Assembly (NCBI RefSeq): GCF_032884065.1
Contig: NC_088867.1
Span: 1,791,854 to 1,855,853 of the forward strand
Source of the DNA: Artemia franciscana
Lineage: Eukaryota; Arthropoda; Branchiopoda; Anostraca; Artemiidae
Direction of reading: 5' to 3'
DNA length: 64,000 nucleotides
Shown piece by piece: positions 1 through 64,000 of the stretch (positions are counted from its first letter, which is position 1; every line of letters starts with the position of its first letter). The notes beneath the pieces are model-generated. The model did no database searches and was not told the origin of the DNA. It saw only the letters and a list, made by a program, of their open reading frames with translations. Both the position numbers and the translations under genes were made by a program.

Positions 1-801
1 CTCATCTCCTCCTAATACCTCGCTCTTTACGCCAAAGTATTTTTAGTAATTTCAACTATTTATTCTGCGGCTTTTGTGATTCAGGGGTCATTCTTAATGA
101 ATTGGGACAAAATTTAAGCTTCAGTGTAAAGAGCGAGGTACTGACGAGGGGGCAAACCCCCTCATATATGCAATAAAAACATAAGAATACAAAAGTTCTT
201 TACGTAAGCTAATTTATAAGTTCCGTATATCTTTTACTTATAAAAAGATTCGTAAAAAATTAAAAGTTCTAGTTGCCTTTTTAATTAACCGAAAATCGGC
301 GGGCAATTTTCCCCGCACTCTGGAGGGGGGCTTCAGCCCTCCAGGGGGGGGCTCCCCCCTCCCCTGCTTTTTTCTCAAAATCATTCAATCAAAATTATGA
401 GAAAGCCATTTAGCCAAAAAAAATAAATATACAAATTTCGTTTTTATTATTCCTCTGCGGAGAGCCAAAATCAAAACATGCATTGATTCAAAAACGTTCA
501 GAAATTAAATAAAAAAAACAAGTTTTTTAAATGAAAGTAAGGAGCGACATTAAAACTTAAAACGAACAGAAATTACTCCGTATATGAAAGGGGCTTTTCC
601 TTCTCAACGCCCCCCTTTTTACGCAAAAGTTTTTTACTGTTTTAAAATGTAGAGTTAAAAGAAAGAGTCAAGCTTTAGCTCAAAGAGTGGGGCGTTGAGA
701 AGGAAAAGCCCCTTTCATATACAGAGTAATTTCTGTTCGTTTTAAGTTTTAATGCCGCTCCTTACTTTCATTTAAAAAACTTGTTTTTTTTTTATTTAAT
801 T
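1..801 (+). repeat. Fold-back/hairpin composite element, partial (foldback end)
   Basis: This is the right part of the dominant repeat family; the left part lies outside the window. I write the family as + when it runs from small terminal hairpin to large terminal fold-back. Visible here are the inner fold-back (ATACCTCGCTCTTTACG near 17-36 against TAAAGAGCGAGGTA near 127-140), the linker with GGAGAGCCAAAATC near 460, and the terminal fold-back 510-801. The two fold-back arms are close to perfect complements over about 110 bases with a spacer of about 60. No protein-coding capacity is seen. Confidence 0.85.
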
Positions 802-1065
802 TTCGAAAAGGGATCATTGGGTCACAGGGTCCTAAAATCGTAGCCTTTGAGATACGGAACCATTGGCTGACTCACAGTATGTGACTCATGCAAAGATGGT
901 TGAATGCTTTCAAAGATCTTATTAGTAGTGATGGGTCAATCTGTTTCAGACAGCCTCTAAGTGCTACTCTTTTCTTCTTCACCGTTAATAACGAAGAAGA
1001 GTAACGGCAATTCCCTCAAGACACAGATATTATTAATGTTCTAAGAGATAAATGTGTCTGTTACA
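802..1065. other. Unassigned sequence with a short inverted repeat
   Basis: No gene is supported. A small imperfect inverted repeat lies around 964-1006 (CTCTTTTCTTCTTCACC against GAAGAAGAGTAACGG). It shows no relation to the flanking fold-back elements. Confidence 0.4.
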
Positions 1066-1290
1066 TAATAGGGAATTTTTTTTCTAAGCGTTGCAGGTGG
1101 TTGTTACGTAATGGGGATGTTTACTTTAGGATTTCTTTGGTTGTTACGTAGTAGAGTTTGTTTTCTTTAAGATGAAGGTGCGTGTTACGTAAAAGAGTTG
1201 TTTTTCTAGAGAGGCAGGTGTATATTACATAATGGGGTTTGTTTAATCATGCAAATGGATTCAGATGTATGTTCTGTAATAGGGAATGTT
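1066..1290. repeat. Degenerate ~40-bp tandem repeat
   Basis: The word GTTACGTAATRGGG, or close variants, recurs near 1070, 1103, 1143, 1184, 1224 and 1271, giving a spacing of 33-47 bases. Units are diverged, so this is an old minisatellite. A further related word (GTTACATAATTATACG) lies near 1996. Confidence 0.6.
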
Positions 1291-1295
1291 GCCTT

Positions 1296-1905
1296 AAAGA
1301 CATTTCAAGGCGTTTTTAAGACATTTTTTTCATGACGTTTTTCAAGACGTTTGAAAACGTTTCAAGGCGTATTTAATACATTTTCTTTAAGACATTTATC
1401 AAGACGATTCAATACATTTCGGTGTAGATGACCATATCTTGGACACATTCTCTGCATGCCAGATCACAAACTTCCAAAAACGCTCCTCCACCTGGCAACT
1501 AGAAGGCACCCGTCACCGAGGAAGACCAAAGAACACACTCCTTAGGACGTATTAATGTGACAGAAAAGCCCTCCAGGCGAGTCTCATCCTTCCCCAGAGT
1601 GGAAAGACATATATTCAACGGCTCACATGATTGAAGATTGGAGCCTACTCACCGACGCCCTGTGTGCCTCTTGAGGCATATGAAGAGGTAAGGTCTAAGG
1701 CAAGGTCAATACATTTCGAGACGTTTTTAAGACATGTTTGTCATTTCGAGTTTGTCAATGCTTTTTTCAAGACGTTCCAAAATATTTCAAAAGGTTTTTA
1801 AGATTGTTTTCTTCAAGACGTTTCAAGACATCCAAGACGTTTTTTAAGACATTTTTTCTTCAAGACGTTTTAAGGCATTTCAAGACGTTTTTAAGACATT
1901 TATAG
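1296..1905. repeat. Degenerate AAGACGTTTT minisatellite, split by a LINE fragment
   Basis: Short T-rich units of the type TTTCAAGACGTTTTTAAGACA run from 1296 to 1421 and resume from 1706 to 1905. Between them sits a 284-bp retroposon fragment, described separately, so the array predates that insertion. Units are 12-20 bases and poorly conserved. Confidence 0.65.
1422..1705 (+). mobile_element. 5'-truncated LINE 3' end with 13-bp target-site duplication
   Basis: Translation on the plus strand gives the C-terminus typical of RTE/Jockey-type LINE polyproteins: an HRGRPKNTLLRTY segment, then a broken 'EDW..LTDALCAS' segment, with in-frame stops. It ends in a short tandem tail built from TAAGGTC/AAGG words (about 1687-1705). 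The insert is flanked by identical 13-base copies of TCAATACATTTCG at 1409-1421 and 1706-1718. A target-site duplication of this length is what target-primed reverse transcription leaves. Being 5'-truncated and interrupted, it is dead. The clade is uncertain. Confidence 0.75.
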
Positions 1906-2220
1906 GGCCCGTTTTTTAAGGCCCCTGGGAATTCCTGGAGGTAACTGGGGGTAGCACACACATAGGGTGCTATGTAATGACAATAAACACGTGGGTTGTT
2001 ACATAATTATACGTTTCTTTCTGTGCATTTTTTTTCAGGGAACCGTTATTATGTTAGGAGTTTTGTCAGCATTAAGACTCGAAAAACATTTTTCCTCAAC
2101 GGAATGAAGCATTAGAGAGCTGGACTACGAAAGCCTTCCTAATTTTATGATTCGGCATATACTTTCTGCGTTATAGCTTAATCCATGCACTAAAAATTAT
2201 TCGTCTTATTTTCTAGAATG
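1906..2220. other. Unassigned intergenic sequence
   Basis: No gene or clear repeat, apart from one related GTTACATAAT word near 1996. Confidence 0.4.
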
Positions 2221-3900
2221 ATTAAATAAAAAAAACAAGTTTTTTTATCTGAAAGTAAGGAGTGACGTTAAAACTTAAAACGAACAGAAATTACTTCGTA
2301 TATGAAAGGGGCTGCTTCCTCATCAACGCCCCGCTCTTTACGGTAAAGTTTGACTCTTTCTCTCAACTCTACTTTTTAAAACAGTAAAAAAATTTAGCGT
2401 AAAGAGCGGGGCGTTGATGAGGAAGCAGCCCTTTCATATACGAAGTAATATCGGTTCGTTTTAAGTTTTTATGTCGCTCCTTACTTTCAGCTAAAAAAAC
2501 TTGTTTTTTTTTATCTAATTTCTGAACGTGTTTGAATCAATGCAAGTTTTGATTTTGGCTCTCCGCAGAGGAATAATTAACACGAAATTCGCAAGTTTAA
2601 TTTTTTTTGGCTAAATGGCTTTCTCATAGTTTTGATCGAATGATTTTGATAAAAAAGGGAACGGTGGAGGAAGCCTAGTTGCCCTGCGATTTTTTAGTTA
2701 CTTAAAAAGGCAACTAGAACTTTAATTTTTTACGAATGTTTTTCTTAGTAAAAGATAAACGTAACTTTTAAATTAGCTTACGTAACTAACTTTTGTAATC
2801 TCATGTTTTTATTACATATATGAGGGATTCATCCCCTCGTCAGTACCTTGCTCTTTACACTAAAGATTAAGTTTTGTCCCAATTCATTAAGAATGACCCC
2901 TGAATCACAAAAGCCGTAGAATAAATAGTTGAAATCACTAAAAATACTTTAGCGTAAAGAGCAAGGTATTAGGAGGAGGTAAGCCCCTCATATGCGTAAT
3001 AATTTCTGTTTGTTTTAAGTTTGCGCTCCCCAATATTTCCTGTGCTCCCTTCATGGAAATTTTCTTCCCCCCTGACAAGTCCCTCGATGGAAAGTTCCCC
3101 CTACATATCCCCCTCTTGTCAACTCCTCCCCCCAACCAGAAAATCCCCCTGAAAACGTATGTACACTTCCCAATAACCATTACTATATGTAAGCACTGGT
3201 CAAAGTTTGTAACTTGTAGCCCCTCCCACGGGGACTCTGGGGGAGTAAGTCGTCCCTGAAGACACAGTTATAAGGTTTTTCGACTGCGCTGAATAAAATG
3301 GCTATCTCAGAATTTTGATCCATTGATTTTGGGAAAATAATTAGCGTGGGAGGGGGCCCATGTGCCCTCCAATTTTTTGTCACTTAAAAAGGTCACTAGA
3401 ACTTTTCCTTTCTGTTAGAATGAGCCCTCTTGCAAGATTCTAGGACCACTGGGTCGATACGATCACCCCTGGGAAAAAAAAAACAACAAACAAACAAACT
3501 AACAAATAAACAGGCATCCGTAATCTTCCTTCTGGCAAAAAATACAAAATTCCACATTTTTGTAGATAGGGGCTTGAAACTTCTGTAACAGGGTTTTCTG
3601 ATACGCTGAATCTGATGGTGTGATTTTTGTTAAAATCACACCAAATTTTGTTTCTACAAAATTTTGTTTCTACGACTTTTAGGGGGTATTTCTCCCTATT
3701 TTCTAAAATAAGGCAAATTTTCGCAGGCTCGTAGCTTTTGATGGGTAAGACTAAACGTGATGAAATTTATATACTTAAAATCAGCATTAAAATGCAATTC
3801 TTTTGATGTAGCTATTGGTATATAAATTCCATTTTTGGAGTTTTGGTTACTATCGAGCCAGGTCGCTCCTTACTACAGTTCGTTACCACGAACTGTTTGA
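2221..3900 (-). repeat. Fold-back/hairpin composite element, near full length
   Basis: A 1.68-kb copy in minus orientation. The terminal fold-back is 2221-2520; its centre carries its own variant, GGGGCTGCTTCCTCATCAACG, matched by the complement near 2408-2432. The inner fold-back (CTCTTTACACTAAAG near 2850 against CTTTAGCGTAAAGAG near 2947) and the unique body follow to the terminal hairpin ACAGTTCGT-TACC-ACGAACTGT, ending TTTGA at 3900. The left outer edge reads TGATTAAATA and the right edge reads TTTGATTAAATG, so GATTAAAT may be a short target duplication. Confidence 0.85.
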
Positions 3901-4479
3901 TTAAATGAATCACCTATTTTCTTATGTCTACAATAATTGACCCGCAGGGAAGAAAATTGATTACTAGAAATTGGATACATTTGGTGTGCACCTGCTTGTT
4001 AAGTAATGCTTTTGAGGGTATTATTAGTTAGCATTGGGGATTATTCATAGCGAATTTTTTTATTGATACATTCTTTTACTCTATTGAAACTTTAATTTAA
4101 TATCTGAGATGAAAGCCCAAGCTGGAGATTCATTGTATATAAAATATGGTACACCTTCATAACAATCAAAAGTCTTTTTTTTCCTCTTTACTACCCAGAT
4201 TTCTTAGAGACAAGCTTGAAAGAGCATACCTATGCACATAGGTACAAAGTGCTTAAATTGCATTAATGAAATATATTGAAGATTCATCCTGGAATTAAAA
4301 CATAAAGAATTTAGGGCTTTTTTGTAAATACAAGTTTAATAATAAAGAAAAACATTATAATATCATAAAATTACCAAAAAAGTAATTAAAATTCAACAAA
4401 TGGAAAAGCAAATTGTGAAAAAACTGATATAGGATAAAATATAAGCAAAAACAAGCGTCAATTAAAGAAAGGTAGTCTG
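3901..4479. other. Unassigned AT-rich sequence
   Basis: No coding signal, RNA gene or recognisable repeat seen. Confidence 0.4.
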
Positions 4480-5048
4480 GTAGTAAAGTGAGCTGTTAGT
4501 AGTAGTAGTATTTTTATTTTTTTTGTATGCCATTCGTACTAGACCTTAAACATTTTTCAAACATATTGTTAATAAGACATACTTGCCTTGACCTCAAATG
4601 GCTTGGTAATATAGTTAGTTGTTCATAGTAGTAGTATTTTTTCAATGTCATTTATACTATTACTTGAATATCTTCATATATTTTCATGATAAACCGTACC
4701 TGCCTCGACCTCATATGGCTTGATGGTGCAATGAGTTCTTAGTAGTAGTTCTATTTTCGGGTTTTTGCAACCTATTCATATTATACCTTAAATATTTTCT
4801 GATATTTTCTTGATAAAACCTACTTGTGTACACCTCAGGTGGCTTGATAGTGTGATGAGTTGTTACTATTAGTAATATTATCGTGTTTTCTGTAAGCAAT
4901 TTATATTATACCTTAAACATTTTCAGATATTGCCTTAATAAAACATAAATACGTTAGCCTTAGTCGGCATTTTGACGTGGTGAGCTATTGCTATTAGCAG
5001 TACTATTATTGTGCTTTTTTCAAACCATTCATACTCCACCTTACAAAT

Positions 5049-5129
<81 letters not shown>

Positions 5130-5390
5130 CTTGATAAATTGTAGCAGTGTTGGCCTCAGGTAACTTGCTGCTACTTTGAGTTGTTAGTAGTAGTTCTATA
5201 TTTGTGTTTTTTTAAGCCTTTTATATTTTCTCGGTAAGACGTCCCTGTGTCAATCCCATGTGGCTTGGTGGTGCTTTGAGGTGTTTGTCGTAGTAGCATT
5301 TTCATATTTTTTTTTGTATGGCATTCATACTATACCTTAAATATTTTCAAGTATTTTCATGATAAACCGGGTCCATCTATAACTAACCCA
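4480..5390. repeat. Satellite-like tandem repeat, ~125-bp monomers
   Basis: About seven diverged monomers. Each carries, in order, a GAGYTGTTAGTAGTAGT block, a T-rich run, 'CATTCATACTATACCTTAAATATTTTC', a TGATAAAAC segment and 'CCTCAGGTGGCTTG'. The GGCTTG(A/G)T motif recurs near 4600, 4717, 4842, 4965, 5160 and 5270. One monomer is expanded by an (AT)n run. The TAGTAG block resembles the (TAG)n tail of the LINE at 22.5 kb, but I see no other homology to it. Confidence 0.65.
5053..5122. repeat. (AT)n microsatellite
   Basis: Uninterrupted AT dinucleotide run of about 70 bases inside one satellite monomer. Confidence 0.95.
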
Positions 5391-6190
5391 GGCACCTGCA
5401 ACCAATTTGTTGTACCCTGGATACTTTCAACCGACCAGCTTTAATAGCTATAAAAACTACATGATTTATATTTTTTTATGAAAAATCGCACTGCTTCTTA
5501 AGGGTTCAGTTTTTTTTTCTTACATGCTAGTAGGTTAGGTCAACTTAACCTACAAACGATAAGCTAGGCTAGATGGCCCACCATCAAACCTAACTTAACC
5601 TATCATTTGTAGGTTCGATAGGTTAGGTTGCTATTGGTCCCTTAAATTGATAAAAGACCCTAAAGTCCCTTTTCTTGTTTTGATTTAAAGATCAATATCC
5701 TGAAGGCGACCATTGCCTGTAAGTATACGATTTTCAGTATTTTTGTTTCGACTGAGATTCTAGGATTCTGTTTTGGCTTGTTTAAGAAAGACAAAACTTG
5801 ATGTTACATAGGCTAAAGCGTTATTGTATGGATAGAGTGGAAATACTAGTAACGAAAAGGAGTGACCTCCTTTGACTTTGGAGTCAATAGGATAGGAGGT
5901 GGCAGGGTTCGGTTTGCTTTGTTAATTACTTAGAAAGCTCTTTTCTGGGTGTCGCTGTTGTACACAGAGAAAAAAAAAGAAATAAGAGAATGGCTCCAAG
6001 AACAAAATACTAAGGAGGCGGTGTTAAAACCAAATTTATTTTGCTATTTTGAGCTTACGTACATTTCTCCTACTACTAGACTACTTCTTTGTGCCCCCTT
6101 TTATTTGAATGCATTTCTGGTAATAGCCTATATATTTTTCTATTGTCTTCTTTTCGTTTCTTAAGAATTATGGTTTGAAGTTTCAGTTTG
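5391..6190. other. Unassigned sequence with a TTAGGTT-type inverted repeat
   Basis: Between about 5528 and 5625, AGGTTAGGTCAACTTAACCT and its near complement CCTAACTTAACCTATC...AGGTTAGGTTG form an imperfect palindrome. The words resemble the arthropod TTAGG telomere unit but are not a TTAGG array. No gene is supported in the rest. Confidence 0.4.
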
Positions 6191-6201
6191 AATGAAGAAT
6201 T

Positions 6202-6990
6202 GGAAAGTGCAAATTCAAAGAAACTTGGTTTGATGAGAAAGACGTGACGGGACACCAAATGAAAGAGTGATATAGATTCTTTCAGGAAGATCTGTTCTCT
6301 TTCTACTGTTGTATCTGCAATGCATCGTTTGTCTGTCATAAGGGCTCCTACGCTTCATTGTAAAACGCTTGAACTGCTGAGCATAAAAAGAAAGCTACCA
6401 TAAAGCTACGCCAAACCAGCTTCTTCTCTTGGCAGCATCTTCCATGAAAAGTGGCACATCGAAAAGTGCAAATTCAAGGAAATTTGGCTTGACGAGAAAG
6501 ATGTGACGGGACACCTAATTAAAGAGTGATGTACAGCCGTTCATGGAGATCTGTTCTCTTTCTACTGCTGTATCTGCAATACATCGCTTGTATGCCATAA
6601 GGGCTCCTACGCTTTATTGTAAAACGCCTGAACTGCTGAACATAAAAAGAAAGTTACCATAAATCTAAGGCCAAATCATCTTCGTCTCTCGGCAGCATCT
6701 TCCGTGAAAAGTGGCACATCAGAAAGTGCAAATTCAAGGAAATTTGGTTTGACGAGAAAGATGTGACGGGACACCAAATTAAAGAGTGATGTAGAGCCGT
6801 TCAGGGAGATCTGTTCTCTTTCTACTGTGGTATCTGCAATACATTGCTTGTCTGCCATAAGGGCTACTACCCTTTACTGTCAAACACCAGAACTGCTAAA
6901 CATAAGAAAAAAGTTACCATAAAGCTAACGCCAAACCGGCTTCGTCTCTCGGCAGCATCTTCCATGAAAAGCGGCACATCGGCAAAACTG
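6202..6990. repeat. 259-bp tandem repeat, three copies
   Basis: The phrase GAAAGTGCAAATTCAA starts units near 6202, 6462 and 6722. Units are about 85-90% alike by eye, and each ends in a 'GGCAGCATCTTCC' segment. On the minus strand, units 1 and 3 keep an open frame of 60 residues or more sharing the motif CIADTTVEREQI; in unit 2 an in-frame TAG interrupts it. This may be a duplicated exon or transposon piece. No known product is recognised. Confidence 0.75.
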
Positions 6991-7619
6991 CAGATGCTCT
7001 TAAAAAAATGGCATTGAAAAGAATTACATGGTTGAAATACAGCTAGCGTGGGCCATGATAGAGGGAACTCTGTCGATGCGTATTGAACAAAAAAAGATAG
7101 GTGCTACTCTTGAAGCCGTCTAGCAGCAGTTTGAGTCAAAGAAATAGTTGCAGATCACATTTCTGTTCCAGCAAAGGACGGTGCAAAAAAGGGAAACATA
7201 TAGGCTGTATGTTTTAGTACCTAGTCTCTTTTGTCATATTTTTGAATCTGATTTTTTGTATTTGATAGTAAAGCGTACAGATAAAACAAGATAAAAGCTC
7301 CTCCATGACATGATCTTACTCAGGTGGTCTGTTTCTTAATTATCACTTGATCTCTGATCATGGAGAGATGTCTGCAAATGATTATTATCATTTTTTCCCT
7401 TAGTCAAGTGTCATTTGGTGTCGTATCACTTTTTGTCACTTCAGAAAAAAGCTTTCTGAAAATTGAGTTTCGAGGTCCATTTTGTGTCCAGAATTGTCCC
7501 CAGAGAGGTCACATTGAATTTTTCATCTTAAAAGAGTCCCTAAGTCCCTTTTTCTTGCCAATTAAACCTTTGGCAGCCCTGGTATAATATGACCTCCCAT
7601 ATCGCTTGCGAGAAAAGCT
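6991..7619. other. Unassigned sequence
   Basis: No supported gene. A 75-residue plus-strand open frame starting at 7360 has no recognisable domain and no usable context. Confidence 0.35.
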
Positions 7620-8220
7620 TTAAGCTATGAAATTTGCTCAATGTTTGCGTGTGGATTTGTTATTGGGAAGTATGTAGACATTTTTCGTGGGAAGTGGGGA
7701 ATTTTCTGATGGGGAATCTTTCGACATGGAGACTGGTGGGGAGGATTTCCAGAGTTAAAAATTCTCCTCGGGTTATTTTCTGTGGGATTAACTTTTCCAT
7801 TGGGAGGGAGGATTCTATTTTTTTTTTCATGGAGTGGGGGATTTTTGGATTATTTGAATAACGATACGAAACTAAAGTATTTTTTTTTGAGAGGATGTTA
7901 AGGTATAGTCCGCAAGAAATTTCCCGGGGAGAATTCTCAGTAAGGATTGAATTATCAAAGGAGAATTTATAGAAAGGGGGCTATTTTACGTGAGAGGAAC
8001 TTTCTGTGGAATATTTACCGTGGGGGAAGGTGATTATATATGTTGGGGGAGCCGAGGAAATCAACATTACTTGAAAAGCGATTATAAAATAAATTTTTTG
8101 AATATCAAATGAAAGCGAGGTGCAACATTAAAACCTATGACGGATAGACATAATTCCGTATAAAAAGGGCTTGTAACCTCTTCAATACCTTTGTCCTTAC
8201 CCTAAAGCCTGACTTTCTGT
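7620..8220 (+). repeat. Decayed fold-back element (body plus half fold-back)
   Basis: The GGGAAGT..TGTAGACATTTTTCG...GGAGG body motifs of the family are recognisable from about 7620. They lead into one fold-back arm at 8085-8220 (CAACATTAAAACCTATGACGGATAGA..ATTCCGTAT). Heavily diverged compared with the near-full copies, so it is an old insertion. Confidence 0.55.
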
Positions 8221-8640
8221 CACAATTTATTAGGAGTAAGTCCCGAAACATGTTTAATTAAAATAGGAAGCTTTTTTTTACTGAACTTCAACTACTACTG
8301 AAACTGCTAAGTACTACCGAACTTCAGTGTAATAGGGATTTACTCAACATTAGGAGAAAAAGTTAATGACCTACTAGCTAAAACCTGGGAAGTGTAATGC
8401 ATACATAGGTGTGGAACAAACTGAAGGACCTACAAAAACAAATATAGAAAATGATTTTTGTAGTACTTCCATAAAATGCAAGTCAGCTCTTTTCGAATAT
8501 CCATAAATGAATGCTGCACGAACTTCAAAAGAACAAACTTTAACACAAAAAAAGAGGGGCTACCACTCTCTTAGGACCAGAGAGTCATTTGTGCTTCATT
8601 GAACAATATTGTGTTTTGAAAAGCGTTTTTGTGTCAAAAT
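8221..8640. other. Unassigned sequence
   Basis: No gene or repeat recognised. Confidence 0.35.
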
Positions 8641-8645
8641 TACAT

Positions 8646-9749
8646 AAAAAAACTAGTTTTTTTAACTGAAAGTAAGGAGCGACATTAAAACTTAAAACGA
8701 ACAGAAATTACTCCGTATATGAAACCGGGTTGTCCCCTCCAGGGACAACCCGGAGGGTTGTCCCCTCCGCAATCTCTCTCTCTTTACGCTAAAGCTTTTA
8801 ATTGTTTTAAAAAGCAGAATTGTGGCAAAGAGTCAAACTTTAGCGTAAAGAGCGAGGGATTGCGGAGGGGACAACCCATTTCATATACGGAGTAATTTCT
8901 GTTCGTTTTAAGTTTTAATGTCGCTCCTTACTTTCGGTTAAAAAAACTAGTTTTTTTATGTAATTTCTGAACCTTTTATGAATTAATGCATGTTTGATTT
9001 TGGCTCTCCACACATAAATTATTAAAATGAAATTTGCTTATCAATTCCTTTTTTGGCTAAATGGCTTTCTCTTAGTTTTGATCAGACGATTTTGAGAAAT
9101 AAGGGATGGGGAAGGAGGCCTAGTTGCCATGCAATTTTTTTCGGTTACATAAAAAGGCAACTATAAATTTTAATTTTTAACAAATTTTTTATTACTAAAA
9201 AATATACGTAACTTAAGAATTACTTGAGAGTTACTTATGTAACAAACTTTTATATTCTTTAATTTTTATTATGTATATGAGGGGGTTTGTACCCTCGTTA
9301 GTACCTCGTTCTTTACACTAAATCGTAAGTTTTGTCCCAATTCTTTAAGAATGACCCCTGAATCAGAAAGGCCGTAGAATAAATAGTTGGAATTACTAAA
9401 AATACTATAGCATAAAGAGCGAGGTATTCATCTCCTCCTAAATACCTCACTCTTTATACTAAAGTATTTTTAGAACCCCTCATATGCGTAATAATCTCTG
9501 TTCGTTTTAAATTTCAATGCTACTCTTTACTTTCAATTGAAAAAAAACTTTTCCATGTTTATTTTTTCATTTTTTTTTATAGTAATTTTAGAAAATTCTG
9601 CGCCCTTTCCATTGAATTTATGTTCCCTCATGACATATTTCTCCAAGGAAAGATCCTCCCACATAGCCTCCTCCCCTCAACCCTCCCCCAAAACCAAAAA
9701 ATCCCCTGAAAACGACTGTACACTTGCCAATAACCATTATTATATGTAA
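8646..9749 (-). repeat. Fold-back element, truncated at the hairpin side
   Basis: Terminal fold-back 8646-8950 with outer edges TTACATAAAAAAACTAG and CTAGTTTTTTTATGTAA, then the inner fold-back and body. The body stops at 'CCATTATTATATGTAA' where the next copy begins. The centre carries an extra duplicated GGGTTGTCCCCTCC-type segment (about 8727-8765). Confidence 0.8.
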
Positions 9750-11487
9750 AAATAAAAAAAAACTAATTTTTTTAGCTGAAAGTAAGGAGCGACATTAAAA
9801 CTTAAAACGAACAGAAATTACTCCGTACATGAAATGGGTTGTCCCCTCCGCAATCCTTCGCTCTTTACGCTAAAGGTTTTAATTGTTTTAAAAAGTAGAA
9901 TTGTGGCAAAGAGTCAAACTTTAGCGTAAAGAGCGAGGGATTGCGGAGGGGACAACCCATTTTATATACGGAGTAATTTCTGTTCGTTTTAATGTCGCTC
10001 CTTACTTTCAGCTAAAAAAATTTGTTTTTTTTTTATTTAATTTCTGAACGTTTTTGAATTAATGCATGTTTGGTTTTGGCTCTCCGCACATAAATTATTA
10101 AAATGGAATTTGTATATTAATTCTTTTTTTGGCTAAATGGCTTTCTCTTAGTTTTCATCAGACGATTTTGAGAAATAAGGGGGTGGAGAAGGAGGTCTTG
10201 TTGCCCTCCAATTTTTCGGTTACTTAAAAAGGCAACTAGAACTTTTAATTTTTAACGAACGTTTTTATTAGTAAAAAATATACGTAACTTAAGAATTAAC
10301 TTACGTAACAAACTTTCATAACCTTATATTTTTATTATGTATGCGAGGGGGTTTGTACCCTCTTTAATACCTCGCTCTTTACACTAAATCGTAAGTTTTG
10401 TCCCAATTCTTTAAGAATGACCCCTGAATCAGAAAGGCCGTAGAATAAATAGTTGAAATTACTAAAAATACTTTAGCATAAAGAGCAAGGTATTTATCTC
10501 CTCCTAAATACCTCGCTCTTTATGCTAAAGTATTTTTAGAACCCCTCATATGCGTAATAATCTCTGTTCGTTTTAAGTTTCAATGCTACTTCTTCCTTTC
10601 ATTTGAAAAAACGCTTTCATGTTTATTTTTCATTGTTTTCTTATAGTAATGCTAGAGAATCCAGCGCCCATTTCATTGAATATTTCTTCCCCCATGACAG
10701 ATTCCTCCAAAGAAAGATCCTCCAACATAGCCCCCTCTCCTCAGTCCCACCCCCAAACAAAATAAAATCCCCCTGAAAACGTCTGTACACTTCCCAATAA
10801 CCATTACTATATGTAAACACTGGTCAAAGTTTGTAACTTGCAGCCCCTCCCCCAGGGATTGTGGGGGAGTAAGTCATCCCCAAGGACATAGTTATTATGG
10901 TTTTCGACTATGTTGAACAAAATGGCTATCTCAAAATTTTGATCCGTTGACTTTGTGAAAAAAATGAGCGTGGGAGGGGGCCTAGATGCCCTCCAATTTT
11001 TTTGGTCACTTAAAAAGGGCACTAGAACTTTTCGATTCCGTTAGAATGAGCCCTCTTGCGATATTCTAGGACCACTTGGGCGATACGATGACCCCTGGGA
11101 AAAAAAATAAAAATAAACACGCACCCGTGATTTGTCTTCTGGCAAAAAATACAAAATTCCACATTTTTGTAGATAGGAGCTTGAAACTACTACAGTAGGG
11201 TTCTCTGATACGCTGAATCTGATGGTGTCATTTTCGTTAAGATCGTACGACTTTTAGTGGGTGTTTCCCCCTAGTTTCCTAAATAAGGCAAATTTTCTCA
11301 GGCTCGTAACTTTTGATGGGTAAGACTAAACTGATGAAAAACTTGATGAATCTTATATATTTAAAATCAGCATTAAAATGCGATTCTTTTGATGTAGCTA
11401 TTGATATCAAAATTCAATTTTTTAGAGTTTTGGTTACTATTGAGCCGGGTCGCTCCTTACTACAGTTCGTTACCACGAATTGTTTGA
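9750..11487 (-). repeat. Fold-back/hairpin composite element, near full length
   Basis: Terminal fold-back 9755-10035, inner fold-back (10370-10545) and full body to the hairpin, ending TTTGA at 11487. It abuts the truncated copy on its left and a body-only copy on its right with no spacer. Confidence 0.85.
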
Positions 11488-12135
11488 ACACTGGTCGAAG
11501 TTTGTAACTTGCAGCCCCTCCCCCAGGGACTCTGGGGGAGTAAGTAATTCCCAAAGACATAGTAATTATGGTTTTTTACTATGCGGAAAAAAATGGCTAT
11601 CTCAAAATTTTGATCTGTTGACTTTGGAGAAAAAATGAGCATGGGAGGGGGCGTAGGTGCCCTCCAATTTTTTTGGTCACTTAAAAAGGGCACTAGAACT
11701 TTTTATTTCCGTTAGAATGATCCCTCTTGCGACATTCTAGGACCACTTGGTCGATACGATGACCCCTGAAAAAAAAACAAAAAAAAAACAAACAAACAAA
11801 TAAACACGCACCCGTGATTTGTCTTCTGGCAAAAAATACGAAGTTCCACATTTTTGTAGATAGGAGCTTGAAAATTTTGCTTTACGGTTCTCTGATACGC
11901 CGAATGGGATGGTGTGATTTTCGTTAAGAATCTGTGACTTTTAGATGACAAACTTTTGATGACTCGTAACTTTTGATGACAAAGACTAAATTTGATGAAA
12001 CTTATATATTTAAAATCAGCATGAAAATCTGATTCTTTGATGTATATTTTAGCATCAAAATTCAGTTTTTTAGACTTTCGTTTACTATTGAGCCGGGTCG
12101 CTCCTTACTACAGCTCGTTACCACGAACTGTTTGA
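11488..12135 (-). repeat. Fold-back element, hairpin-proximal part only
   Basis: Starts within the body at ACACTGGTC...AAGTTTGTAACTTGCAGCCCC and runs to a second hairpin ending TTTGA at 12135. It forms a partial direct tandem duplication with the preceding copy. Confidence 0.8.
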
Positions 12136-13342
12136 CAATGCCTCTAGCGTTATACACATACCATTAATGTCAGTGTTAGAATATTCATAAACACTAACAC
12201 ATTCCTAAACAAACTTCCATATTTTTGCGTATTTGCCTAATCAAGTTTTAAATATCATATTTTTACCATTTTTAAACAAGCAAATTACTTACATTTACCA
12301 TTTTTAGGTGTATTTGTGAAATTGATATACTATCCATTATCGTCTATAAGGAAATAATAATAAGAATATTATCACTATTTGTTTTTAGGTGTTTTTACTT
12401 TAGTCTAGTGTGTGCTCTCCCTTTTCATTATTTTGTGTTTAAACCTGATTTAGCCTATTGTTTTTGTTTTTTTTTGTGTTTTATTAATGTGAAGTGTGGC
12501 CCACAACAAAAAAAGCTTCTTGGGTTCAAAAACCGTTTGTAATAGCATCAAGTATGAACAAAATGATTTATTGATGGACTGATAACTCTAATTTAGACAA
12601 ATTTCATATTTTAGCGTGTGTAAAGTAACGGTCCAATAGAAAAAATTACTTTTAAAATATTTTACAAAAGACAAATTTTTCAAAGTTTTCAAACAATTTA
12701 AGATATAAAACGAGTGGAAATATGGGCAAACCATATGTCAATCTTGCAAAGAAATAAAATTACTATGAATTAAATTGAAACTGAACTGAAACCTGAATTA
12801 CCGAAAACTTGAATTAAAGTGAAACTGAAACCAAAGTAGCAATAATATAAATTACCACAAATAAGATTTGAAGTCCTATCTCTAATATAAAACATAATTT
12901 TGAAACAAAGGGTAGATTCCATACCAGGGGTCTATTGACCTTTGGCTATGTTAATAATATCATCCCTGTATTATACTTAATTTAAATCTTTCAAATATTA
13001 TGAGCAAAGCTGCTATCTGAAAAGTTTTGATCCGATGACATTTTGGTTTAATGAGATCATTAGTCCAATAAAGGTACTAGATGGGTTTGTAACTCTCCAA
13101 TCCCTTCTGCCCCTTAGAAAGAAGCTAGAACTTTCTATTTCGAGCTGAATGAACCCTTTCCAAGTATTTATGACCACCCTTCAATACAAAGTGGTTGGAA
13201 GAAGAGTGTGTGATCCATCGCTCTTTACCAAGTTAATCCCACTGCGTAGAGTATGATTTTGGTATTTTCATAATATTCTTATTGAAAAGGACAATAATGT
13301 ATTGATTTTGTTGCTTATGCTGACCTAATACAAATTATGTTA
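12136..13342. other. AT-rich sequence with a decayed fold-back body
   Basis: No gene seen. About 13005-13165 keeps traces of the family body (GCTATCTGAAAAGTTTTGATCCG, CTAGAACTTTC..TTTCGA..TGAATG) in minus orientation. The rest is unassigned. Confidence 0.4.
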
Positions 13343-15063
13343 ACAAACAGTTCGTGGTAACGAACTGCAGCAAGGAGCGACCCTGCTCAATAGTAACCCA
13401 AACTAAAAAAAAATGGAATTTGATACCTATAGTCACATAAAAAAATTGCATTTTAATGCTGATTTTAAATGTATAACTTTCATCAAGATTAGTCTTACCT
13501 ACCAAAAGTTACGAGCCTGAGAAAATTTGCCTTATTTTAGAAAATAGGGGAAAATAGTCCATAAAAGTCATACAATCTTAACGAAAATCACACCATCAGA
13601 TTCAGCGTATCAGAGAACTTTATTGTAGACGTTTCAAGCTCCTGTCTATAAAAATGTGGAATTTCGCATTTTTTGCCAGAAGACAAATCACGGATGCGTG
13701 TTTATTTTTTTTGTTTTTTTTTTGTTTTTGTTTTCCCAGGGGTGATCGTATCGACTGAGTGGTCCTAGAATGTAGCGAGAGGGCTCATTCTAACGAAAAT
13801 TGAAAGTTCTAGTGCCCTTTTTATGTGACCAAAAAAATTGGAGGGCACCTAGGCCACCTCCCACGCTCATTTTTCCCCAAAATCACTAGATCAAAATTCT
13901 GAGATGGCCATTTTATTCACCATAGTAGAAAAACCTAATAACTATGTCTTTCGGGACGACTTATTCCCCCGCAGTCCCCATGGGAGGGGTTGCAAGTTAC
14001 AAACTTTGACCTGTGTTTACATATAGTAATGGTTACTGGGAAGTTTACGGACGTTTTCAGGGGGATTTTTTTGGTTTGGGAGGGAGAGTTGAGGTGGGGG
14101 GAGGTTACGTGGGAAGATCCTTCCATGGAATAACTTCTCAATTGGGAAGAGACTTTCAATGAAGGGGGCGCAGGATTTTTTAGCGTTATTTGAAAAGCAA
14201 TGAAAAAATAAATATGAAAAGTGTTTTTCTATTGAAAGTGAGGAGCAGCATTAGAACTTAAAACAAGCAGAAATTATTACGCATATGAGGGGTTTACCTC
14301 CCCGTAATACCTCGGTCTTTGCGCCAAAGTATTATTAGTAATTTCGACTATTTATTCTACGGCTTTTGTGATTCGAGGGTCATTCTTAAGGAATTGGGAC
14401 AAAATTTAAGCTTTAGTGTAAAGAGCGAGGTATAGACGAAGGGTGAACCCCCTCATTTACGTAATAAAAACATACGAATAGAGAAGTTCGTTACGTAAGA
14501 TAATTCGTTTAATTACGTAAATTTTTTACAAATGAAAATGTTCGTAAAAAATTAAAAGTTCTAGTAAAAAGCCTTTTTAAGTAATCAAAAAATTGGAGGA
14601 CAACTAGGCTTCCTCCTTCTCTCATTTTTTCTCAAAATCTTGCGATTAAAACTATGAGAAAGCCATTTAGCCCCCCCCCCCCCTCCCAAAAAAAATTAAT
14701 AGGCAAATTTCGTTTTAATTATTTATGTGCGGAGAGCCAAGATCAAAATATGCATTAATTAAAAAACGTCCAGAAATTAAATAAAAAAAAGAAGTTTTTT
14801 AAATGAAAGTAAGGAGCGACATTAAACTTAAAACGAACAGAAATTACTTCTTATGAAAGGGGCTTTTCCTCCTCAACTTTCCGCTCTTTACGCTAAAGTT
14901 TTTTACTGTTATAAGAAGTAAGAGTTAGGAGTCAAACTTTAACGCAAAGGGTGAGGCGTTGAGGAGGAAAAGCCCCTTTCATGTACGGAGTAATTTCTGT
15001 TCTTTTTAAGTTTTAATGTCGCTCCTTACTTTCATTTAAAAAACTTGTTATTTTTTATTTAAT
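13343..15063 (+). repeat. Fold-back/hairpin composite element, near full length
   Basis: Runs from hairpin ACAGTTCGT-GGTA-ACGAACTG at 13346 through the body, the inner fold-back (about 14235-14480) and the terminal fold-back (14775-15063). A C-run near 14672-14684 and small indels separate it from the other copies. Confidence 0.85.
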
Positions 15064-15207
15064 TCAGTCATAGAGACTCATTCCTTCGGTCTCTCTTTTT
15101 CTAGCTCATTAATGCACTAGAAGATCTTTAATGAATGATACTTTATTTACAAAAATTTTTTCACAACGTTAAACTTCCAAATTTTTCGTTTTTTGTCCTG
15201 TTAATTA

Positions 15208-15964
15208 TCAAACAGCTCATGGTAACGAACTGTAGTAAGGAGCGATTCGGCTCAATAGCAACCGAAACTCTAAAAACGGAACTTCGATACCAATATATGC
15301 ATCAAAAGATTTGCCTTTTATGCTGATTGTAAATATTTAAGTTTCATAAAGTTTAGTCTTATCCGAATAAAAAAAAAAATTAGTCTTATCCGAATCTTAT
15401 CAAAAAAGGGGGATCGTCGAATCTTGATGAAAATTTCAAGTTCCTATCTGTAAAAATGTGAAATTTTGTATTTGGTTGACACAAGAATGACCACGGATGC
15501 GTGTTTATTTGTTTCTTTGTCTTTTTGTTGTTTTTCCCCAGGGGTGATCATATCGACCCAGTGGTTGTAGAATATCGCGAGAGGGCTCGTTCTAACGGAA
15601 ATCAAAAGCTCTAGTGCCCTTTTTAAGTGATCAAAAAACTGGAGGGCAACTCGGCTCCCTCCTAAGCTCATTTTCCCCAAAATTACCAGATCAAGATTTT
15701 TTAGATTGCCATTTTTGTTCAGCATAGTCAAAAATCTAATAAATACGTCTTTAAGGATGACTCAATCCCCATAATCCTCAGGGGAGGGGCTGGAGATCAT
15801 AGGGCCCCTTGTTTACATATAGTATTGGTTATTGGCGAAGTATACTGACGTTTTCAGAGGGTATTTTCTGGTGGTGGGGGGGAAGGTCAGGGGCTATGTG
15901 AGAGGATCTTTCCATGAAGGAATTTATCATTGGAGAAGAGAATTTCCATGAAGGGGGCATTTTG
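15208..15964 (+). repeat. Fold-back element, hairpin-proximal part
   Basis: Begins TCAAACAG with a mutated hairpin (CAGCTCATGGTAACGAACTG), keeps the body to GAAGGGGGCA near 15960, then breaks into LINE-derived sequence. Confidence 0.75.
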
Positions 15965-15966
15965 AC

Positions 15967-16690
15967 TGACGAATTCAGACAGTTTGAACTGGACTTATTA
16001 GGAGTATCAGAAACTCATCCCTGGGGTAGGAAAACTCCTGTTGAACCGAATGACGGGGATTCTAGTGACTCAGAAGAATTTTAATTTGAGTTACTGCAGC
16101 AAATAGACAGGGTACCAAGTAGAAATATGGAGTTTTTACTAGGAGATTTTAACACCCAGGTTGGTAGAAATAGGGATATATTGTATCCTAGCCTAGGTAA
16201 ATTTGGTGTAGGAACAGAAAACAGTAAAGGCTGTTATATTTAACCTAGTCATAACCATAAAATGGCCCATAAGCTGAAATGGCAATCACGTGATGGTAAG
16301 ACAGCAAACCTTATTGATTATGTTACTGTAAACCAAAGACTAGCAGGATCAATACAAGATACAAGGGCATATAGGAGTGTTGTTATTGATGTTAAAAGTA
16401 AAGATCACCATCTAGTAGTGTCTAGGGTTAACTTAAAGTTGAAATTTCGGAAGGGTAACTACCTCCCGGGAAGTTATGATGTTGCTAGACTTCAGAATAA
16501 AAATTTGAGAGAAACTTTCCAGAAACAGTTGAATGTTAAACTTTAAAGTTTAAAATTTGACAATGTGAAAGATGGATAGAATAATGTTAGAAAAACGATA
16601 TGCGAAGTTGCTGATAGTGTCTTAGGGAAGAAAGTTAAGACTGCAGCTAGGAACATTATAGTGGAGGAAAAATACGATTTGACCTCGGGG
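15967..16690 (+). pseudogene. LINE endonuclease (EEP) domain fragment
   Basis: Plus-strand translation shows an apurinic-type endonuclease in pieces: LDLLGVSETH (the catalytic Glu block), FLLGDFNTQVG (Asp/Asn block), ANLIDYVTVNQRL (Asp block) and KSKDHHLVVSRV (terminal Asp-His). In-frame stops occur near 16082 and 16241, and the spacing between blocks is shorter than in intact enzymes, so internal deletions are likely. The longest open part is 16262-16546. Family features fit the EEP domain of RTE-like LINEs, and it may be from the same family as the RT ORF at 22.5-24.3 kb (inference). It is dead. Confidence 0.8.
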
Positions 16691-17250
16691 AAATTGCAAC
16701 AGATTTTTTTTTACACCAAAATTTTCAGAAAAATAAGCTTAATTACACAACAAAAATCCCCAAATCTCCCTTGCACAGTTACCCGAAACCTCTCTTGAAG
16801 AGGGAAAATAAGGGGGGAAGTCGGAATTTCTATTTGGATGTATTTTTAGGTTTAACTGGTTCTTTTCTATCAAATCAAGCATGACGAGTCCGAATCCTAC
16901 GTCAGAAATCAAGTTTTCTGTACCCGAGTATCAATTGTCATCTTCAAGGAACAATGGGGGGGGGTAAAGTATGAAGATCATTATTTATCAGATTGCGCCG
17001 GCTAAAAGATCATTTTTTATCAGATAAAGTACCGTATTGCCAAATATGAGGTCAAAAAGTATTTTTTTCTGTTTACCTCATTTCCACCCCTAAAGGGTTT
17101 GTAATATGAGGGGTTGCTAAGTATAACATCTCAAAAAACCACTTCTTTAATCGAGATCAAAATTTCATATAATTCAGTTATAAAAAGGAACGCTTAGAAC
17201 TTATGTAAATTAATCACAAGAACACTTCAATTCTGAAGCACAACCTAAAG
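16691..17250. other. Unassigned sequence
   Basis: Follows the LINE fragment with no recognisable coding or repeat structure. Confidence 0.35.
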
Positions 17251-17254
17251 CTAA

Positions 17255-20190
17255 TTATTCTTCCTGCTCGTCCTCGTTATCGTCCTCATCCTGTCTTGCT
17301 GCAGCGTTAGCATATAATGGTTCTTTACACTCCCTGCAGGCAAAGCTGCAGGGTGAACCGCTCCGATGGCAGCTGTATCTTAGTGACTTGCACCCGCTGG
17401 TGCACTTGCACTTCACCATCTTCAGCAGGTTCTCCAGTGCTGGTGAAGTATCTATCTTTATGGGAAGATATATATTCAGTGACAAAGAGAGGCACCAATT
17501 CCACTCTTTGGACGTGTCTTGCCACTTCATTATGTGCAAATAGCACGTGTAAAAGTGATACTTTGCGGCAGCCGAAGTCAGCGGAAACCGCTCTGCCTGA
17601 ACAAAAGTATTTGCACTTGCAACCCGCATTATAAATGCTCACACCCAGACATCCTTCAGGGTCTTCTCATTGCTTTTTCCTTTGTAGATGTGGAGCAAAG
17701 CTTTCTCTCCAGCTTCAGCGATCTCCTGGTGGCTGGATCCTGGTGTCATGAAGATCTTGCAAGTATCTTTAAAAATCCCATCTTTAAGTGACAAGGAAAC
17801 CACTGCGGGTTTCCCTACGCTGTGAAGCCTAGATGTTGTCTTGCAGCCAGACATTACGTTACAAACGAATAGATTTTCTGCTGCTACGGTTCCTAGTTTG
17901 ATGTTGATGCTTTTTATGTTGTACACTCGTCGGTTACTTTCATTTTTTTCTGTCTGCATAAGGATATCAGATGCAACCCGCTTGGCATGGTGCAGCAGAA
18001 GGACTAATAGATCGGTATCATTCCCAGTCAAAGTGGTCGACGAAGTTTCAGCGCAACTGACTGCAGTTTGTACACCTAAGACATCGACATCATCCTGAGC
18101 ATGTAGAACTTTGCATCCTGAGTTCACCAGCCTCTCAGTATGTAGGTGGATGAAGCGTTGTTTATTTTAGGTATATCTCGGAAATTCATCCATACTTTTG
18201 ACGATTCCTGTTAGGAGAGAATGTGATCGTTGGACACGAAAAACCTTTGGTTCTCTTCAGCTGTGTGCAATTTTTTGTCGTTGGTGTATCAGTGTAAGAG
18301 TCAAAAACTACTGTTGCCTGGCCGACATGTCTTGTGACGTAATCAACGTAAGATCTTGCTACCTCAGAGTATATGAATCTGGTACTCCACGGGATTTGGT
18401 GGACTAGATAGCGACAGTCTAAAACTCTCAGGGACCCCTCAAATTTCATCAGTGTATTTGTTAGAGAGTCTTTGTCGGCTATCCTCATCACCTCGAACCA
18501 ACTAAGGAGCGATAGTTGAAAAATAGAGAGCTCAAACGACAGAACCTTGTTCAAGTCAGAACCACTGGTGCTAGCCATTGCAGTTAGACGTTGGAAGATT
18601 AGAGTGGGGTTGACCATTAACCTCTCGCTATCTATCACTACGGAAGACTTCTCAGCCACAGATATAGCTTTCTCCTTTCTCCTGAAAGTACATTTGTCAA
18701 TGTCTTTCGCTTCAATAGCCTTCAGAGTCGTTTCTTCCACAGATTTGGCATCGTCCGCACTTACAGATGATGAAGCACGGACACCAGAAACCACGCTCAA
18801 CAGCTGTGAATTCTGCCTGAAGGGTTCAATGTATCGAACTATCTTTTCAATGTCCGCCAGATCTCTAGCTCTCTTCGAAGATATCGCTTCTGCGTGATTT
18901 TCAATAGTCGACTCGGCGAGGCCAGTTAGGTTCTGCATGCATTCGTTAACGAGAACTAAATTAGGCATAGGAGATGTCCAGATTATCCGCTGCAATTCCT
19001 TCATGCCTCTACCTCTCGTCAGACCACCACTCGTTTTCATACTTCTCATTAACGTCTGTTCGATCACCAAATCAGGAGAAAGTGCTGCCCAGTAGTTGTC
19101 AGTTCTTCGGATGAACAGGTACTCCTGTAACGTTCTGTACTGTTCTGGGCTGTCTTTCCTCAATTGAAACATCAACTGTACAAACATCCAAGTAGACTTC
19201 GCGTAAAGATTGTGGCCGGAAACAGCAAAGTAAGGAAGCATTTTCAACAGCGACTGTAGATAAGGCTCAAGGTTGCCACATCGTTCAGCTCTCAGGTTTT
19301 TTCTCAGGATAGTCCAAATACTCAAACCAAAGACTGGCAGTTCTGGACTTGGATAAACGTTTTCTTGCACTTTGAACTATTTCATAGATAACTTACTTAT
19401 GCCTGCTTGTACGCCTGTTTTGCATTTTCAAGGTGTTATGGGAGCATGTCCTGGCTACCAAATGCTCTGCTATCCAGTTCTGATGATAAAAGGCTTACAT
19501 AAAGGGCTACCTCCAACAGACCATGACCTCGCATAGCACGAGAGATAGCTTTGCCTTGTAATATACAACGCACAATGTTAGGCGTGTATACTTGGCTTTA
19601 GATTTCCAAATGTCCCAAATCAGTCATAAGGAAGCCAATGGCTCCTAGGACAATCAGGCATGTGTGAAATCCACCTAGGGCAACAATAGCATTTCTTAAA
19701 GCACTTGGGGCAGGCTCTGCATCGACGATATTTTTCGCCTTCCAGAAAAAGCGGTTCGTCAAAGGTAATGAATAAAGTTTTTTCAGCTTTACTAGCTGGC
19801 TTGTTAAGATGCATAACTGTAGAATAAGCACAATAGATATCGCTTGGGTTGTGGTTAATCATTGGCAAAAAACAAATATTCGACTTTCCCGGATGAGGTG
19901 GCTTTTGGTGTATTGACCACATGAAGGCCGATCAGCTCATGTATGAGCTTTTGAAAAAGCCAGAGGTGCAACAGAGCATTTCAACCTCCCGTTCGTTTTC
20001 ATGAGTGTCACCACTGTTTTTCAAGAAAACGAAAGTACTTGGTTGCGACTTAGCGGGTTTTTAGTAAGTGTAGAATGGCACGGTGCCAATTGACTTCATT
20101 TCATCTCCACTTAATTCTTTTCTTGGCACTGAAAGCTCCGTTGCCCGCAACTCAGATGTAGAAACTTTTTTTCACTGTTTTCAATAAGTC
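17255..20190 (-). pseudogene. Broken gene of a large uncharacterised family with a Cys-rich C-terminus
   Basis: Read on the minus strand, homologous-looking pieces lie in order but in different frames. These are an N-terminal part (about 20190-19600, with AEKTLFITFDEPLF then ALGGFHTCLIVLGAIG after a frameshift); VYTPNIVRCILQGKAISRAMRGH (19580-19440); and a 394-residue open block (19370-18186) with IRRTDNYWAALSPDLVIEQ and GGLTRGRGMKE. After another frameshift comes TLTGNDTDLLVLL (18166-17639), and then a tail with clustered cysteines (CKCTSGCK...CHRSG...C..AC.EC) and an acidic end. Stops interrupt the last frame at 18167-18169 (TAA) and near 17636 (TGA). From memory this matches a multi-copy protein family of aquatic invertebrates with no assigned function. 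The VVFD...TDLLVLL region recalls PIN/FEN-type nucleases, which is only a guess. As it stands it cannot make the full protein. Confidence 0.7.
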
Positions 20191-20404
20191 CCATTCAGTG
20201 AAAGGTATTCAAGTCGTCGATAGTAGCTATATCAGGATCGACGTTGTCTCCTACATATTGAAAAAAATGTCCTTTCTTATCGAACTCTTCCAACAACGTT
20301 TGATTTGCTGCTGCACATATCTCAGTTTTTTGTTTACCTCCGATCACGACGAGCAGAAGGCGAGATTGTGCACTGCATCAATTAAAAATAGGGATGAAAA
20401 ATAG

Positions 20405-21125
20405 TGGTGCAACTGCGATGCCAGTCCTTTTCATGTTCAGAGCTCTGAAGTTATTCCTGTATCTGAGCGGGATTGCCATTTTTCTGAGCAATTAAAGTGC
20501 CCTGATAGTAACGCTCAAGTTGAATTTGACAAGGATATTGAGAGATTTTAAAGACAAAGCCTAAAGCGGGCAGGGTTGTTGTCTCGTCTGGTATGCTTCA
20601 AGATATAGTAAGAAAACCGATGAAAAAATCATCGTCTGGATACGATGGGCCTTGTGCACGACATTTGGAATTGGTTTAGGACTTGTTATTTGAGCACTTA
20701 GCTTTGTTATTTCAGATGATATTTTTTTCAGGGCTTGTGCCTGATAACCTTTGTATTGGTGTAACCACACCAATTTCAAAAAACGGTAAATCAAGTTTCT
20801 ATTGTAGTTTATATTGTCCAATTACGGTGTCGAGCGTATTATCAAAAATATTTGAGCTGTTGATTATTCATAATGTCCAGAGGATTTGTAAGATGCTCTC
20901 CTTCCAGTTCTGTTTTCAGCAGGAGCTTGGGTGCTTCCAGGCACTGAGATCCCTTTGTTCGGTATCGGTAGATTCTATTGGGAAAGTGGAAATTTTGATT
21001 GTTAGTGCGTGTAATGTTACTAATGCATTTGGTTCATTGATTCACTGACAGGCGATGTTGGAGCTGATTAGGTGTGCGGTTGTAATTGATTTTGTCGATC
21101 CGCTGTTTATGTGTATCGTCACCTA
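20405..21125 (+). pseudogene. Non-LTR reverse transcriptase fragment
   Basis: Plus-strand translation shows the N-terminal RT motifs in diverged form: SGYDGPCARHLE, GLVPDNLCIGVTTPISKNGKS, then YCPITVSSVLSKIFELL, FCFQQELGC and SACNVTNAFGSLIH. The open part is 20683-21048, with stops before and after. The YADD box is missing. It differs from the RTE-like LINE nearby and looks closer to CR1/L2-type elements (inference). It ends where the Penelope-like fragment begins. Confidence 0.7.
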
Positions 21126-21129
21126 AAGG

Positions 21130-22330
21130 TGCCAAAGACCAAAAACAAGAAGAACGATAGGGAATTTCTCAAAACAGTGGGAAACAAATTATAATGAATA
21201 TTTTGGCCCTATGTCCAAGGGCCGTCCTCAGCAGTACAAAAATATATAAGAAGAAATAACTTACAACAGGATAAAAGTGATAAAACTAAAGGGATTTTTT
21301 TTTCAATACAGTTCCAGCATCTTTACCTCAGCGAAGTTCAACCAGGGCTGATAAATAAAATAGGATGAAACTAAGCAATTCATTGAAATGAAAGAAAATG
21401 ATTTAAAAACACGTTTTAATTCCAGCCTTGCTTTTCTGGCTGCTGATCTCATAGGTCTATTTGTGACAGGTTCTGTGTTAACATCTATTGTTTTCTTTAA
21501 TATTTCGTAAGGTCGTTTTTAATTAAATTTGTGTATACAGCATTTAGCGAATATTCTCCCGAGTCCCTATTTAAGGAAATATTATTATTAATCTTAAGTC
21601 TGATTTCAATTGCTTCTCAAGCTGCTTGCCTTACGCCTAGATCATTTCTAATAATGGCGGATTCTTCAAAAAGTATTTTGTGGCTAGGATTTTCAAAAAC
21701 ATGACTGCTTAAAGCGGAATCAAAAGAAAGAGAAGTAATATTAGAATTCAGAGCTTTGCTGATATCATTATCATGATGTTGTAGGCGTTTCTCGAAATTC
21801 TGGTGAAATTCCATGAGCCACAGTCTCATGGAATTTGATAGACACCTCTTTGGCGAGTAACTGGAGTTTTTTCTCTACCAGAATTTAGGAGATTTATGAT
21901 TTTCAAATTATTGGTAAATAAAACATACATATTATTTTGTGTGCATACTTTTTTAAGATTCCTAGTGATTTTTGGGATATATGGGAGGTAAATTATGTTT
22001 TGGGGATTATCGGGATTCTCACATGGTAAATTATTGTTGATTTTACCATGGTTAATCAATGGTTAAAGTATGTCCCTGATAAAGTCTATTTCACCTGCAA
22101 TGTAGAAATAAGAACAAATATTTAGGGCACAATTGACGAGAGATATTACGACAACCCTTTTAACTTGTGGGGGGCGGGGTTTGTCTAAAATGTAAATATC
22201 TATTGTTTTGTGTTGGTCTTCTGTAAATGGTAAAATTGAGTTCATCCAAGCTAAGAATAATTGGCAAATCTAGGAATGAGATTTTATCTGCAATTCCAAT
22301 TTCTAAGGTAAACTGTAAATTCCTATTAAG
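21130..22330 (-). mobile_element. Penelope-like element, 3' part with GIY-YIG endonuclease remnants
   Basis: Minus-strand pieces match the end of a Penelope RT (ISFLDLPIIL, TIYRRPTQNNRYLHF at about 22320-22170; KRVVVISLVNCALNICSYF and EIDFIRDIL near 22150-22065). They continue into the linker (NIIYLPYIPKITRNLKKV) and the GIY-YIG domain (RGVYQIP near 21835; FEKRLQHH; SALSSHVFENPSHKILFEES; EAIEIRLKINNNISLNRDSGEY to about 21535). Frameshifts near 22060 and 21830 and an in-frame TGA near 21615 kill it. Downstream, at 21130-21300, lies sequence resembling the arms of the inverted-repeat element at 36.9-40.7 kb. I take this as the element's pseudo-LTR (inference). Confidence 0.75.
21201..21231 (-). 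other. Hammerhead-ribozyme-like core in the Penelope-like element tail
   Basis: The minus strand reads CTGAGGAC, then GGCCCT-loop-AGGGCC, then AAAA. This has the layout of the conserved CUGANGA / stem II / GAAA part of a hammerhead, but the G of GAAA is changed and one extra base precedes stem II. Penelope-like elements are known to carry hammerheads in their pseudo-LTRs. Stems I and III were not found. Confidence 0.35.
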
Positions 22331-22527
22331 GAAGAAGGTACCTAGAAATCCAACACTTTAGAGCAAAGAGCTTTGCCTATAGGTATAATTTAGCTGTTTA
22401 GTTATACCAGGGCGTGAGCTGCTCTTCAAAATGGCTCCATGTGACTTTTTGAAGGTAGTTACTGACTGGTATGAGATATCGGAGCAGTGCCCCTTCCAAA
22501 CATGTAACTCAGTCACACTCTATACCA

Positions 22528-24295
22528 TATATATATACTACTACTACTACTACTAATAACTCACTGCAGCACCAAGCCGCCTGAGGCCAACACAGCTACG
22601 CACGCTCCTCCTCCAACCTAATCTATTTAAAGCCTCCCTCTTTACACCCTCCCAAGAAGTTCCCATTTCCTTTAAATCCTTATTTATGACATCCTCCCAA
22701 CCCAGACAAGGACAACCTGCTTTCCGTGTAGCCCCAGACGGTTGGCCAAAAAGGACAATCTTCGGTAATCTGTCATCCTTCATCCGTAGAACGTGGCCTA
22801 GCCATCTCAACCTTTCTTTCATTATAGCCCCAGAAAGCGGGATTGAACCACACTTTTCGTACAACCTACTGTTTGAAATACGGTCAGTCAGCCGGGTACC
22901 CAGAACAATCCGTAGGCAATTTCTCTGGAAAACATCTAGTAAATTTTCATCTGCTTTTCGGAGTGTCCATGCTTCAGAGCCATATTTGACCACTGTCATC
23001 ACTGTAGCTTCCAATATTCTAATCTTGGTTTGTAGGCTTATCTTTCTATTCTTCCAAACTTTTTTTAACTGTGAAAAAACACCCTGAGCTTTAGCTATTC
23101 TACTTTTAACATCTTCACTGCTCCCACCATCTTTACTAATAATACTACCAAGGTAACTGAAGCTCCCAACCTGATCAATCTTTTCGTTACCTAAGGTCAC
23201 CTGTTCATCTTCACTTATTCCTAACCTTAGTGACTTAGTCTTCTTAACATTAATTTTCAAGCCTATTTTAGCACCCTGAACTCGTAAAACCTCTAAAAAT
23301 TCATTCATTTTGCTCACACTTTCATCTAATATGCTTAAATCATCAGCATAATCTAAGTCCAGGAGCGTTCTTCCTCCCCATTTGATTCCATGGTCTCCAA
23401 TTGCCTTTCCTGTGCTCCTTAAGACGAAGTCCATCAAAATGATCCATATAAAGGGGGATAGAACACAACCCTGCTTAACTCCTGATTTAATACAAAACCA
23501 GTTGCTAACCTCATTTCCTACCTTAACCGCAGCAATATTATTCTCGTACATAGCGCAAATCACTTTAATGTATTTTTGTGGTATACCATATAACGATAAG
23601 ACCTTTGTTAACGCTGTTCTATCAACAGAATCGAAAGCTTGCTCATAATCGATAAAACTAAGGACCAAAGGTGTTTGACAACGAAGGGACTTCTCAATTA
23701 TTAACCTAAGAGTGAAAACATGGTCGACACATCCTCTACCTTTTCTAAAACCGCATTGTTCTTCCCTTAAAACTTTGTCTACAGCATGTCTCAGTCTAAA
23801 AAGTATCATATTACTCAGTAATTTGCTACCTACAGAGACCAGACTAATGCCTCGATAATTTCGACATTCACTCTTGTCACCTTTCTTATACAGTGGTTTA
23901 ATTAAGGTTTTCCTAAAATCATTGGGTACTTCCCCTTTTTCAAAAATCATGTTCATAATCTTCAGTAGCTTATTCCTAACCTCAGAGCCACCATATTTAA
24001 GGAACTCATTAATCATACTATCAGCACCTGGGGCCTTATTATTTTTTAATCCTTCTAGTACTGTCGCTAATTCTTCCTCACTAAACAAATCTTCCTTCAC
24101 ATCCAAGGTATCACAAACTTTTTCATTTTCATCTATATCTTTTCCTGCAACTGTATCTCGGTTTAGCACATTCTCAAAATGTTCCACCCATCTTTCTTTA
24201 ACTTTTTCCTTATCACTAATTGTGACCCCCTTACTCCTTTCAGTTGACAGTTCTGTTCTGTGCATTTCACCATATACTCCCCAGAATTATGCTAG
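22528..24295 (-). mobile_element. 5'-truncated RTE-like non-LTR retrotransposon
   Basis: The element holds the reverse transcriptase half of a LINE and ends in a microsatellite tail on the minus strand: (TAG)n followed by (TA)n, 22528-22560. The 5' end is lost around 24295, within the segment just before the RT domain. There is essentially no 3' UTR: the stop codon TAG is the first unit of the TAG repeat. Extremely short 3' ends made of simple repeats are a known trait of the RTE clade. It lies about 190 bp downstream of the stop codon of the Gly-rich gene, on the same strand, so it could sit inside or just beyond that gene's 3' UTR. Confidence 0.85.
22553..24265 (-). CDS. Reverse transcriptase of RTE-like LINE (truncated ORF)
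   Basis: 570 open codons. RT motifs in order: NNKAPGADSMINEFLK (residues about 75-90), IKPLYKKGDKSECRNYRGIS (112-132), GFRKGRGCVDH, FIDYEQAFDSVDR (catalytic Asp), SGVKQGCVLSP, LDYADDLSIL (catalytic Asp pair near residue 306), then the thumb-like LKINVKKTKS, SYLGSIIS and LRWLGHVLRM blocks. The frame has no stop, so the insertion is fairly young. The endonuclease domain is missing and the first Met (24265) is merely the first after the truncation, so the product would be inactive alone. The fragment at 15967-16690 may be the endonuclease of the same family. Confidence 0.9.
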   Translation of the reverse strand: MHRTELSTERSKGVTISDKEKVKERWVEHFENVLNRDTVAGKDIDENEKVCDTLDVKEDLFSEEELATVLEGLKNNKAPGADSMINEFLKYGGSEVRNKLLKIMNMIFEKGEVPNDFRKTLIKPLYKKGDKSECRNYRGISLVSVGSKLLSNMILFRLRHAVDKVLREEQCGFRKGRGCVDHVFTLRLIIEKSLRCQTPLVLSFIDYEQAFDSVDRTALTKVLSLYGIPQKYIKVICAMYENNIAAVKVGNEVSNWFCIKSGVKQGCVLSPFIWIILMDFVLRSTGKAIGDHGIKWGGRTLLDLDYADDLSILDESVSKMNEFLEVLRVQGAKIGLKINVKKTKSLRLGISEDEQVTLGNEKIDQVGSFSYLGSIISKDGGSSEDVKSRIAKAQGVFSQLKKVWKNRKISLQTKIRILEATVMTVVKYGSEAWTLRKADENLLDVFQRNCLRIVLGTRLTDRISNSRLYEKCGSIPLSGAIMKERLRWLGHVLRMKDDRLPKIVLFGQPSGATRKAGCPCLGWEDVINKDLKEMGTSWEGVKREALNRLGWRRSVRSCVGLRRLGAAVSY

Positions 24296-24481
24296 AATGA
24301 CAACCAAAGAAAACTTAAAAAGATGAAAACGCCAGAACAACAGGATATGCTAGGTGCTAGGTAACTTTTGATAGTCCAGGAAGAACTAAAGTATAAGGTA
24401 TGCAATATATGTTATTAAAAATAAAATTAATACAATATTAGAATATTTGTAAGGAGTAGACTGGTCATGTAAAAATATGGT

Positions 24482-24705
24482 TTATCCTTGCTTTTGTTTC
24501 TTTCGAATATCTACACTGAGTCCTGGGGCTTGATAGTTTAGAGCAGGACGGCCATTGGGGCCAACGTTTGTGAAACCGACATTAGCTCCATTGTATCCAG
24601 ATCCTGGTTGGTAGCCTAGGGGCTTATTAAACCCATTGTTAAAGCCAGGACGATTGTATCCATAGCCATTGAAGCCGGAATGTAAACCACCGCCAAGACC
24701 ATACC
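24482..24705 (-). CDS. Exon 5 (terminal) of the Gly-rich secreted protein gene
   Basis: Acceptor CTATTTTGCAG|GG; stop TAA at 24484-24482. Encodes Gly/Asn/Tyr-rich sequence and domain copy 2 (GYQPGSG...GRPALNYQAPGL) ending in a basic KKQKQG tail. No canonical AATAAA is visible on the minus strand in the next 150 bases. Confidence 0.88.
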
Positions 24706-27700
24706 CTGCAAAATAGAGAAATTTTGACACAGAAACGTAACATAAGATTCTTAGCACTTGTTGGTTTTTTTACATAGTCACCATGTAACAATTTTTTACT
24801 CACTATTATTTTTTTGTCACTATTTTACAAGTCAACTATGCAAAGGTATCAAATAACAACCAATTTTTTTCTGCAACCGAAAAAGGACTTTAAAATTGGA
24901 ACTACTCTACGTAAGTTTGTGCGGATCGTGCACATGTTCTTAAACTCTTAAAGTGAGAATTATGTTTCGATGTCAATATCTGATATAAAATACAAAAAAC
25001 TTAGGACCAACAATAGCAAACAATACTGGGAACCTGTTGTCTTTCATTAACTTGTTGGTTAGAATCAGCATTTACCTTAAAAAAGAAGCCTGTAGTCTTA
25101 AGGAAATTTCTTCCTAATTTGAGCCCCACTTAAATGAAGATTGGGGTACATTGTTTAGTTTCATTTCTCTTGTTCTTCATATATTTTTCTTATATACAAG
25201 CGAAGCTTTATCCAATAGCAGAAAATTCAATAAGGACAAATCTTTAGTTCTCGCTTTCAATTTCTGCTTTTAATTTTCAGTTCCTGCTTTTAATTCCCCG
25301 AACACTTCTTTTTCTTTATTGCCTTTCTTTCTCATACTAAACTTCTTGGTATTCGTTTTTCTTCGAATATTAAGTGGGGCATCTACGTTAGCAAAACTGG
25401 GCTGCTGAATAATTTTAATTAAAATTTAACTTTTAATTTTAATTGAATTTTTAATTATTTTTTTTAATTTTAATTTAATTCAAACAATTTAATTTAATTT
25501 TAATCTAAATTAAACACACATATGATTCACCCTTTATTGCTGGGCAGGTTTTGGGTTTAAAGTAATAGCAAAACTAGGGAAATAAACAGTGAATCTAAGC
25601 AAATCGAAAGACAGAGGTCAAAAAACCATCCTCCTTTCACTACAGAGACAAACTAAGGGTTACCTCTCTAGGACTTACAAGCCAAAAAGCTCCCATAATG
25701 ACCCTAATTTGCTTCAAAACGGAAAGGAAGTTTATCGCATTCTTTATTTTCAATAAAATTTTGGAACTCAATATAGATTGTTTCTCTTTCTGTTAACATC
25801 AAATATTGTTTGATTTATGAAAATCGTCTCATAGTTTTCCACTTTTTAAGTTATTGATTATTTGTATTCTTTTTTTAAACATATTTTCCATTTATTGTTT
25901 TTTTTTAGTTTGTGTAATTGTTACGCTTTTTGGTGTAGTTTGTTTGTTATTATTATTGTTATTGTTTTGTTGCCTTTTTGTTTACATATCAGCTAAATAT
26001 GATTTGTTCGTGGAAGTCATTTCAAATGTAAAACTTTATCCCATATATTTTTTTCACGCGATATAAGGATCCGGCCTTAAGACGAAATTCCGAACCTGAA
26101 GATTTTACATCAGCTACACTGGAACATATTTTTGATTACTCGGACCATATTATCTTGTTCGAAAATGTCTCTCTGATTTCTAGAGACCGGATCATAAAGC
26201 AAAATTTCCGGGAAACAATTGAAATAAGAAGATTTTATTCAAGAACATGACCTTAAATAGAGACGCATATGATTTTGGCTTGAACTCTATTTGACAATTT
26301 ATTGAAGTTAAATATATTACGATCATTTCACCCAAAGCGTTTAACCTTTGTTAAATTGTAAATTCAAATGAATCTAAAAGACTGGAACCTAGAAGGTCCA
26401 GGTGATTTGCTTCCGTTATTGAATTAAAAAAAAAAACAACACGAACATTAGATACTAGATAATTATGCTACGAATATATATTATTGGTCATAACTTTTTT
26501 ATTTTAGTATTTCTGTTTATGACGGTCAGTGCAGAAGGGACAGAAATATCAAATGTTTTTTGTGAATTACCACTGTCTAATAAAAGGGTTTATCCCTATT
26601 TCAATTTTTATTTATCGTCATGGGAAGGCAGTGTGGTCTTCGAAATTATTTATTCTATACATTCCAATGTTTGTCATACTCTTGCAAAAAACGAGCTTTG
26701 TAATATACTGCTTTTCGAGCTACCGTTGCCGTAATGAATTTGGCAATAATACAAGCTGTAAAGTATATATAAAACAGAAATTTAACTGCAAGATAACCGG
26801 ATTAAAAGTTGATTAACATAGAACACTTTAAAATAGACAAATGGGGCTAAAAATGTTACTGGAATTCTAGAATTTTACTGGATAAATTGTTTTATTGGAA
26901 ATGTAGCGTTCCCAATTGAAACTAGAAGAATCCAAAACCCTGAATAAAAATTAATTTTTCCTTGTTAAGGTTTATTTGCCCTCCGACGCATGCCATCTTA
27001 TTAAGTTTTATTTGCCCTCTAAAATCACTTGCCCTCATAACCAAATACAGTTTCGCAACAAGTCTATAATTTTTATTTTTAATGAAAGGGCAAGATACTT
27101 ATTAGTTCCATATCTGTTCATTTATCATGTTAAAACTATGATTTTAATCCAATTATGTCGTAGAGCATCATATAAACTTGTTTGAAAAACAGTAAAAAAA
27201 AAAAAATTCTGCGCATTTTTCAATCTAACAAAACTGCGGAGTAAAATTAAAAAATGTATTTCTGGGATTGACAAAGCGGAATTTCAACTATTGAAAAAAA
27301 CATAAGAAACATAAGAAAAACATAAGTAACATAAGAAAAAGCAACAGCTTGGGGATATATTTCGATTATAACTAAAATCTAGAGGAGAACAGAAAAACAA
27401 AATCCCCAAGTTCAAGGCATTGTAATACCGAATAAACAAAAAAGGGAAATTTCTAAGAAGCAAAATTAAATGTTAGGTCTTTATTACTTATTTAGGATAT
27501 TATTGGCCAAACGAAGATGGCATTGGATATTTCTTTTTCTTGGGGAGGAACTTGAGTATCAAATCGAAATATATAAGGATCAACTACGTCAAAAAATACG
27601 TACAACGTCAGAAAAAGAAACTGTAGTAGCTATTGTTTATAAAACGGTTTTGACATTTAAGACAGAAATTCGCATTGAAGATTGCACATTTTTAGAGGAA

Positions 27701-30700
27701 ACAAAATTGTATCCTTCAATGATTAGTTTATGGTGTGGCAAAACACCAAAATTACTTTCAAAAGCCGTTGAGCACTAGATATCCAAGCCCTATTGAACTA
27801 CGGGATTCCTAATCAAACAGTTCGTGGTAACGAACTGTAGTAAGGAGCGACCCGGCTCAATAGTAACCGAAACTCAAAAAAATGGAATTTTGATACCAAT
27901 AGTTACATCAAAAGAATCGCATTTTAACTCTGATTTTAAATATACAAGTTTCATCAAGATCAGTTATACCCATCAAAAGTTACGAGCCTGAGAATATTTG
28001 CCTCATTTTAGAAAATAGGGAAAAACACCCCCTAAAAGTCATACAATTTTAACGAAAATCACACCATCAGATTTAGCGTATCAAAGAACCTTATTGTGGA
28101 AGTTTCAAGCTCCTATATACAAAGATGTGGAATATCGCATTTTTTGCCAGAAGACAGATCACGGATACGTTTTTATTTGTTTGTTTTTGTTGTTGTTTTT
28201 TTTCCAGGGGTGATCGTATCGACTGAGTGGTCCTAGAATGTTGCGAGAGGGCTTATTCTAACGGAAATTAAAAGTTCTAGTGCTCTTTTAAAGTGACCAA
28301 AAAATTGGAGGGCACCTAGGCCCCCTCCCACACTCATTTTTTCCCCAAAGTCACCAGATCAAAATTCTGAGATAGCCATTTTATTCACAATATTCGAAAA
28401 ACCTAATAACTAGGTCTTTAGAGACGACTTACTCCCCCACAGTCCCCATGGGAGGGGCTGGAAGTTACAAACTTTGACCTGTGTTTACATATAGTAATGG
28501 TTACTGGGAAGTTTACAGACGTTTTCAGGGGATTTTTTTGGTTTAGGGGGAGAGTTGAGGGGGTTTACTTGGGAGGATATTTCCATTGAGAGACTTTTCA
28601 TGGGGGAAGAGAATTTCAATGAAGGGAGCGCAGGATTTTCTAGCTTTATTTGAAAAAACAATAAAAAAATAAATATAAAAAGTTTTTTCTACTGAAAGTA
28701 AGGAGCAGCATTAAAACTTAAAACGAACAAAAATTATTACGCATATGAGGGGTTTATCTTCTCGTTATACCTCACTCATTACGCTAAAGTATTTTTAGTA
28801 ATTTCTACTATTTATTCTACGGCCTTTGTGATTCAGAGGTCATTCTTAAGGATTTGGGACAAAACTAAGCGTTAGTGTAAAGAGCGAGGTATTGACGAGG
28901 GTTCCTCATATGCGCAATAAAAACATACGAATATAGAATTTCGTTACGTAAGTTAATTCGTAAGTTACGGATATTTTTTACCAATGAAAACGTTTGTAAA
29001 AAATTAAAAGTTCTAGTTGCTTTTTTAAGTAATCAAAAACTTGGAGGGTAACTAGGCCTCTTCCCTTGCTTCTTTTTTCTCAAAATCTTCCGATTAATTG
29101 CAATGAATTAATATGCAAATTTCGTTTTAATTGCTTATGTGCGGAGAGCCAAGATCAAAACATGCGTTAATGCAAAATCGTCCAGAAATTAAATAAAAAA
29201 ACAGGTTTTTTTTTTAATGGAAAGTAAGGAGCGACATTAAAACTTAACGAGCAGAAATCACTCCATATATGAAGGGGCTTTTCTTCCTCAACGCCCCGCT
29301 CTTTACGTTAAAGTTTCCTACTGTTTTAAAAAGTAGAGTTAAGAGAAAGGGTCAAACTTTAGCGTAAAGAGCGAGGCGTTGAAGAGGAAAAGCCCCTTTC
29401 ATATATGGAGTAATTTCTGTTCGTTTTAAGTTTTAATGTCGCTCCTTACTTTCCGTTAAAAAAACTTGTTTTTTTTTTATATTTAATCATTTATTAAAAG
29501 CTATGGTACAAACAGAACATAGTCACTATATAAGCATAATTAGATAAGATATATATCAGAAATATATGTAACGAAAAGAGAAATCATCAATGCAACAGCA
29601 CAAACAAATAAAAAAAAGAAAAAAAAGAAACAAAAAAGAAAGGAGATAGAAGGAGAAAGGGAAAACTGTTTTCCTAAATTAGTGATTAATATAGACCAGC
29701 ACTTGAATGAGGCCTTAACCCTACTCATCCATACAACCACATAGGTCAAACATAAGAAATTATTGAGGAAAGAGGAAACACAAACTAACAGTACGATTAC
29801 GATTACACAAACAAGACCATCATTTTCTCATGTTTGAGAACACTTTGCATAGTTGCATAGCAGGAGCAGTTCCAGGATTAGGAGGAGTTAGTTATGATAG
29901 AAGTGACCTGGCTCGTTGTGACATATTTCGCAAAAGTAGTGAATCTACGCCAAATAACAAGCTTACTTACTTTTACTTACTGTTACTCTTAGTTACTGTT
30001 ACTCTTACTTACTCTTACTCTTACTTACTCACTTTACTTAAATAACTACACCGCAATTACAAAAAAAAAAAATATTTGATTTGGAAAATATTTTCTCTTA
30101 AACTTTTTTTTAACTTACGTGAAAAAAAGAAAAGAACTAGTGGGAGGGGATAGAAATTTTAGCCCAGATAAAATTACCCATGATCTGGATCCTGAAGTAT
30201 GAAGTTACCAAAACATGTTTCGTGTACCTTTTCTGAACACAAAAGTCTGTCAAAGAGGTCACAGAGCTACAGGGCAGTATCAATAATAATGTTTGAATGA
30301 GGCAGCAAAAAAATAAATTCCCAAAAATAACCAAAAAAATTACCAAAAATTATAAAATTATCAAAAAATAAAATTGATATCAATTGCAATCTGTAATTGG
30401 AGAACAGAGACCTTTGCTCCTATTTTTATGGCAGATTCATTATTAAAAATGTCACAGCATAAAGACAAGAGATTATAGATAGACGCTCAAGCCCCTGGCT
30501 ATTGCAGCTTTATAGGATAAATAAACTCTGCAAGATAAGCTCTTCTGGATAATTTATTCAAACAGAGTATTCGTTTTTTGGAGCCAGTGCAGACAGAGCA
30601 GTCATATATCTGTTAGGTAAGAAGGCAATATTTGAGGTAAAATGTCCACTGCCAACAAAAACACTAACTATGACAAAATAGATGGGAGTTCAAAAAGTTT

Positions 30701-33700
30701 TTTTTTTCAAATAGAAAAATAGCAGTGAAAGTATCCTCTGAAGAGCACAATACCAATTTTCTCAAGTTCATATCCAATTATAGTGTTCTGACATGGAAAC
30801 TGCCTATTATGCAGCCTTTTTTTGGCGAGGGGGGAAATACACATCGGACAATTTGTCTGACACGTTGGTGAAAAGGGAATGCTGGCAAAGTTGCCAAAAT
30901 TTTATTTAATCTTATCCTAGTAGTCAAGAAAAATACGAGAGCGGGAGGGAGGATTGTTTTCCGATTTTCATATAAAAAAGGTACTTTTAAGAATCAAGGG
31001 AAGGGGTAATTTTGTTTTTTCATCAATTTTTGTCGAATTAAACCCTAAAAACAGTAGTTTCCAAAATGCTGGGGCTCAGTGAGATTTAGGGGTCAGATGC
31101 ACTCTCCCATCGAATTTGCATCCGGGAGAGCAGCAAGGTACCTTAACAAATGACCTATCTAACGCTTCTCAGTATAGAAAATTCCTTGTAAATTAACAAG
31201 TAAGTTGTATTTTTATATTTTTTGATGACAATAGACCTTACGCAGTCAATATTGCTTTACTGTGTAAAATAAGCCTAAACTGTGAGATAACTTACCAGGT
31301 CTTTTGGAAATAGATGTGTGTGTCACATGGGTTGAAGTTGTAGCAACTGGTCGTCTAAAACCACCTGAAAAATGGTATAACGATTTTTTTAGCACAGCTT
31401 TTGGTTCCTGAAATTATAAGCAGGCTTAGGTGTTTCCAAAGGACTGACTCTCCTATATATGCTTCTAATTTTTTAAACCAGTTCTGATTGGTAGGATATT
31501 AGGACATTTACGTTGTAAATTAGGCTCAGATAAGTTGTATTTGCTTCTGCTTATTAACTTGTAATCCCCCCGCTCGTGTGAAGGTAATAATGTATCATTT
31601 ATATGACTCATATAAAAGGGTATATAAAACGATATATATCGAAAGCAAAAGGTTTATCAGGTTTTTCCGGGGTTGAAACCGGTCAACGGCAGACTAGTAG
31701 ACGTTAACTATTTTGAACCTTAAAAGAGGGTTATTAGACGATTTCTACTATTGAGAGTTGAAATATGAAGCAATAGCATCATTGGGGAATAACTTTATCT
31801 TTTTCCGGGTGTTTTATAGACTGGTCTCGGATGAATTTAATACCCACCCCCTAATGTGGAGGCAAATTTTTTGTTGCATATAAATTAATACTATCGATCA
31901 GTCCTTTTGAGGCCGGAGAAACTTTTAGTTAGAATTGTCTGATTAGTTTTTGTCCACAACGTTTGTTTTTGTAAGCTTCAACAGTAACGGGGCATCACAT
32001 GTTTACTCCACCTACCCTTGTATTAGTCCTCTATCACTTTGATATACAAAGTGTTTTTCCTCTTTTCTCTTCCCCATCCACCACGCCATCAATACGATCC
32101 AAATTTTATAGAAAATTGGATATTTTATAGAGAACATCTTATAGAGAAGTGACTATGCCGATAAGGAACCCATTCACCCATATATTACATCCTAATTCCA
32201 TATTTTTAAATGAAGCTAAGAGCTAAAGACTTGGCATGCTTCTTAGTTCTTTAGTACCTTACGAAATTAATTAAAAAGAACAAGTTTTCTTAACTAAAGT
32301 AGGGAGCAACATTAAAACTTAAAACGAACAGGAATTGCTCCGTATATGAAAGGGGCTGTTCCCTCCTCAACGTCCCGCTCTTTACGCTAAAGTTTGACCC
32401 TTTCTCAATACTTTATCTTTTAAACTGTAAAAAACTTTTAAACTCTCTTTTAATTTTTTTGGTCATAATATCATTGTTTACTTTCATGATTAGCTTTTGC
32501 TTTGATCATTTCTTATGTTTTTCTTTGCAAATGAATATTAGTTAGTCTATTTAATGTAGTTTAATACTTAGTTTGTTGGTATTAAGTATTTCGCGACTTT
32601 AATTTTTAGGTAAAGAATAATTACCAAAAAATTTTTCTTTTGGCTCTTCCTTTTCAGCTGGATCCGCCTCAGGCTCAGCTTCAGGCTCAGCTTCAGGCTC
32701 AGCTTCGCGCTTGGTTTTCTTCTCCTTCTCTCTAAGATTAATGTTTAGCCCTGGTGCCTGATAGCTTAGGGCAGGTCTTCCCAAGGGACCAGTGTTCGTA
32801 AATGCAACATCAGCACCACCAAACCCAGACCCGGGTTGGTAACCGTATGGCTGGTAGCCAAACCCATTCCCAAATGCACCTCCATATGCACTGCCAAATC
32901 CTTGATTGTATCCTTGGTTGTAACCCACGCCGCCAAATCCTGCTTGAGCTAAAATAGTTGAAATTAAAATCTATAACTGAATATAAGTAAATTTTTTGCT
33001 TAAAACAAAAGTTTAAGTAAAAAATGTAAGGGTGAATTAAATTTATATTCAAGTGGGTGTATGAACAATGAAACGGTCCTATTAAAACAATAGTTTCAGC
33101 AATGAAAATTAAGAAAAAATATTCGTGTAATCGTTCCGTTGCTTATACAAAACAATTTTTTCAATTTTATTTTCGATCTACTTGTTCTTTTCTTCGGAAG
33201 GGAGGGGGATATATACACAGAAATCTATTCTGTTTTATAAATATTCTATTAAATACATTTTTTTCCCTTTCATCCAAAAAATTGAGGAAAACAATAATGT
33301 CCATTCTTCAACTTTGAGTTGGAAAAAACCTTTTTTCATATCCTCATTTTCAAAATTGAAAAATTTCCTGCTCATTCCTGTATTTTCGTTATTTAGCGAA
33401 GCTATTTTACCTAGTTTAGAATATGGGGTAGACTAAAAATATTGTAAACATGAAAGAAAAATCTGTACTGTGTGCTCAATATTGACTTAGAGACTTTCTC
33501 TTTGCAAATTTGGTAATAGGGCTTTGGAACACTTTTAACTTGTAGCTGGGAACGTATATACCCTTTTAAATTTTCACTGAATCGTGGCAGCTGTAGCATG
33601 TTTTGTCAAAGAGTAAGTCAATCCTACTTGTCATTAAATAAAAAAAAAGTTTTTTTTTAAAAACTAGATTAAAACGAGATTAAAACTTAAAACGAACAGA

Positions 33701-36700
33701 AATTACCCCGTATATGAAAGGAGCTGTTCCCTCTTCAACGCCTCGCTCTTTGGGCTAAAGTTTGACACTTTCTCTCAACTTTAATTTTTAAAACAGTAAA
33801 AACTTTAGCGTAAAGAGCTGGTAGCTGAGGAGGGAACAGCCCCTTTCAAATACGGGGTAATTTCTGTTTGTTTTCGGTTTTAATCTCGCTCCTTACTTTC
33901 AGTTAAAAAAGCTTGTTTTTTTTTATTTCTGAACGTTTTTGAGTTAATCCATGTTTTGATTTTGGCTCTCCACAGATGAATAATTAAAACGAAATTTGAA
34001 CATTAATTTTTTTGGCTAAATGGCTTTCTCATAGTTTTGATGGAAGGATTTTGAGAAAAAAGGAGCGGGGGAGGAGGCGCAGTTGCACTCCAATTTTTTG
34101 GTTACTTAAAAGGCAACTAGAAATGCTAGTTTTTTACGAACGTTTTCATTAGTAAAATATATACGTAACTTATGAGTTAGCTTACGTGACGAACTTCTAT
34201 ATTCGTATGTTTTTGTTATGTATATGAGGGGTTTCGCCCACTCGTCAATGCCTCGCTTTTTACACTAAAGCTTAAATTGTGTCCTAATTCTTGCAGAATG
34301 ACCCCTGAATTACAAAGGACGTAGAATAAATAGTTAAAAGTACTAAAAATACCTTAGCATAAAGAGGGAGGTATTGGGGAGAGGTGAACACCTTATATGC
34401 GTAATATTTTCTGTTCGTTTTAAGGTTTAATGCTGCTCCTTACTTTCAGTTGGAAAAACTTTTTCATATCTATTCATGGAAATTTTCTTCCCCAAGGACA
34501 AATTCCTCCATTGAAAGTTTCATCCAAATAATCTCCTCTTCTCAACCCCTCCTCCCAACCATAAAATTCCCCTGAAAACGTCTGTACACATTACAATAAC
34601 CATTACTATATACAAACACTGATCAAAGTTTGTAACTTGCAGCCCCTCCCCCGGGGAACGTGGAGGAGTAAGTCGTCCCCAAAGACATAGTTGTAAGGTT
34701 TTTCGACTCTGCTGAATAAAATGGCTATCCCAGAATTATGATCCAACGACTTTGGGGGAAAAAATGAGCGTGGGAGGGGGCCTAGGTGCCCTCCAATTTT
34801 TTTAGTCACTTAAAAAAGGTACTAGAACTTTTCATTTCCTTTCGATTGAGCCCTCTTGCAAAATTCTAGGACCACTGGGTCTTTACGATCGCCCTTGAAA
34901 AAAAAAAATAAATAAACACGCATCCGTGATCTGTCATCTGGCAAAAAAAAAAATTCAAAATTCAACATTTTTGTAGGTAGGATCTTGAAACTTGTACAGT
35001 AGGATTTTCTGATACACTGAATCTGATGGTGTGATTTTCGTTAAGATTCTATGACTTTTCAGGAGTGTTTTCCCCTATTTTCTAAAATAAGGCAAATTTT
35101 CTGAGGCTCGTAACTTTTGATGGGTAAGACTAAACTTGATGAAACTTATATATATATTTAAAATCAGCATTAAAATGCAATTCTTTTGATGTAACTATTG
35201 GTATGAAAATTCCATTTTCAGAATTTTAGTTACCATTAAGCCGGGTCGCTCCTTACTACAGTTCGTCATCACGAACTGTTTGATTAAAAAAAAGGGAAAA
35301 GAAGTTTTTTCTTCAACTCAAAGGGAAGCATCAACATTGAAACTTAGAACAAACAGAAACATTTCCGTGAAAAGAAGTTACCCCCTTAACAATGCCTCGC
35401 TCTTAAAGCTGAATTTTTTAACTTAAAAAAAAACAAATTATAAAAATATAAATATTATAAAATATAATAATATAATATAATATAAAATATAATATAAAAA
35501 TATTATAAAAATAAACGAACCATGTGTTTCATTAGTCGTTCTAAAGGAATTGGAACACAATGATAAGCTTTAGCGTAAAGATCGATGCATTGAGTAGGGG
35601 GCAGCCCCTCTCATATACAAAACTATTTCTGTTCGCTTCAAGTTTTAAATTTTCTCCTTATTTTCAGTTGAAAATGCTGTTTTTTCTCATTCAATTTCTG
35701 ACCGTTTTTAAATAACGCCGAGAAATCTAGCTTACCTTCCATTGAGAATTTCCCTTGGAAAATTTCATCCTCGCTGAAAATCCCACAGAAAAATTTCTTG
35801 AGAACAATTCCACCTGATAAATTCTCCTTAGTATACTTTCATTTGAAAAACATTTCAGTTTCTGATCGTTTTTCAAATCTTGTAGGAATTCTACCTCTCT
35901 ATCTCCACCGCATAATTCTCCCATCTTTATGTGGATTAAATAAAAAAAAGCTTTTTAACTGAAAGTAAGGAGCAGCATTAAAACGAATAGAAATTATTCC
36001 GTATGTGAAAAGGGCTGTCCCCTCCTCAACGCCTCACTCTTTACGGTAAAGTTTGACTATTTGTCACAACTCTACTTTTTAAATCAAATGTTCCCTTAGT
36101 TTTTCAATCAATTGAGGCAATCATATTGTTCAACTTAATTGAAAAGTCAAATAACTATGCATTTGGAGATAACATGACCCCCATAGCCCCTTGGGGAAAG
36201 GTCTTTAAGTTATGGAATTTGTCAAATGTTTACGTATAATATTTATTATTGGGAAGTATGAATACATTTTTCAGGTGGGGGAGAGTTAATTTTCGGCTAA
36301 GGGGATTTTCGACGGTAAAAATTTTCACGGGAAATTAGGTTTCGGGGGATGAGCTTTTCGAGAGATATATAACACTGGGGGAATTTCCCAGAATTTCTAT
36401 ATGAATTTTTTTTATCTGTCTTACTTTCTCTTTATCCCCTCGATTTTACATGTGGAGATATTAATGGTAATTTTCCATGGTAAATTTTCACCGGGATTGC
36501 ATTGTCTAGAGAATATCTCAATAAAGGGGAGATAAAAAAAGTTTTTCAACTATAAGTAAGGAGGAACATTGAAAATTAAAGCAGACACAAATTATTACGA
36601 ATAGAAGGGGTTTTCTTCTTCCTCAACACCTTACTCACAACACTAAAGTTTGACTTTATGTCCCTGTCCTTCAGGAATGACTCCTGAAACACAAGGATTG

Positions 36701-39700
36701 TGAAAACAATAACAAACCGTTTTAAAATACTAAAAAGCTTTAGTTTGAAGAGTGGGTTATTGAGGAGGGAAAACCCTCCACATTACATAATAATTTCTGT
36801 TGGATTTAAGTTTAATGTTCATCTTACTTACAGTTGAACTTTTCTTCATTTAATTTCATAAAGGAATTTTGGCAAGTATACTCAGCGTAAAATTTTCCCT
36901 GGAAAGCTTACCCCCAGAAACTTCCCACTTCCTGTAAAAGTTAAACAAAACACAGAATCGCGAAGAAAAGAAGAACGAGGACAATAAACAGCCACTTAAA
37001 AAACTGAAAATTATGCAAATATTTCGGTCAAGACCTTTGCTTGACCGTCCTCAGTGAAGAATAAAACTGATAAAGATATACAAAACCAAACCTTAAAATA
37101 AAGCACAAAACTTTAATATGATGACCCTTTCTTAGTAGCAGTGAAAGGGTAACTGAATAAAAAACACAAGAGCTAAGAGCTCATATGGCACTTGTGACGA
37201 GGCGAGAAGAGCTAAGAGCCAAGAGATCATGTGGTGTGAGCTCTAACAAAATTCTATGAATCAATAGATTGATTTAAAAAGGAAAATAAGAGGCCTAATG
37301 CCGGTCAGGATTTAAAATAAGAGCTCTGAGTCACGATGTCCTTCTAAATATCAAAATTCATTAAGATCCGATCACCCACTCGTAAGTTATAAATACTTAA
37401 TTTTTTCTAATTTTTCCTCTCCCTTTAGCCCCTCGGATGGTCGAATCTGGGAAAACGACTTTATCAAGTCAAATTGTGCAGCTCCCTGACACGCCTATCA
37501 ATTTTCATCGTCCTAGCACGTCTAGAAGCACCAAACTCACCAAATCCCTGGACCCCTCCCCCCAACTCCCCCAAAGAGAGCGAATCCAGTACGATTCTGT
37601 CAATCACGTATCAAGGACATTTGTTTATTCTGCCCGCCAAGCTTCATCCCGATTCCTACACTCCAAGAGTTTTCCCAAGATTTCCGCCTCCAACTCCCCC
37701 CAATGTCAAACGATCTGATCGGGATTTGAAATAAGAGCTCTGAGACATGAATTCTTTCTAAAAATCAAATTTCATTAAGATCCGATCATCTATTCGTAAG
37801 ATAAAAACACCCCAATTTTCACATTTTCCAAGAATTCCGGTTTCCCCCTCCAACTCCCCCCAACGTCACAGGATCCGGTCGGAATTTAAAACAAGAACTT
37901 TAAAGCACAAGATCCTTCTAAATATCAAATTTCATTAAGATCTGGTCACCCTTTCGTAAGTTACAAATACCTCAATTTTCAAAATTACCCGCCCTCCAAT
38001 TCCACCAAAGAGAGCAGATCCGGTCCGGTTATGTCAGTCACGTATCTTATACAGGTTTTTATTCTTCCCATCCAGTTTCATCCTGATCTCACCGCTTTAA
38101 GAATTTTCTAAGATTTCCGACCCCCCCCCATTTACGCTTGATCCGGTTGAGATTTAAAATAAGAGATCTGAGTTACGAGGTCCTTCTAAATATGAAGTTT
38201 CATGAAGATCCGATCACTCCTTCGTAAGTTAAAAATACGTCATTTTTTCTTATTTTTCAGAATTAACCCCCCCCCCAATATATCGGATCCTTTCCAATTA
38301 TGTAAATCACGCATATAAGACTTCTGCTTATTTTTCCCACCAAGTTTCATCCCGATCCCTCCAATCTAAGCGTTTTCCATGATTTTAGGTTCCCCCACCC
38401 CAAACTTACCCCAACGTCACCAGATTCACTCAGGATCTACAATAAGAGTTTTGAGACATGATATCCTTCTAAATATCACGTTTCATTGAGATCCGATAAC
38501 CCGTTCGTAAGTAAAAAATACCTCATTTTTTCTAATTTTTCAGAATTAACCCCTTCCCCAACTACCCCAAAGAGAGCGGATCCGTTCCGGTTATGTCAAT
38601 CATGTATCCTTAGACTCGTGATTATTTTTTCCACCAAGTTTCATCACGATCCCTCCACTCTAAGTGTTTTTCAAGTTTTAGGTTTCCCCCTCCCAACTCC
38701 CCCCCAATGTCACCAGATCTGGTTGGGTTTAAATCTGAGCTACGATATCCTTCTAAATATCAAATTTCAGTGAGATCCGATCACCCGTTCGTAAGTTAAA
38801 AATATCTCATTTTTTCTATTTTTTTCAGAAATACCCCCCCCCCAACTATCCCAAAGAGAGCGGATCTGTTCCGTTTATGTCAATCATGTATCTAGCACAT
38901 GTGTTTATTTTTCCCACCAAGTTTCATCCCGATCCCTCCACTCTAAGTATTTTCCAAGTTTTAGGTTTCCCCCTCCCAACTCCCCCCAATGTCACCAGAT
39001 CCGGTCGGGATTTAAAATAAGAGCTCTAAGACACGATATCCTTCTAAACTTCAAATTTCATTGAGATCCGATCACCCGTTCGTAAGTTAAAAATACCTCA
39101 TTTTTTCTAATTTTTCAGAATTACCCCCCCCCCAACTACCCCAAAGAGAGTGGATCCAATCCGATTATGTCAATCATGTAGCTGGGACTTGTGCTTATTT
39201 TTCCCATCAAGTTTCATCCCGATCCCTCCACTCTAAGTGTTTTCCAAGATTTTAGGTTTCCCCCCTCCAACTCCCCCCAATGTCATCAGATCCGGTCGTG
39301 ATTTAAAATAAAAGCTCTGAGACACAATATCATTCCAAAAATCAAATTTCATTAAGATCTCATCACCCATTCATAAGTTAAAAATACTTCATTTTTTCTA
39401 TTTTTTCCGAATTAACCGGCCCCCCACTCCCCCCAGATAGTCAAATTGGGAAAACGACTATTTCTAATTTAAGCTGGTCCCATCCCTGATACGCCTGCCA
39501 AATTCCATCGTCCTAGCTTACCTGGAAGTGCCTAAAGTAGCAAAACCAGGACCGACAGACAGACCGACAGACCGACAGACAGACCGACAGAATTGGCGAT
39601 TGCTATATGTCACCTGGTTAATACCAAGTGCCATAACAAGTCTAAATGACATTTCAGAATTTCATCTTTAATACAGCACTCTTAAGGGTTAATCGCTTTC

Positions 39701-42700
39701 CAGATAGATTACCTTTCCAGGTATATATCTGTTGGGTTTTTCGAGTTGGTGACTTCTTTCCGCCATTTTGCGTCTTTTGTCTATAATGGTTTCAAATAAT
39801 TGTATGTATCCCAACAAACATCACCCATTGATCGATGAGAAGAAACTTTTCACTGTTCTATCCCAAATTCCAAAATTGAGTGACAAAATGAATTCTTAAA
39901 AAACATAAACTTAATGTCACCTTTAAATATTGAAATAAAATACAGAGCTTTTTCAACAGAGGCAAAGATAAAACCAGCCCCGTTATGGGTAGTGGTATTT
40001 ACAGAATTCCCTGTTCTTGTGGCCGTTTTATATTGGAAGAATCCAACAACAATTAGGGGAGAGGTTACCAGAACATATGTCCTCAATAGAAAAGGCCATG
40101 AGGCTGTGTCAAAGTATTGAGGTTTTTGATTCCGCCTTGGTTCAACATTTGTACGACAATCCACACCGTTTCATCTGATTTGACATCACCTCCATTATTA
40201 CCCCCCTTAAAGGCCTCATGTAAGTTTTCAGGGAGGGAGTTGAGATAAAAAAGCACATACACCAAATACACCCATTTATGAAGAAATTATTAATTAATTA
40301 ATTAATTATTAATTGATTGAATTATTAATCCTGTTCGTTTTCACAAACATACACAAATTCATGTTGCACAGCCAAATAAGATCTCTGAAAGTAATCTACC
40401 TGGAAAGCGATTAGCCTTTAAGAGTGCTGTGCGCAAGATGAAATCGTAAAATGCCATTTAGATTTGTGTTTTTATTCTATTACCCTTTCACCACTACTAA
40501 GAAACTACTAAGAAGGTTATCATATTAAAGTTTTGTATTTTGTTTTAAGGTTAGGTTTTGCATAATTTGCTCAGTTTTATTCTGCACTGAGGACAGTCAA
40601 GTGGAGGTCTTTACCAAAATATTTACATAATTTACAATTTTTTACTAGCTGTTTGTTGTCCTCGATCTTCTTTTCTCTGCGATTTTGTGTTATGTCATTA
40701 TTAGCCAGTGTAGTCTCAGAAATTATTCATGTAAAAGTTTAATCTCCCAAAGGATAATCTACCCCCTTCCAATAAAAACGATGTATGTATACCTCCCAAT
40801 AGCGTATACTCAAGCAACGTTTAAGTTTTGTAACTTAGAGCCCTTTCCCCGGGGTCTTTGAGGCCATGTTATCCCCAAAGTCATAATTTTTGGACCTTTT
40901 AATGATGCTGAACTAAATAGCTATCTCATAGTTTTGATCGAACGGCTTTGGAGAAAAACACAGCTTGAGAGGGGAGGGCAAGCTGCCCTCCAATCCTTTT
41001 GGCTACTTAAAAAGGACACTAGATTGATCAAATGAACCCTCTCCCCATCTTCTAGGATCACTTGTTCGATACAATTACCCCTGCAAAAAGTAACAACAAC
41101 AAACAAACAAAGAAATAAACACGTCTCCAGGATCTTTCTTTTGTATAATATTCCCCTTTTTTGTATATAGGAGTTTGAATACTCTACAGCAGGGTTGCTG
41201 ATTTGCCAAATATAATGGTGTGATTTTCATTTGGATCACTAAGTTTCTTAGGTGGTTCCCTCCTTTTTCAAAAATAGTGCAGATTTTCTCAGGCCCGTGA
41301 ACTTTTGATGAGTAACATTAAACTGAAAGAACTTTATATAATCAAACCGGTCGTGGTAACGAACTATAGTAAGGAGCGACCGGCTCAATAGTAAACGAAA
41401 CTCTAAAAAAACGGAAGTTTGATGCTAAAAGATACATCAAAAGAATCGGCTTTTAATGATGATTTTAAATATATAAGTTTCATCAAATTTAGTCTCTGTC
41501 ATCAAAAGTTACGAGCCTGAGAAAATATGCCTTATTTCAAAAAATAGGGGGAAACACCCACTAAAAGTCACAGAATCCTAATGAAAATCACAACATCGCA
41601 TTCAACGTATCAGAGACCCTACAGCAAAAATTTCAAGCTCCTATCTACAAAAATATGGAATTTCATAACTTTTGCCAGAAGACAGATCACGGTTGCGTGT
41701 TTATTTTTATTCTTTTTTTTTGCAGGGGTCATCGCATCGACCAAGTGGCCCTAGAATGTCGAAAGATGGCTAATTCTAACCGAATTGAAAAGTTCTAGTG
41801 CCCTTTTTAAGTGAAAAAAATTGGAGGGCACCTAGGCCCCCTCCCACGCTCATTTTTTCCTAAAGTCAACGAATCAAAATTTTGAGATAGCCATTTTGTT
41901 CCGCATAGTCGAAAACCCTAATAATTATGTCTTTAAGGATGACTTACTCCCCACAGTCCCTGGGGGAGGGGCTGCACGTTACAAACTTCGACCAGTGTTT
42001 ACATATAATAATGGTTATTGGGAAATGTACAGACGTTTTCCGGTTTTTTTTTCGGTTTTGGGTGCGGTGTTGAGGGGAGGGGGCTATGTGGGAGGATCTT
42101 TCCTTAGAGAAATATGTCATGGGGGAACAGAAATTCAATGAAAAGGGCGCAGGATTTTCTAAAATTACTATAAAAAAAACAATCAAAAAATAAACATGGA
42201 AAAGTTTTTTCAATTGAAAGTAAGGAGTAGCATTGAAACTTAAAACGAACACAGATTATTACGCATATGAGGGGTTCTAAAAATACTTTAGCATAAAGAG
42301 TGAGGTATTTAGGAAGAGATAAATACCCCGCTCATTATGCTATAGTATTTTTAGTAATTTCAACTATTTATTCTACGGCCTTTCTGATTCAGGAAAGAAT
42401 TATTCTTTCAACTATTAATTCTTAAAGAATTGGGACAAAACTTACGATTTAGTGTAAAGAGAGAGGTATTAACGAGGGTACAAACCCCCTCATATACATA
42501 ATAAAAATATAATAATTTAAAAGTTTGTTACGTAAGTTAATTCTTAAGTTACGTATTATTTTTACTAATAAAAACATTCGTTAAAAATTAAAGTTTATAG
42601 TTGCCTTTTTCTGTAACCGAAAAATTGCAGGGCAACTAGGCCTCCTTCCCCACCCCTTATTTCTCAAAATCGTCTGATCAAAACTAAGAGAAAACCATTT

Positions 42701-45700
42701 AGCCAAAAAAGGAATTAATATGCAAATTTCATTTTAATAATTTATGGGTAGAGAGCCAAAATCAAACATCCATTAATTCAAAAACGTTCAGAAATCAAAC
42801 AGTTCGTGGTAACGAACTGTAGTAAGGAGCGACCCGGCTCAATAGTAACCAAAACTCTAAAAAATAGAATTTTGATACCAATAGCTACATCAAAAGAATC
42901 GCATTTTAATGCTGGTTTTAAATATATAAGTTTCATCAAGTGTATTCTTACCCATCAAAAGTTACGAGCCTGAGAAAATTTGCGTTATTTTAGAAAATAG
43001 GGGGAAACGCCCCCTAAAAGTCATAGAATCTTAACGAAAATCACACCATCAGATTCAGCGTATCAGAGAACCCTACTGTAGAAGTTTCGAGCTCCTATCT
43101 ACAGAAATCTGGAATTTTGCATGTTTTGCCACAAGGCAGATCACGGATGCGTGTTTATTTGTTTTTTTGTTTTTTTTTTGTTTTTTCCCCCAGGGTTGAT
43201 CGTATCGACCCAGTTGTCCTAGAATGTTGCAAGAGGGCTCATTCTAACGGAAATGAAAAGTTCTAGTGCCCTTTTTAAGTGACCAAAAAAATTGGAGGGC
43301 ACTTAGGCCCCCTCCCACGCTAATTATTTTCCCAAAGTCAACGGATCAAAATTCTGAGATAGCCATTTTATTCAGCAAAGTCGAAAAAACTTATAACTAT
43401 GTCTTTGGGGACGACTTACTCCCCCACAGTCCCCGTGGGAGGAACAACAAGTTACAAACTTTGACCTGTGCTTACATATAGTAATGGTTATTGGGAAGTA
43501 TACAGGCGTTTTCAGGAGGATTTTTTTGGTTTGGGGGAGGGGTTGAGAAGAGGGGGATATGCTGGGGGAACTTTCCTTCGAGAATTTGTAATGGGAGAAG
43601 AAAATTTCCATGAAGGGAGAGCAGGATTTACTAGCATTATTTAAAAAAAAAAAACAATTAAAAAATAAAAGTGAAAAAGCTTTTTCAGCTGGAAGTAAGG
43701 AACAGCAATAAAACTTAAAAGAAACAGAAATTATTACCCATATGAGGGGCTCACCTCCTTCTAATACCTCACTCTTTACGCTAAAGTATTTTCAGTAATT
43801 TCAACTACTTATTCTACGGCTTTTGTGATTCAGGGAGTCATTCTTAATGAATTGGGATAAAATTTAAGCTTTAGTGTAAAGAGCGAGGTACTGACGATGG
43901 GGCGAATTCCCTCATATATGTAATAAAAACATGAGAATACAAAAGTTCTTTACGTAAGCTAATTTATGAGTTACGTAAATCTTTTACCAATAAAAAGATT
44001 CGTAAAAAATTAAAAGTTCTAGTTGCCTTTTTAATTAACCAAAAAATCGGGGGGCAACTAGGCTTCGTCCCCCGCTCTTTTTTCTCAAAATCATTCGATC
44101 AAAATTATGAGAAAGCCATGGAGCCAAAAAAAAAAAAAAATATGCAAATTTCGTTTTGATGATTCCTCTGCGGAGAGCCAAAATCAAAACATGCATTGAT
44201 TCAAAAACGTTCAGAAATTAAATAAAAAAAAACAAGTTTTTTTAACTGAAAGTAAGGAGCGACATTAAAACTTAAAACGCACAGAAATTACTTCGTATAT
44301 GAAAGAGGCTGCTTCCAAATCAACGCCCCGCTCTTTACGCTAAAGTTTTTTACTGTTTTAAAAAGAAGAATTGAGAGAAAGAGTCAAATATTTGAGGACC
44401 TTCCATTCAATTTTTTTTTAGATAGTCTGAGTGAGAAGTAAAGCCATTTTCAGGGTTGTTCATAAATGATTTTCATTCTCACTTGCAGATAATTAAAAAC
44501 GTTAAGAAATTACATAAAAAACAACTAGTTTTTTTAACTGAAAGCAAGGAGCGACATTAAAACTTAAAACGGACAGAAATTACTCCGTATATGAAATGAG
44601 TTGTCCCCTCCGCAATCCCTCACTCTTTACGCTAAAGTTTGACTCTTTGCCACAATTCTGCTTTTTAAAACAATTAAAATCCATTTGTCTTAAGTTTGTT
44701 TTTTTATACAGCAACAGAAAAAAGAAAGTTCAAGCAATGGATAAAACAAACATTTGGGTGTCAAAATAAGTGATGCTAGGATCAACTGACAAACAAAATA
44801 GACTTCTATGGGTAACACTATCCAATAAACGCACTTAATATTTGGCATTTTATCCTGTTGTTGCTGTAACAATTTAAAAATATAAAGAAAAATGGGAATG
44901 CCAATAAAATATGTAAGTAACCATGAAATAAGTGGCTACTAAAAATAGGTACTTACGTGTGAAGAACCTTTCACTCAGCTCATTCTCATCAGAATCTGCA
45001 GCTTCAGGATATGGCTGAGCAACTGCAATAAGACAAAAACATGTATATTTTTTTTATCAGAAATTAAGCACAAGGAAATGAAGTTGTTTTTGAAGCTTGT
45101 GAAATTTCCCGTTATTTTCTAGAAAAAAAACACTTTTTTCTTTATGTTACACATGTTTTAAAAACATTATGCTAGTAGGGAAGTTAAGTTTTCTTCAGAA
45201 CAATTTTATGTCGAACTATATAGGGTATTAAATGTTCACTCTGAAAACTCAAGAACAATATTTTGTAGCTCCTTTAGATTTCTTCCAGAAAATTCTGGAA
45301 ATTCGATCCTGAATGACAAAATTTTTGGTTTTTGGGTTGTTTTCTGAAATTTTTGATATGATTTCTCTTGTATTTTTATAGAGTAGTAATTTCTAAAATA
45401 CGAAAGTTGGCATGAAATTTCATAAATACGAAACTAATTTGTTCACGTAGAAATATTTTCCAAAGGCATCGTAATGTATTTTTGTGTTAGCCTTTTCTAG
45501 ACAAGGTGAAATTTTTTCAATGCAGATAAGACAGATCTTGATCTTGTGTTAATAAGAGCTTATATTGGTTACTCAAAAATAAAATTTCTTCAGTTAGTTT
45601 TTCTTGTGTTAGATTTTGATATTGCAAGGCCCAGCATTTTGTGCAAGTAAAACGCCCTAGCTTCGAAAATAAACATTTTAGAAAATAATTTTGGATACTG

Positions 45701-48700
45701 ATGGAATTTCATATTATATTTTGGAAAACCTTAGAACATTTCTGTATTTTTCACATTCTTTTGTCAAATAATACAGTAAATTCTGATATTGAGGCATAGT
45801 TCCGGTTCCGGAACTATGAAGTTCCGGTGTTTTTTTTTTTATTTCTTCTGAAGATTTGATTTATATGTTGATTTGATTTTTAGAAGCTTAGTTTCATGAA
45901 AGTAAATTAAGTAAGCATGAATTCTTCTATATCCAAAAATAAGCTTTGGGCCTATAGGAAATATGTCCAAAAGTCGTAATCGAGCATCGATTTCCTTCTC
46001 ATCCAAGATCAGTGGCTCTCAACCGTTTCGGGCCATGCCCCACCTAAATATTTCTAAAATCCTGATGCCCCCTGGTAATATTTTATTTTTGTTATAAAAC
46101 TTTACGGGTTACCTGAAGAAACTTAAAATGCTATTAACTTTAAATGCATTTGAATGTGACGTCATTTAATATGAAAAATATTTTTTTCTAAAGTATGGTC
46201 AGCCGAAGCGTGTATGTCCTTCCCATGAACCAACAAATTATTGTCATGCCCCATCGATGGAGCTTGCACCCCACATTGGGAATCACGGTCTTGGGAGTAT
46301 CTTTTTTCTAAACATAAAGTCGAATTTCCTCTTCCAATACGATTAAACAGATCTTGTTTTTTCTAAGTACTAGAGCTTACATTAATCATCCAGATGTAAA
46401 TTTCCTTCTTTGATTTTTCTATTTTAAAGTTTTGATCCTGCAAATTCCCTATATTTTGCATAAGTAAAATGCCCTTAGAAATCAAATAAAGCTAAATACC
46501 GATAGAACGTAATATTATCTTTTATACCGACTAATCGTGATTCTCATATATCTCGTATATTTTTGGGAAATAATCCTCGAATTTCTGCCATTACTCGTGC
46601 GACGTAGCTGCATGTGCTGGTCTGCAACTGCAGCCTATAGGTAATAATTGCTGCAGCTCCCTACGGGGCCTTGGCCCCGGAGCTCTATATTTTTCTTTTT
46701 TTAGTATAGAACTTCATTTATCAAACAGTTCATCGAACTGTAGTAAGGAGCGACCAGGCTCAATAGTAACCGAAACTCTAAAAATGGAATTTTGACACCA
46801 ATAGTTACATCAAAAGAATGGCATTTTAATGCTGATTATAAATATATAAGTTTCATCAAGATTAGTCTCACCCAGCAAAAGTTACGAGCCTGAGAAAATT
46901 TGTCTCATTTTAGAAAATAGGGGGGAACATCCCCTAAAAGTCCTACGATCTTAACGAAAATCACATCATCAGATTCAACGTATCAGAGAACCATATTGTA
47001 GAAGTTTCAAGCCCCTATCTGCAAAAATGTAGAACTTCGCATTTTTGCCAGAAGACAAATCACGGATGTGTGATTTGTGGTACAGACGTTAAACAAAAAG
47101 AGTCAAACTTTAGCATAAAGAGCGGGGCGTTGAGGAGGAAAAGCCCCTTTCATATGCGGAGTAATTTCTGTTCGTTTTAAGTTTAAATGTCGCTCCTTAC
47201 TTTCATTGAAAAAAACTTGTTTTTTTTGTTTAATATCAGCAAAAAGTCCGATCCTTAAAATGTATCTATTGGTGTCAAAATTCCGTTTTTAAGAGTTTCA
47301 GTTACTATTGAGCCGGGCCGCTCTTTACAGTTCGTTACCACGAACTGTTTGATATTTGTTAGTGTAAAATATTTTTCAGCAATATGTGTCGCAAATTTCA
47401 GTTTCAAGAAGAAATATTAACTTGGGAATACTTTTACCTGAAAATGACAATAAATGATAGTTTTAAATGAATTATGATATTTAAAAGTTTTTCAACATAT
47501 TCAATTTTTAAAAAGCTGATAATCTATAAAAGAGCTCTGATTCTTGATATCAGTTTTTGAGATTTGTTGTGTCTTTCATTTTATTATCGTCCGAAATTGA
47601 ATTTATTAATTGCGTCACCTATAAGCTAATAATTATTTATTTGGGGCTATAACAGCCGTCCTGGCCGAGTGTATTGGTGTGTTGGATTTAGAATCCTTTG
47701 ACTGAGAGGACGCTTGTACCCAATTGTCCAGTTTGGGACGGGGGTCAGTGGCGTGACTCTGTAAGCTTAGCCAGAGTCGACACAGCTCTGAATGGGTACC
47801 TGGAGAAATCTGGGGAAGGTGAACAGGAAGGAGGTGCAAAAGTCTAATGCCGTATCTTTTTTTTTATATTTTTATAAACTGTTTATGCTTGTCCTTATTG
47901 TCCAATTGACTCTGACAGCAATTTTATACCTAAGAATTCACAATAAATTAAAAGAAAAGGACAAGCCAAATAGTACAAAAACCTTACAACGCCATAAACT
48001 TTTTTTTGGGAGGGGGGAACGAGGAGGTAAACCCCTCATATGCGTTATAATGTCTGTTCGTTTTCAGTTTTAATGCTGCTCCTCACTTTCAGCAGAAAAA
48101 CACTTTTCATATCTATTTGTTCATTGTTTTTTAAAATAATGCTAGAAAATCCTGCGCCCCCTCCATTGAAAGTTTCTTCTCCCATGAGAAATTCCTCCAT
48201 GGAAAGATTCAGTGTATCAAAAAACCTTACTGTAGAGGATTTAAGCTCCTATCTGCGAAAATGTGGAATTTGTATTTTTTGAAAGATCATGGATGCGTGT
48301 TTATATGTTTTTTTCCCAGGGGAGATCGTATTGACCAAGTGATCCTAGAATATTGCAAGAGTGCTCACTCGAATGGAATTTAAGAGTTCTAGTGCATTTT
48401 TTTTAAGTGACCACAAAATTGGAGGGTAGCTAAGCCCCATCCCACGCTCTTTTTCCCAAATTTGCCCGATCAAAACTTTGAGATAGCCAACATAGTCTAA
48501 GCATAATTTTTCAACATAGTCGAAAAATTTACTCACTCTTTACGCGAAAGTTATTTTTTGGTATATTTAAAAGATCTATTTATTCCAATTAAACTGCCTT
48601 TGTGATTAAGGGAACATTCTGAAGGAATTGAAACAAAATTCGAACTTTAGCCAAAAAAGTGAGACATTGGCGAGGGGGAAAACCCCCTCATAAGTGTAAT

Positions 48701-49012
48701 AATTTCTGTTCGTTTTAAGTTTTAATATTATTTCTTACTTTCAGTTGAAAAAACTTGTTTTTTAAATTATTTATAAGATGTTCCTCATATTTGAATATTT
48801 CAAGCCATAGGCTAAAAATATTTTTGAAATGTTTGAAATATGTATATTAATGAGCTGAAAACCTTTTGCCTTTGGTTAAAAAGATATCCACTTTAGACAC
48901 TTTTTAACAACAAAGTAAGAAAAATACTAAGGAGTTAGCCGCAAGTTTTGATCTAATAGAGAAGGAACTTACCAATAGCCGTGGCTAGGAGAGTAACATA
49001 AACTGCCTTCAT
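24482..49012 (-). CDS. Secreted Gly/Tyr-rich protein with duplicated domain, 5 exons (full span)
   Basis: Joining 49012-48973, 45022-44957, 32948-32625, 31364-31296 and 24705-24482 (minus) gives one 723-nt frame of 240 residues. All four introns are phase 1 with GT-AG ends. Residues 1-15 are a signal peptide (MKAVYVTLLATAIVA) with likely cleavage before QPYP. Residues 16-35 are a short acidic stretch. Exon 3 is Gly/Tyr/Gln-rich, then holds domain copy 1, then a (AEPE)n acidic tract after a KR. Exon 4 is a Thr/Arg-rich linker ending SKRP. Exon 5 has Gly/Asn-rich sequence and domain copy 2. Both copies share GYQPGSG, FTN.GP.GRPAL and YQAPGL. No known family is recognised. Architecture (split signal peptide, low-complexity Gly/Tyr) fits arthropod cuticle, matrix or secreted defence proteins. 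KR sites leave proteolytic processing possible. Without RNA the splice model rests on frame continuity, which is strong. Confidence 0.85.
24706..27812. other. Intron 4, unique AT-rich part
   Basis: No repeat of the fold-back family until 27813. AT-only low-complexity sequence (TTTAATTTTAATT words) lies at 25405-25515. A 102-codon plus-strand open frame at 27470-27778 has no recognised domain and is not supported as a gene. Confidence 0.5.
27813..29486 (+). repeat. Fold-back/hairpin composite element, near full length, in intron 4
   Basis: Starts TCAAACAGTTCGTGGTAACG, with complete body, inner fold-back (28690-28925) and terminal fold-back (29195-29486). Both junctions show TAATCA (27810-27815 and about 29483-29488), a possible target duplication. 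Confidence 0.85.
29487..29959. other. Intron 4, A-rich sequence, possibly a retroposon 3' part
   Basis: A-rich and AAAAAGAAA-rich 29605-29650, leading towards a TTACT repeat. The combination resembles a retroposon 3' end with a microsatellite tail, but no coding remnant confirms it. Confidence 0.3.
29960..30045. repeat. (TTACT)n-type simple repeat
   Basis: Imperfect run of TTACT/TTACTC units on the plus strand. Confidence 0.8.
30046..31295. other. Intron 4, remaining sequence
   Basis: AT-rich, no repeat or coding region recognised. Confidence 0.4.
31296..31364 (-). CDS. Exon 4 of the Gly-rich secreted protein gene
   Basis: 69 nt between acceptor CATTTTTCAG|GT and donor GACCTG|GTAAGT. Encodes a linker with FRRPVATTSTHVTHTSISKRP. 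It is a phase-1 symmetric exon. Confidence 0.8.
31365..32624. other. Intron 3, with a half fold-back
   Basis: Mostly unique sequence. At 32268-32450 lies one arm and part of the spacer of the terminal fold-back (ACATTAAAACTTAAAACGAACAGG...CTCCGTATATG); the second arm is missing. Confidence 0.6.
32625..32948 (-). CDS. Exon 3 of the Gly-rich secreted protein gene
   Basis: 324 nt between acceptor ACTATTTTAG|CT and donor TTTTTTG|GTAATT. Encodes Gly/Tyr/Gln repeats (GYNQGYNQGFG), domain copy 1 (GYQPGSG...GRPALSYQAPGL), a basic patch (KEKKTKR) and an acidic AEPE repeat ending KEKFF. If the donor is not used, translation would continue for seven residues to TAA at 32599-32601, a possible alternative short form. 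Confidence 0.88.
32949..33636. other. Intron 2, unique part near exon 3
   Basis: No repeat or gene recognised. Confidence 0.4.
33637..35283 (-). repeat. Fold-back/hairpin composite element, near full length, in intron 2
   Basis: Terminal fold-back 33637-33925, inner fold-back (about 34225-34440), body and hairpin ending TTTGA at 35283. The hairpin loop differs (CATC instead of TACC), showing loop drift with stem retained. Confidence 0.85.
35284..36860. repeat. Cluster of diverged fold-back elements
   Basis: A diverged fold-back (35284-35700) has arms ACATTGAAACTTAGAACAAACAG and CTGTTCGCTTCAAGTTTTAAAT around a TATAA-rich centre. Then come a half fold-back (35937-36095), a decayed body (36140-36530) and another diverged fold-back (36535-36860). 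These look like older subfamilies. Confidence 0.6.
37021..37054 (-). other. Hammerhead-like core, left arm
   Basis: The minus strand reads CTGAGGAC, then GGTCAAG-loop-CTTGACC, then GAAAT. This fits the hammerhead CUGANGA / stem II / GAAA layout with one extra base before stem II. Stem II is a perfect 7-bp pairing. Compared with the copy at 21201-21231 the stem sequence changes on both sides while pairing is kept. Stems I and III are not evident. Confidence 0.4.
37310..39470. repeat. ~290-bp tandem repeat, about eight units
   Basis: The phrase AAATTTCATTRAGATCCGATCACCC recurs near 37352, 37765, 37926, 38190, 38476, 38759, 39050 and 39340. The typical spacing is 283-291 bases; the first units are irregular or deleted. 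Each unit also has a CTCATTTTTTCTAATTTTTC block, a poly-C run, AAAGAGAGCGGATCC and 'AAGTTTCATCCCGATCCCTCC'. Short frames within it are chance. Confidence 0.9.
39549..39592. repeat. (GACAGACC)n microsatellite
   Basis: Tandem GACCGACAGACA units just inside the right edge of the insertion. Confidence 0.9.
39717..40385. other. Centre of the inverted-repeat element
   Basis: Two overlapping minus-strand open frames (39850-40164 and 40083-40271) exist but show no recognised domain. A TTAATTAATTAATT low-complexity stretch lies near 40285-40325. No function assigned. Confidence 0.35.
40587..40620 (+). other. Hammerhead-like core, right arm (decayed)
   Basis: The plus strand reads CTGAGGAC, then AGTCAAG...CTTTACC, then AAAAT. 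Same position as the left-arm motif, but stem II pairing and the G of GAAA are lost. Confidence 0.3.
40730..41341 (-). repeat. Decayed fold-back element body
   Basis: Old copy: GTTTAAGTTTTGTAACTTAGAGCCC, TAGCTATCTCATAGTTTTGATCG, CTAGGATCACTTGTTCGATAC and CTCAGGCCCGTGAACTTTTGATG match the body order of the family at reduced identity. It stops just before the next copy. Confidence 0.6.
41342..42794 (+). repeat. Fold-back element lacking its terminal fold-back
   Basis: Begins TCAAACCGGTCGTGG, a mutated hairpin, with body and inner fold-back complete (42220-42500). It stops at TTCAGAAAT, precisely where the terminal fold-back should start, and is followed at once by another hairpin terminus. Confidence 0.8.
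42795..44395 (+). repeat. Fold-back element, terminal fold-back reduced to one arm
   Basis: Hairpin TCAAACAGTTCGTGGTAACG at 42795, full body, inner fold-back (43700-43925), then only the left arm and spacer of the terminal fold-back (44218-44395). Very similar to the left-edge copy 1-801 over the shared part. Confidence 0.8.
44396..44956. other. Intron 2 near exon 2, with a half fold-back
   Basis: One arm of a terminal fold-back of the CTAGTTTTTTT subfamily lies at 44508-44680. The remainder is unique. Confidence 0.6.
44957..45022 (-). CDS. Exon 2 of the Gly-rich secreted protein gene
   Basis: 66 nt between acceptor TATTGCAG|TT and donor CACAC|GTAAGT. Encodes the end of the signal peptide (VA) and an acidic segment with ADSDENELSERFFT. 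Length is a multiple of 3 with phase-1 ends, so it can be skipped without frame change. Confidence 0.82.
45023..46720. other. Intron 1, unique part with a putative hAT-like MITE
   Basis: No coding sequence. A candidate non-autonomous element at 46013-46293 is listed separately. A GC-rich short palindrome (GGGGCCTTGGCCCCGG) lies near 46665-46680. Confidence 0.45.
46013..46293. mobile_element. Possible hAT-type non-autonomous element
   Basis: The left end CAGTGGCTCTCAACCG and right end TGGGAATCACGGT resemble, as imperfect inverted repeats, the CAGTGNTTCTCAACC...GGGAANCACTG ends common in hAT elements. The inside has GCCATGCCCCACC and CATGCCCCATCG segments. No matching 8-bp target duplication is evident, which weakens the call. 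Confidence 0.4.
46721..47233 (+). repeat. Internally deleted fold-back element
   Basis: Hairpin end (TCAAACAGTTCATCGAACTG; loop and part of the stem lost) and body to CACGGATGTGTG near 47068. It then jumps directly to the inner side of the right fold-back arm (AGAGTCAAACTTTAGC) and the end TTGTTTTTTTTG. A MITE-like deletion derivative of about 510 bp. Confidence 0.75.
47234..47352 (-). repeat. Hairpin-end fragment of the fold-back family
   Basis: The last 119 bases of a minus-oriented copy, ending at a perfect hairpin and TTTGA. It faces the deleted copy on its left. Confidence 0.75.
47650..47850 (+). mobile_element. tRNA-derived SINE (Leu-tRNA-like head)
   Basis: TGGCCGAGTG at about 47668 matches an RNA polymerase III A box. 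GGATTTAGAATCC reads as an anticodon arm with loop TTTAGAA (anticodon TAG, Leu). The B-box region is degenerate and the acceptor stem does not close, so this is not a working tRNA. The body contains CTGAATGGGTACCTGG, a segment I associate with tRNA-derived SINEs of invertebrates. A T-rich stretch follows. Confidence 0.55.
48015..48770. repeat. Rearranged fold-back element pieces
   Basis: A minus-oriented piece (48030-48210: CCCCTCATATGCG...GCTGCTCCTCACTTTCAG) is joined to a plus-oriented body (48208-48540), then an inner fold-back half and an end CTTGTTTTTT at 48770. The order implies inversion or insertion within an older copy. Confidence 0.6.
48973..49012 (-). CDS. Exon 1 of the Gly-rich secreted protein gene
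   Basis: Starts at ATG 49012-49010 and encodes 13 residues plus one base, most of a signal peptide. The donor is TTG|GTAAGT. The start is the first ATG below the predicted transcription start; the 5' UTR would be about 21 nt. Confidence 0.85.
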
Positions 49013-49030
49013 TCTGATAAGTACCTTATT

Positions 49031-49064
49031 ACTGACTACACAAAGATATTCACTAGCTTATATA
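49031..49064 (-). promoter_or_regulatory. TATA box and arthropod initiator of the Gly-rich gene
   Basis: On the minus strand TATATAAG begins at 49064 and a TCAGT initiator lies at 49035-49031 with its A at 49033. That is 31 nt from the first T of the TATA, the expected spacing for RNA polymerase II promoters. It sits 21 nt above the ATG. TATA plus TCAGT is typical of inducible or tissue-specific arthropod genes. Confidence 0.7.
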
Positions 49065-51350
49065 TCTTTTGTCACTTATTTTCCATGATATTATTAGAAA
49101 TCAGATAAAATATGTGGTAAAATTTTCAAAGCTAAAACCAAAAATTTTGCAACCAACCACAAAACGTCGATACCAGGTTTCGTTTCCTTGACTTACATTT
49201 TCCTTATCAAACAGAAATTTTTTTTCTCTTTGAGGTTGAAAATTTATGTATGTTAGTTTTTGTACAAGTATCCTTTCATGAATTACCTAAAATCGTAATT
49301 GGGGCGGTTTAAGACTATAATTTGTATTGTTCCCCGAAAGCTTAAAAAGTTCTCAGTAAAATCATGTACCTGGTATTTTGGCCGGTGCTTACTGGGAAGT
49401 AAAATTAGGATAGTACATTGCTAATCAGGAGACCCAAAAGTTTCTAAAGTCAGGATAGCAGCTTACTACTTCCAGTCCCTTACAAAATAAAACAAATTTA
49501 ATTTTAGTTTTTATTTTTATTTTTTTTTTAGTTTGGTTTGAGACCTCAAAAAAAAACTTCCCGCATTTTCCCTTGGTTAGAACAACCACGGATACTTTGA
49601 AATAAACATAAACGTTCAATTTTGACGGTTTCATACTTTCTACTCTTATGAGGAAAGAGAGGGTGGAGGTATGACATTCTTTACCGATTTTTACCAAATC
49701 TCAGGTAAAAAAAAAAAAAAAAAAAGTGTATTTAAAAAAATAAATAGTATAAAATAATAATAAAATAATAAATATAAATAATAAAATAATAAATATAAAA
49801 ATATTAAAAAAATAAAAGTTATTAAAAAAAATAAAATAAAAAATAAAACAATAAAAAATAAAAGTGAAAATAAAATAAAAATGCAGGTAAAGAAAATTAA
49901 ATGGAGTCCTTTATATTTGGCTACTAGTTGTCCTGAAAAGGATAAATTGAAGGATACCAGAGAGTTTAGGGGAGCGGTGTAAAGTCAAGGAAATAAGATA
50001 ATTCCAAAATATGTGCTAAGGTATCCACAGCAATGAAACAATAAGATTACGTTGAACCATTACTTTTTTATTGTAAAATATCAAACTGCTTGAATTTATA
50101 TTTTTTTTTAACCAAATTTAAATGAAAAAAAACTAAACGAATAGAAACAAAGGGGAAGTAAAAACGAAGAGACATCTTGAAAGAGAATGAACAGTAATTG
50201 TCATGACGAGAAATGGTTTATCCTACTTTTACCAATTCTTTTTCCCAGCACGTTTAAGTATAAATGTTTTTAGTATTTAAGTCTAAAAGCAAACAGTTTT
50301 CGCAGATGCAAAATCAATGTCTACAATATAACAAATTCCGAGTAACTTATCAAAGGTTTCGTTAAAGCCAAAAGCATTTGGATCTCTGAATTGAGAAACT
50401 TTTCTTTCTTCGTAAAGGTTACATAAATATAGACTGAAAAAAAACTCTGTAAAACAAATATCATCTTGATGCATGTTTATATTAAAATATGCTAAATTAT
50501 CAACAGTTAACCCCACTCCTCTTTAATACTTTCTGTAATATCCCCTTAAAGCCCTATACAGACTTGATCTTCATTAGGTTTCACTGAAAGCAAAAATACT
50601 TCGGTCAGTTTTGAAATCCGTGCAGAAGTTAAAATACTGCTAAAACATCCTAAAAAAAAACTTTCTTGTGTCGCACCGTATTTCCGATGACTAGACTTAT
50701 TCTAATATTGAGATAACTCTGACCAACCCTTTGTTCCTTCTGAATCCATTAATTTCAAATGTATAGAAAATCTATGGTATAAGTAAAACTTAAGTAGTAA
50801 AAGTTAAGTACTTAAGTAGTCTATTTAGTTTCAGTAAAATGTAAATTAGAGTATATTCTTTAAGGAATGCATTGAGAGAGCATTCCATTTAGTAGCTGCC
50901 AAAACATAAATTATAAACCAACTTTTAAGATAGGGGGTTCAGGGGTAGGAGTTGTATTTTACAAATATTTGTTGTAATTCCTATTTGGTTGAAGTTTACT
51001 TTCATCGTCCGTTGTTGCTATTCGTTTCTTGTTGTTTGTCTTGTTTCAGAATAGGTTCCAGTTCTAAAAGTCTTCGATTATAATTTGTGATTGTAATTAT
51101 TATGGTTTGTGATTTTTTACTGTTTGTGCTGTTTGTCTGATTTTTATTTTTGTACATTTCAAATGCAAAAAGCAGTTGGCTAAATAAAACTCTGGGTTTC
51201 ACCAGTCTATTCAGTTGTGGCTAAAGTATAAATTTCGGTATAATTTTTTAGAGAGGAGGTTCTTGGAGGAGGAGTGGCAAAGCTATAACTATTTTTTGCA
51301 ATGTCTGTTTAGTTTAAGGTTGCATTCATCGTTTACCGTTTCACTTTGTG
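49065..51350. other. Upstream region of the Gly-rich gene
   Basis: No gene recognised. A long A/T low-complexity block (AAATAAAATAA words) covers 49710-49875. Open frames on the minus strand here are short and without domains. Confidence 0.45.
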
Positions 51351-52617
51351 TTGGGCTGTTTCCCTATTGGAAAGTTGGGCTGTTTCCCCTGTTGGAGAAT
51401 TGGGCTGTTTCCCCTGTTGGAAAGTTGGGCTGTTTCCCCTGTTGGAAAGTTGGGCTGTTTCCCCTGTTGGAAAGTTGGGCTGTTTCCCCTGTCGGAAATT
51501 TGGGCTGTTTCCCCTGTTGGAAAGTTGGGTTGTTTCCACTGTTGGAAAGTTGGGCTGTTTCTCCTGTTGGAAACTTGGGCTGTTTCCCCTGTTGGAAAGT
51601 TGGGCTGTTTCCCCTGTCGGAAAGTTGGGCTGTTTCCCCTGTTGGAAAGTTGGGTTGTTTCCACTATTGGAAAGTTGGGCTGTTTCCCCTGTTGGAAAGT
51701 TGGGCTGTTTCCCCTGTTGGAAAGTTGGGCTGTTTCCCCTGTTGAAAAGTTGGGCTGTTTCCATTGTTGGAAAGTTGGGCTGTTTCCCCTGTTGGAAAGT
51801 TGGGCTGTTTCCCCTGTTGGAAAATTGGGCTGTTTCCCCTGTTGAAAAGTTGGGCTGTTTCCCCTGTTGGAAAGTTGGGCTGTTTCCCCTGTTGGAAAAT
51901 TGGGCTGTTTCCCCTGTTGAAAAGTTGGGCTGTTTCCCCTGTTGAAAAGTTGGGCTGTTTCCCCTGTTGGAAAGTTGGGCTGTTTCCCCTGTTGGAAAAT
52001 TGGGCTGTTTCCCCTGTTGAAAAGTTGGGCTGTTTCCCCTGTTGGAAAGTTGGGCTGTTTCCCCTGTTGGAAAGTTGGGCTGTTTTCCCTGTTGGAAAGT
52101 TGGGCTGTTTCCCCTGTTGAAAAGTTGGGCTGTTTCCCCTGTTGGAAAGTTGGGCTGTTTCCCCTGTTGGAAAGTTGGGCTGTTTCCCCTGTTGGAAAGT
52201 TGGGCTGTTTCCCCTCTTGGAAAGTTGAGCTGTTTCCCCTCTTGGAAAGTTGGGCTGTTTCCCCTGTTGGAAAGTTGGGCTGTTTCCCCTGTTGGAAAGT
52301 TGGGCTGTTTCCCTATTGGAAAGTTGGGCTGTTTCCCCTGTTGGAAAGTTGGGCTGTTTCCCCTGTTGAAAAGTTGGGCTGTTTCCCCTGTTGGAAAGTT
52401 GGGCTGTTTCCCCTGTTGGAAAGTTGGGCTGTTTCCCCTGTTGGAAAGTTGGGCTGTTTCCCCTGTTGAAAAGTTGGGCTGTATCCCCTGTTGAAAAGTT
52501 GGGCTGTTTCCCCTGTTGGAAAGTTGGGCTGTTTCCCCTGTTGGAAAGTTGGGCTGTTTCCCCTGTCTGAAAGTTGGGCTGTTTCCCCTGTTGGAAAGTT
52601 GGGCTGTTTCCCCTGTT
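51351..52617. repeat. 25-bp minisatellite, about 50 units
   Basis: Unit TTGGGCTGTTTCCCCTGTTGGAAAG, shifted by a few single-base variants and one slightly shortened unit near 52313. Because 25 is not divisible by 3 and the unit lacks stops in most frames, both strands stay open in all frames and produce apparent proteins with a 25-residue period; these are not genes. The array ends directly at a hairpin terminus of the fold-back family. Confidence 0.97.
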
Positions 52618-52620
52618 TTG

Positions 52621-53055
52621 TCAAACAGTTCGTCAAACAGTTCGTCGTAACGAACGAATTTGTCAAACAGTTCGTCGTAACGAACTGTAGTAAGGAGCGA
52701 CCCGGCTCAATAGTAAACGAAACTCTAAACAATTGAATTTTGATATTAATAGATACATCAAAAGAATTAGATTTTAATGCTGATTTTAAATATATAAGTT
52801 TCGTCAAATGTAGTCGCAACCATTAAAAAGTTATGAGCCTGAGAAAATTGGCCATATTCTGGAATTTGGTTGGGAAAACCCCCTAAAAGTCATAGAATAC
52901 TTTTTTAATAAGTAGAGTTGAGAGATAGAGTCAAACTAGTAAAGATCGGGCTTTGAGGAGGGAACAGCCCTTTTCATAGACGGAGTAATTTTTGTTCGTT
53001 TTAAGTTTTATTGTCGCTCCTTACTTGCAGTCAAAAAATTTATTTATTTATTTAA
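52621..53055 (+). repeat. Deleted fold-back element with triplicated hairpin terminus
   Basis: TCAAACAGTTCGT occurs at 52621, 52633 and 52663, the last with full hairpin (ACAGTTCGTCGTAACGAACTGT). The body then runs to about 52900, jumps to the fold-back spacer (AGTAGAGTTGAGAGA) and the right arm, and ends near 53055. It is about 390 bp after the last hairpin. Confidence 0.8.
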
Positions 53056-56000
53056 TGACAGACAAGAAGTGCTATGAATTTAACTAAATAGCTTTGTTTA
53101 TTTAATTTTACTGTTCACCGTGGCATCACTGACGAAAATGGGTTACTACCTTAAAGAAAATCAGTAATCTTGAAACAGCCAAAAAGAAAATTTTTAGAAA
53201 ATTGTGTATGCCAGGTATAAACAGACCTATGGTGATCCAATGAGGAAATGTTATTTTCATGTCCCTCACATACTAAAGCCAAATACAGTACACTTTTTGT
53301 TTCTTTTTAAGTGCTTCTAGTTTCTGCCATAATTTGCAGCAAAATATTTCTCAGCTCGCCGATTAAATTTGCGAATCTATTTGCAGTGGAATATTTCTTG
53401 ACTCTTTTATTACTGATATAAGGCTGATCTTTCCCAATCTTTGGAATATTAGCTGTTAAACCCAAAAATATTTTCTATGAATGAAGAAATGACCGAAACT
53501 AAGAGATATTAAAACAAGCAATGAAGGTAAACTAAAGCCGTAGGTTTAATGCAGGTTTAACCTACTTGCTTGTACTTTGTTACATGTTCAAGCCGTATCC
53601 ATGCTCATTGCTGCATCCAGCAGATGATGACATGCGTCCTTCGAGAGATCTCAATCAAGATTGCATGCTCTATGATTTCCAGCCACTAATTATCCAAGAA
53701 AAGCCGTGTTTTCAGAACCCCTTGAGTGGCTCAAGATTGGACTTGTGCTGGTGGTGTTTGACATTTAATTTTTTTTTTTTTTTAGCTTGCATGGTCAGCT
53801 TGTCTATAAATTCTGTGGCCTAACTCAGAGCTCAGTACGAAATGAAATATCAATCTGATTCCAAAAAGATTTTGTTGCGGAAGAACAACGTTCATGTTAA
53901 GGATATGCAACTTCAGAACTTTTTTGAAGACTCACTAACAGGGTCTGTAATCAAGCACCGAGCCAAAATATTTGAAAGACTGGGCCTGCGTAATCTAACT
54001 TCATCCATCCCAGCTGTTTGTATTGTCTTCGTGTTCTCATGCTATCTGAGTTTATTTGGAGGCCAGTCAAGACTCACATTTCTACCACACTTTTGATCTG
54101 AAACAGGTTTGGTATAACTATTACCTCAGCTTCTGCTACAGATTCAGCAGGCATATCCTAACCATTAGCATAGTCAAGGCTCCTGACAGAAAATGATGGG
54201 CTCAATGCAACAGCTTTGTACTATTCAAGAACCTTGTAAATCCAATTCATTATGAAGTTTAACATGGACAGGAGACAGGGTGAGATAATACCACCTAGGC
54301 GTGCACCCTCCGTGATTAGGATCAGGTTTGAAGGCTTATCATCGAATCAAACTTGGGCGTTTATTCAAGAACAGAGTGTCCTGAGCAGAACAAGAATATG
54401 TTTATCTACACCGTCATCATACTGATTCATATATTGGAATACGTTGGCCTGCCCCTAAGCCAGCTATGAATGTTTGGAAATTAGTTTTGTTTCGCGCTGG
54501 GGTTTAAAACTGTGTTTAAGCATCTGACAAAGGCTAAAGATTTTGTCACAGCAGCCCATGCAGGGAATGAATTCAGCTTTGTTTGCTACCCTCTAGATAT
54601 TTCTGGTGTTTCTGTTTGATTCCCAGAAGCTTAGTAGAAATGGGGACAAGAGATATCCCTTGGTAGCTTATAAAATTTGTACGGTCTCCTTGTTTGAATT
54701 GTTTGAGCAATTTTTGCTGCCTTCCACTCTCCCATTCTTTCCTTGCAGTCTTTTCTTAGTAGTATTGCAATCTTTTTATAGTATTTAACCATTATTGAAT
54801 GGGATATCTCCAGTTTCCTAGATGCCATCAAACTATGAAGCTTATCCACCTCCGACTGGAGGAGCGTTAACACACAGTCTGCAATTACCGGTGAAGCTTC
54901 TATCTTATGAATTTGTTGCTGAGTTAAATTTTCCGCTATTACATAAAAGCTCAAAAGCACACTTTTGAGCTATACTGTTTAGCAAAGAATCCTCGGCTTA
55001 AGGAAATTGTATTTACATAATTTTCTTCTTTGAATGAAAATTGGATCCTAAAGATGTTTATATAATATTTCTCTTCAACCCACATTCTAAAAAACACAAT
55101 ATTTCCACCGTTCTTTTATAATTTACGAAGCGACATTTCCGTTTATTTATTATTTTTTTTTTGAATTATTATTGATCAAAATTTCAGGAACATAACGAGC
55201 TCAAGAATATACAGTTAATGTAAGAATATAAATATTTTTACGTATAATTAACGTTTAAGAATGTTAATGAATTGAAGATTATAGGAATTCTAATTAAGAC
55301 AATAGGAATTCTAAGTAATTAATATCAGTACAATTTTAGCAAGAATGTATAATTAATTATATTTTACGACTTAATTATCAGTATTTATTAGTAAATGATG
55401 GACTCTTCATAATATGAGTTGAAAGAATTTTTATACTGGCATAAAGGGATTTTCTACCTTTAGTGTCAAATTGAAAGATCTTGGTGAAAAGCGGTAAAAG
55501 GAGGGACTAATTACCTCCAATCACTTTTGATGCTCTAGAATATCCTGCAATTTTCATTTAAGTAAAATTTCTCCCAAAATGTTACGACTTTTGGATCGAT
55601 ACAATCCAGACCCAAAAATTATATACCGTTTTTTGTTGGTAATTAAATTTCTCATTTTTGTGAGTACTTTCAGTAGACTGTTGGGCATCTAGAATCAGAT
55701 GAATTTTAATGCAATTGGACCCAACTCCCATCAAGATTATGCTGCATTTAGGTGACGTTTCTCCCCTTTTTCTTGAATTGTAATAAATTGTATAAATTTG
55801 AAATTCCCATGAAAATTAAATTTTCTTAAATTTTTGGTGACTATTGTTACATACTACATACCTCTCTTTGTTAGCCGCTCGTTAAATTTAATCATAAAAT
55901 TCACTCAAGGTACAGTTTGATAGAATAAAAAAATGTGTTAATATATAAAGATACTGATTTAGCTACCGATAATGATAAGCGCTAGAGCCTAAAGCTATTA

Positions 56001-56171
56001 TAAATACTGAATAAACTTTTAATAAATAATTAGCTAAGCCTTTAAGCAAATAGTGAAGTATTCAAGGGGGTGGCAATCCTTTGTAAACCTAAATATTTTT
56101 GACCTTTTCAAGCTTTGACATAGTTCTTTGATGCTGTGATTTCAAAAACTTTTTTTGTCGTTTCTAATATT
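53056..56171. other. Unassigned sequence with a few unexplained open frames
   Basis: Plus-strand frames 53566-53823 and 53842-54096, and a minus-strand frame 54631-54960 (109 residues, charged and helical-looking with KKIAILLRKDCKERMGEWKAAK), show no family I recognise. Base composition at 53.5-54.9 kb is less AT-biased than the surroundings, so remnants of a gene or transposon are possible. The rest appears empty. Confidence 0.3.
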
Positions 56172-57240
56172 GATATTAAATAAAAAAAAGTAACTTCAAT
56201 TGAAAGTAAGGAGCAGCATTAAAACTTTAAACGAACAGAAGTTATTACGCATATGAGATTACCTCTTCCAAAACACCTCGCTCTTCACGCTAAAGTTTTA
56301 TAGTACTTTTAGAAAAGCTTCTTTTTGTTCTTAAGGAATAGGGATTTAAATTAATTAATTCCTTAAGTTCTTAAGGAATTAAACGAACCTTGTGTTTCAG
56401 TAGTGGTTCTTAAGGAATAGGGATAAGATTCAAATTTTAACGTCATAAGTGAAGTGCTAATGACGGGGCAATTGCCTTCATAAACCTAATAATTTTTATT
56501 CGTTTTAAATTTTAATGTTGCTCCTTACTTTCAGTTGAAAACACTTGTTTTTTTTATTTAATTTCTAATCTTGTTTTAAATAATACTAGGAAATCTGGCA
56601 TCACCTCGACTGAGAAATCCTTCTCCACACAGATATATCCTCTAGAAAATTCAATCCTGGTGAAAATTCACCCTGGACAATTACCCTTAATAACTATACG
56701 CTTAAAATTGAGACGAAAAACAGAAAGCAAGAACTATGAAAAGAATTTTGTATAGGATTTCTGTCAAATTTCCCTGTATAAAATTTCTTTCCATAGTTTA
56801 ACCGTTGGACACTTCGCTCCCCGTAGAAAATTCTCCCTTGGAAAGACCCCCAGCAGAAAATTTGTCCACCTTACCCAAAAATGTATGCCTAGTGCCCGAT
56901 AACAAATACTATACCTTATCAATGAACAAATTTTATAACTTAGACTTTTCCCCTGGTGCCATGGAAGGGGGATGTTACATCCAAAGACATAGTTCTTTGG
57001 TTTTTCAACTATGATGAACAAAATGGCTATCTCGAATTTTTTTTCGGATGACTTCGGAAAAAAGGGTCGAGGAAGATGACCTGGTTGACCTCCAATCGTT
57101 TGGTCCATTAAAAAGGACCCTAGAATTTTTGTTTCCGTCGGAATAATCCCTCTCAAGACATTTTTAGTACCAATGGGTCGATACGATCGGCCCATTGGTA
57201 ACCATCGGTTATGGTTAGTAGTGTCAATAAACTGCATTGT
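56172..57240. repeat. Diverged fold-back and decayed body
   Basis: 56172-56575 is a diverged fold-back with arms GGAGCAGCATTAAAACTTTAAACG and TTCGTTTTAAATTTTAATGTTGCTCC and a palindromic centre (TCCTTAAGTTCTTAAGGA near 56360). 56930-57200 keeps minus-oriented body words (ATGGCTATCTC, GGTCGATACGATCG). The 159-codon minus-strand frame here is a by-product of repeat sequence. Confidence 0.6.
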
Positions 57241-57258
57241 CAAGATTTGTCTTTCTGA

Positions 57259-57282
57259 TAGATAGATAGATAGATAGATAAG
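57259..57282. repeat. (GATA)n microsatellite, 3' tail of the LINE
   Basis: GATA units on the plus strand, TATC in the sense of the element, at its 3' end. Confidence 0.9.
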
Positions 57283-57940
57283 TGTATTTCAAAAGCCTAA
57301 GGGCCATATACACACAACAATATAAATAAATAACACACAAGCAAGAACATTAAACAACAGTACAAATTACAAGCACGCACAGAAACAGAATACAGCGCGA
57401 AAATATCTAAACTAACGACAAAATAAGTTAATCATAAAAACGTTTCTTCTTACTAAGGATTAACGGACTTTTCCCCTTTATTAATAGTATTTTCACTCTT
57501 AACAACCTATTCTAAAAATATTGCCAAGGACCCCCACGCTTAATTGGTCGTCCCATAAATCTTCCGCTTTCCCGATTGAAAGAGAGAGAAAAAAAAGAAG
57601 AGAAAAAGAAATTCTTGTGTTTTATATCATATAACGGGAAAGAGAGAACACTTCCAATCTTGATGGGAAAAAGTTGACTCTCAACTAGGATTCAACGGAG
57701 GAAATTTAGTGCAATTCTATTCCGGGAACGTGGAGAGAAGAAAGGATTTGCTTAGGAAATTCTCCAGATCTAGGCCTCAAATTATTAAGACTCGCTGTCT
57801 TTGTGACTTATAATAATAATTCATATTGTGTCTTATAATAATAATTAATAATAAATTATTCCAGAAAAAAAAAGCCCGTGGGCCATAGGAAAATTACATA
57901 ATACACAAACAACAAATTCACTACATTAAATTAAAACTAT

Positions 57941-60900
57941 TCAAAGAAAACGCTCCCGATGCACCGCTGCAATCCTGACAAACCTTGCTATCCTTTTGAT
58001 ACTCAGGAAATTTGTATCATTCATTCTATCTACCATCCATATCTCATTCAATTTTTCTTTTCCATACATCTCACGCCTCCAATCATTCAATTCGACACAT
58101 TCACACACAAAATGTATTAAACTTTCATCCTGAGATCCGCACATAGGACAAGCAATAGATACTACCTTCTCCCCTTTTCTCCCTTGATACTTTCTTTTCT
58201 CCCCAATCAAAAATCCATTTCCCCTCCAATCCAAATACGCCTTCAAATCCTCTCTACTTAACCCAACCTTCCAAAATACCTCCTCCCCCCAACTCCTCTT
58301 TATCTGTTTATAAAATTTTAACGACCCTGAACGATCCAGGCTTGCCCACCATATCTGTATTTCTTGATTCTTCAATCTCTCTTGTACCTCCCTTATTACT
58401 ATTTCCTCCATACCCATAATCCCCTTTCCTTCATTCCACCATTCTCCTAATCCACACTTGTCTAAGATGTCCTTAATCTCCGCCGGCCACCCTGTTTTAC
58501 TATTCTGTCTCAACGCCTCTAAGTATGCTGCCTTTGCTACCGTAAATCTCTGCATACCCAGTATCCTAACCCAATATCTCACCATGGTCACTAGCCTCAT
58601 AGATCGCAGCGATACTAGCCCTAAATCCCCCTGGATTACCAAATTACTAAACGAATCCCATAGTCCTAACATCCTCTTATAATATCTCATCATAACCACC
58701 TCAAGTTTTGGACCTTTCCGATAGCCCCAGATCTCTGCTCCATAATGCATCGCCGGTACTATCTTACTTGTCCAAATCCTCTTATGTACTCTAATATCTC
58801 TCACCCGTCTAAGACTACTCCTCGCTATTTCACCGCTAATATACCTCCCCCTTGCATTCGCTAGATCCAGATGCCCACTGAATTTCCCATTACTAGTAAA
58901 CTTTACCCCAAGATAAACAAATTCATTATTCACTGGTATAGTTTCACCTTTAAAGGAAAAATTCACATCTTCACTTTCCATGGCTTTACGACCAAATACC
59001 ATCACCACTGACTTCGATGTGTTCAGGATTAACTTCTTCTCTTCCAAATAAACCTCCGTAATCTCTAATAATTGTTGCAGTTTCTCCTTTGTTTCAGCCA
59101 GTAATACGATGTCGTCAGCAAATAGTAGTAAGCACAGTTTAAGCAAATCTATCGATAACATTGGTGCATTATTCTTAGCGAAAAATTCATTGGCATCATT
59201 TAAATAGAGGCTAAACAATTTTGGTGACAGCACACATCCCTGCTTTAGTCCCAATAAAGATTGCACCGGAGTTGAGCACTTTCCCGCGACTTTCACTACT
59301 AACTTCACGTATTTATACATTTCGCACAGCAACAATACGAAATAGTGAGGTAGTCCTAAAGATAACAGGTTTAACATTAACAGGTTCCTATCGACATTAT
59401 CATATGCTCCTTTCAGGTCTAAAAACGCTGCATATAACCTCCCCCCTTTTCCTTTCCTATACTTCTCTACCATAATTCTCAAAGTAAAAATATGATCTAC
59501 TGCACTATGATTTTTTCTAAACCCTACCTGAAAAGGGGATAGCAGTTCCTTTACCTCCAACCACTTCCCTAATCTTGAGTCTATAACCTTGCAGAAAATC
59601 TTACTCATCACATTTCCTAAACTAATTATTCTATAATTACTATGATCCTGTCTGTTACCTTTTTTGAAAATTGGTATTCCTACTGACACATTCCACTGGT
59701 CAGGCCATTTCCTATTTTCAGTCACAAAACTGAAAACTGCTGCTAAAACTGGTACTAGAACTGTTTTCCCCATTTTCCAAATCTTTGCTGGTATTCCATC
59801 CACCCCCGGCGCCGAAGATCCCTTCATTCCTTTTAGGCTTGCACAAACTTCCTCTACCTTAATCGGTTCTAATAGACTATAATCCTCTTGTCTTAAGGGG
59901 AAACCATTCTGCTCTCGTAGCTCCTCTACTAAACTCCCTATACCGTCTTCATATTGCTCCCTTTTGCTAGTGTCCTGCTCCAGGTATGTTTTCCACGACT
60001 CAGCTGGAGGTATGAGTTTGTCGTTGGCCTTGAATTCCCGCCTTACTTCACTCCAAAACTGTTTTGGGTCTTTTGACAAGTATTCCTCGCTGATCTTTAT
60101 AGCCCTAATCTCTTCTACTTGTTTTTTTCTCATTTTTAATAACCTCTTGTAGATTTTTCTCTCTGTTCGGTACTCCGATAAGTGTTTATTCATTTCCTGG
60201 TCATTTAGTGCTCCTTTCACTTTCCTGAGAAGTTGAATAAGGTTTACTTTCAGCCTCCGACAATCCTCATCAAAGAATTCGTTTGTATTTCTCACCCTCT
60301 CCTTGTTATTTGATATCCCACTGCATTTCTGGTATACTTCCTCTGATATTTCTTGCACGGCTTCTTCTAACTTCCCTTCTCCCAGTATATATATGCATTC
60401 CTCCGCCCTTTTCTGCATCTGTTCACTTTCCAACAAATTTTTCAAACGGTTTTCCTCCATACAATCTACCCTAATCTGCTGCTTCATTACCTTCCTACCC
60501 TTATCTTCCCTCTTCCCCTTATTCCTCCAACTATATCTCTCACCCTCTATCTCATACATCCATTTCTTCGCCTGTCCTGCCTTCATGACTACCTCTATTG
60601 GCTGGTGGTCTGATCCTACAACATCCATAACATAAAAATCCAAACAATTTTCCCATAACCTCCTATCAACCATAATATAATCAATCACGCTAGGCTTCCC
60701 CGAACCAAAGCACGTAAAATCTCCCCTTTCATGATCTTTACCCACCCTTCCATTCAAAATTATCAACCGACCCTCACTACAAAAATTTATCAACCTATGG
60801 CCCCACCTATTTTTCCTCCTAGTTTCATCTTTGCTTGTCCTACCTTTCGGACATCCGTTTCTTCCATACCATTCAACCATACTCTCCATACCTGATAAGC

Positions 60901-61402
60901 AAGGGTTGCCAAGATCCACCTGTATGTCTTCAACCTCCGTACTCGTACCCGTGTAGGCGTTGAAATCACCTAGTAATACAAAAAAATGGTCACTAAACAG
61001 CTCAACATAATTAACATACTCCTCAATTAATATGTCCCATGTATACTCATTCATATAAGAACTATTTTCAGGGGGTATATATACACAGCCTATAACATAC
61101 CTCTTATCCCACATGGACATTTGTAACCACACAATATTTTCTGACGCACTCAATAGCCTATGGATGCTATCAAATATATCATCCCGGATCAATATCGCTA
61201 TCCCCCCATAATGTCGACCATTACTCGATTTATTTCTCACTCTTTCAAAAACATTGTACCCTTCAACACTTAATGGGTTTTTCCCATCACTCCATGTCTC
61301 TACTAGTCCAACTATATCTTTCTTTTCATTATCAATACACGCTTCCTTCAACAGATTACTTAGTTTTGTCGCTGAAAACCCTTGAATATTCCAATGCACC
61401 AT
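57941..61402 (-). CDS. LINE ORF2: endonuclease-reverse transcriptase
   Basis: 1153 residues. N-terminal EEP endonuclease (about 1-270) with all hallmark blocks present: HWNIQG, GLVETWS (Glu), VYIPPE, LLGDFNAYTG (Asp, Asn), SVIDYIMVD (Asp) and VGSDHQPI (Ser-Asp-His near 264). RT domain: SSAPGVDGIPAKIWK, IPIFKKGNRQDHSNYRIISL, GFRKNHSAVDH, AAFLDLKGAYDNVDR, LGLKQGCVLSP and LLFADDIVLLAE, with the catalytic Asp pair near 762. C-terminus: a CCHC-type knuckle CPMCG...HFVCEC near 1084-1101. It nicks target DNA and copies its RNA into the nick. The start Met at 61402 is the first in frame before the EEP core; no residue essential to either activity is visibly lost. Confidence 0.93.
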   Translation of the reverse strand: MVHWNIQGFSATKLSNLLKEACIDNEKKDIVGLVETWSDGKNPLSVEGYNVFERVRNKSSNGRHYGGIAILIRDDIFDSIHRLLSASENIVWLQMSMWDKRYVIGCVYIPPENSSYMNEYTWDILIEEYVNYVELFSDHFFVLLGDFNAYTGTSTEVEDIQVDLGNPCLSGMESMVEWYGRNGCPKGRTSKDETRRKNRWGHRLINFCSEGRLIILNGRVGKDHERGDFTCFGSGKPSVIDYIMVDRRLWENCLDFYVMDVVGSDHQPIEVVMKAGQAKKWMYEIEGERYSWRNKGKREDKGRKVMKQQIRVDCMEENRLKNLLESEQMQKRAEECIYILGEGKLEEAVQEISEEVYQKCSGISNNKERVRNTNEFFDEDCRRLKVNLIQLLRKVKGALNDQEMNKHLSEYRTERKIYKRLLKMRKKQVEEIRAIKISEEYLSKDPKQFWSEVRREFKANDKLIPPAESWKTYLEQDTSKREQYEDGIGSLVEELREQNGFPLRQEDYSLLEPIKVEEVCASLKGMKGSSAPGVDGIPAKIWKMGKTVLVPVLAAVFSFVTENRKWPDQWNVSVGIPIFKKGNRQDHSNYRIISLGNVMSKIFCKVIDSRLGKWLEVKELLSPFQVGFRKNHSAVDHIFTLRIMVEKYRKGKGGRLYAAFLDLKGAYDNVDRNLLMLNLLSLGLPHYFVLLLCEMYKYVKLVVKVAGKCSTPVQSLLGLKQGCVLSPKLFSLYLNDANEFFAKNNAPMLSIDLLKLCLLLFADDIVLLAETKEKLQQLLEITEVYLEEKKLILNTSKSVVMVFGRKAMESEDVNFSFKGETIPVNNEFVYLGVKFTSNGKFSGHLDLANARGRYISGEIARSSLRRVRDIRVHKRIWTSKIVPAMHYGAEIWGYRKGPKLEVVMMRYYKRMLGLWDSFSNLVIQGDLGLVSLRSMRLVTMVRYWVRILGMQRFTVAKAAYLEALRQNSKTGWPAEIKDILDKCGLGEWWNEGKGIMGMEEIVIREVQERLKNQEIQIWWASLDRSGSLKFYKQIKRSWGEEVFWKVGLSREDLKAYLDWRGNGFLIGEKRKYQGRKGEKVVSIACPMCGSQDESLIHFVCECVELNDWRREMYGKEKLNEIWMVDRMNDTNFLSIKRIARFVRIAAVHRERFL

Positions 61403-61447
61403 GCGTACTACCCTTTCACTAGAATTTTCACTATGGCCCCCCGTTTC

Positions 61448-62557
61448 CTATTCATCACCAGCAGTTACTATAGACCCTTGACTCGGCTGTTCTCTTGACA
61501 CGCTTTCACCATCACTTGCCCTCACCTCAAGACCACTGCCATCCATTGGTGCTTCCTGGTTGAGCACTCCCACTAATCGTGACTTTCTGATAGGTTGATT
61601 TTGATCGTCACTTGGACTTATTATCCTAGCATGGTCGCGTTTGGCCCGTGGTTCAGGCCTCCCGGGCATCTTCAAAGCAACCGTATTTTTCGGTGTAATA
61701 AATGTCGTTGTGGTTCGAATATCCGTGTTTGGATCGTCCAATTCATTTTCATTGGCTGAAAAATATCCTTGCAAGCTACCTGTAGATTCTGCCCTGCTAC
61801 GCGTTGGAGTCTCATGGTCAAGGGACTGACGGCTCTGACCTTGAAGCCTTCCCAAAGCTATCGGGACCATATCTCTAACACTCGGACCACTTACTTCAAT
61901 TATTTTCTCATTCTCAAAATCATACGTCAAAATCTTGTCCTGTAAAATTAGCCTTACCCCCCTTAATTTAGCAGGCATATTTTTTGACCTAGCCTCCGCT
62001 AGCAGTGGTTTTAACTTATCTCGAGCCATACGCTCTCTTTCCGTGTAGTCAGGGGATATATACAACTTATGACGGCTAAATAGCCCAGAGGATCTCAACA
62101 CCAAATCTCTCAGAGGCTTGCTAATAAATTTAATGACAACCGGGGGCACGCCATTATTTTTAGAGCGAAGGCGGAAAATATCCTTTATGTCTCGCCTCTC
62201 TAGATCCAAATTCGGGACAATTTCATTTAAGCATGACAAAATATCTGACGCTAGACTGGGTCCTCGATGTTTAGGGTCAAAATTGTATATAATCAAATTC
62301 ATGTTCTTCAATTCTTTTTCAAGAAAATCTATCTTGGACTGGGTTTTCCGCAAATCTTTATTAACAGTCGAGCAGCTTAATGCCAGTCCCGCTATCTCCG
62401 ATTTAATTGCTCTGTTGGTTTCCTCTACCTTGCAAGAAAATTCCGAAAAAATCGTCTTTAGGCCTTCAATTCCCTCCGCCAAAACCTCTATTTTATTTAC
62501 TGAGGCTCTTAGACTTTGCATCTCCTTTATCAGTTGTTTTATACCTTCATCGCTCAT
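61448..62557 (-). CDS. LINE ORF1: coiled-coil RNA-binding protein
   Basis: 369 residues. Residues about 1-85 show heptad spacing of Leu/Ile/Val (IKQLIKEMQSLRASVNKIEVL...), a likely coiled coil for multimerisation. About 85-170 (MNLIIYNFDPKHRG... through VVIKFISKPLRDLV) resembles the RRM-like fold of LINE ORF1 proteins. About 170-235 (KLYISPDYTERERMARDKLKPLL) resembles the C-terminal domain that follows it. The remaining ~130 residues are polar and likely disordered. It lies 45 nt upstream of ORF2. The role by family is to coat the element RNA as a chaperone. Confidence 0.85.
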   Translation of the reverse strand: MSDEGIKQLIKEMQSLRASVNKIEVLAEGIEGLKTIFSEFSCKVEETNRAIKSEIAGLALSCSTVNKDLRKTQSKIDFLEKELKNMNLIIYNFDPKHRGPSLASDILSCLNEIVPNLDLERRDIKDIFRLRSKNNGVPPVVIKFISKPLRDLVLRSSGLFSRHKLYISPDYTERERMARDKLKPLLAEARSKNMPAKLRGVRLILQDKILTYDFENEKIIEVSGPSVRDMVPIALGRLQGQSRQSLDHETPTRSRAESTGSLQGYFSANENELDDPNTDIRTTTTFITPKNTVALKMPGRPEPRAKRDHARIISPSDDQNQPIRKSRLVGVLNQEAPMDGSGLEVRASDGESVSREQPSQGSIVTAGDE

Positions 62558-62656
62558 CTTAGGGTATTAAATATTATGCCAAAATCTTACCTTCGATATG
62601 CCTTTCGTATTTACCCTCGTACCGGCCTTCGAGCTTTTCTCAAAAATTTTGTCTTT

Positions 62657-63314
62657 AGTGGCCAACAAAAACCAGATCAATCCAACTATATCCAAAGGCA
62701 ATCGTTGCGCAATGAACTAATTATCCAAAAAGTTGAAAACTGGCCAAACAATAAAACTAGTTTAGATCTATATAGGTCAAAGACTGGATCAATACTGGGA
62801 TACAGTATTGATTTACTTGATAGGATAGGATTTACTTGATTACTAGTATTGATAGGATACAGCCTATTATGATTTACTTTTACAAACGAACAATAAATTT
62901 TAAACTAACAATTTAAGAATACCCTCTCCTCCTCCTCCTAATTGGCTTTATTTAGTAGTCTGAGTTGGACCCAAGTTATTTGCTAGACAAAACATGGCTA
63001 TGTAATCGCAAAACTATTCCATGCAATATTTTAAAGATGCAAGGTTACGCAGACTAAGGTAGTAGCACTTGGAGGTAATTAGCTTAACCTGAGTGAGTTA
63101 AACTACTATGCAGGTATATTTTATCTGAATTTTTAATATATAGAGTTCGTTACATTAGGTATAGGTATTACATTATCTGAGGGGACTGTTTTCCACAATT
63201 CTCTGTTATAGTTTCTATAATTTTGTTACTAAAGTATTAAATTTTTATCAGATTTTGTCATTTTTCATTATGATAAGCCGAACTTCAGTTCTTGAGTGTG
63301 GTCACTGTAAAACA
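62657..63314. other. Unassigned sequence
   Basis: No gene or clear repeat. Short direct repeats of TTTACTTGAT.AC.AGTATTGATAGGAT occur near 62810-62855. Confidence 0.4.
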
Positions 63315-64000
63315 TTACATAAAAAGAAACTAGTTTTTTTAACTGAAAGTAAGGAGCGACATTAAAACTTAAAACGAACAGAAATTACTCCGTATATGAA
63401 ATGGGTTGTCCCCTCCGCAATTCTTCGCTCTTTACGCTAAAGTTTGACTCTTTGCCACAATTCTGCTTTTTAAAACAATTAAAAACTTTAGCGTAAAGAG
63501 CGAAGGATTGCGGAGGGGACAACCCATTTCATATACGGATTAATTTCTGTTCGTTTTAAGTTTTAATGTCGCTCCTTACTTTCAGTTAAAAAAACTAGTT
63601 TTTTTATGTAATTTCTGAAAGTTTTTGAATTAATGCATGTTTGATTTTGGTTCTCCACACATCAATTATTAAAATGAAATTTGCATATTAATTCCTTTTT
63701 GGCTAAATGGCTTTCTCTTAGTTTTGATCAGACGATTTTGAGAGATAAAGGGTGGGGAAAGAGGCCTAGTTGCCCTGCAATTTTTCGGTTACATAAAAAG
63801 GCAACTATAAATTTTAATTTTTAACGAATGTTTTTATTAGTAAAAAATATACGTAACTTAAGAATTAACTTACGTAACAAACTTTTATATTCTTAAATTT
63901 GTATTATGTATATGAGGGGGTTTGTACCCTTGTTAATACCTCGCTCTTTACACTATATCGTAAGTTTTGTCCCAATTCTTTAAGAATGACCCCTGAATCA
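63315..64000 (-). repeat. Fold-back element, cut by the window edge
   Basis: Terminal fold-back 63315-63612 of the CTAGTTTTTTT subfamily (centre GGGTTGTCCCCTCCGCAAT and complement), then the linker and the start of the inner fold-back. Very similar to 8646-9400, so one of the youngest copies. Confidence 0.85.

Follow-up and report, generated by a model that had tools for sequence, protein, structure and literature searches.

The question raised by this 64,000-nucleotide stretch of Artemia franciscana DNA (hereafter the window) is what kind of mobile element its dominant repeat represents and which machinery moves it. By self-comparison, and by building a consensus from 7 copies within the window, the composite of about 1.7 kb described in a first-pass annotation, with a small hairpin at one end and a giant fold-back at the other, was resolved as a unit of 1,709 bp. 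Its consensus order (coordinates given as cons) is hairpin end, body, inner fold-back, linker and terminal fold-back, the arms of the latter being about 130 bp each. Body cons 450-567 and linker cons 1201-1316 are 85% alike, so the interior is partly duplicated. The window holds eight near-full copies, of which H is split by E, together with two that are cut off by its ends (Table 1). Solo fold-back-like pieces are also seen, for example at 32263-32438 and 44490-44679.

Table 1. Parts of the consensus unit and copies of the repeat in the window.
Feature	Position	Strand	Remarks
TCAA + small hairpin	cons 1-26		consensus of 7 window copies
Inner fold-back, decayed	cons about 858-1120		consensus of 7 window copies
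Terminal fold-back, ~300 bp	cons 1411-1709		inverted identity 90%
Copy cut by window start	1..800	+	cons 946-1709, 87.2%
Copy G, near-full	2221..3900	-	cons 1-826 + 906-1709; inside unrelated repeat R2
Copy H, terminal fold-back part	8639..9749	-	cons 670-1709, 80.8%
Copy E, full-length	9750..11487	-	cons 1-1706, 87.3%; sits inside copy H
Copy H, hairpin-end part	11488..12135	-	cons 1-671, 84.3%
Copy A, full-length	13343..15063	+	cons 2-1709, 88.8%; hairpin end first
Terminal fold-back of copy A (example)	14776..15064	.	13-bp AGTAAGGAGCGAC in each arm
Derivative, hairpin end + body only	15208..15958	+	cons 1-159 and 288-820
Copy B, full-length	27813..29487	+	cons 1-1709, 89.3%
Copy F, full-length	33633..35283	-	cons 1-1709, 86.2%
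Copy D	41342..42794	+	stops where terminal fold-back would start (between GAAA and T); copy C abuts
Copy C	42795..44388	+	cons 1-1582, 92.0%; truncated within terminal fold-back
Internally deleted derivative	46721..47234	+	hairpin end cons 1-362 + one terminal arm 1572-1709
Internally deleted derivative	52663..53056	+	cons 1-235 + 1545-1709
Copy cut by window end	63314..64000	-	cons 1021-1709, 88.7%

Several claims of the first-pass annotation could be refined on this basis. Copies do occur in both orientations and with spacer-free junctions, one of which (9750/11487) is a nested insertion. The absence of a reverse transcriptase holds for the repeat and not for the window, where two LINE reverse transcriptases are encoded. 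Two frames of more than 120 codons within copies C and H matched no Pfam family, and searches of Rfam (gathering scores), ARAGORN and viral contigs (two patterns) each returned 0 matches. As for a neighbouring minisatellite, among the tandem arrays listed a 25-bp one adjoins a single copy, the derivative at 52663, which it precedes; the hairpin motif is repeated there at 52621 and 52633.

Analysis of the termini disclosed a link between the two ends that the same annotation, which reported no ordinary terminal inverted repeat pair, had overlooked. Specifically, the 13-bp motif AGTAAGGAGCGAC starts at cons 27, 26 nt from the hairpin-end terminus, and its complement at cons 1664, about 33 nt inside the fold-back terminus; this subterminal inverted repeat is exact in the consensus and is the only sequence that the opposite ends have in common. 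The hairpin-end stem-loop, with a 9-bp stem and a 4-nt loop, lies 4 nt from the end and is unusually stable (z = -4.2; 0/200 shuffles as stable). In addition, TCAAACAG occurs 15 times in the window against 3.0 expected, a count equalled in 0/100 shuffles, with 4 of the 15 occurrences outside the repeat's hairpin. Conservation varies little along the repeat: two bins, 1-50 and 451-500, share the top value (0.982), and the final 33 bases score low (0.929). Conservation therefore does not alone mark the functional ends.

The host assembly contains 21,748 exact matches to the terminal 33-mer of the repeat. End-to-end copies (cons 1-1709) made up 21 of 26 fetched genomic copies, which were among the best-scoring, so that complete and young copies are over-represented. 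A search for divergent hairpin ends gave 38 sites; of 12 fetched, 10 turned out to be the same repeat with indels or deletions, and in L080 and L083 only its terminal 39 bp persist, bordered by other DNA. At L080, the approximately 3.7 kb beyond these 39 bp hold no open frame of at least 90 codons; about 2.4 kb further on there are a piece of the body (cons 69-603, 73%) and one resembling an arm, so that a large insertion into an old copy may explain this locus.

Four insertions were compared with uninterrupted relatives: E in H, L050 in a body copy, G in R2 (relatives L003, L006 and L008) and the L073 copy (relatives L071 and L074). In all four the entire composite was inserted as one unit, and separate movement of body and fold-back, which the first-pass annotation had named as a refuting outcome, was not seen. 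No target-site duplication (TSD) was found beyond one ambiguous T. Insertion takes place mostly at A^T: the base preceding TC is A in 15,395 of the 21,748 exact ends (71%), and in the 22 fetched copies reaching cons 1 it is A in 18, T in 3 and G in 1 (P=2.8e-6).

Taken together, these data make it probable that the repeat is a rolling-circle element of Helitron2/Helentron (HINE) type that is not autonomous and depends on a Rep/helicase acting in trans for its mobilisation. In the orientation opposite to that first adopted, its 5' end reads TTAAATAAAAAAAAC..., a giant 5' hairpin with ~130-bp arms incorporates AGTAAGGAGCGAC, and its 3' end consists of GTCGCTCCTTACT, the stem-loop ACAGTTCGT/TACC/ACGAACTGT and TTGA, beside a host T. 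According to this model, Rep would nick one end of the element at its A^T junction, a single strand would be peeled off by the helicase, the 3' stem-loop would signal termination, and the strand or a circle would be joined to a new A^T without duplication of the target. Both the rolling-circle replication and the identity of the enzyme are what we infer from the architecture of the repeat.

The terminal arms provide a further view of how the element replicates. In 34 copies, in all of which both arms were found (C and D, having no second arm, were excluded), arm identity was 93.6% within copies versus 88.8% between copies (0/5000 permutations), and the loop of the terminal fold-back was inverted in 3/34. 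The arms thus evolve in concert on average, a new observation for this repeat: the own second arm was the best match in 13/34 copies and ranked 18th or lower in 5/34. An equivalent comparison revealed no concerted evolution of the direct repeat or of the inner fold-back, whose arms, 63% alike, may be too diverged for conversion. Palindromes undergo conversion in many genomes, and it is possible, if rather doubtful, that the concert arises independently of transposition, through ordinary gene conversion acting locally between neighbouring inverted repeats of resident copies; loop inversion is compatible with such intrachromosomal recombination. Against this, the inner fold-back and the direct repeat show no concert, and variants private to one copy were found in both arms in just 4/75 cases versus 136/358 for shared variants, a contrast limited by the fact that private variants are also younger. 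Homogenisation therefore seems tied to replicating lineages, and would occur during a replicative single-stranded or fold-back stage of source lineages. More tentatively still, the repeat could represent a distinct rolling-circle sub-lineage in which the 5' hairpin is re-copied arm from arm during replicative rounds, by hairpin-templated synthesis on the displaced strand, so that the fold-back would take an active part in replication instead of being a passive palindrome.

Both Helitron and Helentron Rep/helicase genes occur in the genome. Among 40 Rep loci, 30 of which span at most about 3.5 kb and may not reach the element ends, no Rep-encoding element clearly carrying the repeat's ends was found; pieces of the repeat were present in two, L073 and L070. 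For Helentrons, the degenerate-DNA pattern QxxRG-S-PHxH gave 7 identical sites (control 0), and two 10-kb stretches were fetched. L069 has frames for Rep, PIF1 and endonuclease, and matches the repeat only in one 16-base piece at chance level. The main part of L070 is 95% like L069; matches to the repeat in L070 are a piece resembling an arm at 9110-9315 (105 bits) and a weak one of 45 bp (7418-7461 to cons 27-69; 31 bits, E 0.014), and neither the hairpin nor the 13-bp repeat is present there. We read these as unrelated neighbours, which is not proof of a partner's absence. The GLPH[V/L]H-type Rep gave 54 sites, of which 4 loci were fetched. L073 contains a complete copy nested within it as well as a piece of linker, and the other three had low-complexity matches to the repeat only.

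It is unlikely that the repeat is instead a Helitron1 derivative with eroded ends, cross-mobilised by the canonical Helitron1 proteins, which are very abundant in this genome. Such proteins are available, with an intact Rep/helicase frame of 1,688 aa in L039 and 7,436 candidate places for the Rep domain in the genome (150 scored), and an A^T target without TSD is the Helitron1 rule. However, the hairpin end and the TC end of the repeat coincide or, in the flipped reading, the element has no 5' TC and ends in TTGA and not CTRR, and its stem-loop is 4 nt, not ~11 nt, from the end. Moreover, PMC3627910 assigns the asymmetric terminal inverted repeat (ATIR) pair to Helitron2 and not to Helitron1. 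The Helitron copies L039-L042 have no sequence in common with the repeat, and a canonical Helitron partner was rejected, none of 30 Rep loci and four 10-kb copies sharing an end with it.

Hairpins at both ends, insertion beside T, the lack of TSDs and the lack of a partner among the loci searched would also suit a single-strand transposon not derived from Helitrons, whose terminal hairpins are recognised by an enzyme of another HUH class or of an unknown one, in the manner of IS200/IS605. We consider this quite improbable, since the architecture is already matched by Helitron2/HINE and, to our knowledge, no eukaryotic enzyme of that kind is known.

It is very unlikely that the repeat is moved by cut and paste through a DDE transposase, as a MITE or as a fold-back element (FB/Galileo), FB being the other lead of the first-pass annotation. 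FB and Galileo elements resemble the repeat in their long inverted arms and loop inversion, but they have TSDs of 9 and 7 bp, and FB/MITE elements carry terminal inverted repeats at both ends with a fixed TSD; the repeat has long arms at one end only, just the 13-bp pair between its ends and no TSD at four insertions, and the FB lead is consequently unsupported. Least probable of all is the frequent co-insertion of two independent elements, hairpin-body and fold-back, which the solo pieces might suggest, as both parts stand in fixed order, to the base, in 21/26 genomic copies and moved as one in the four insertions.

The genome paper of A. franciscana attributes 8.81% of the genome to Helitrons on the basis of an automatic library (PMC11492255), and a machine-named entry there may already cover this family. 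The literature searched contained no account of the family, and its sequence strings gave 0 matches in papers; the family may be undescribed in this limited sense only. This very common, non-coding mobile family appears to parasitise rolling-circle (Helitron-type) machinery: if so, a Helitron2-type parasite accounts for more than 20,000 exact termini in the genome of an important crustacean model, and the repeat is a natural record of the fate of terminal hairpins in rolling-circle transposition. Bao and Jurka propose that the 5' hairpin is dissolved by pairing between the 5' and 3' ATIRs, which marks the replication end-point (PMC3627910). This model is strained by arms some ten times the length of an 8-15 bp ATIR, and their concerted evolution makes it testable from sequence alone.

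In conclusion, the earlier lead to Helitron/Helentron derivatives is supported by the architecture and the TSD-free insertion, and the comparison with known systems can be drawn as follows. Canonical Helitrons (Helitron1, Helraiser) share with the repeat A^T insertion without TSD and a hairpin near one end, and Helraiser prefers AT, then TT, AC and AA (PMC4778049); unlike them, the repeat has an ATIR and a fold-back, and neither the 5'-TC ... CTRR-3' ends nor the hairpin spacing. Non-autonomous Helitron2 elements (Bao and Jurka 2013; FoHeli1/2 of Fusarium, 2016) are described (PMC3627910, PMC5148889) as having an ATIR and hairpins at both ends, the 3' ATIR lying 20-30 bp from the end, just 5' of the 3' hairpin, and the 5' ATIR within the 5' hairpin, and Helitron-1N1_CRe as inserted without TSD; DINE-1/HINE elements have 13-bp subTIRs and a 3' stem-loop (PMC4067079). 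The repeat likewise has hairpins at both ends, an ATIR of 13 bp (8-15 bp in Helitron2/HINE), its 3' copy 26 nt from the end directly upstream of the hairpin, a 5' hairpin formed from the 5' ATIR and downstream bases, and no TSD in the compared insertions, whereas some Helitron2 elements (CRe-1,2,3) carry TSDs of 7-19 bp. It differs in its 5' hairpin of ~300 bp, far larger than published ones, in a 5' ATIR ~33 nt and not 0-2 bp from the end, and in its A^T target, compared with the published TTTT^T/C or TNAT^T of Helitron2 and the TT preferred by Helentron-associated HINE/DINE-1, which also lack the giant concerted 5' inverted repeat. The repeat is not a canonical Helitron, FB or MITE and, read opposite to the first orientation, is close to the published Helitron2/Helentron-HINE architecture.

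Self-comparison of the window, with all families pooled, showed that about 40% of it is repeated within the window. The consensus of the dominant family, built from seven window copies and also matched against 26 genomic copies, is a 1,709-bp unit. Specifically, the hairpin end consists of TCAA and the stem-loop ACAGTTCGT-GGTA-ACGAACTGT, then AGTAAGGAGCGAC, and is followed in order by body, inner fold-back, linker and terminal fold-back. Read backwards, the repeat starts with 5' TTAAATAAAAAAAAC, continues with a giant hairpin holding a 13-bp ATIR and ends with GTCGCTCCTTACT, the stem-loop and TTGA 3'. The fold of the 56-base stem-loop end beats 200 of 200 shuffles (z -4.2). The consensus shows 85% identity between body 450-567 and linker 1201-1316, and its inner and terminal fold-backs are also related to each other (80-85%); therefore, the interior of the repeat grew by duplication. 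Frames of more than 120 codons inside the copies (11712-12104 and 43372-43791) matched no Pfam family, and the two RT genes of the window are part of LINEs.

Features of the repeat (consensus positions, cons, counted from the hairpin end) and of the window
Feature	Position	Observation
Inner fold-back	cons about 858-1120	inverted pair 926-1120, 71% alike
Terminal fold-back	cons 1411-1709	90% inverted identity
Short one-arm derivatives	46721-47234 and 52663-53056	a single terminal arm each
LINE	57941-62566 (-)	long open frame of 1,168 aa with endonuclease and RT; before it, a 372-aa open frame that matches no Pfam family
LINE	22553-24286 (-)	RT within a 577-aa frame
Minisatellite	51350-52617	25-bp unit, ~51 units
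Satellite-like repeat	38140-39433	about 4.5 units of 291 bp
Adjacent open frames	17255-19376 (-)	three frames of 127, 175 and 396 aa, none with a Pfam match; resembling a disrupted gene or element

The assembly searched comprises 1,270,528,402 bases in 6,468 contigs. The terminal 33-mer of the repeat occurs there 21,748 times exactly, while its reversed controls gave 0 occurrences. The preceding base is A in 15,395 cases and C, G or T in 6,353; a by-eye count of 100 listed non-A places, all on contig C1, gave 72 T, 26 G and 2 C. The consensus search met 7,952 candidate places, 40 of which were scored, and 26 of these copies were examined, a top-scoring set that favours complete and young copies. 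Within this set, cons 1-1709 aligned in one piece in 21 of the 26; L048, L051 and L059 miss at most six bases at one end, and the alignments of L058 and L061 begin at cons 321 and 332, respectively. Single linkage at 96% body identity yielded groups of 10 and 5 copies. Two further loci, L080 and L083, match the terminal 39 bp (stem-loop and 13-bp ATIR) exactly and then run into other DNA. They could be truncations or one-ended events, and L080 could alternatively be an old copy interrupted by a large insertion. In the window, the hairpin terminus is repeated (52621, 52633, 52663) directly after the minisatellite, as if this end had been duplicated.

The proposal that body and fold-back form one composite unit was examined on uninterrupted relatives of four insertion sites, all of them paralogous rather than allelic. 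When copy E (9750-11487, minus strand) is removed from copy H, the flanks rejoin as CCAGTGT^TTACATA, the uninterrupted body of other copies, and no base is gained or lost; the last three consensus bases are missing from E. The genomic copy L050 is likewise inserted into the body of a copy, at most one base away from the position that E occupies in H. Two separate host copies were therefore hit at nearly one point, about cons 676, which is a possible target hotspot. Copy G splits an unrelated repeat, whose uninterrupted relatives (L003, L006, L008) read AATGA^TTAAATG or nearly so. Part of the window around G also has an inverted duplicate, ~97% identical and about 171 kb apart (L001, C5:1,795,733; L002, C5:1,967,119). 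Finally, the locus L073, which shows a GLPHVH-type Rep pattern, carries a complete nested copy at a place where L071 and L074 are uninterrupted, the exact base being less certain since the site is a CTAT microsatellite. In the L050, G and L073 insertions one T is assignable to either element or target. Hence the repeat moved as a single unit without TSD in these four insertions, and the separate movement of body and fold-back that the first-pass annotation had named as a refutation was not observed in them. The final consensus base is T in all 24 copies reaching that end, and the base before TC is A in 18, T in 3 and G in 1 of 22 copies (binomial P = 2.8e-6 against 32.5% A), which fits A^T as the usual target, with T^T or G^T used more rarely.

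We then compared the arms of 34 terminal fold-backs (26 genomic and 8 from the window; copies C and D, which have no second arm, were excluded). The average identity is 93.6% for two arms belonging to one copy, 88.8% for arms taken from different copies, and 88.8-89.0% when the same arm is compared across copies; the within-copy value was reached by 0/5000 permutations; as the copies are related, P values in the arm tests are indicative only. The concert holds as an average: the closest match to an arm is its partner in the same copy in 13 of the 34, the partner ranks 18th or lower in five (L048, L049, L054, L059 and F), and the arms of F are only 77% alike. A second, alignment-projected measure on 31 copies gave a comparable result (93.3% versus 89.5%, 0/5000 permutations). 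In the same number of copies, no concert was detected in two controls, the inner fold-back (63.1% versus 62.9%, 1313/5000) and the body/linker direct repeat (78.9% versus 78.8%, 1210/5000). In addition, three of the 34 (L064, E and H) have an inverted loop, and L064 and L065 carry opposite loops on bodies that are 98.4% alike. Of 75 variants private to a single copy, 4 are present in both arms, compared to 136 of 358 variants that also occur in other copies (Fisher P = 1.6e-9), a comparison in which private variants are younger and shared ones include parallel mutations. Because private variants are so rarely in both arms, arm exchange seems to take place mainly in lineages making new copies, not in resident ones. 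Given the younger age of private variants, slow local conversion between the arms of resident copies may be an alternative.

The repeat probably works as follows. A Rep/helicase would nick at one element end and one strand would be displaced, until displacement halts at the stem-loop; the 3' hairpin of Helraiser is described as a terminator (PMC4778049). The displaced strand would insert at A^T. On this strand the 5' arms would pair, and repair or templated synthesis from arm to arm, or inter-arm recombination, would keep the arms alike and sometimes flip the loop. Since short one-arm derivatives exist, two arms may be dispensable.

As to candidate enzymes, Helitrons account for 8.81% of the A. 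franciscana genome in the RepeatModeler library reported in PMC11492255. The family is very large, with 7,436 PF14214 candidates, 150 of which were scored. At L039, a 1,688-aa Rep/helicase frame matches PF14214 and PF05970; it is intact, and its N-terminal repeat corresponds to STPRs by Pfam. Across more than 5 kb, the copies L040, L041 and L042 share 99.3-99.9% identity with L039, and these Helitrons look recently active. Helentrons with the GSPHIH motif are represented by seven pattern sites in the genome. One of them, L069, encodes Rep, PIF1 and endonuclease domains, each in its own frame, and, judged by eye, appears to border ribosomal DNA. In L069 and L070 an upstream reading frame resembles by eye a ubiquitin protease, and sequence resembling by eye the 291-bp repeat flanks the Helentron in L070. 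L070 also has a weak 45-bp match to the repeat and an arm-like piece, the latter ~1.9 kb past the Helentron similarity. Among 40 Rep loci (L009-L042, L069-L074), 30 of which are at most ~3.5 kb and may stop short of element ends, the nested copy of L073 was the one place where the hairpin-plus-ATIR end was found.

According to PMC4067079, DINE-1/HINE elements carry 13-bp subTIRs and a 3' stem-loop, and have an inverted repeat close to the 5' subTIR. The arrangement of ends in the Artemia repeat is closely like that of DINE-1/HINE and Helitron2 and, together with the lack of TSD, supports the earlier suggestion of a Helitron/Helentron derivative. However, the 5' ATIR lies ~33 nt from the end, compared to 0-2 in Helitron2, and the target is AT, whereas known Helitron2/Helentron systems use TT or TTTT^T/C. 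Because of these two differences, and because no partner was found among the 40 Rep loci, we word the relationship as a repeat that works like, and is probably derived from, Helitron2/Helentron, rather than as a member. In the paper library searched, no published description was found for Artemia with Helentron or by sequence strings, nor among the papers listed first for Artemia with Helitron. All together, the repeat compares best to a Helitron2/HINE-like non-autonomous family, whose new part is the oversized terminal hairpin with concerted arms.
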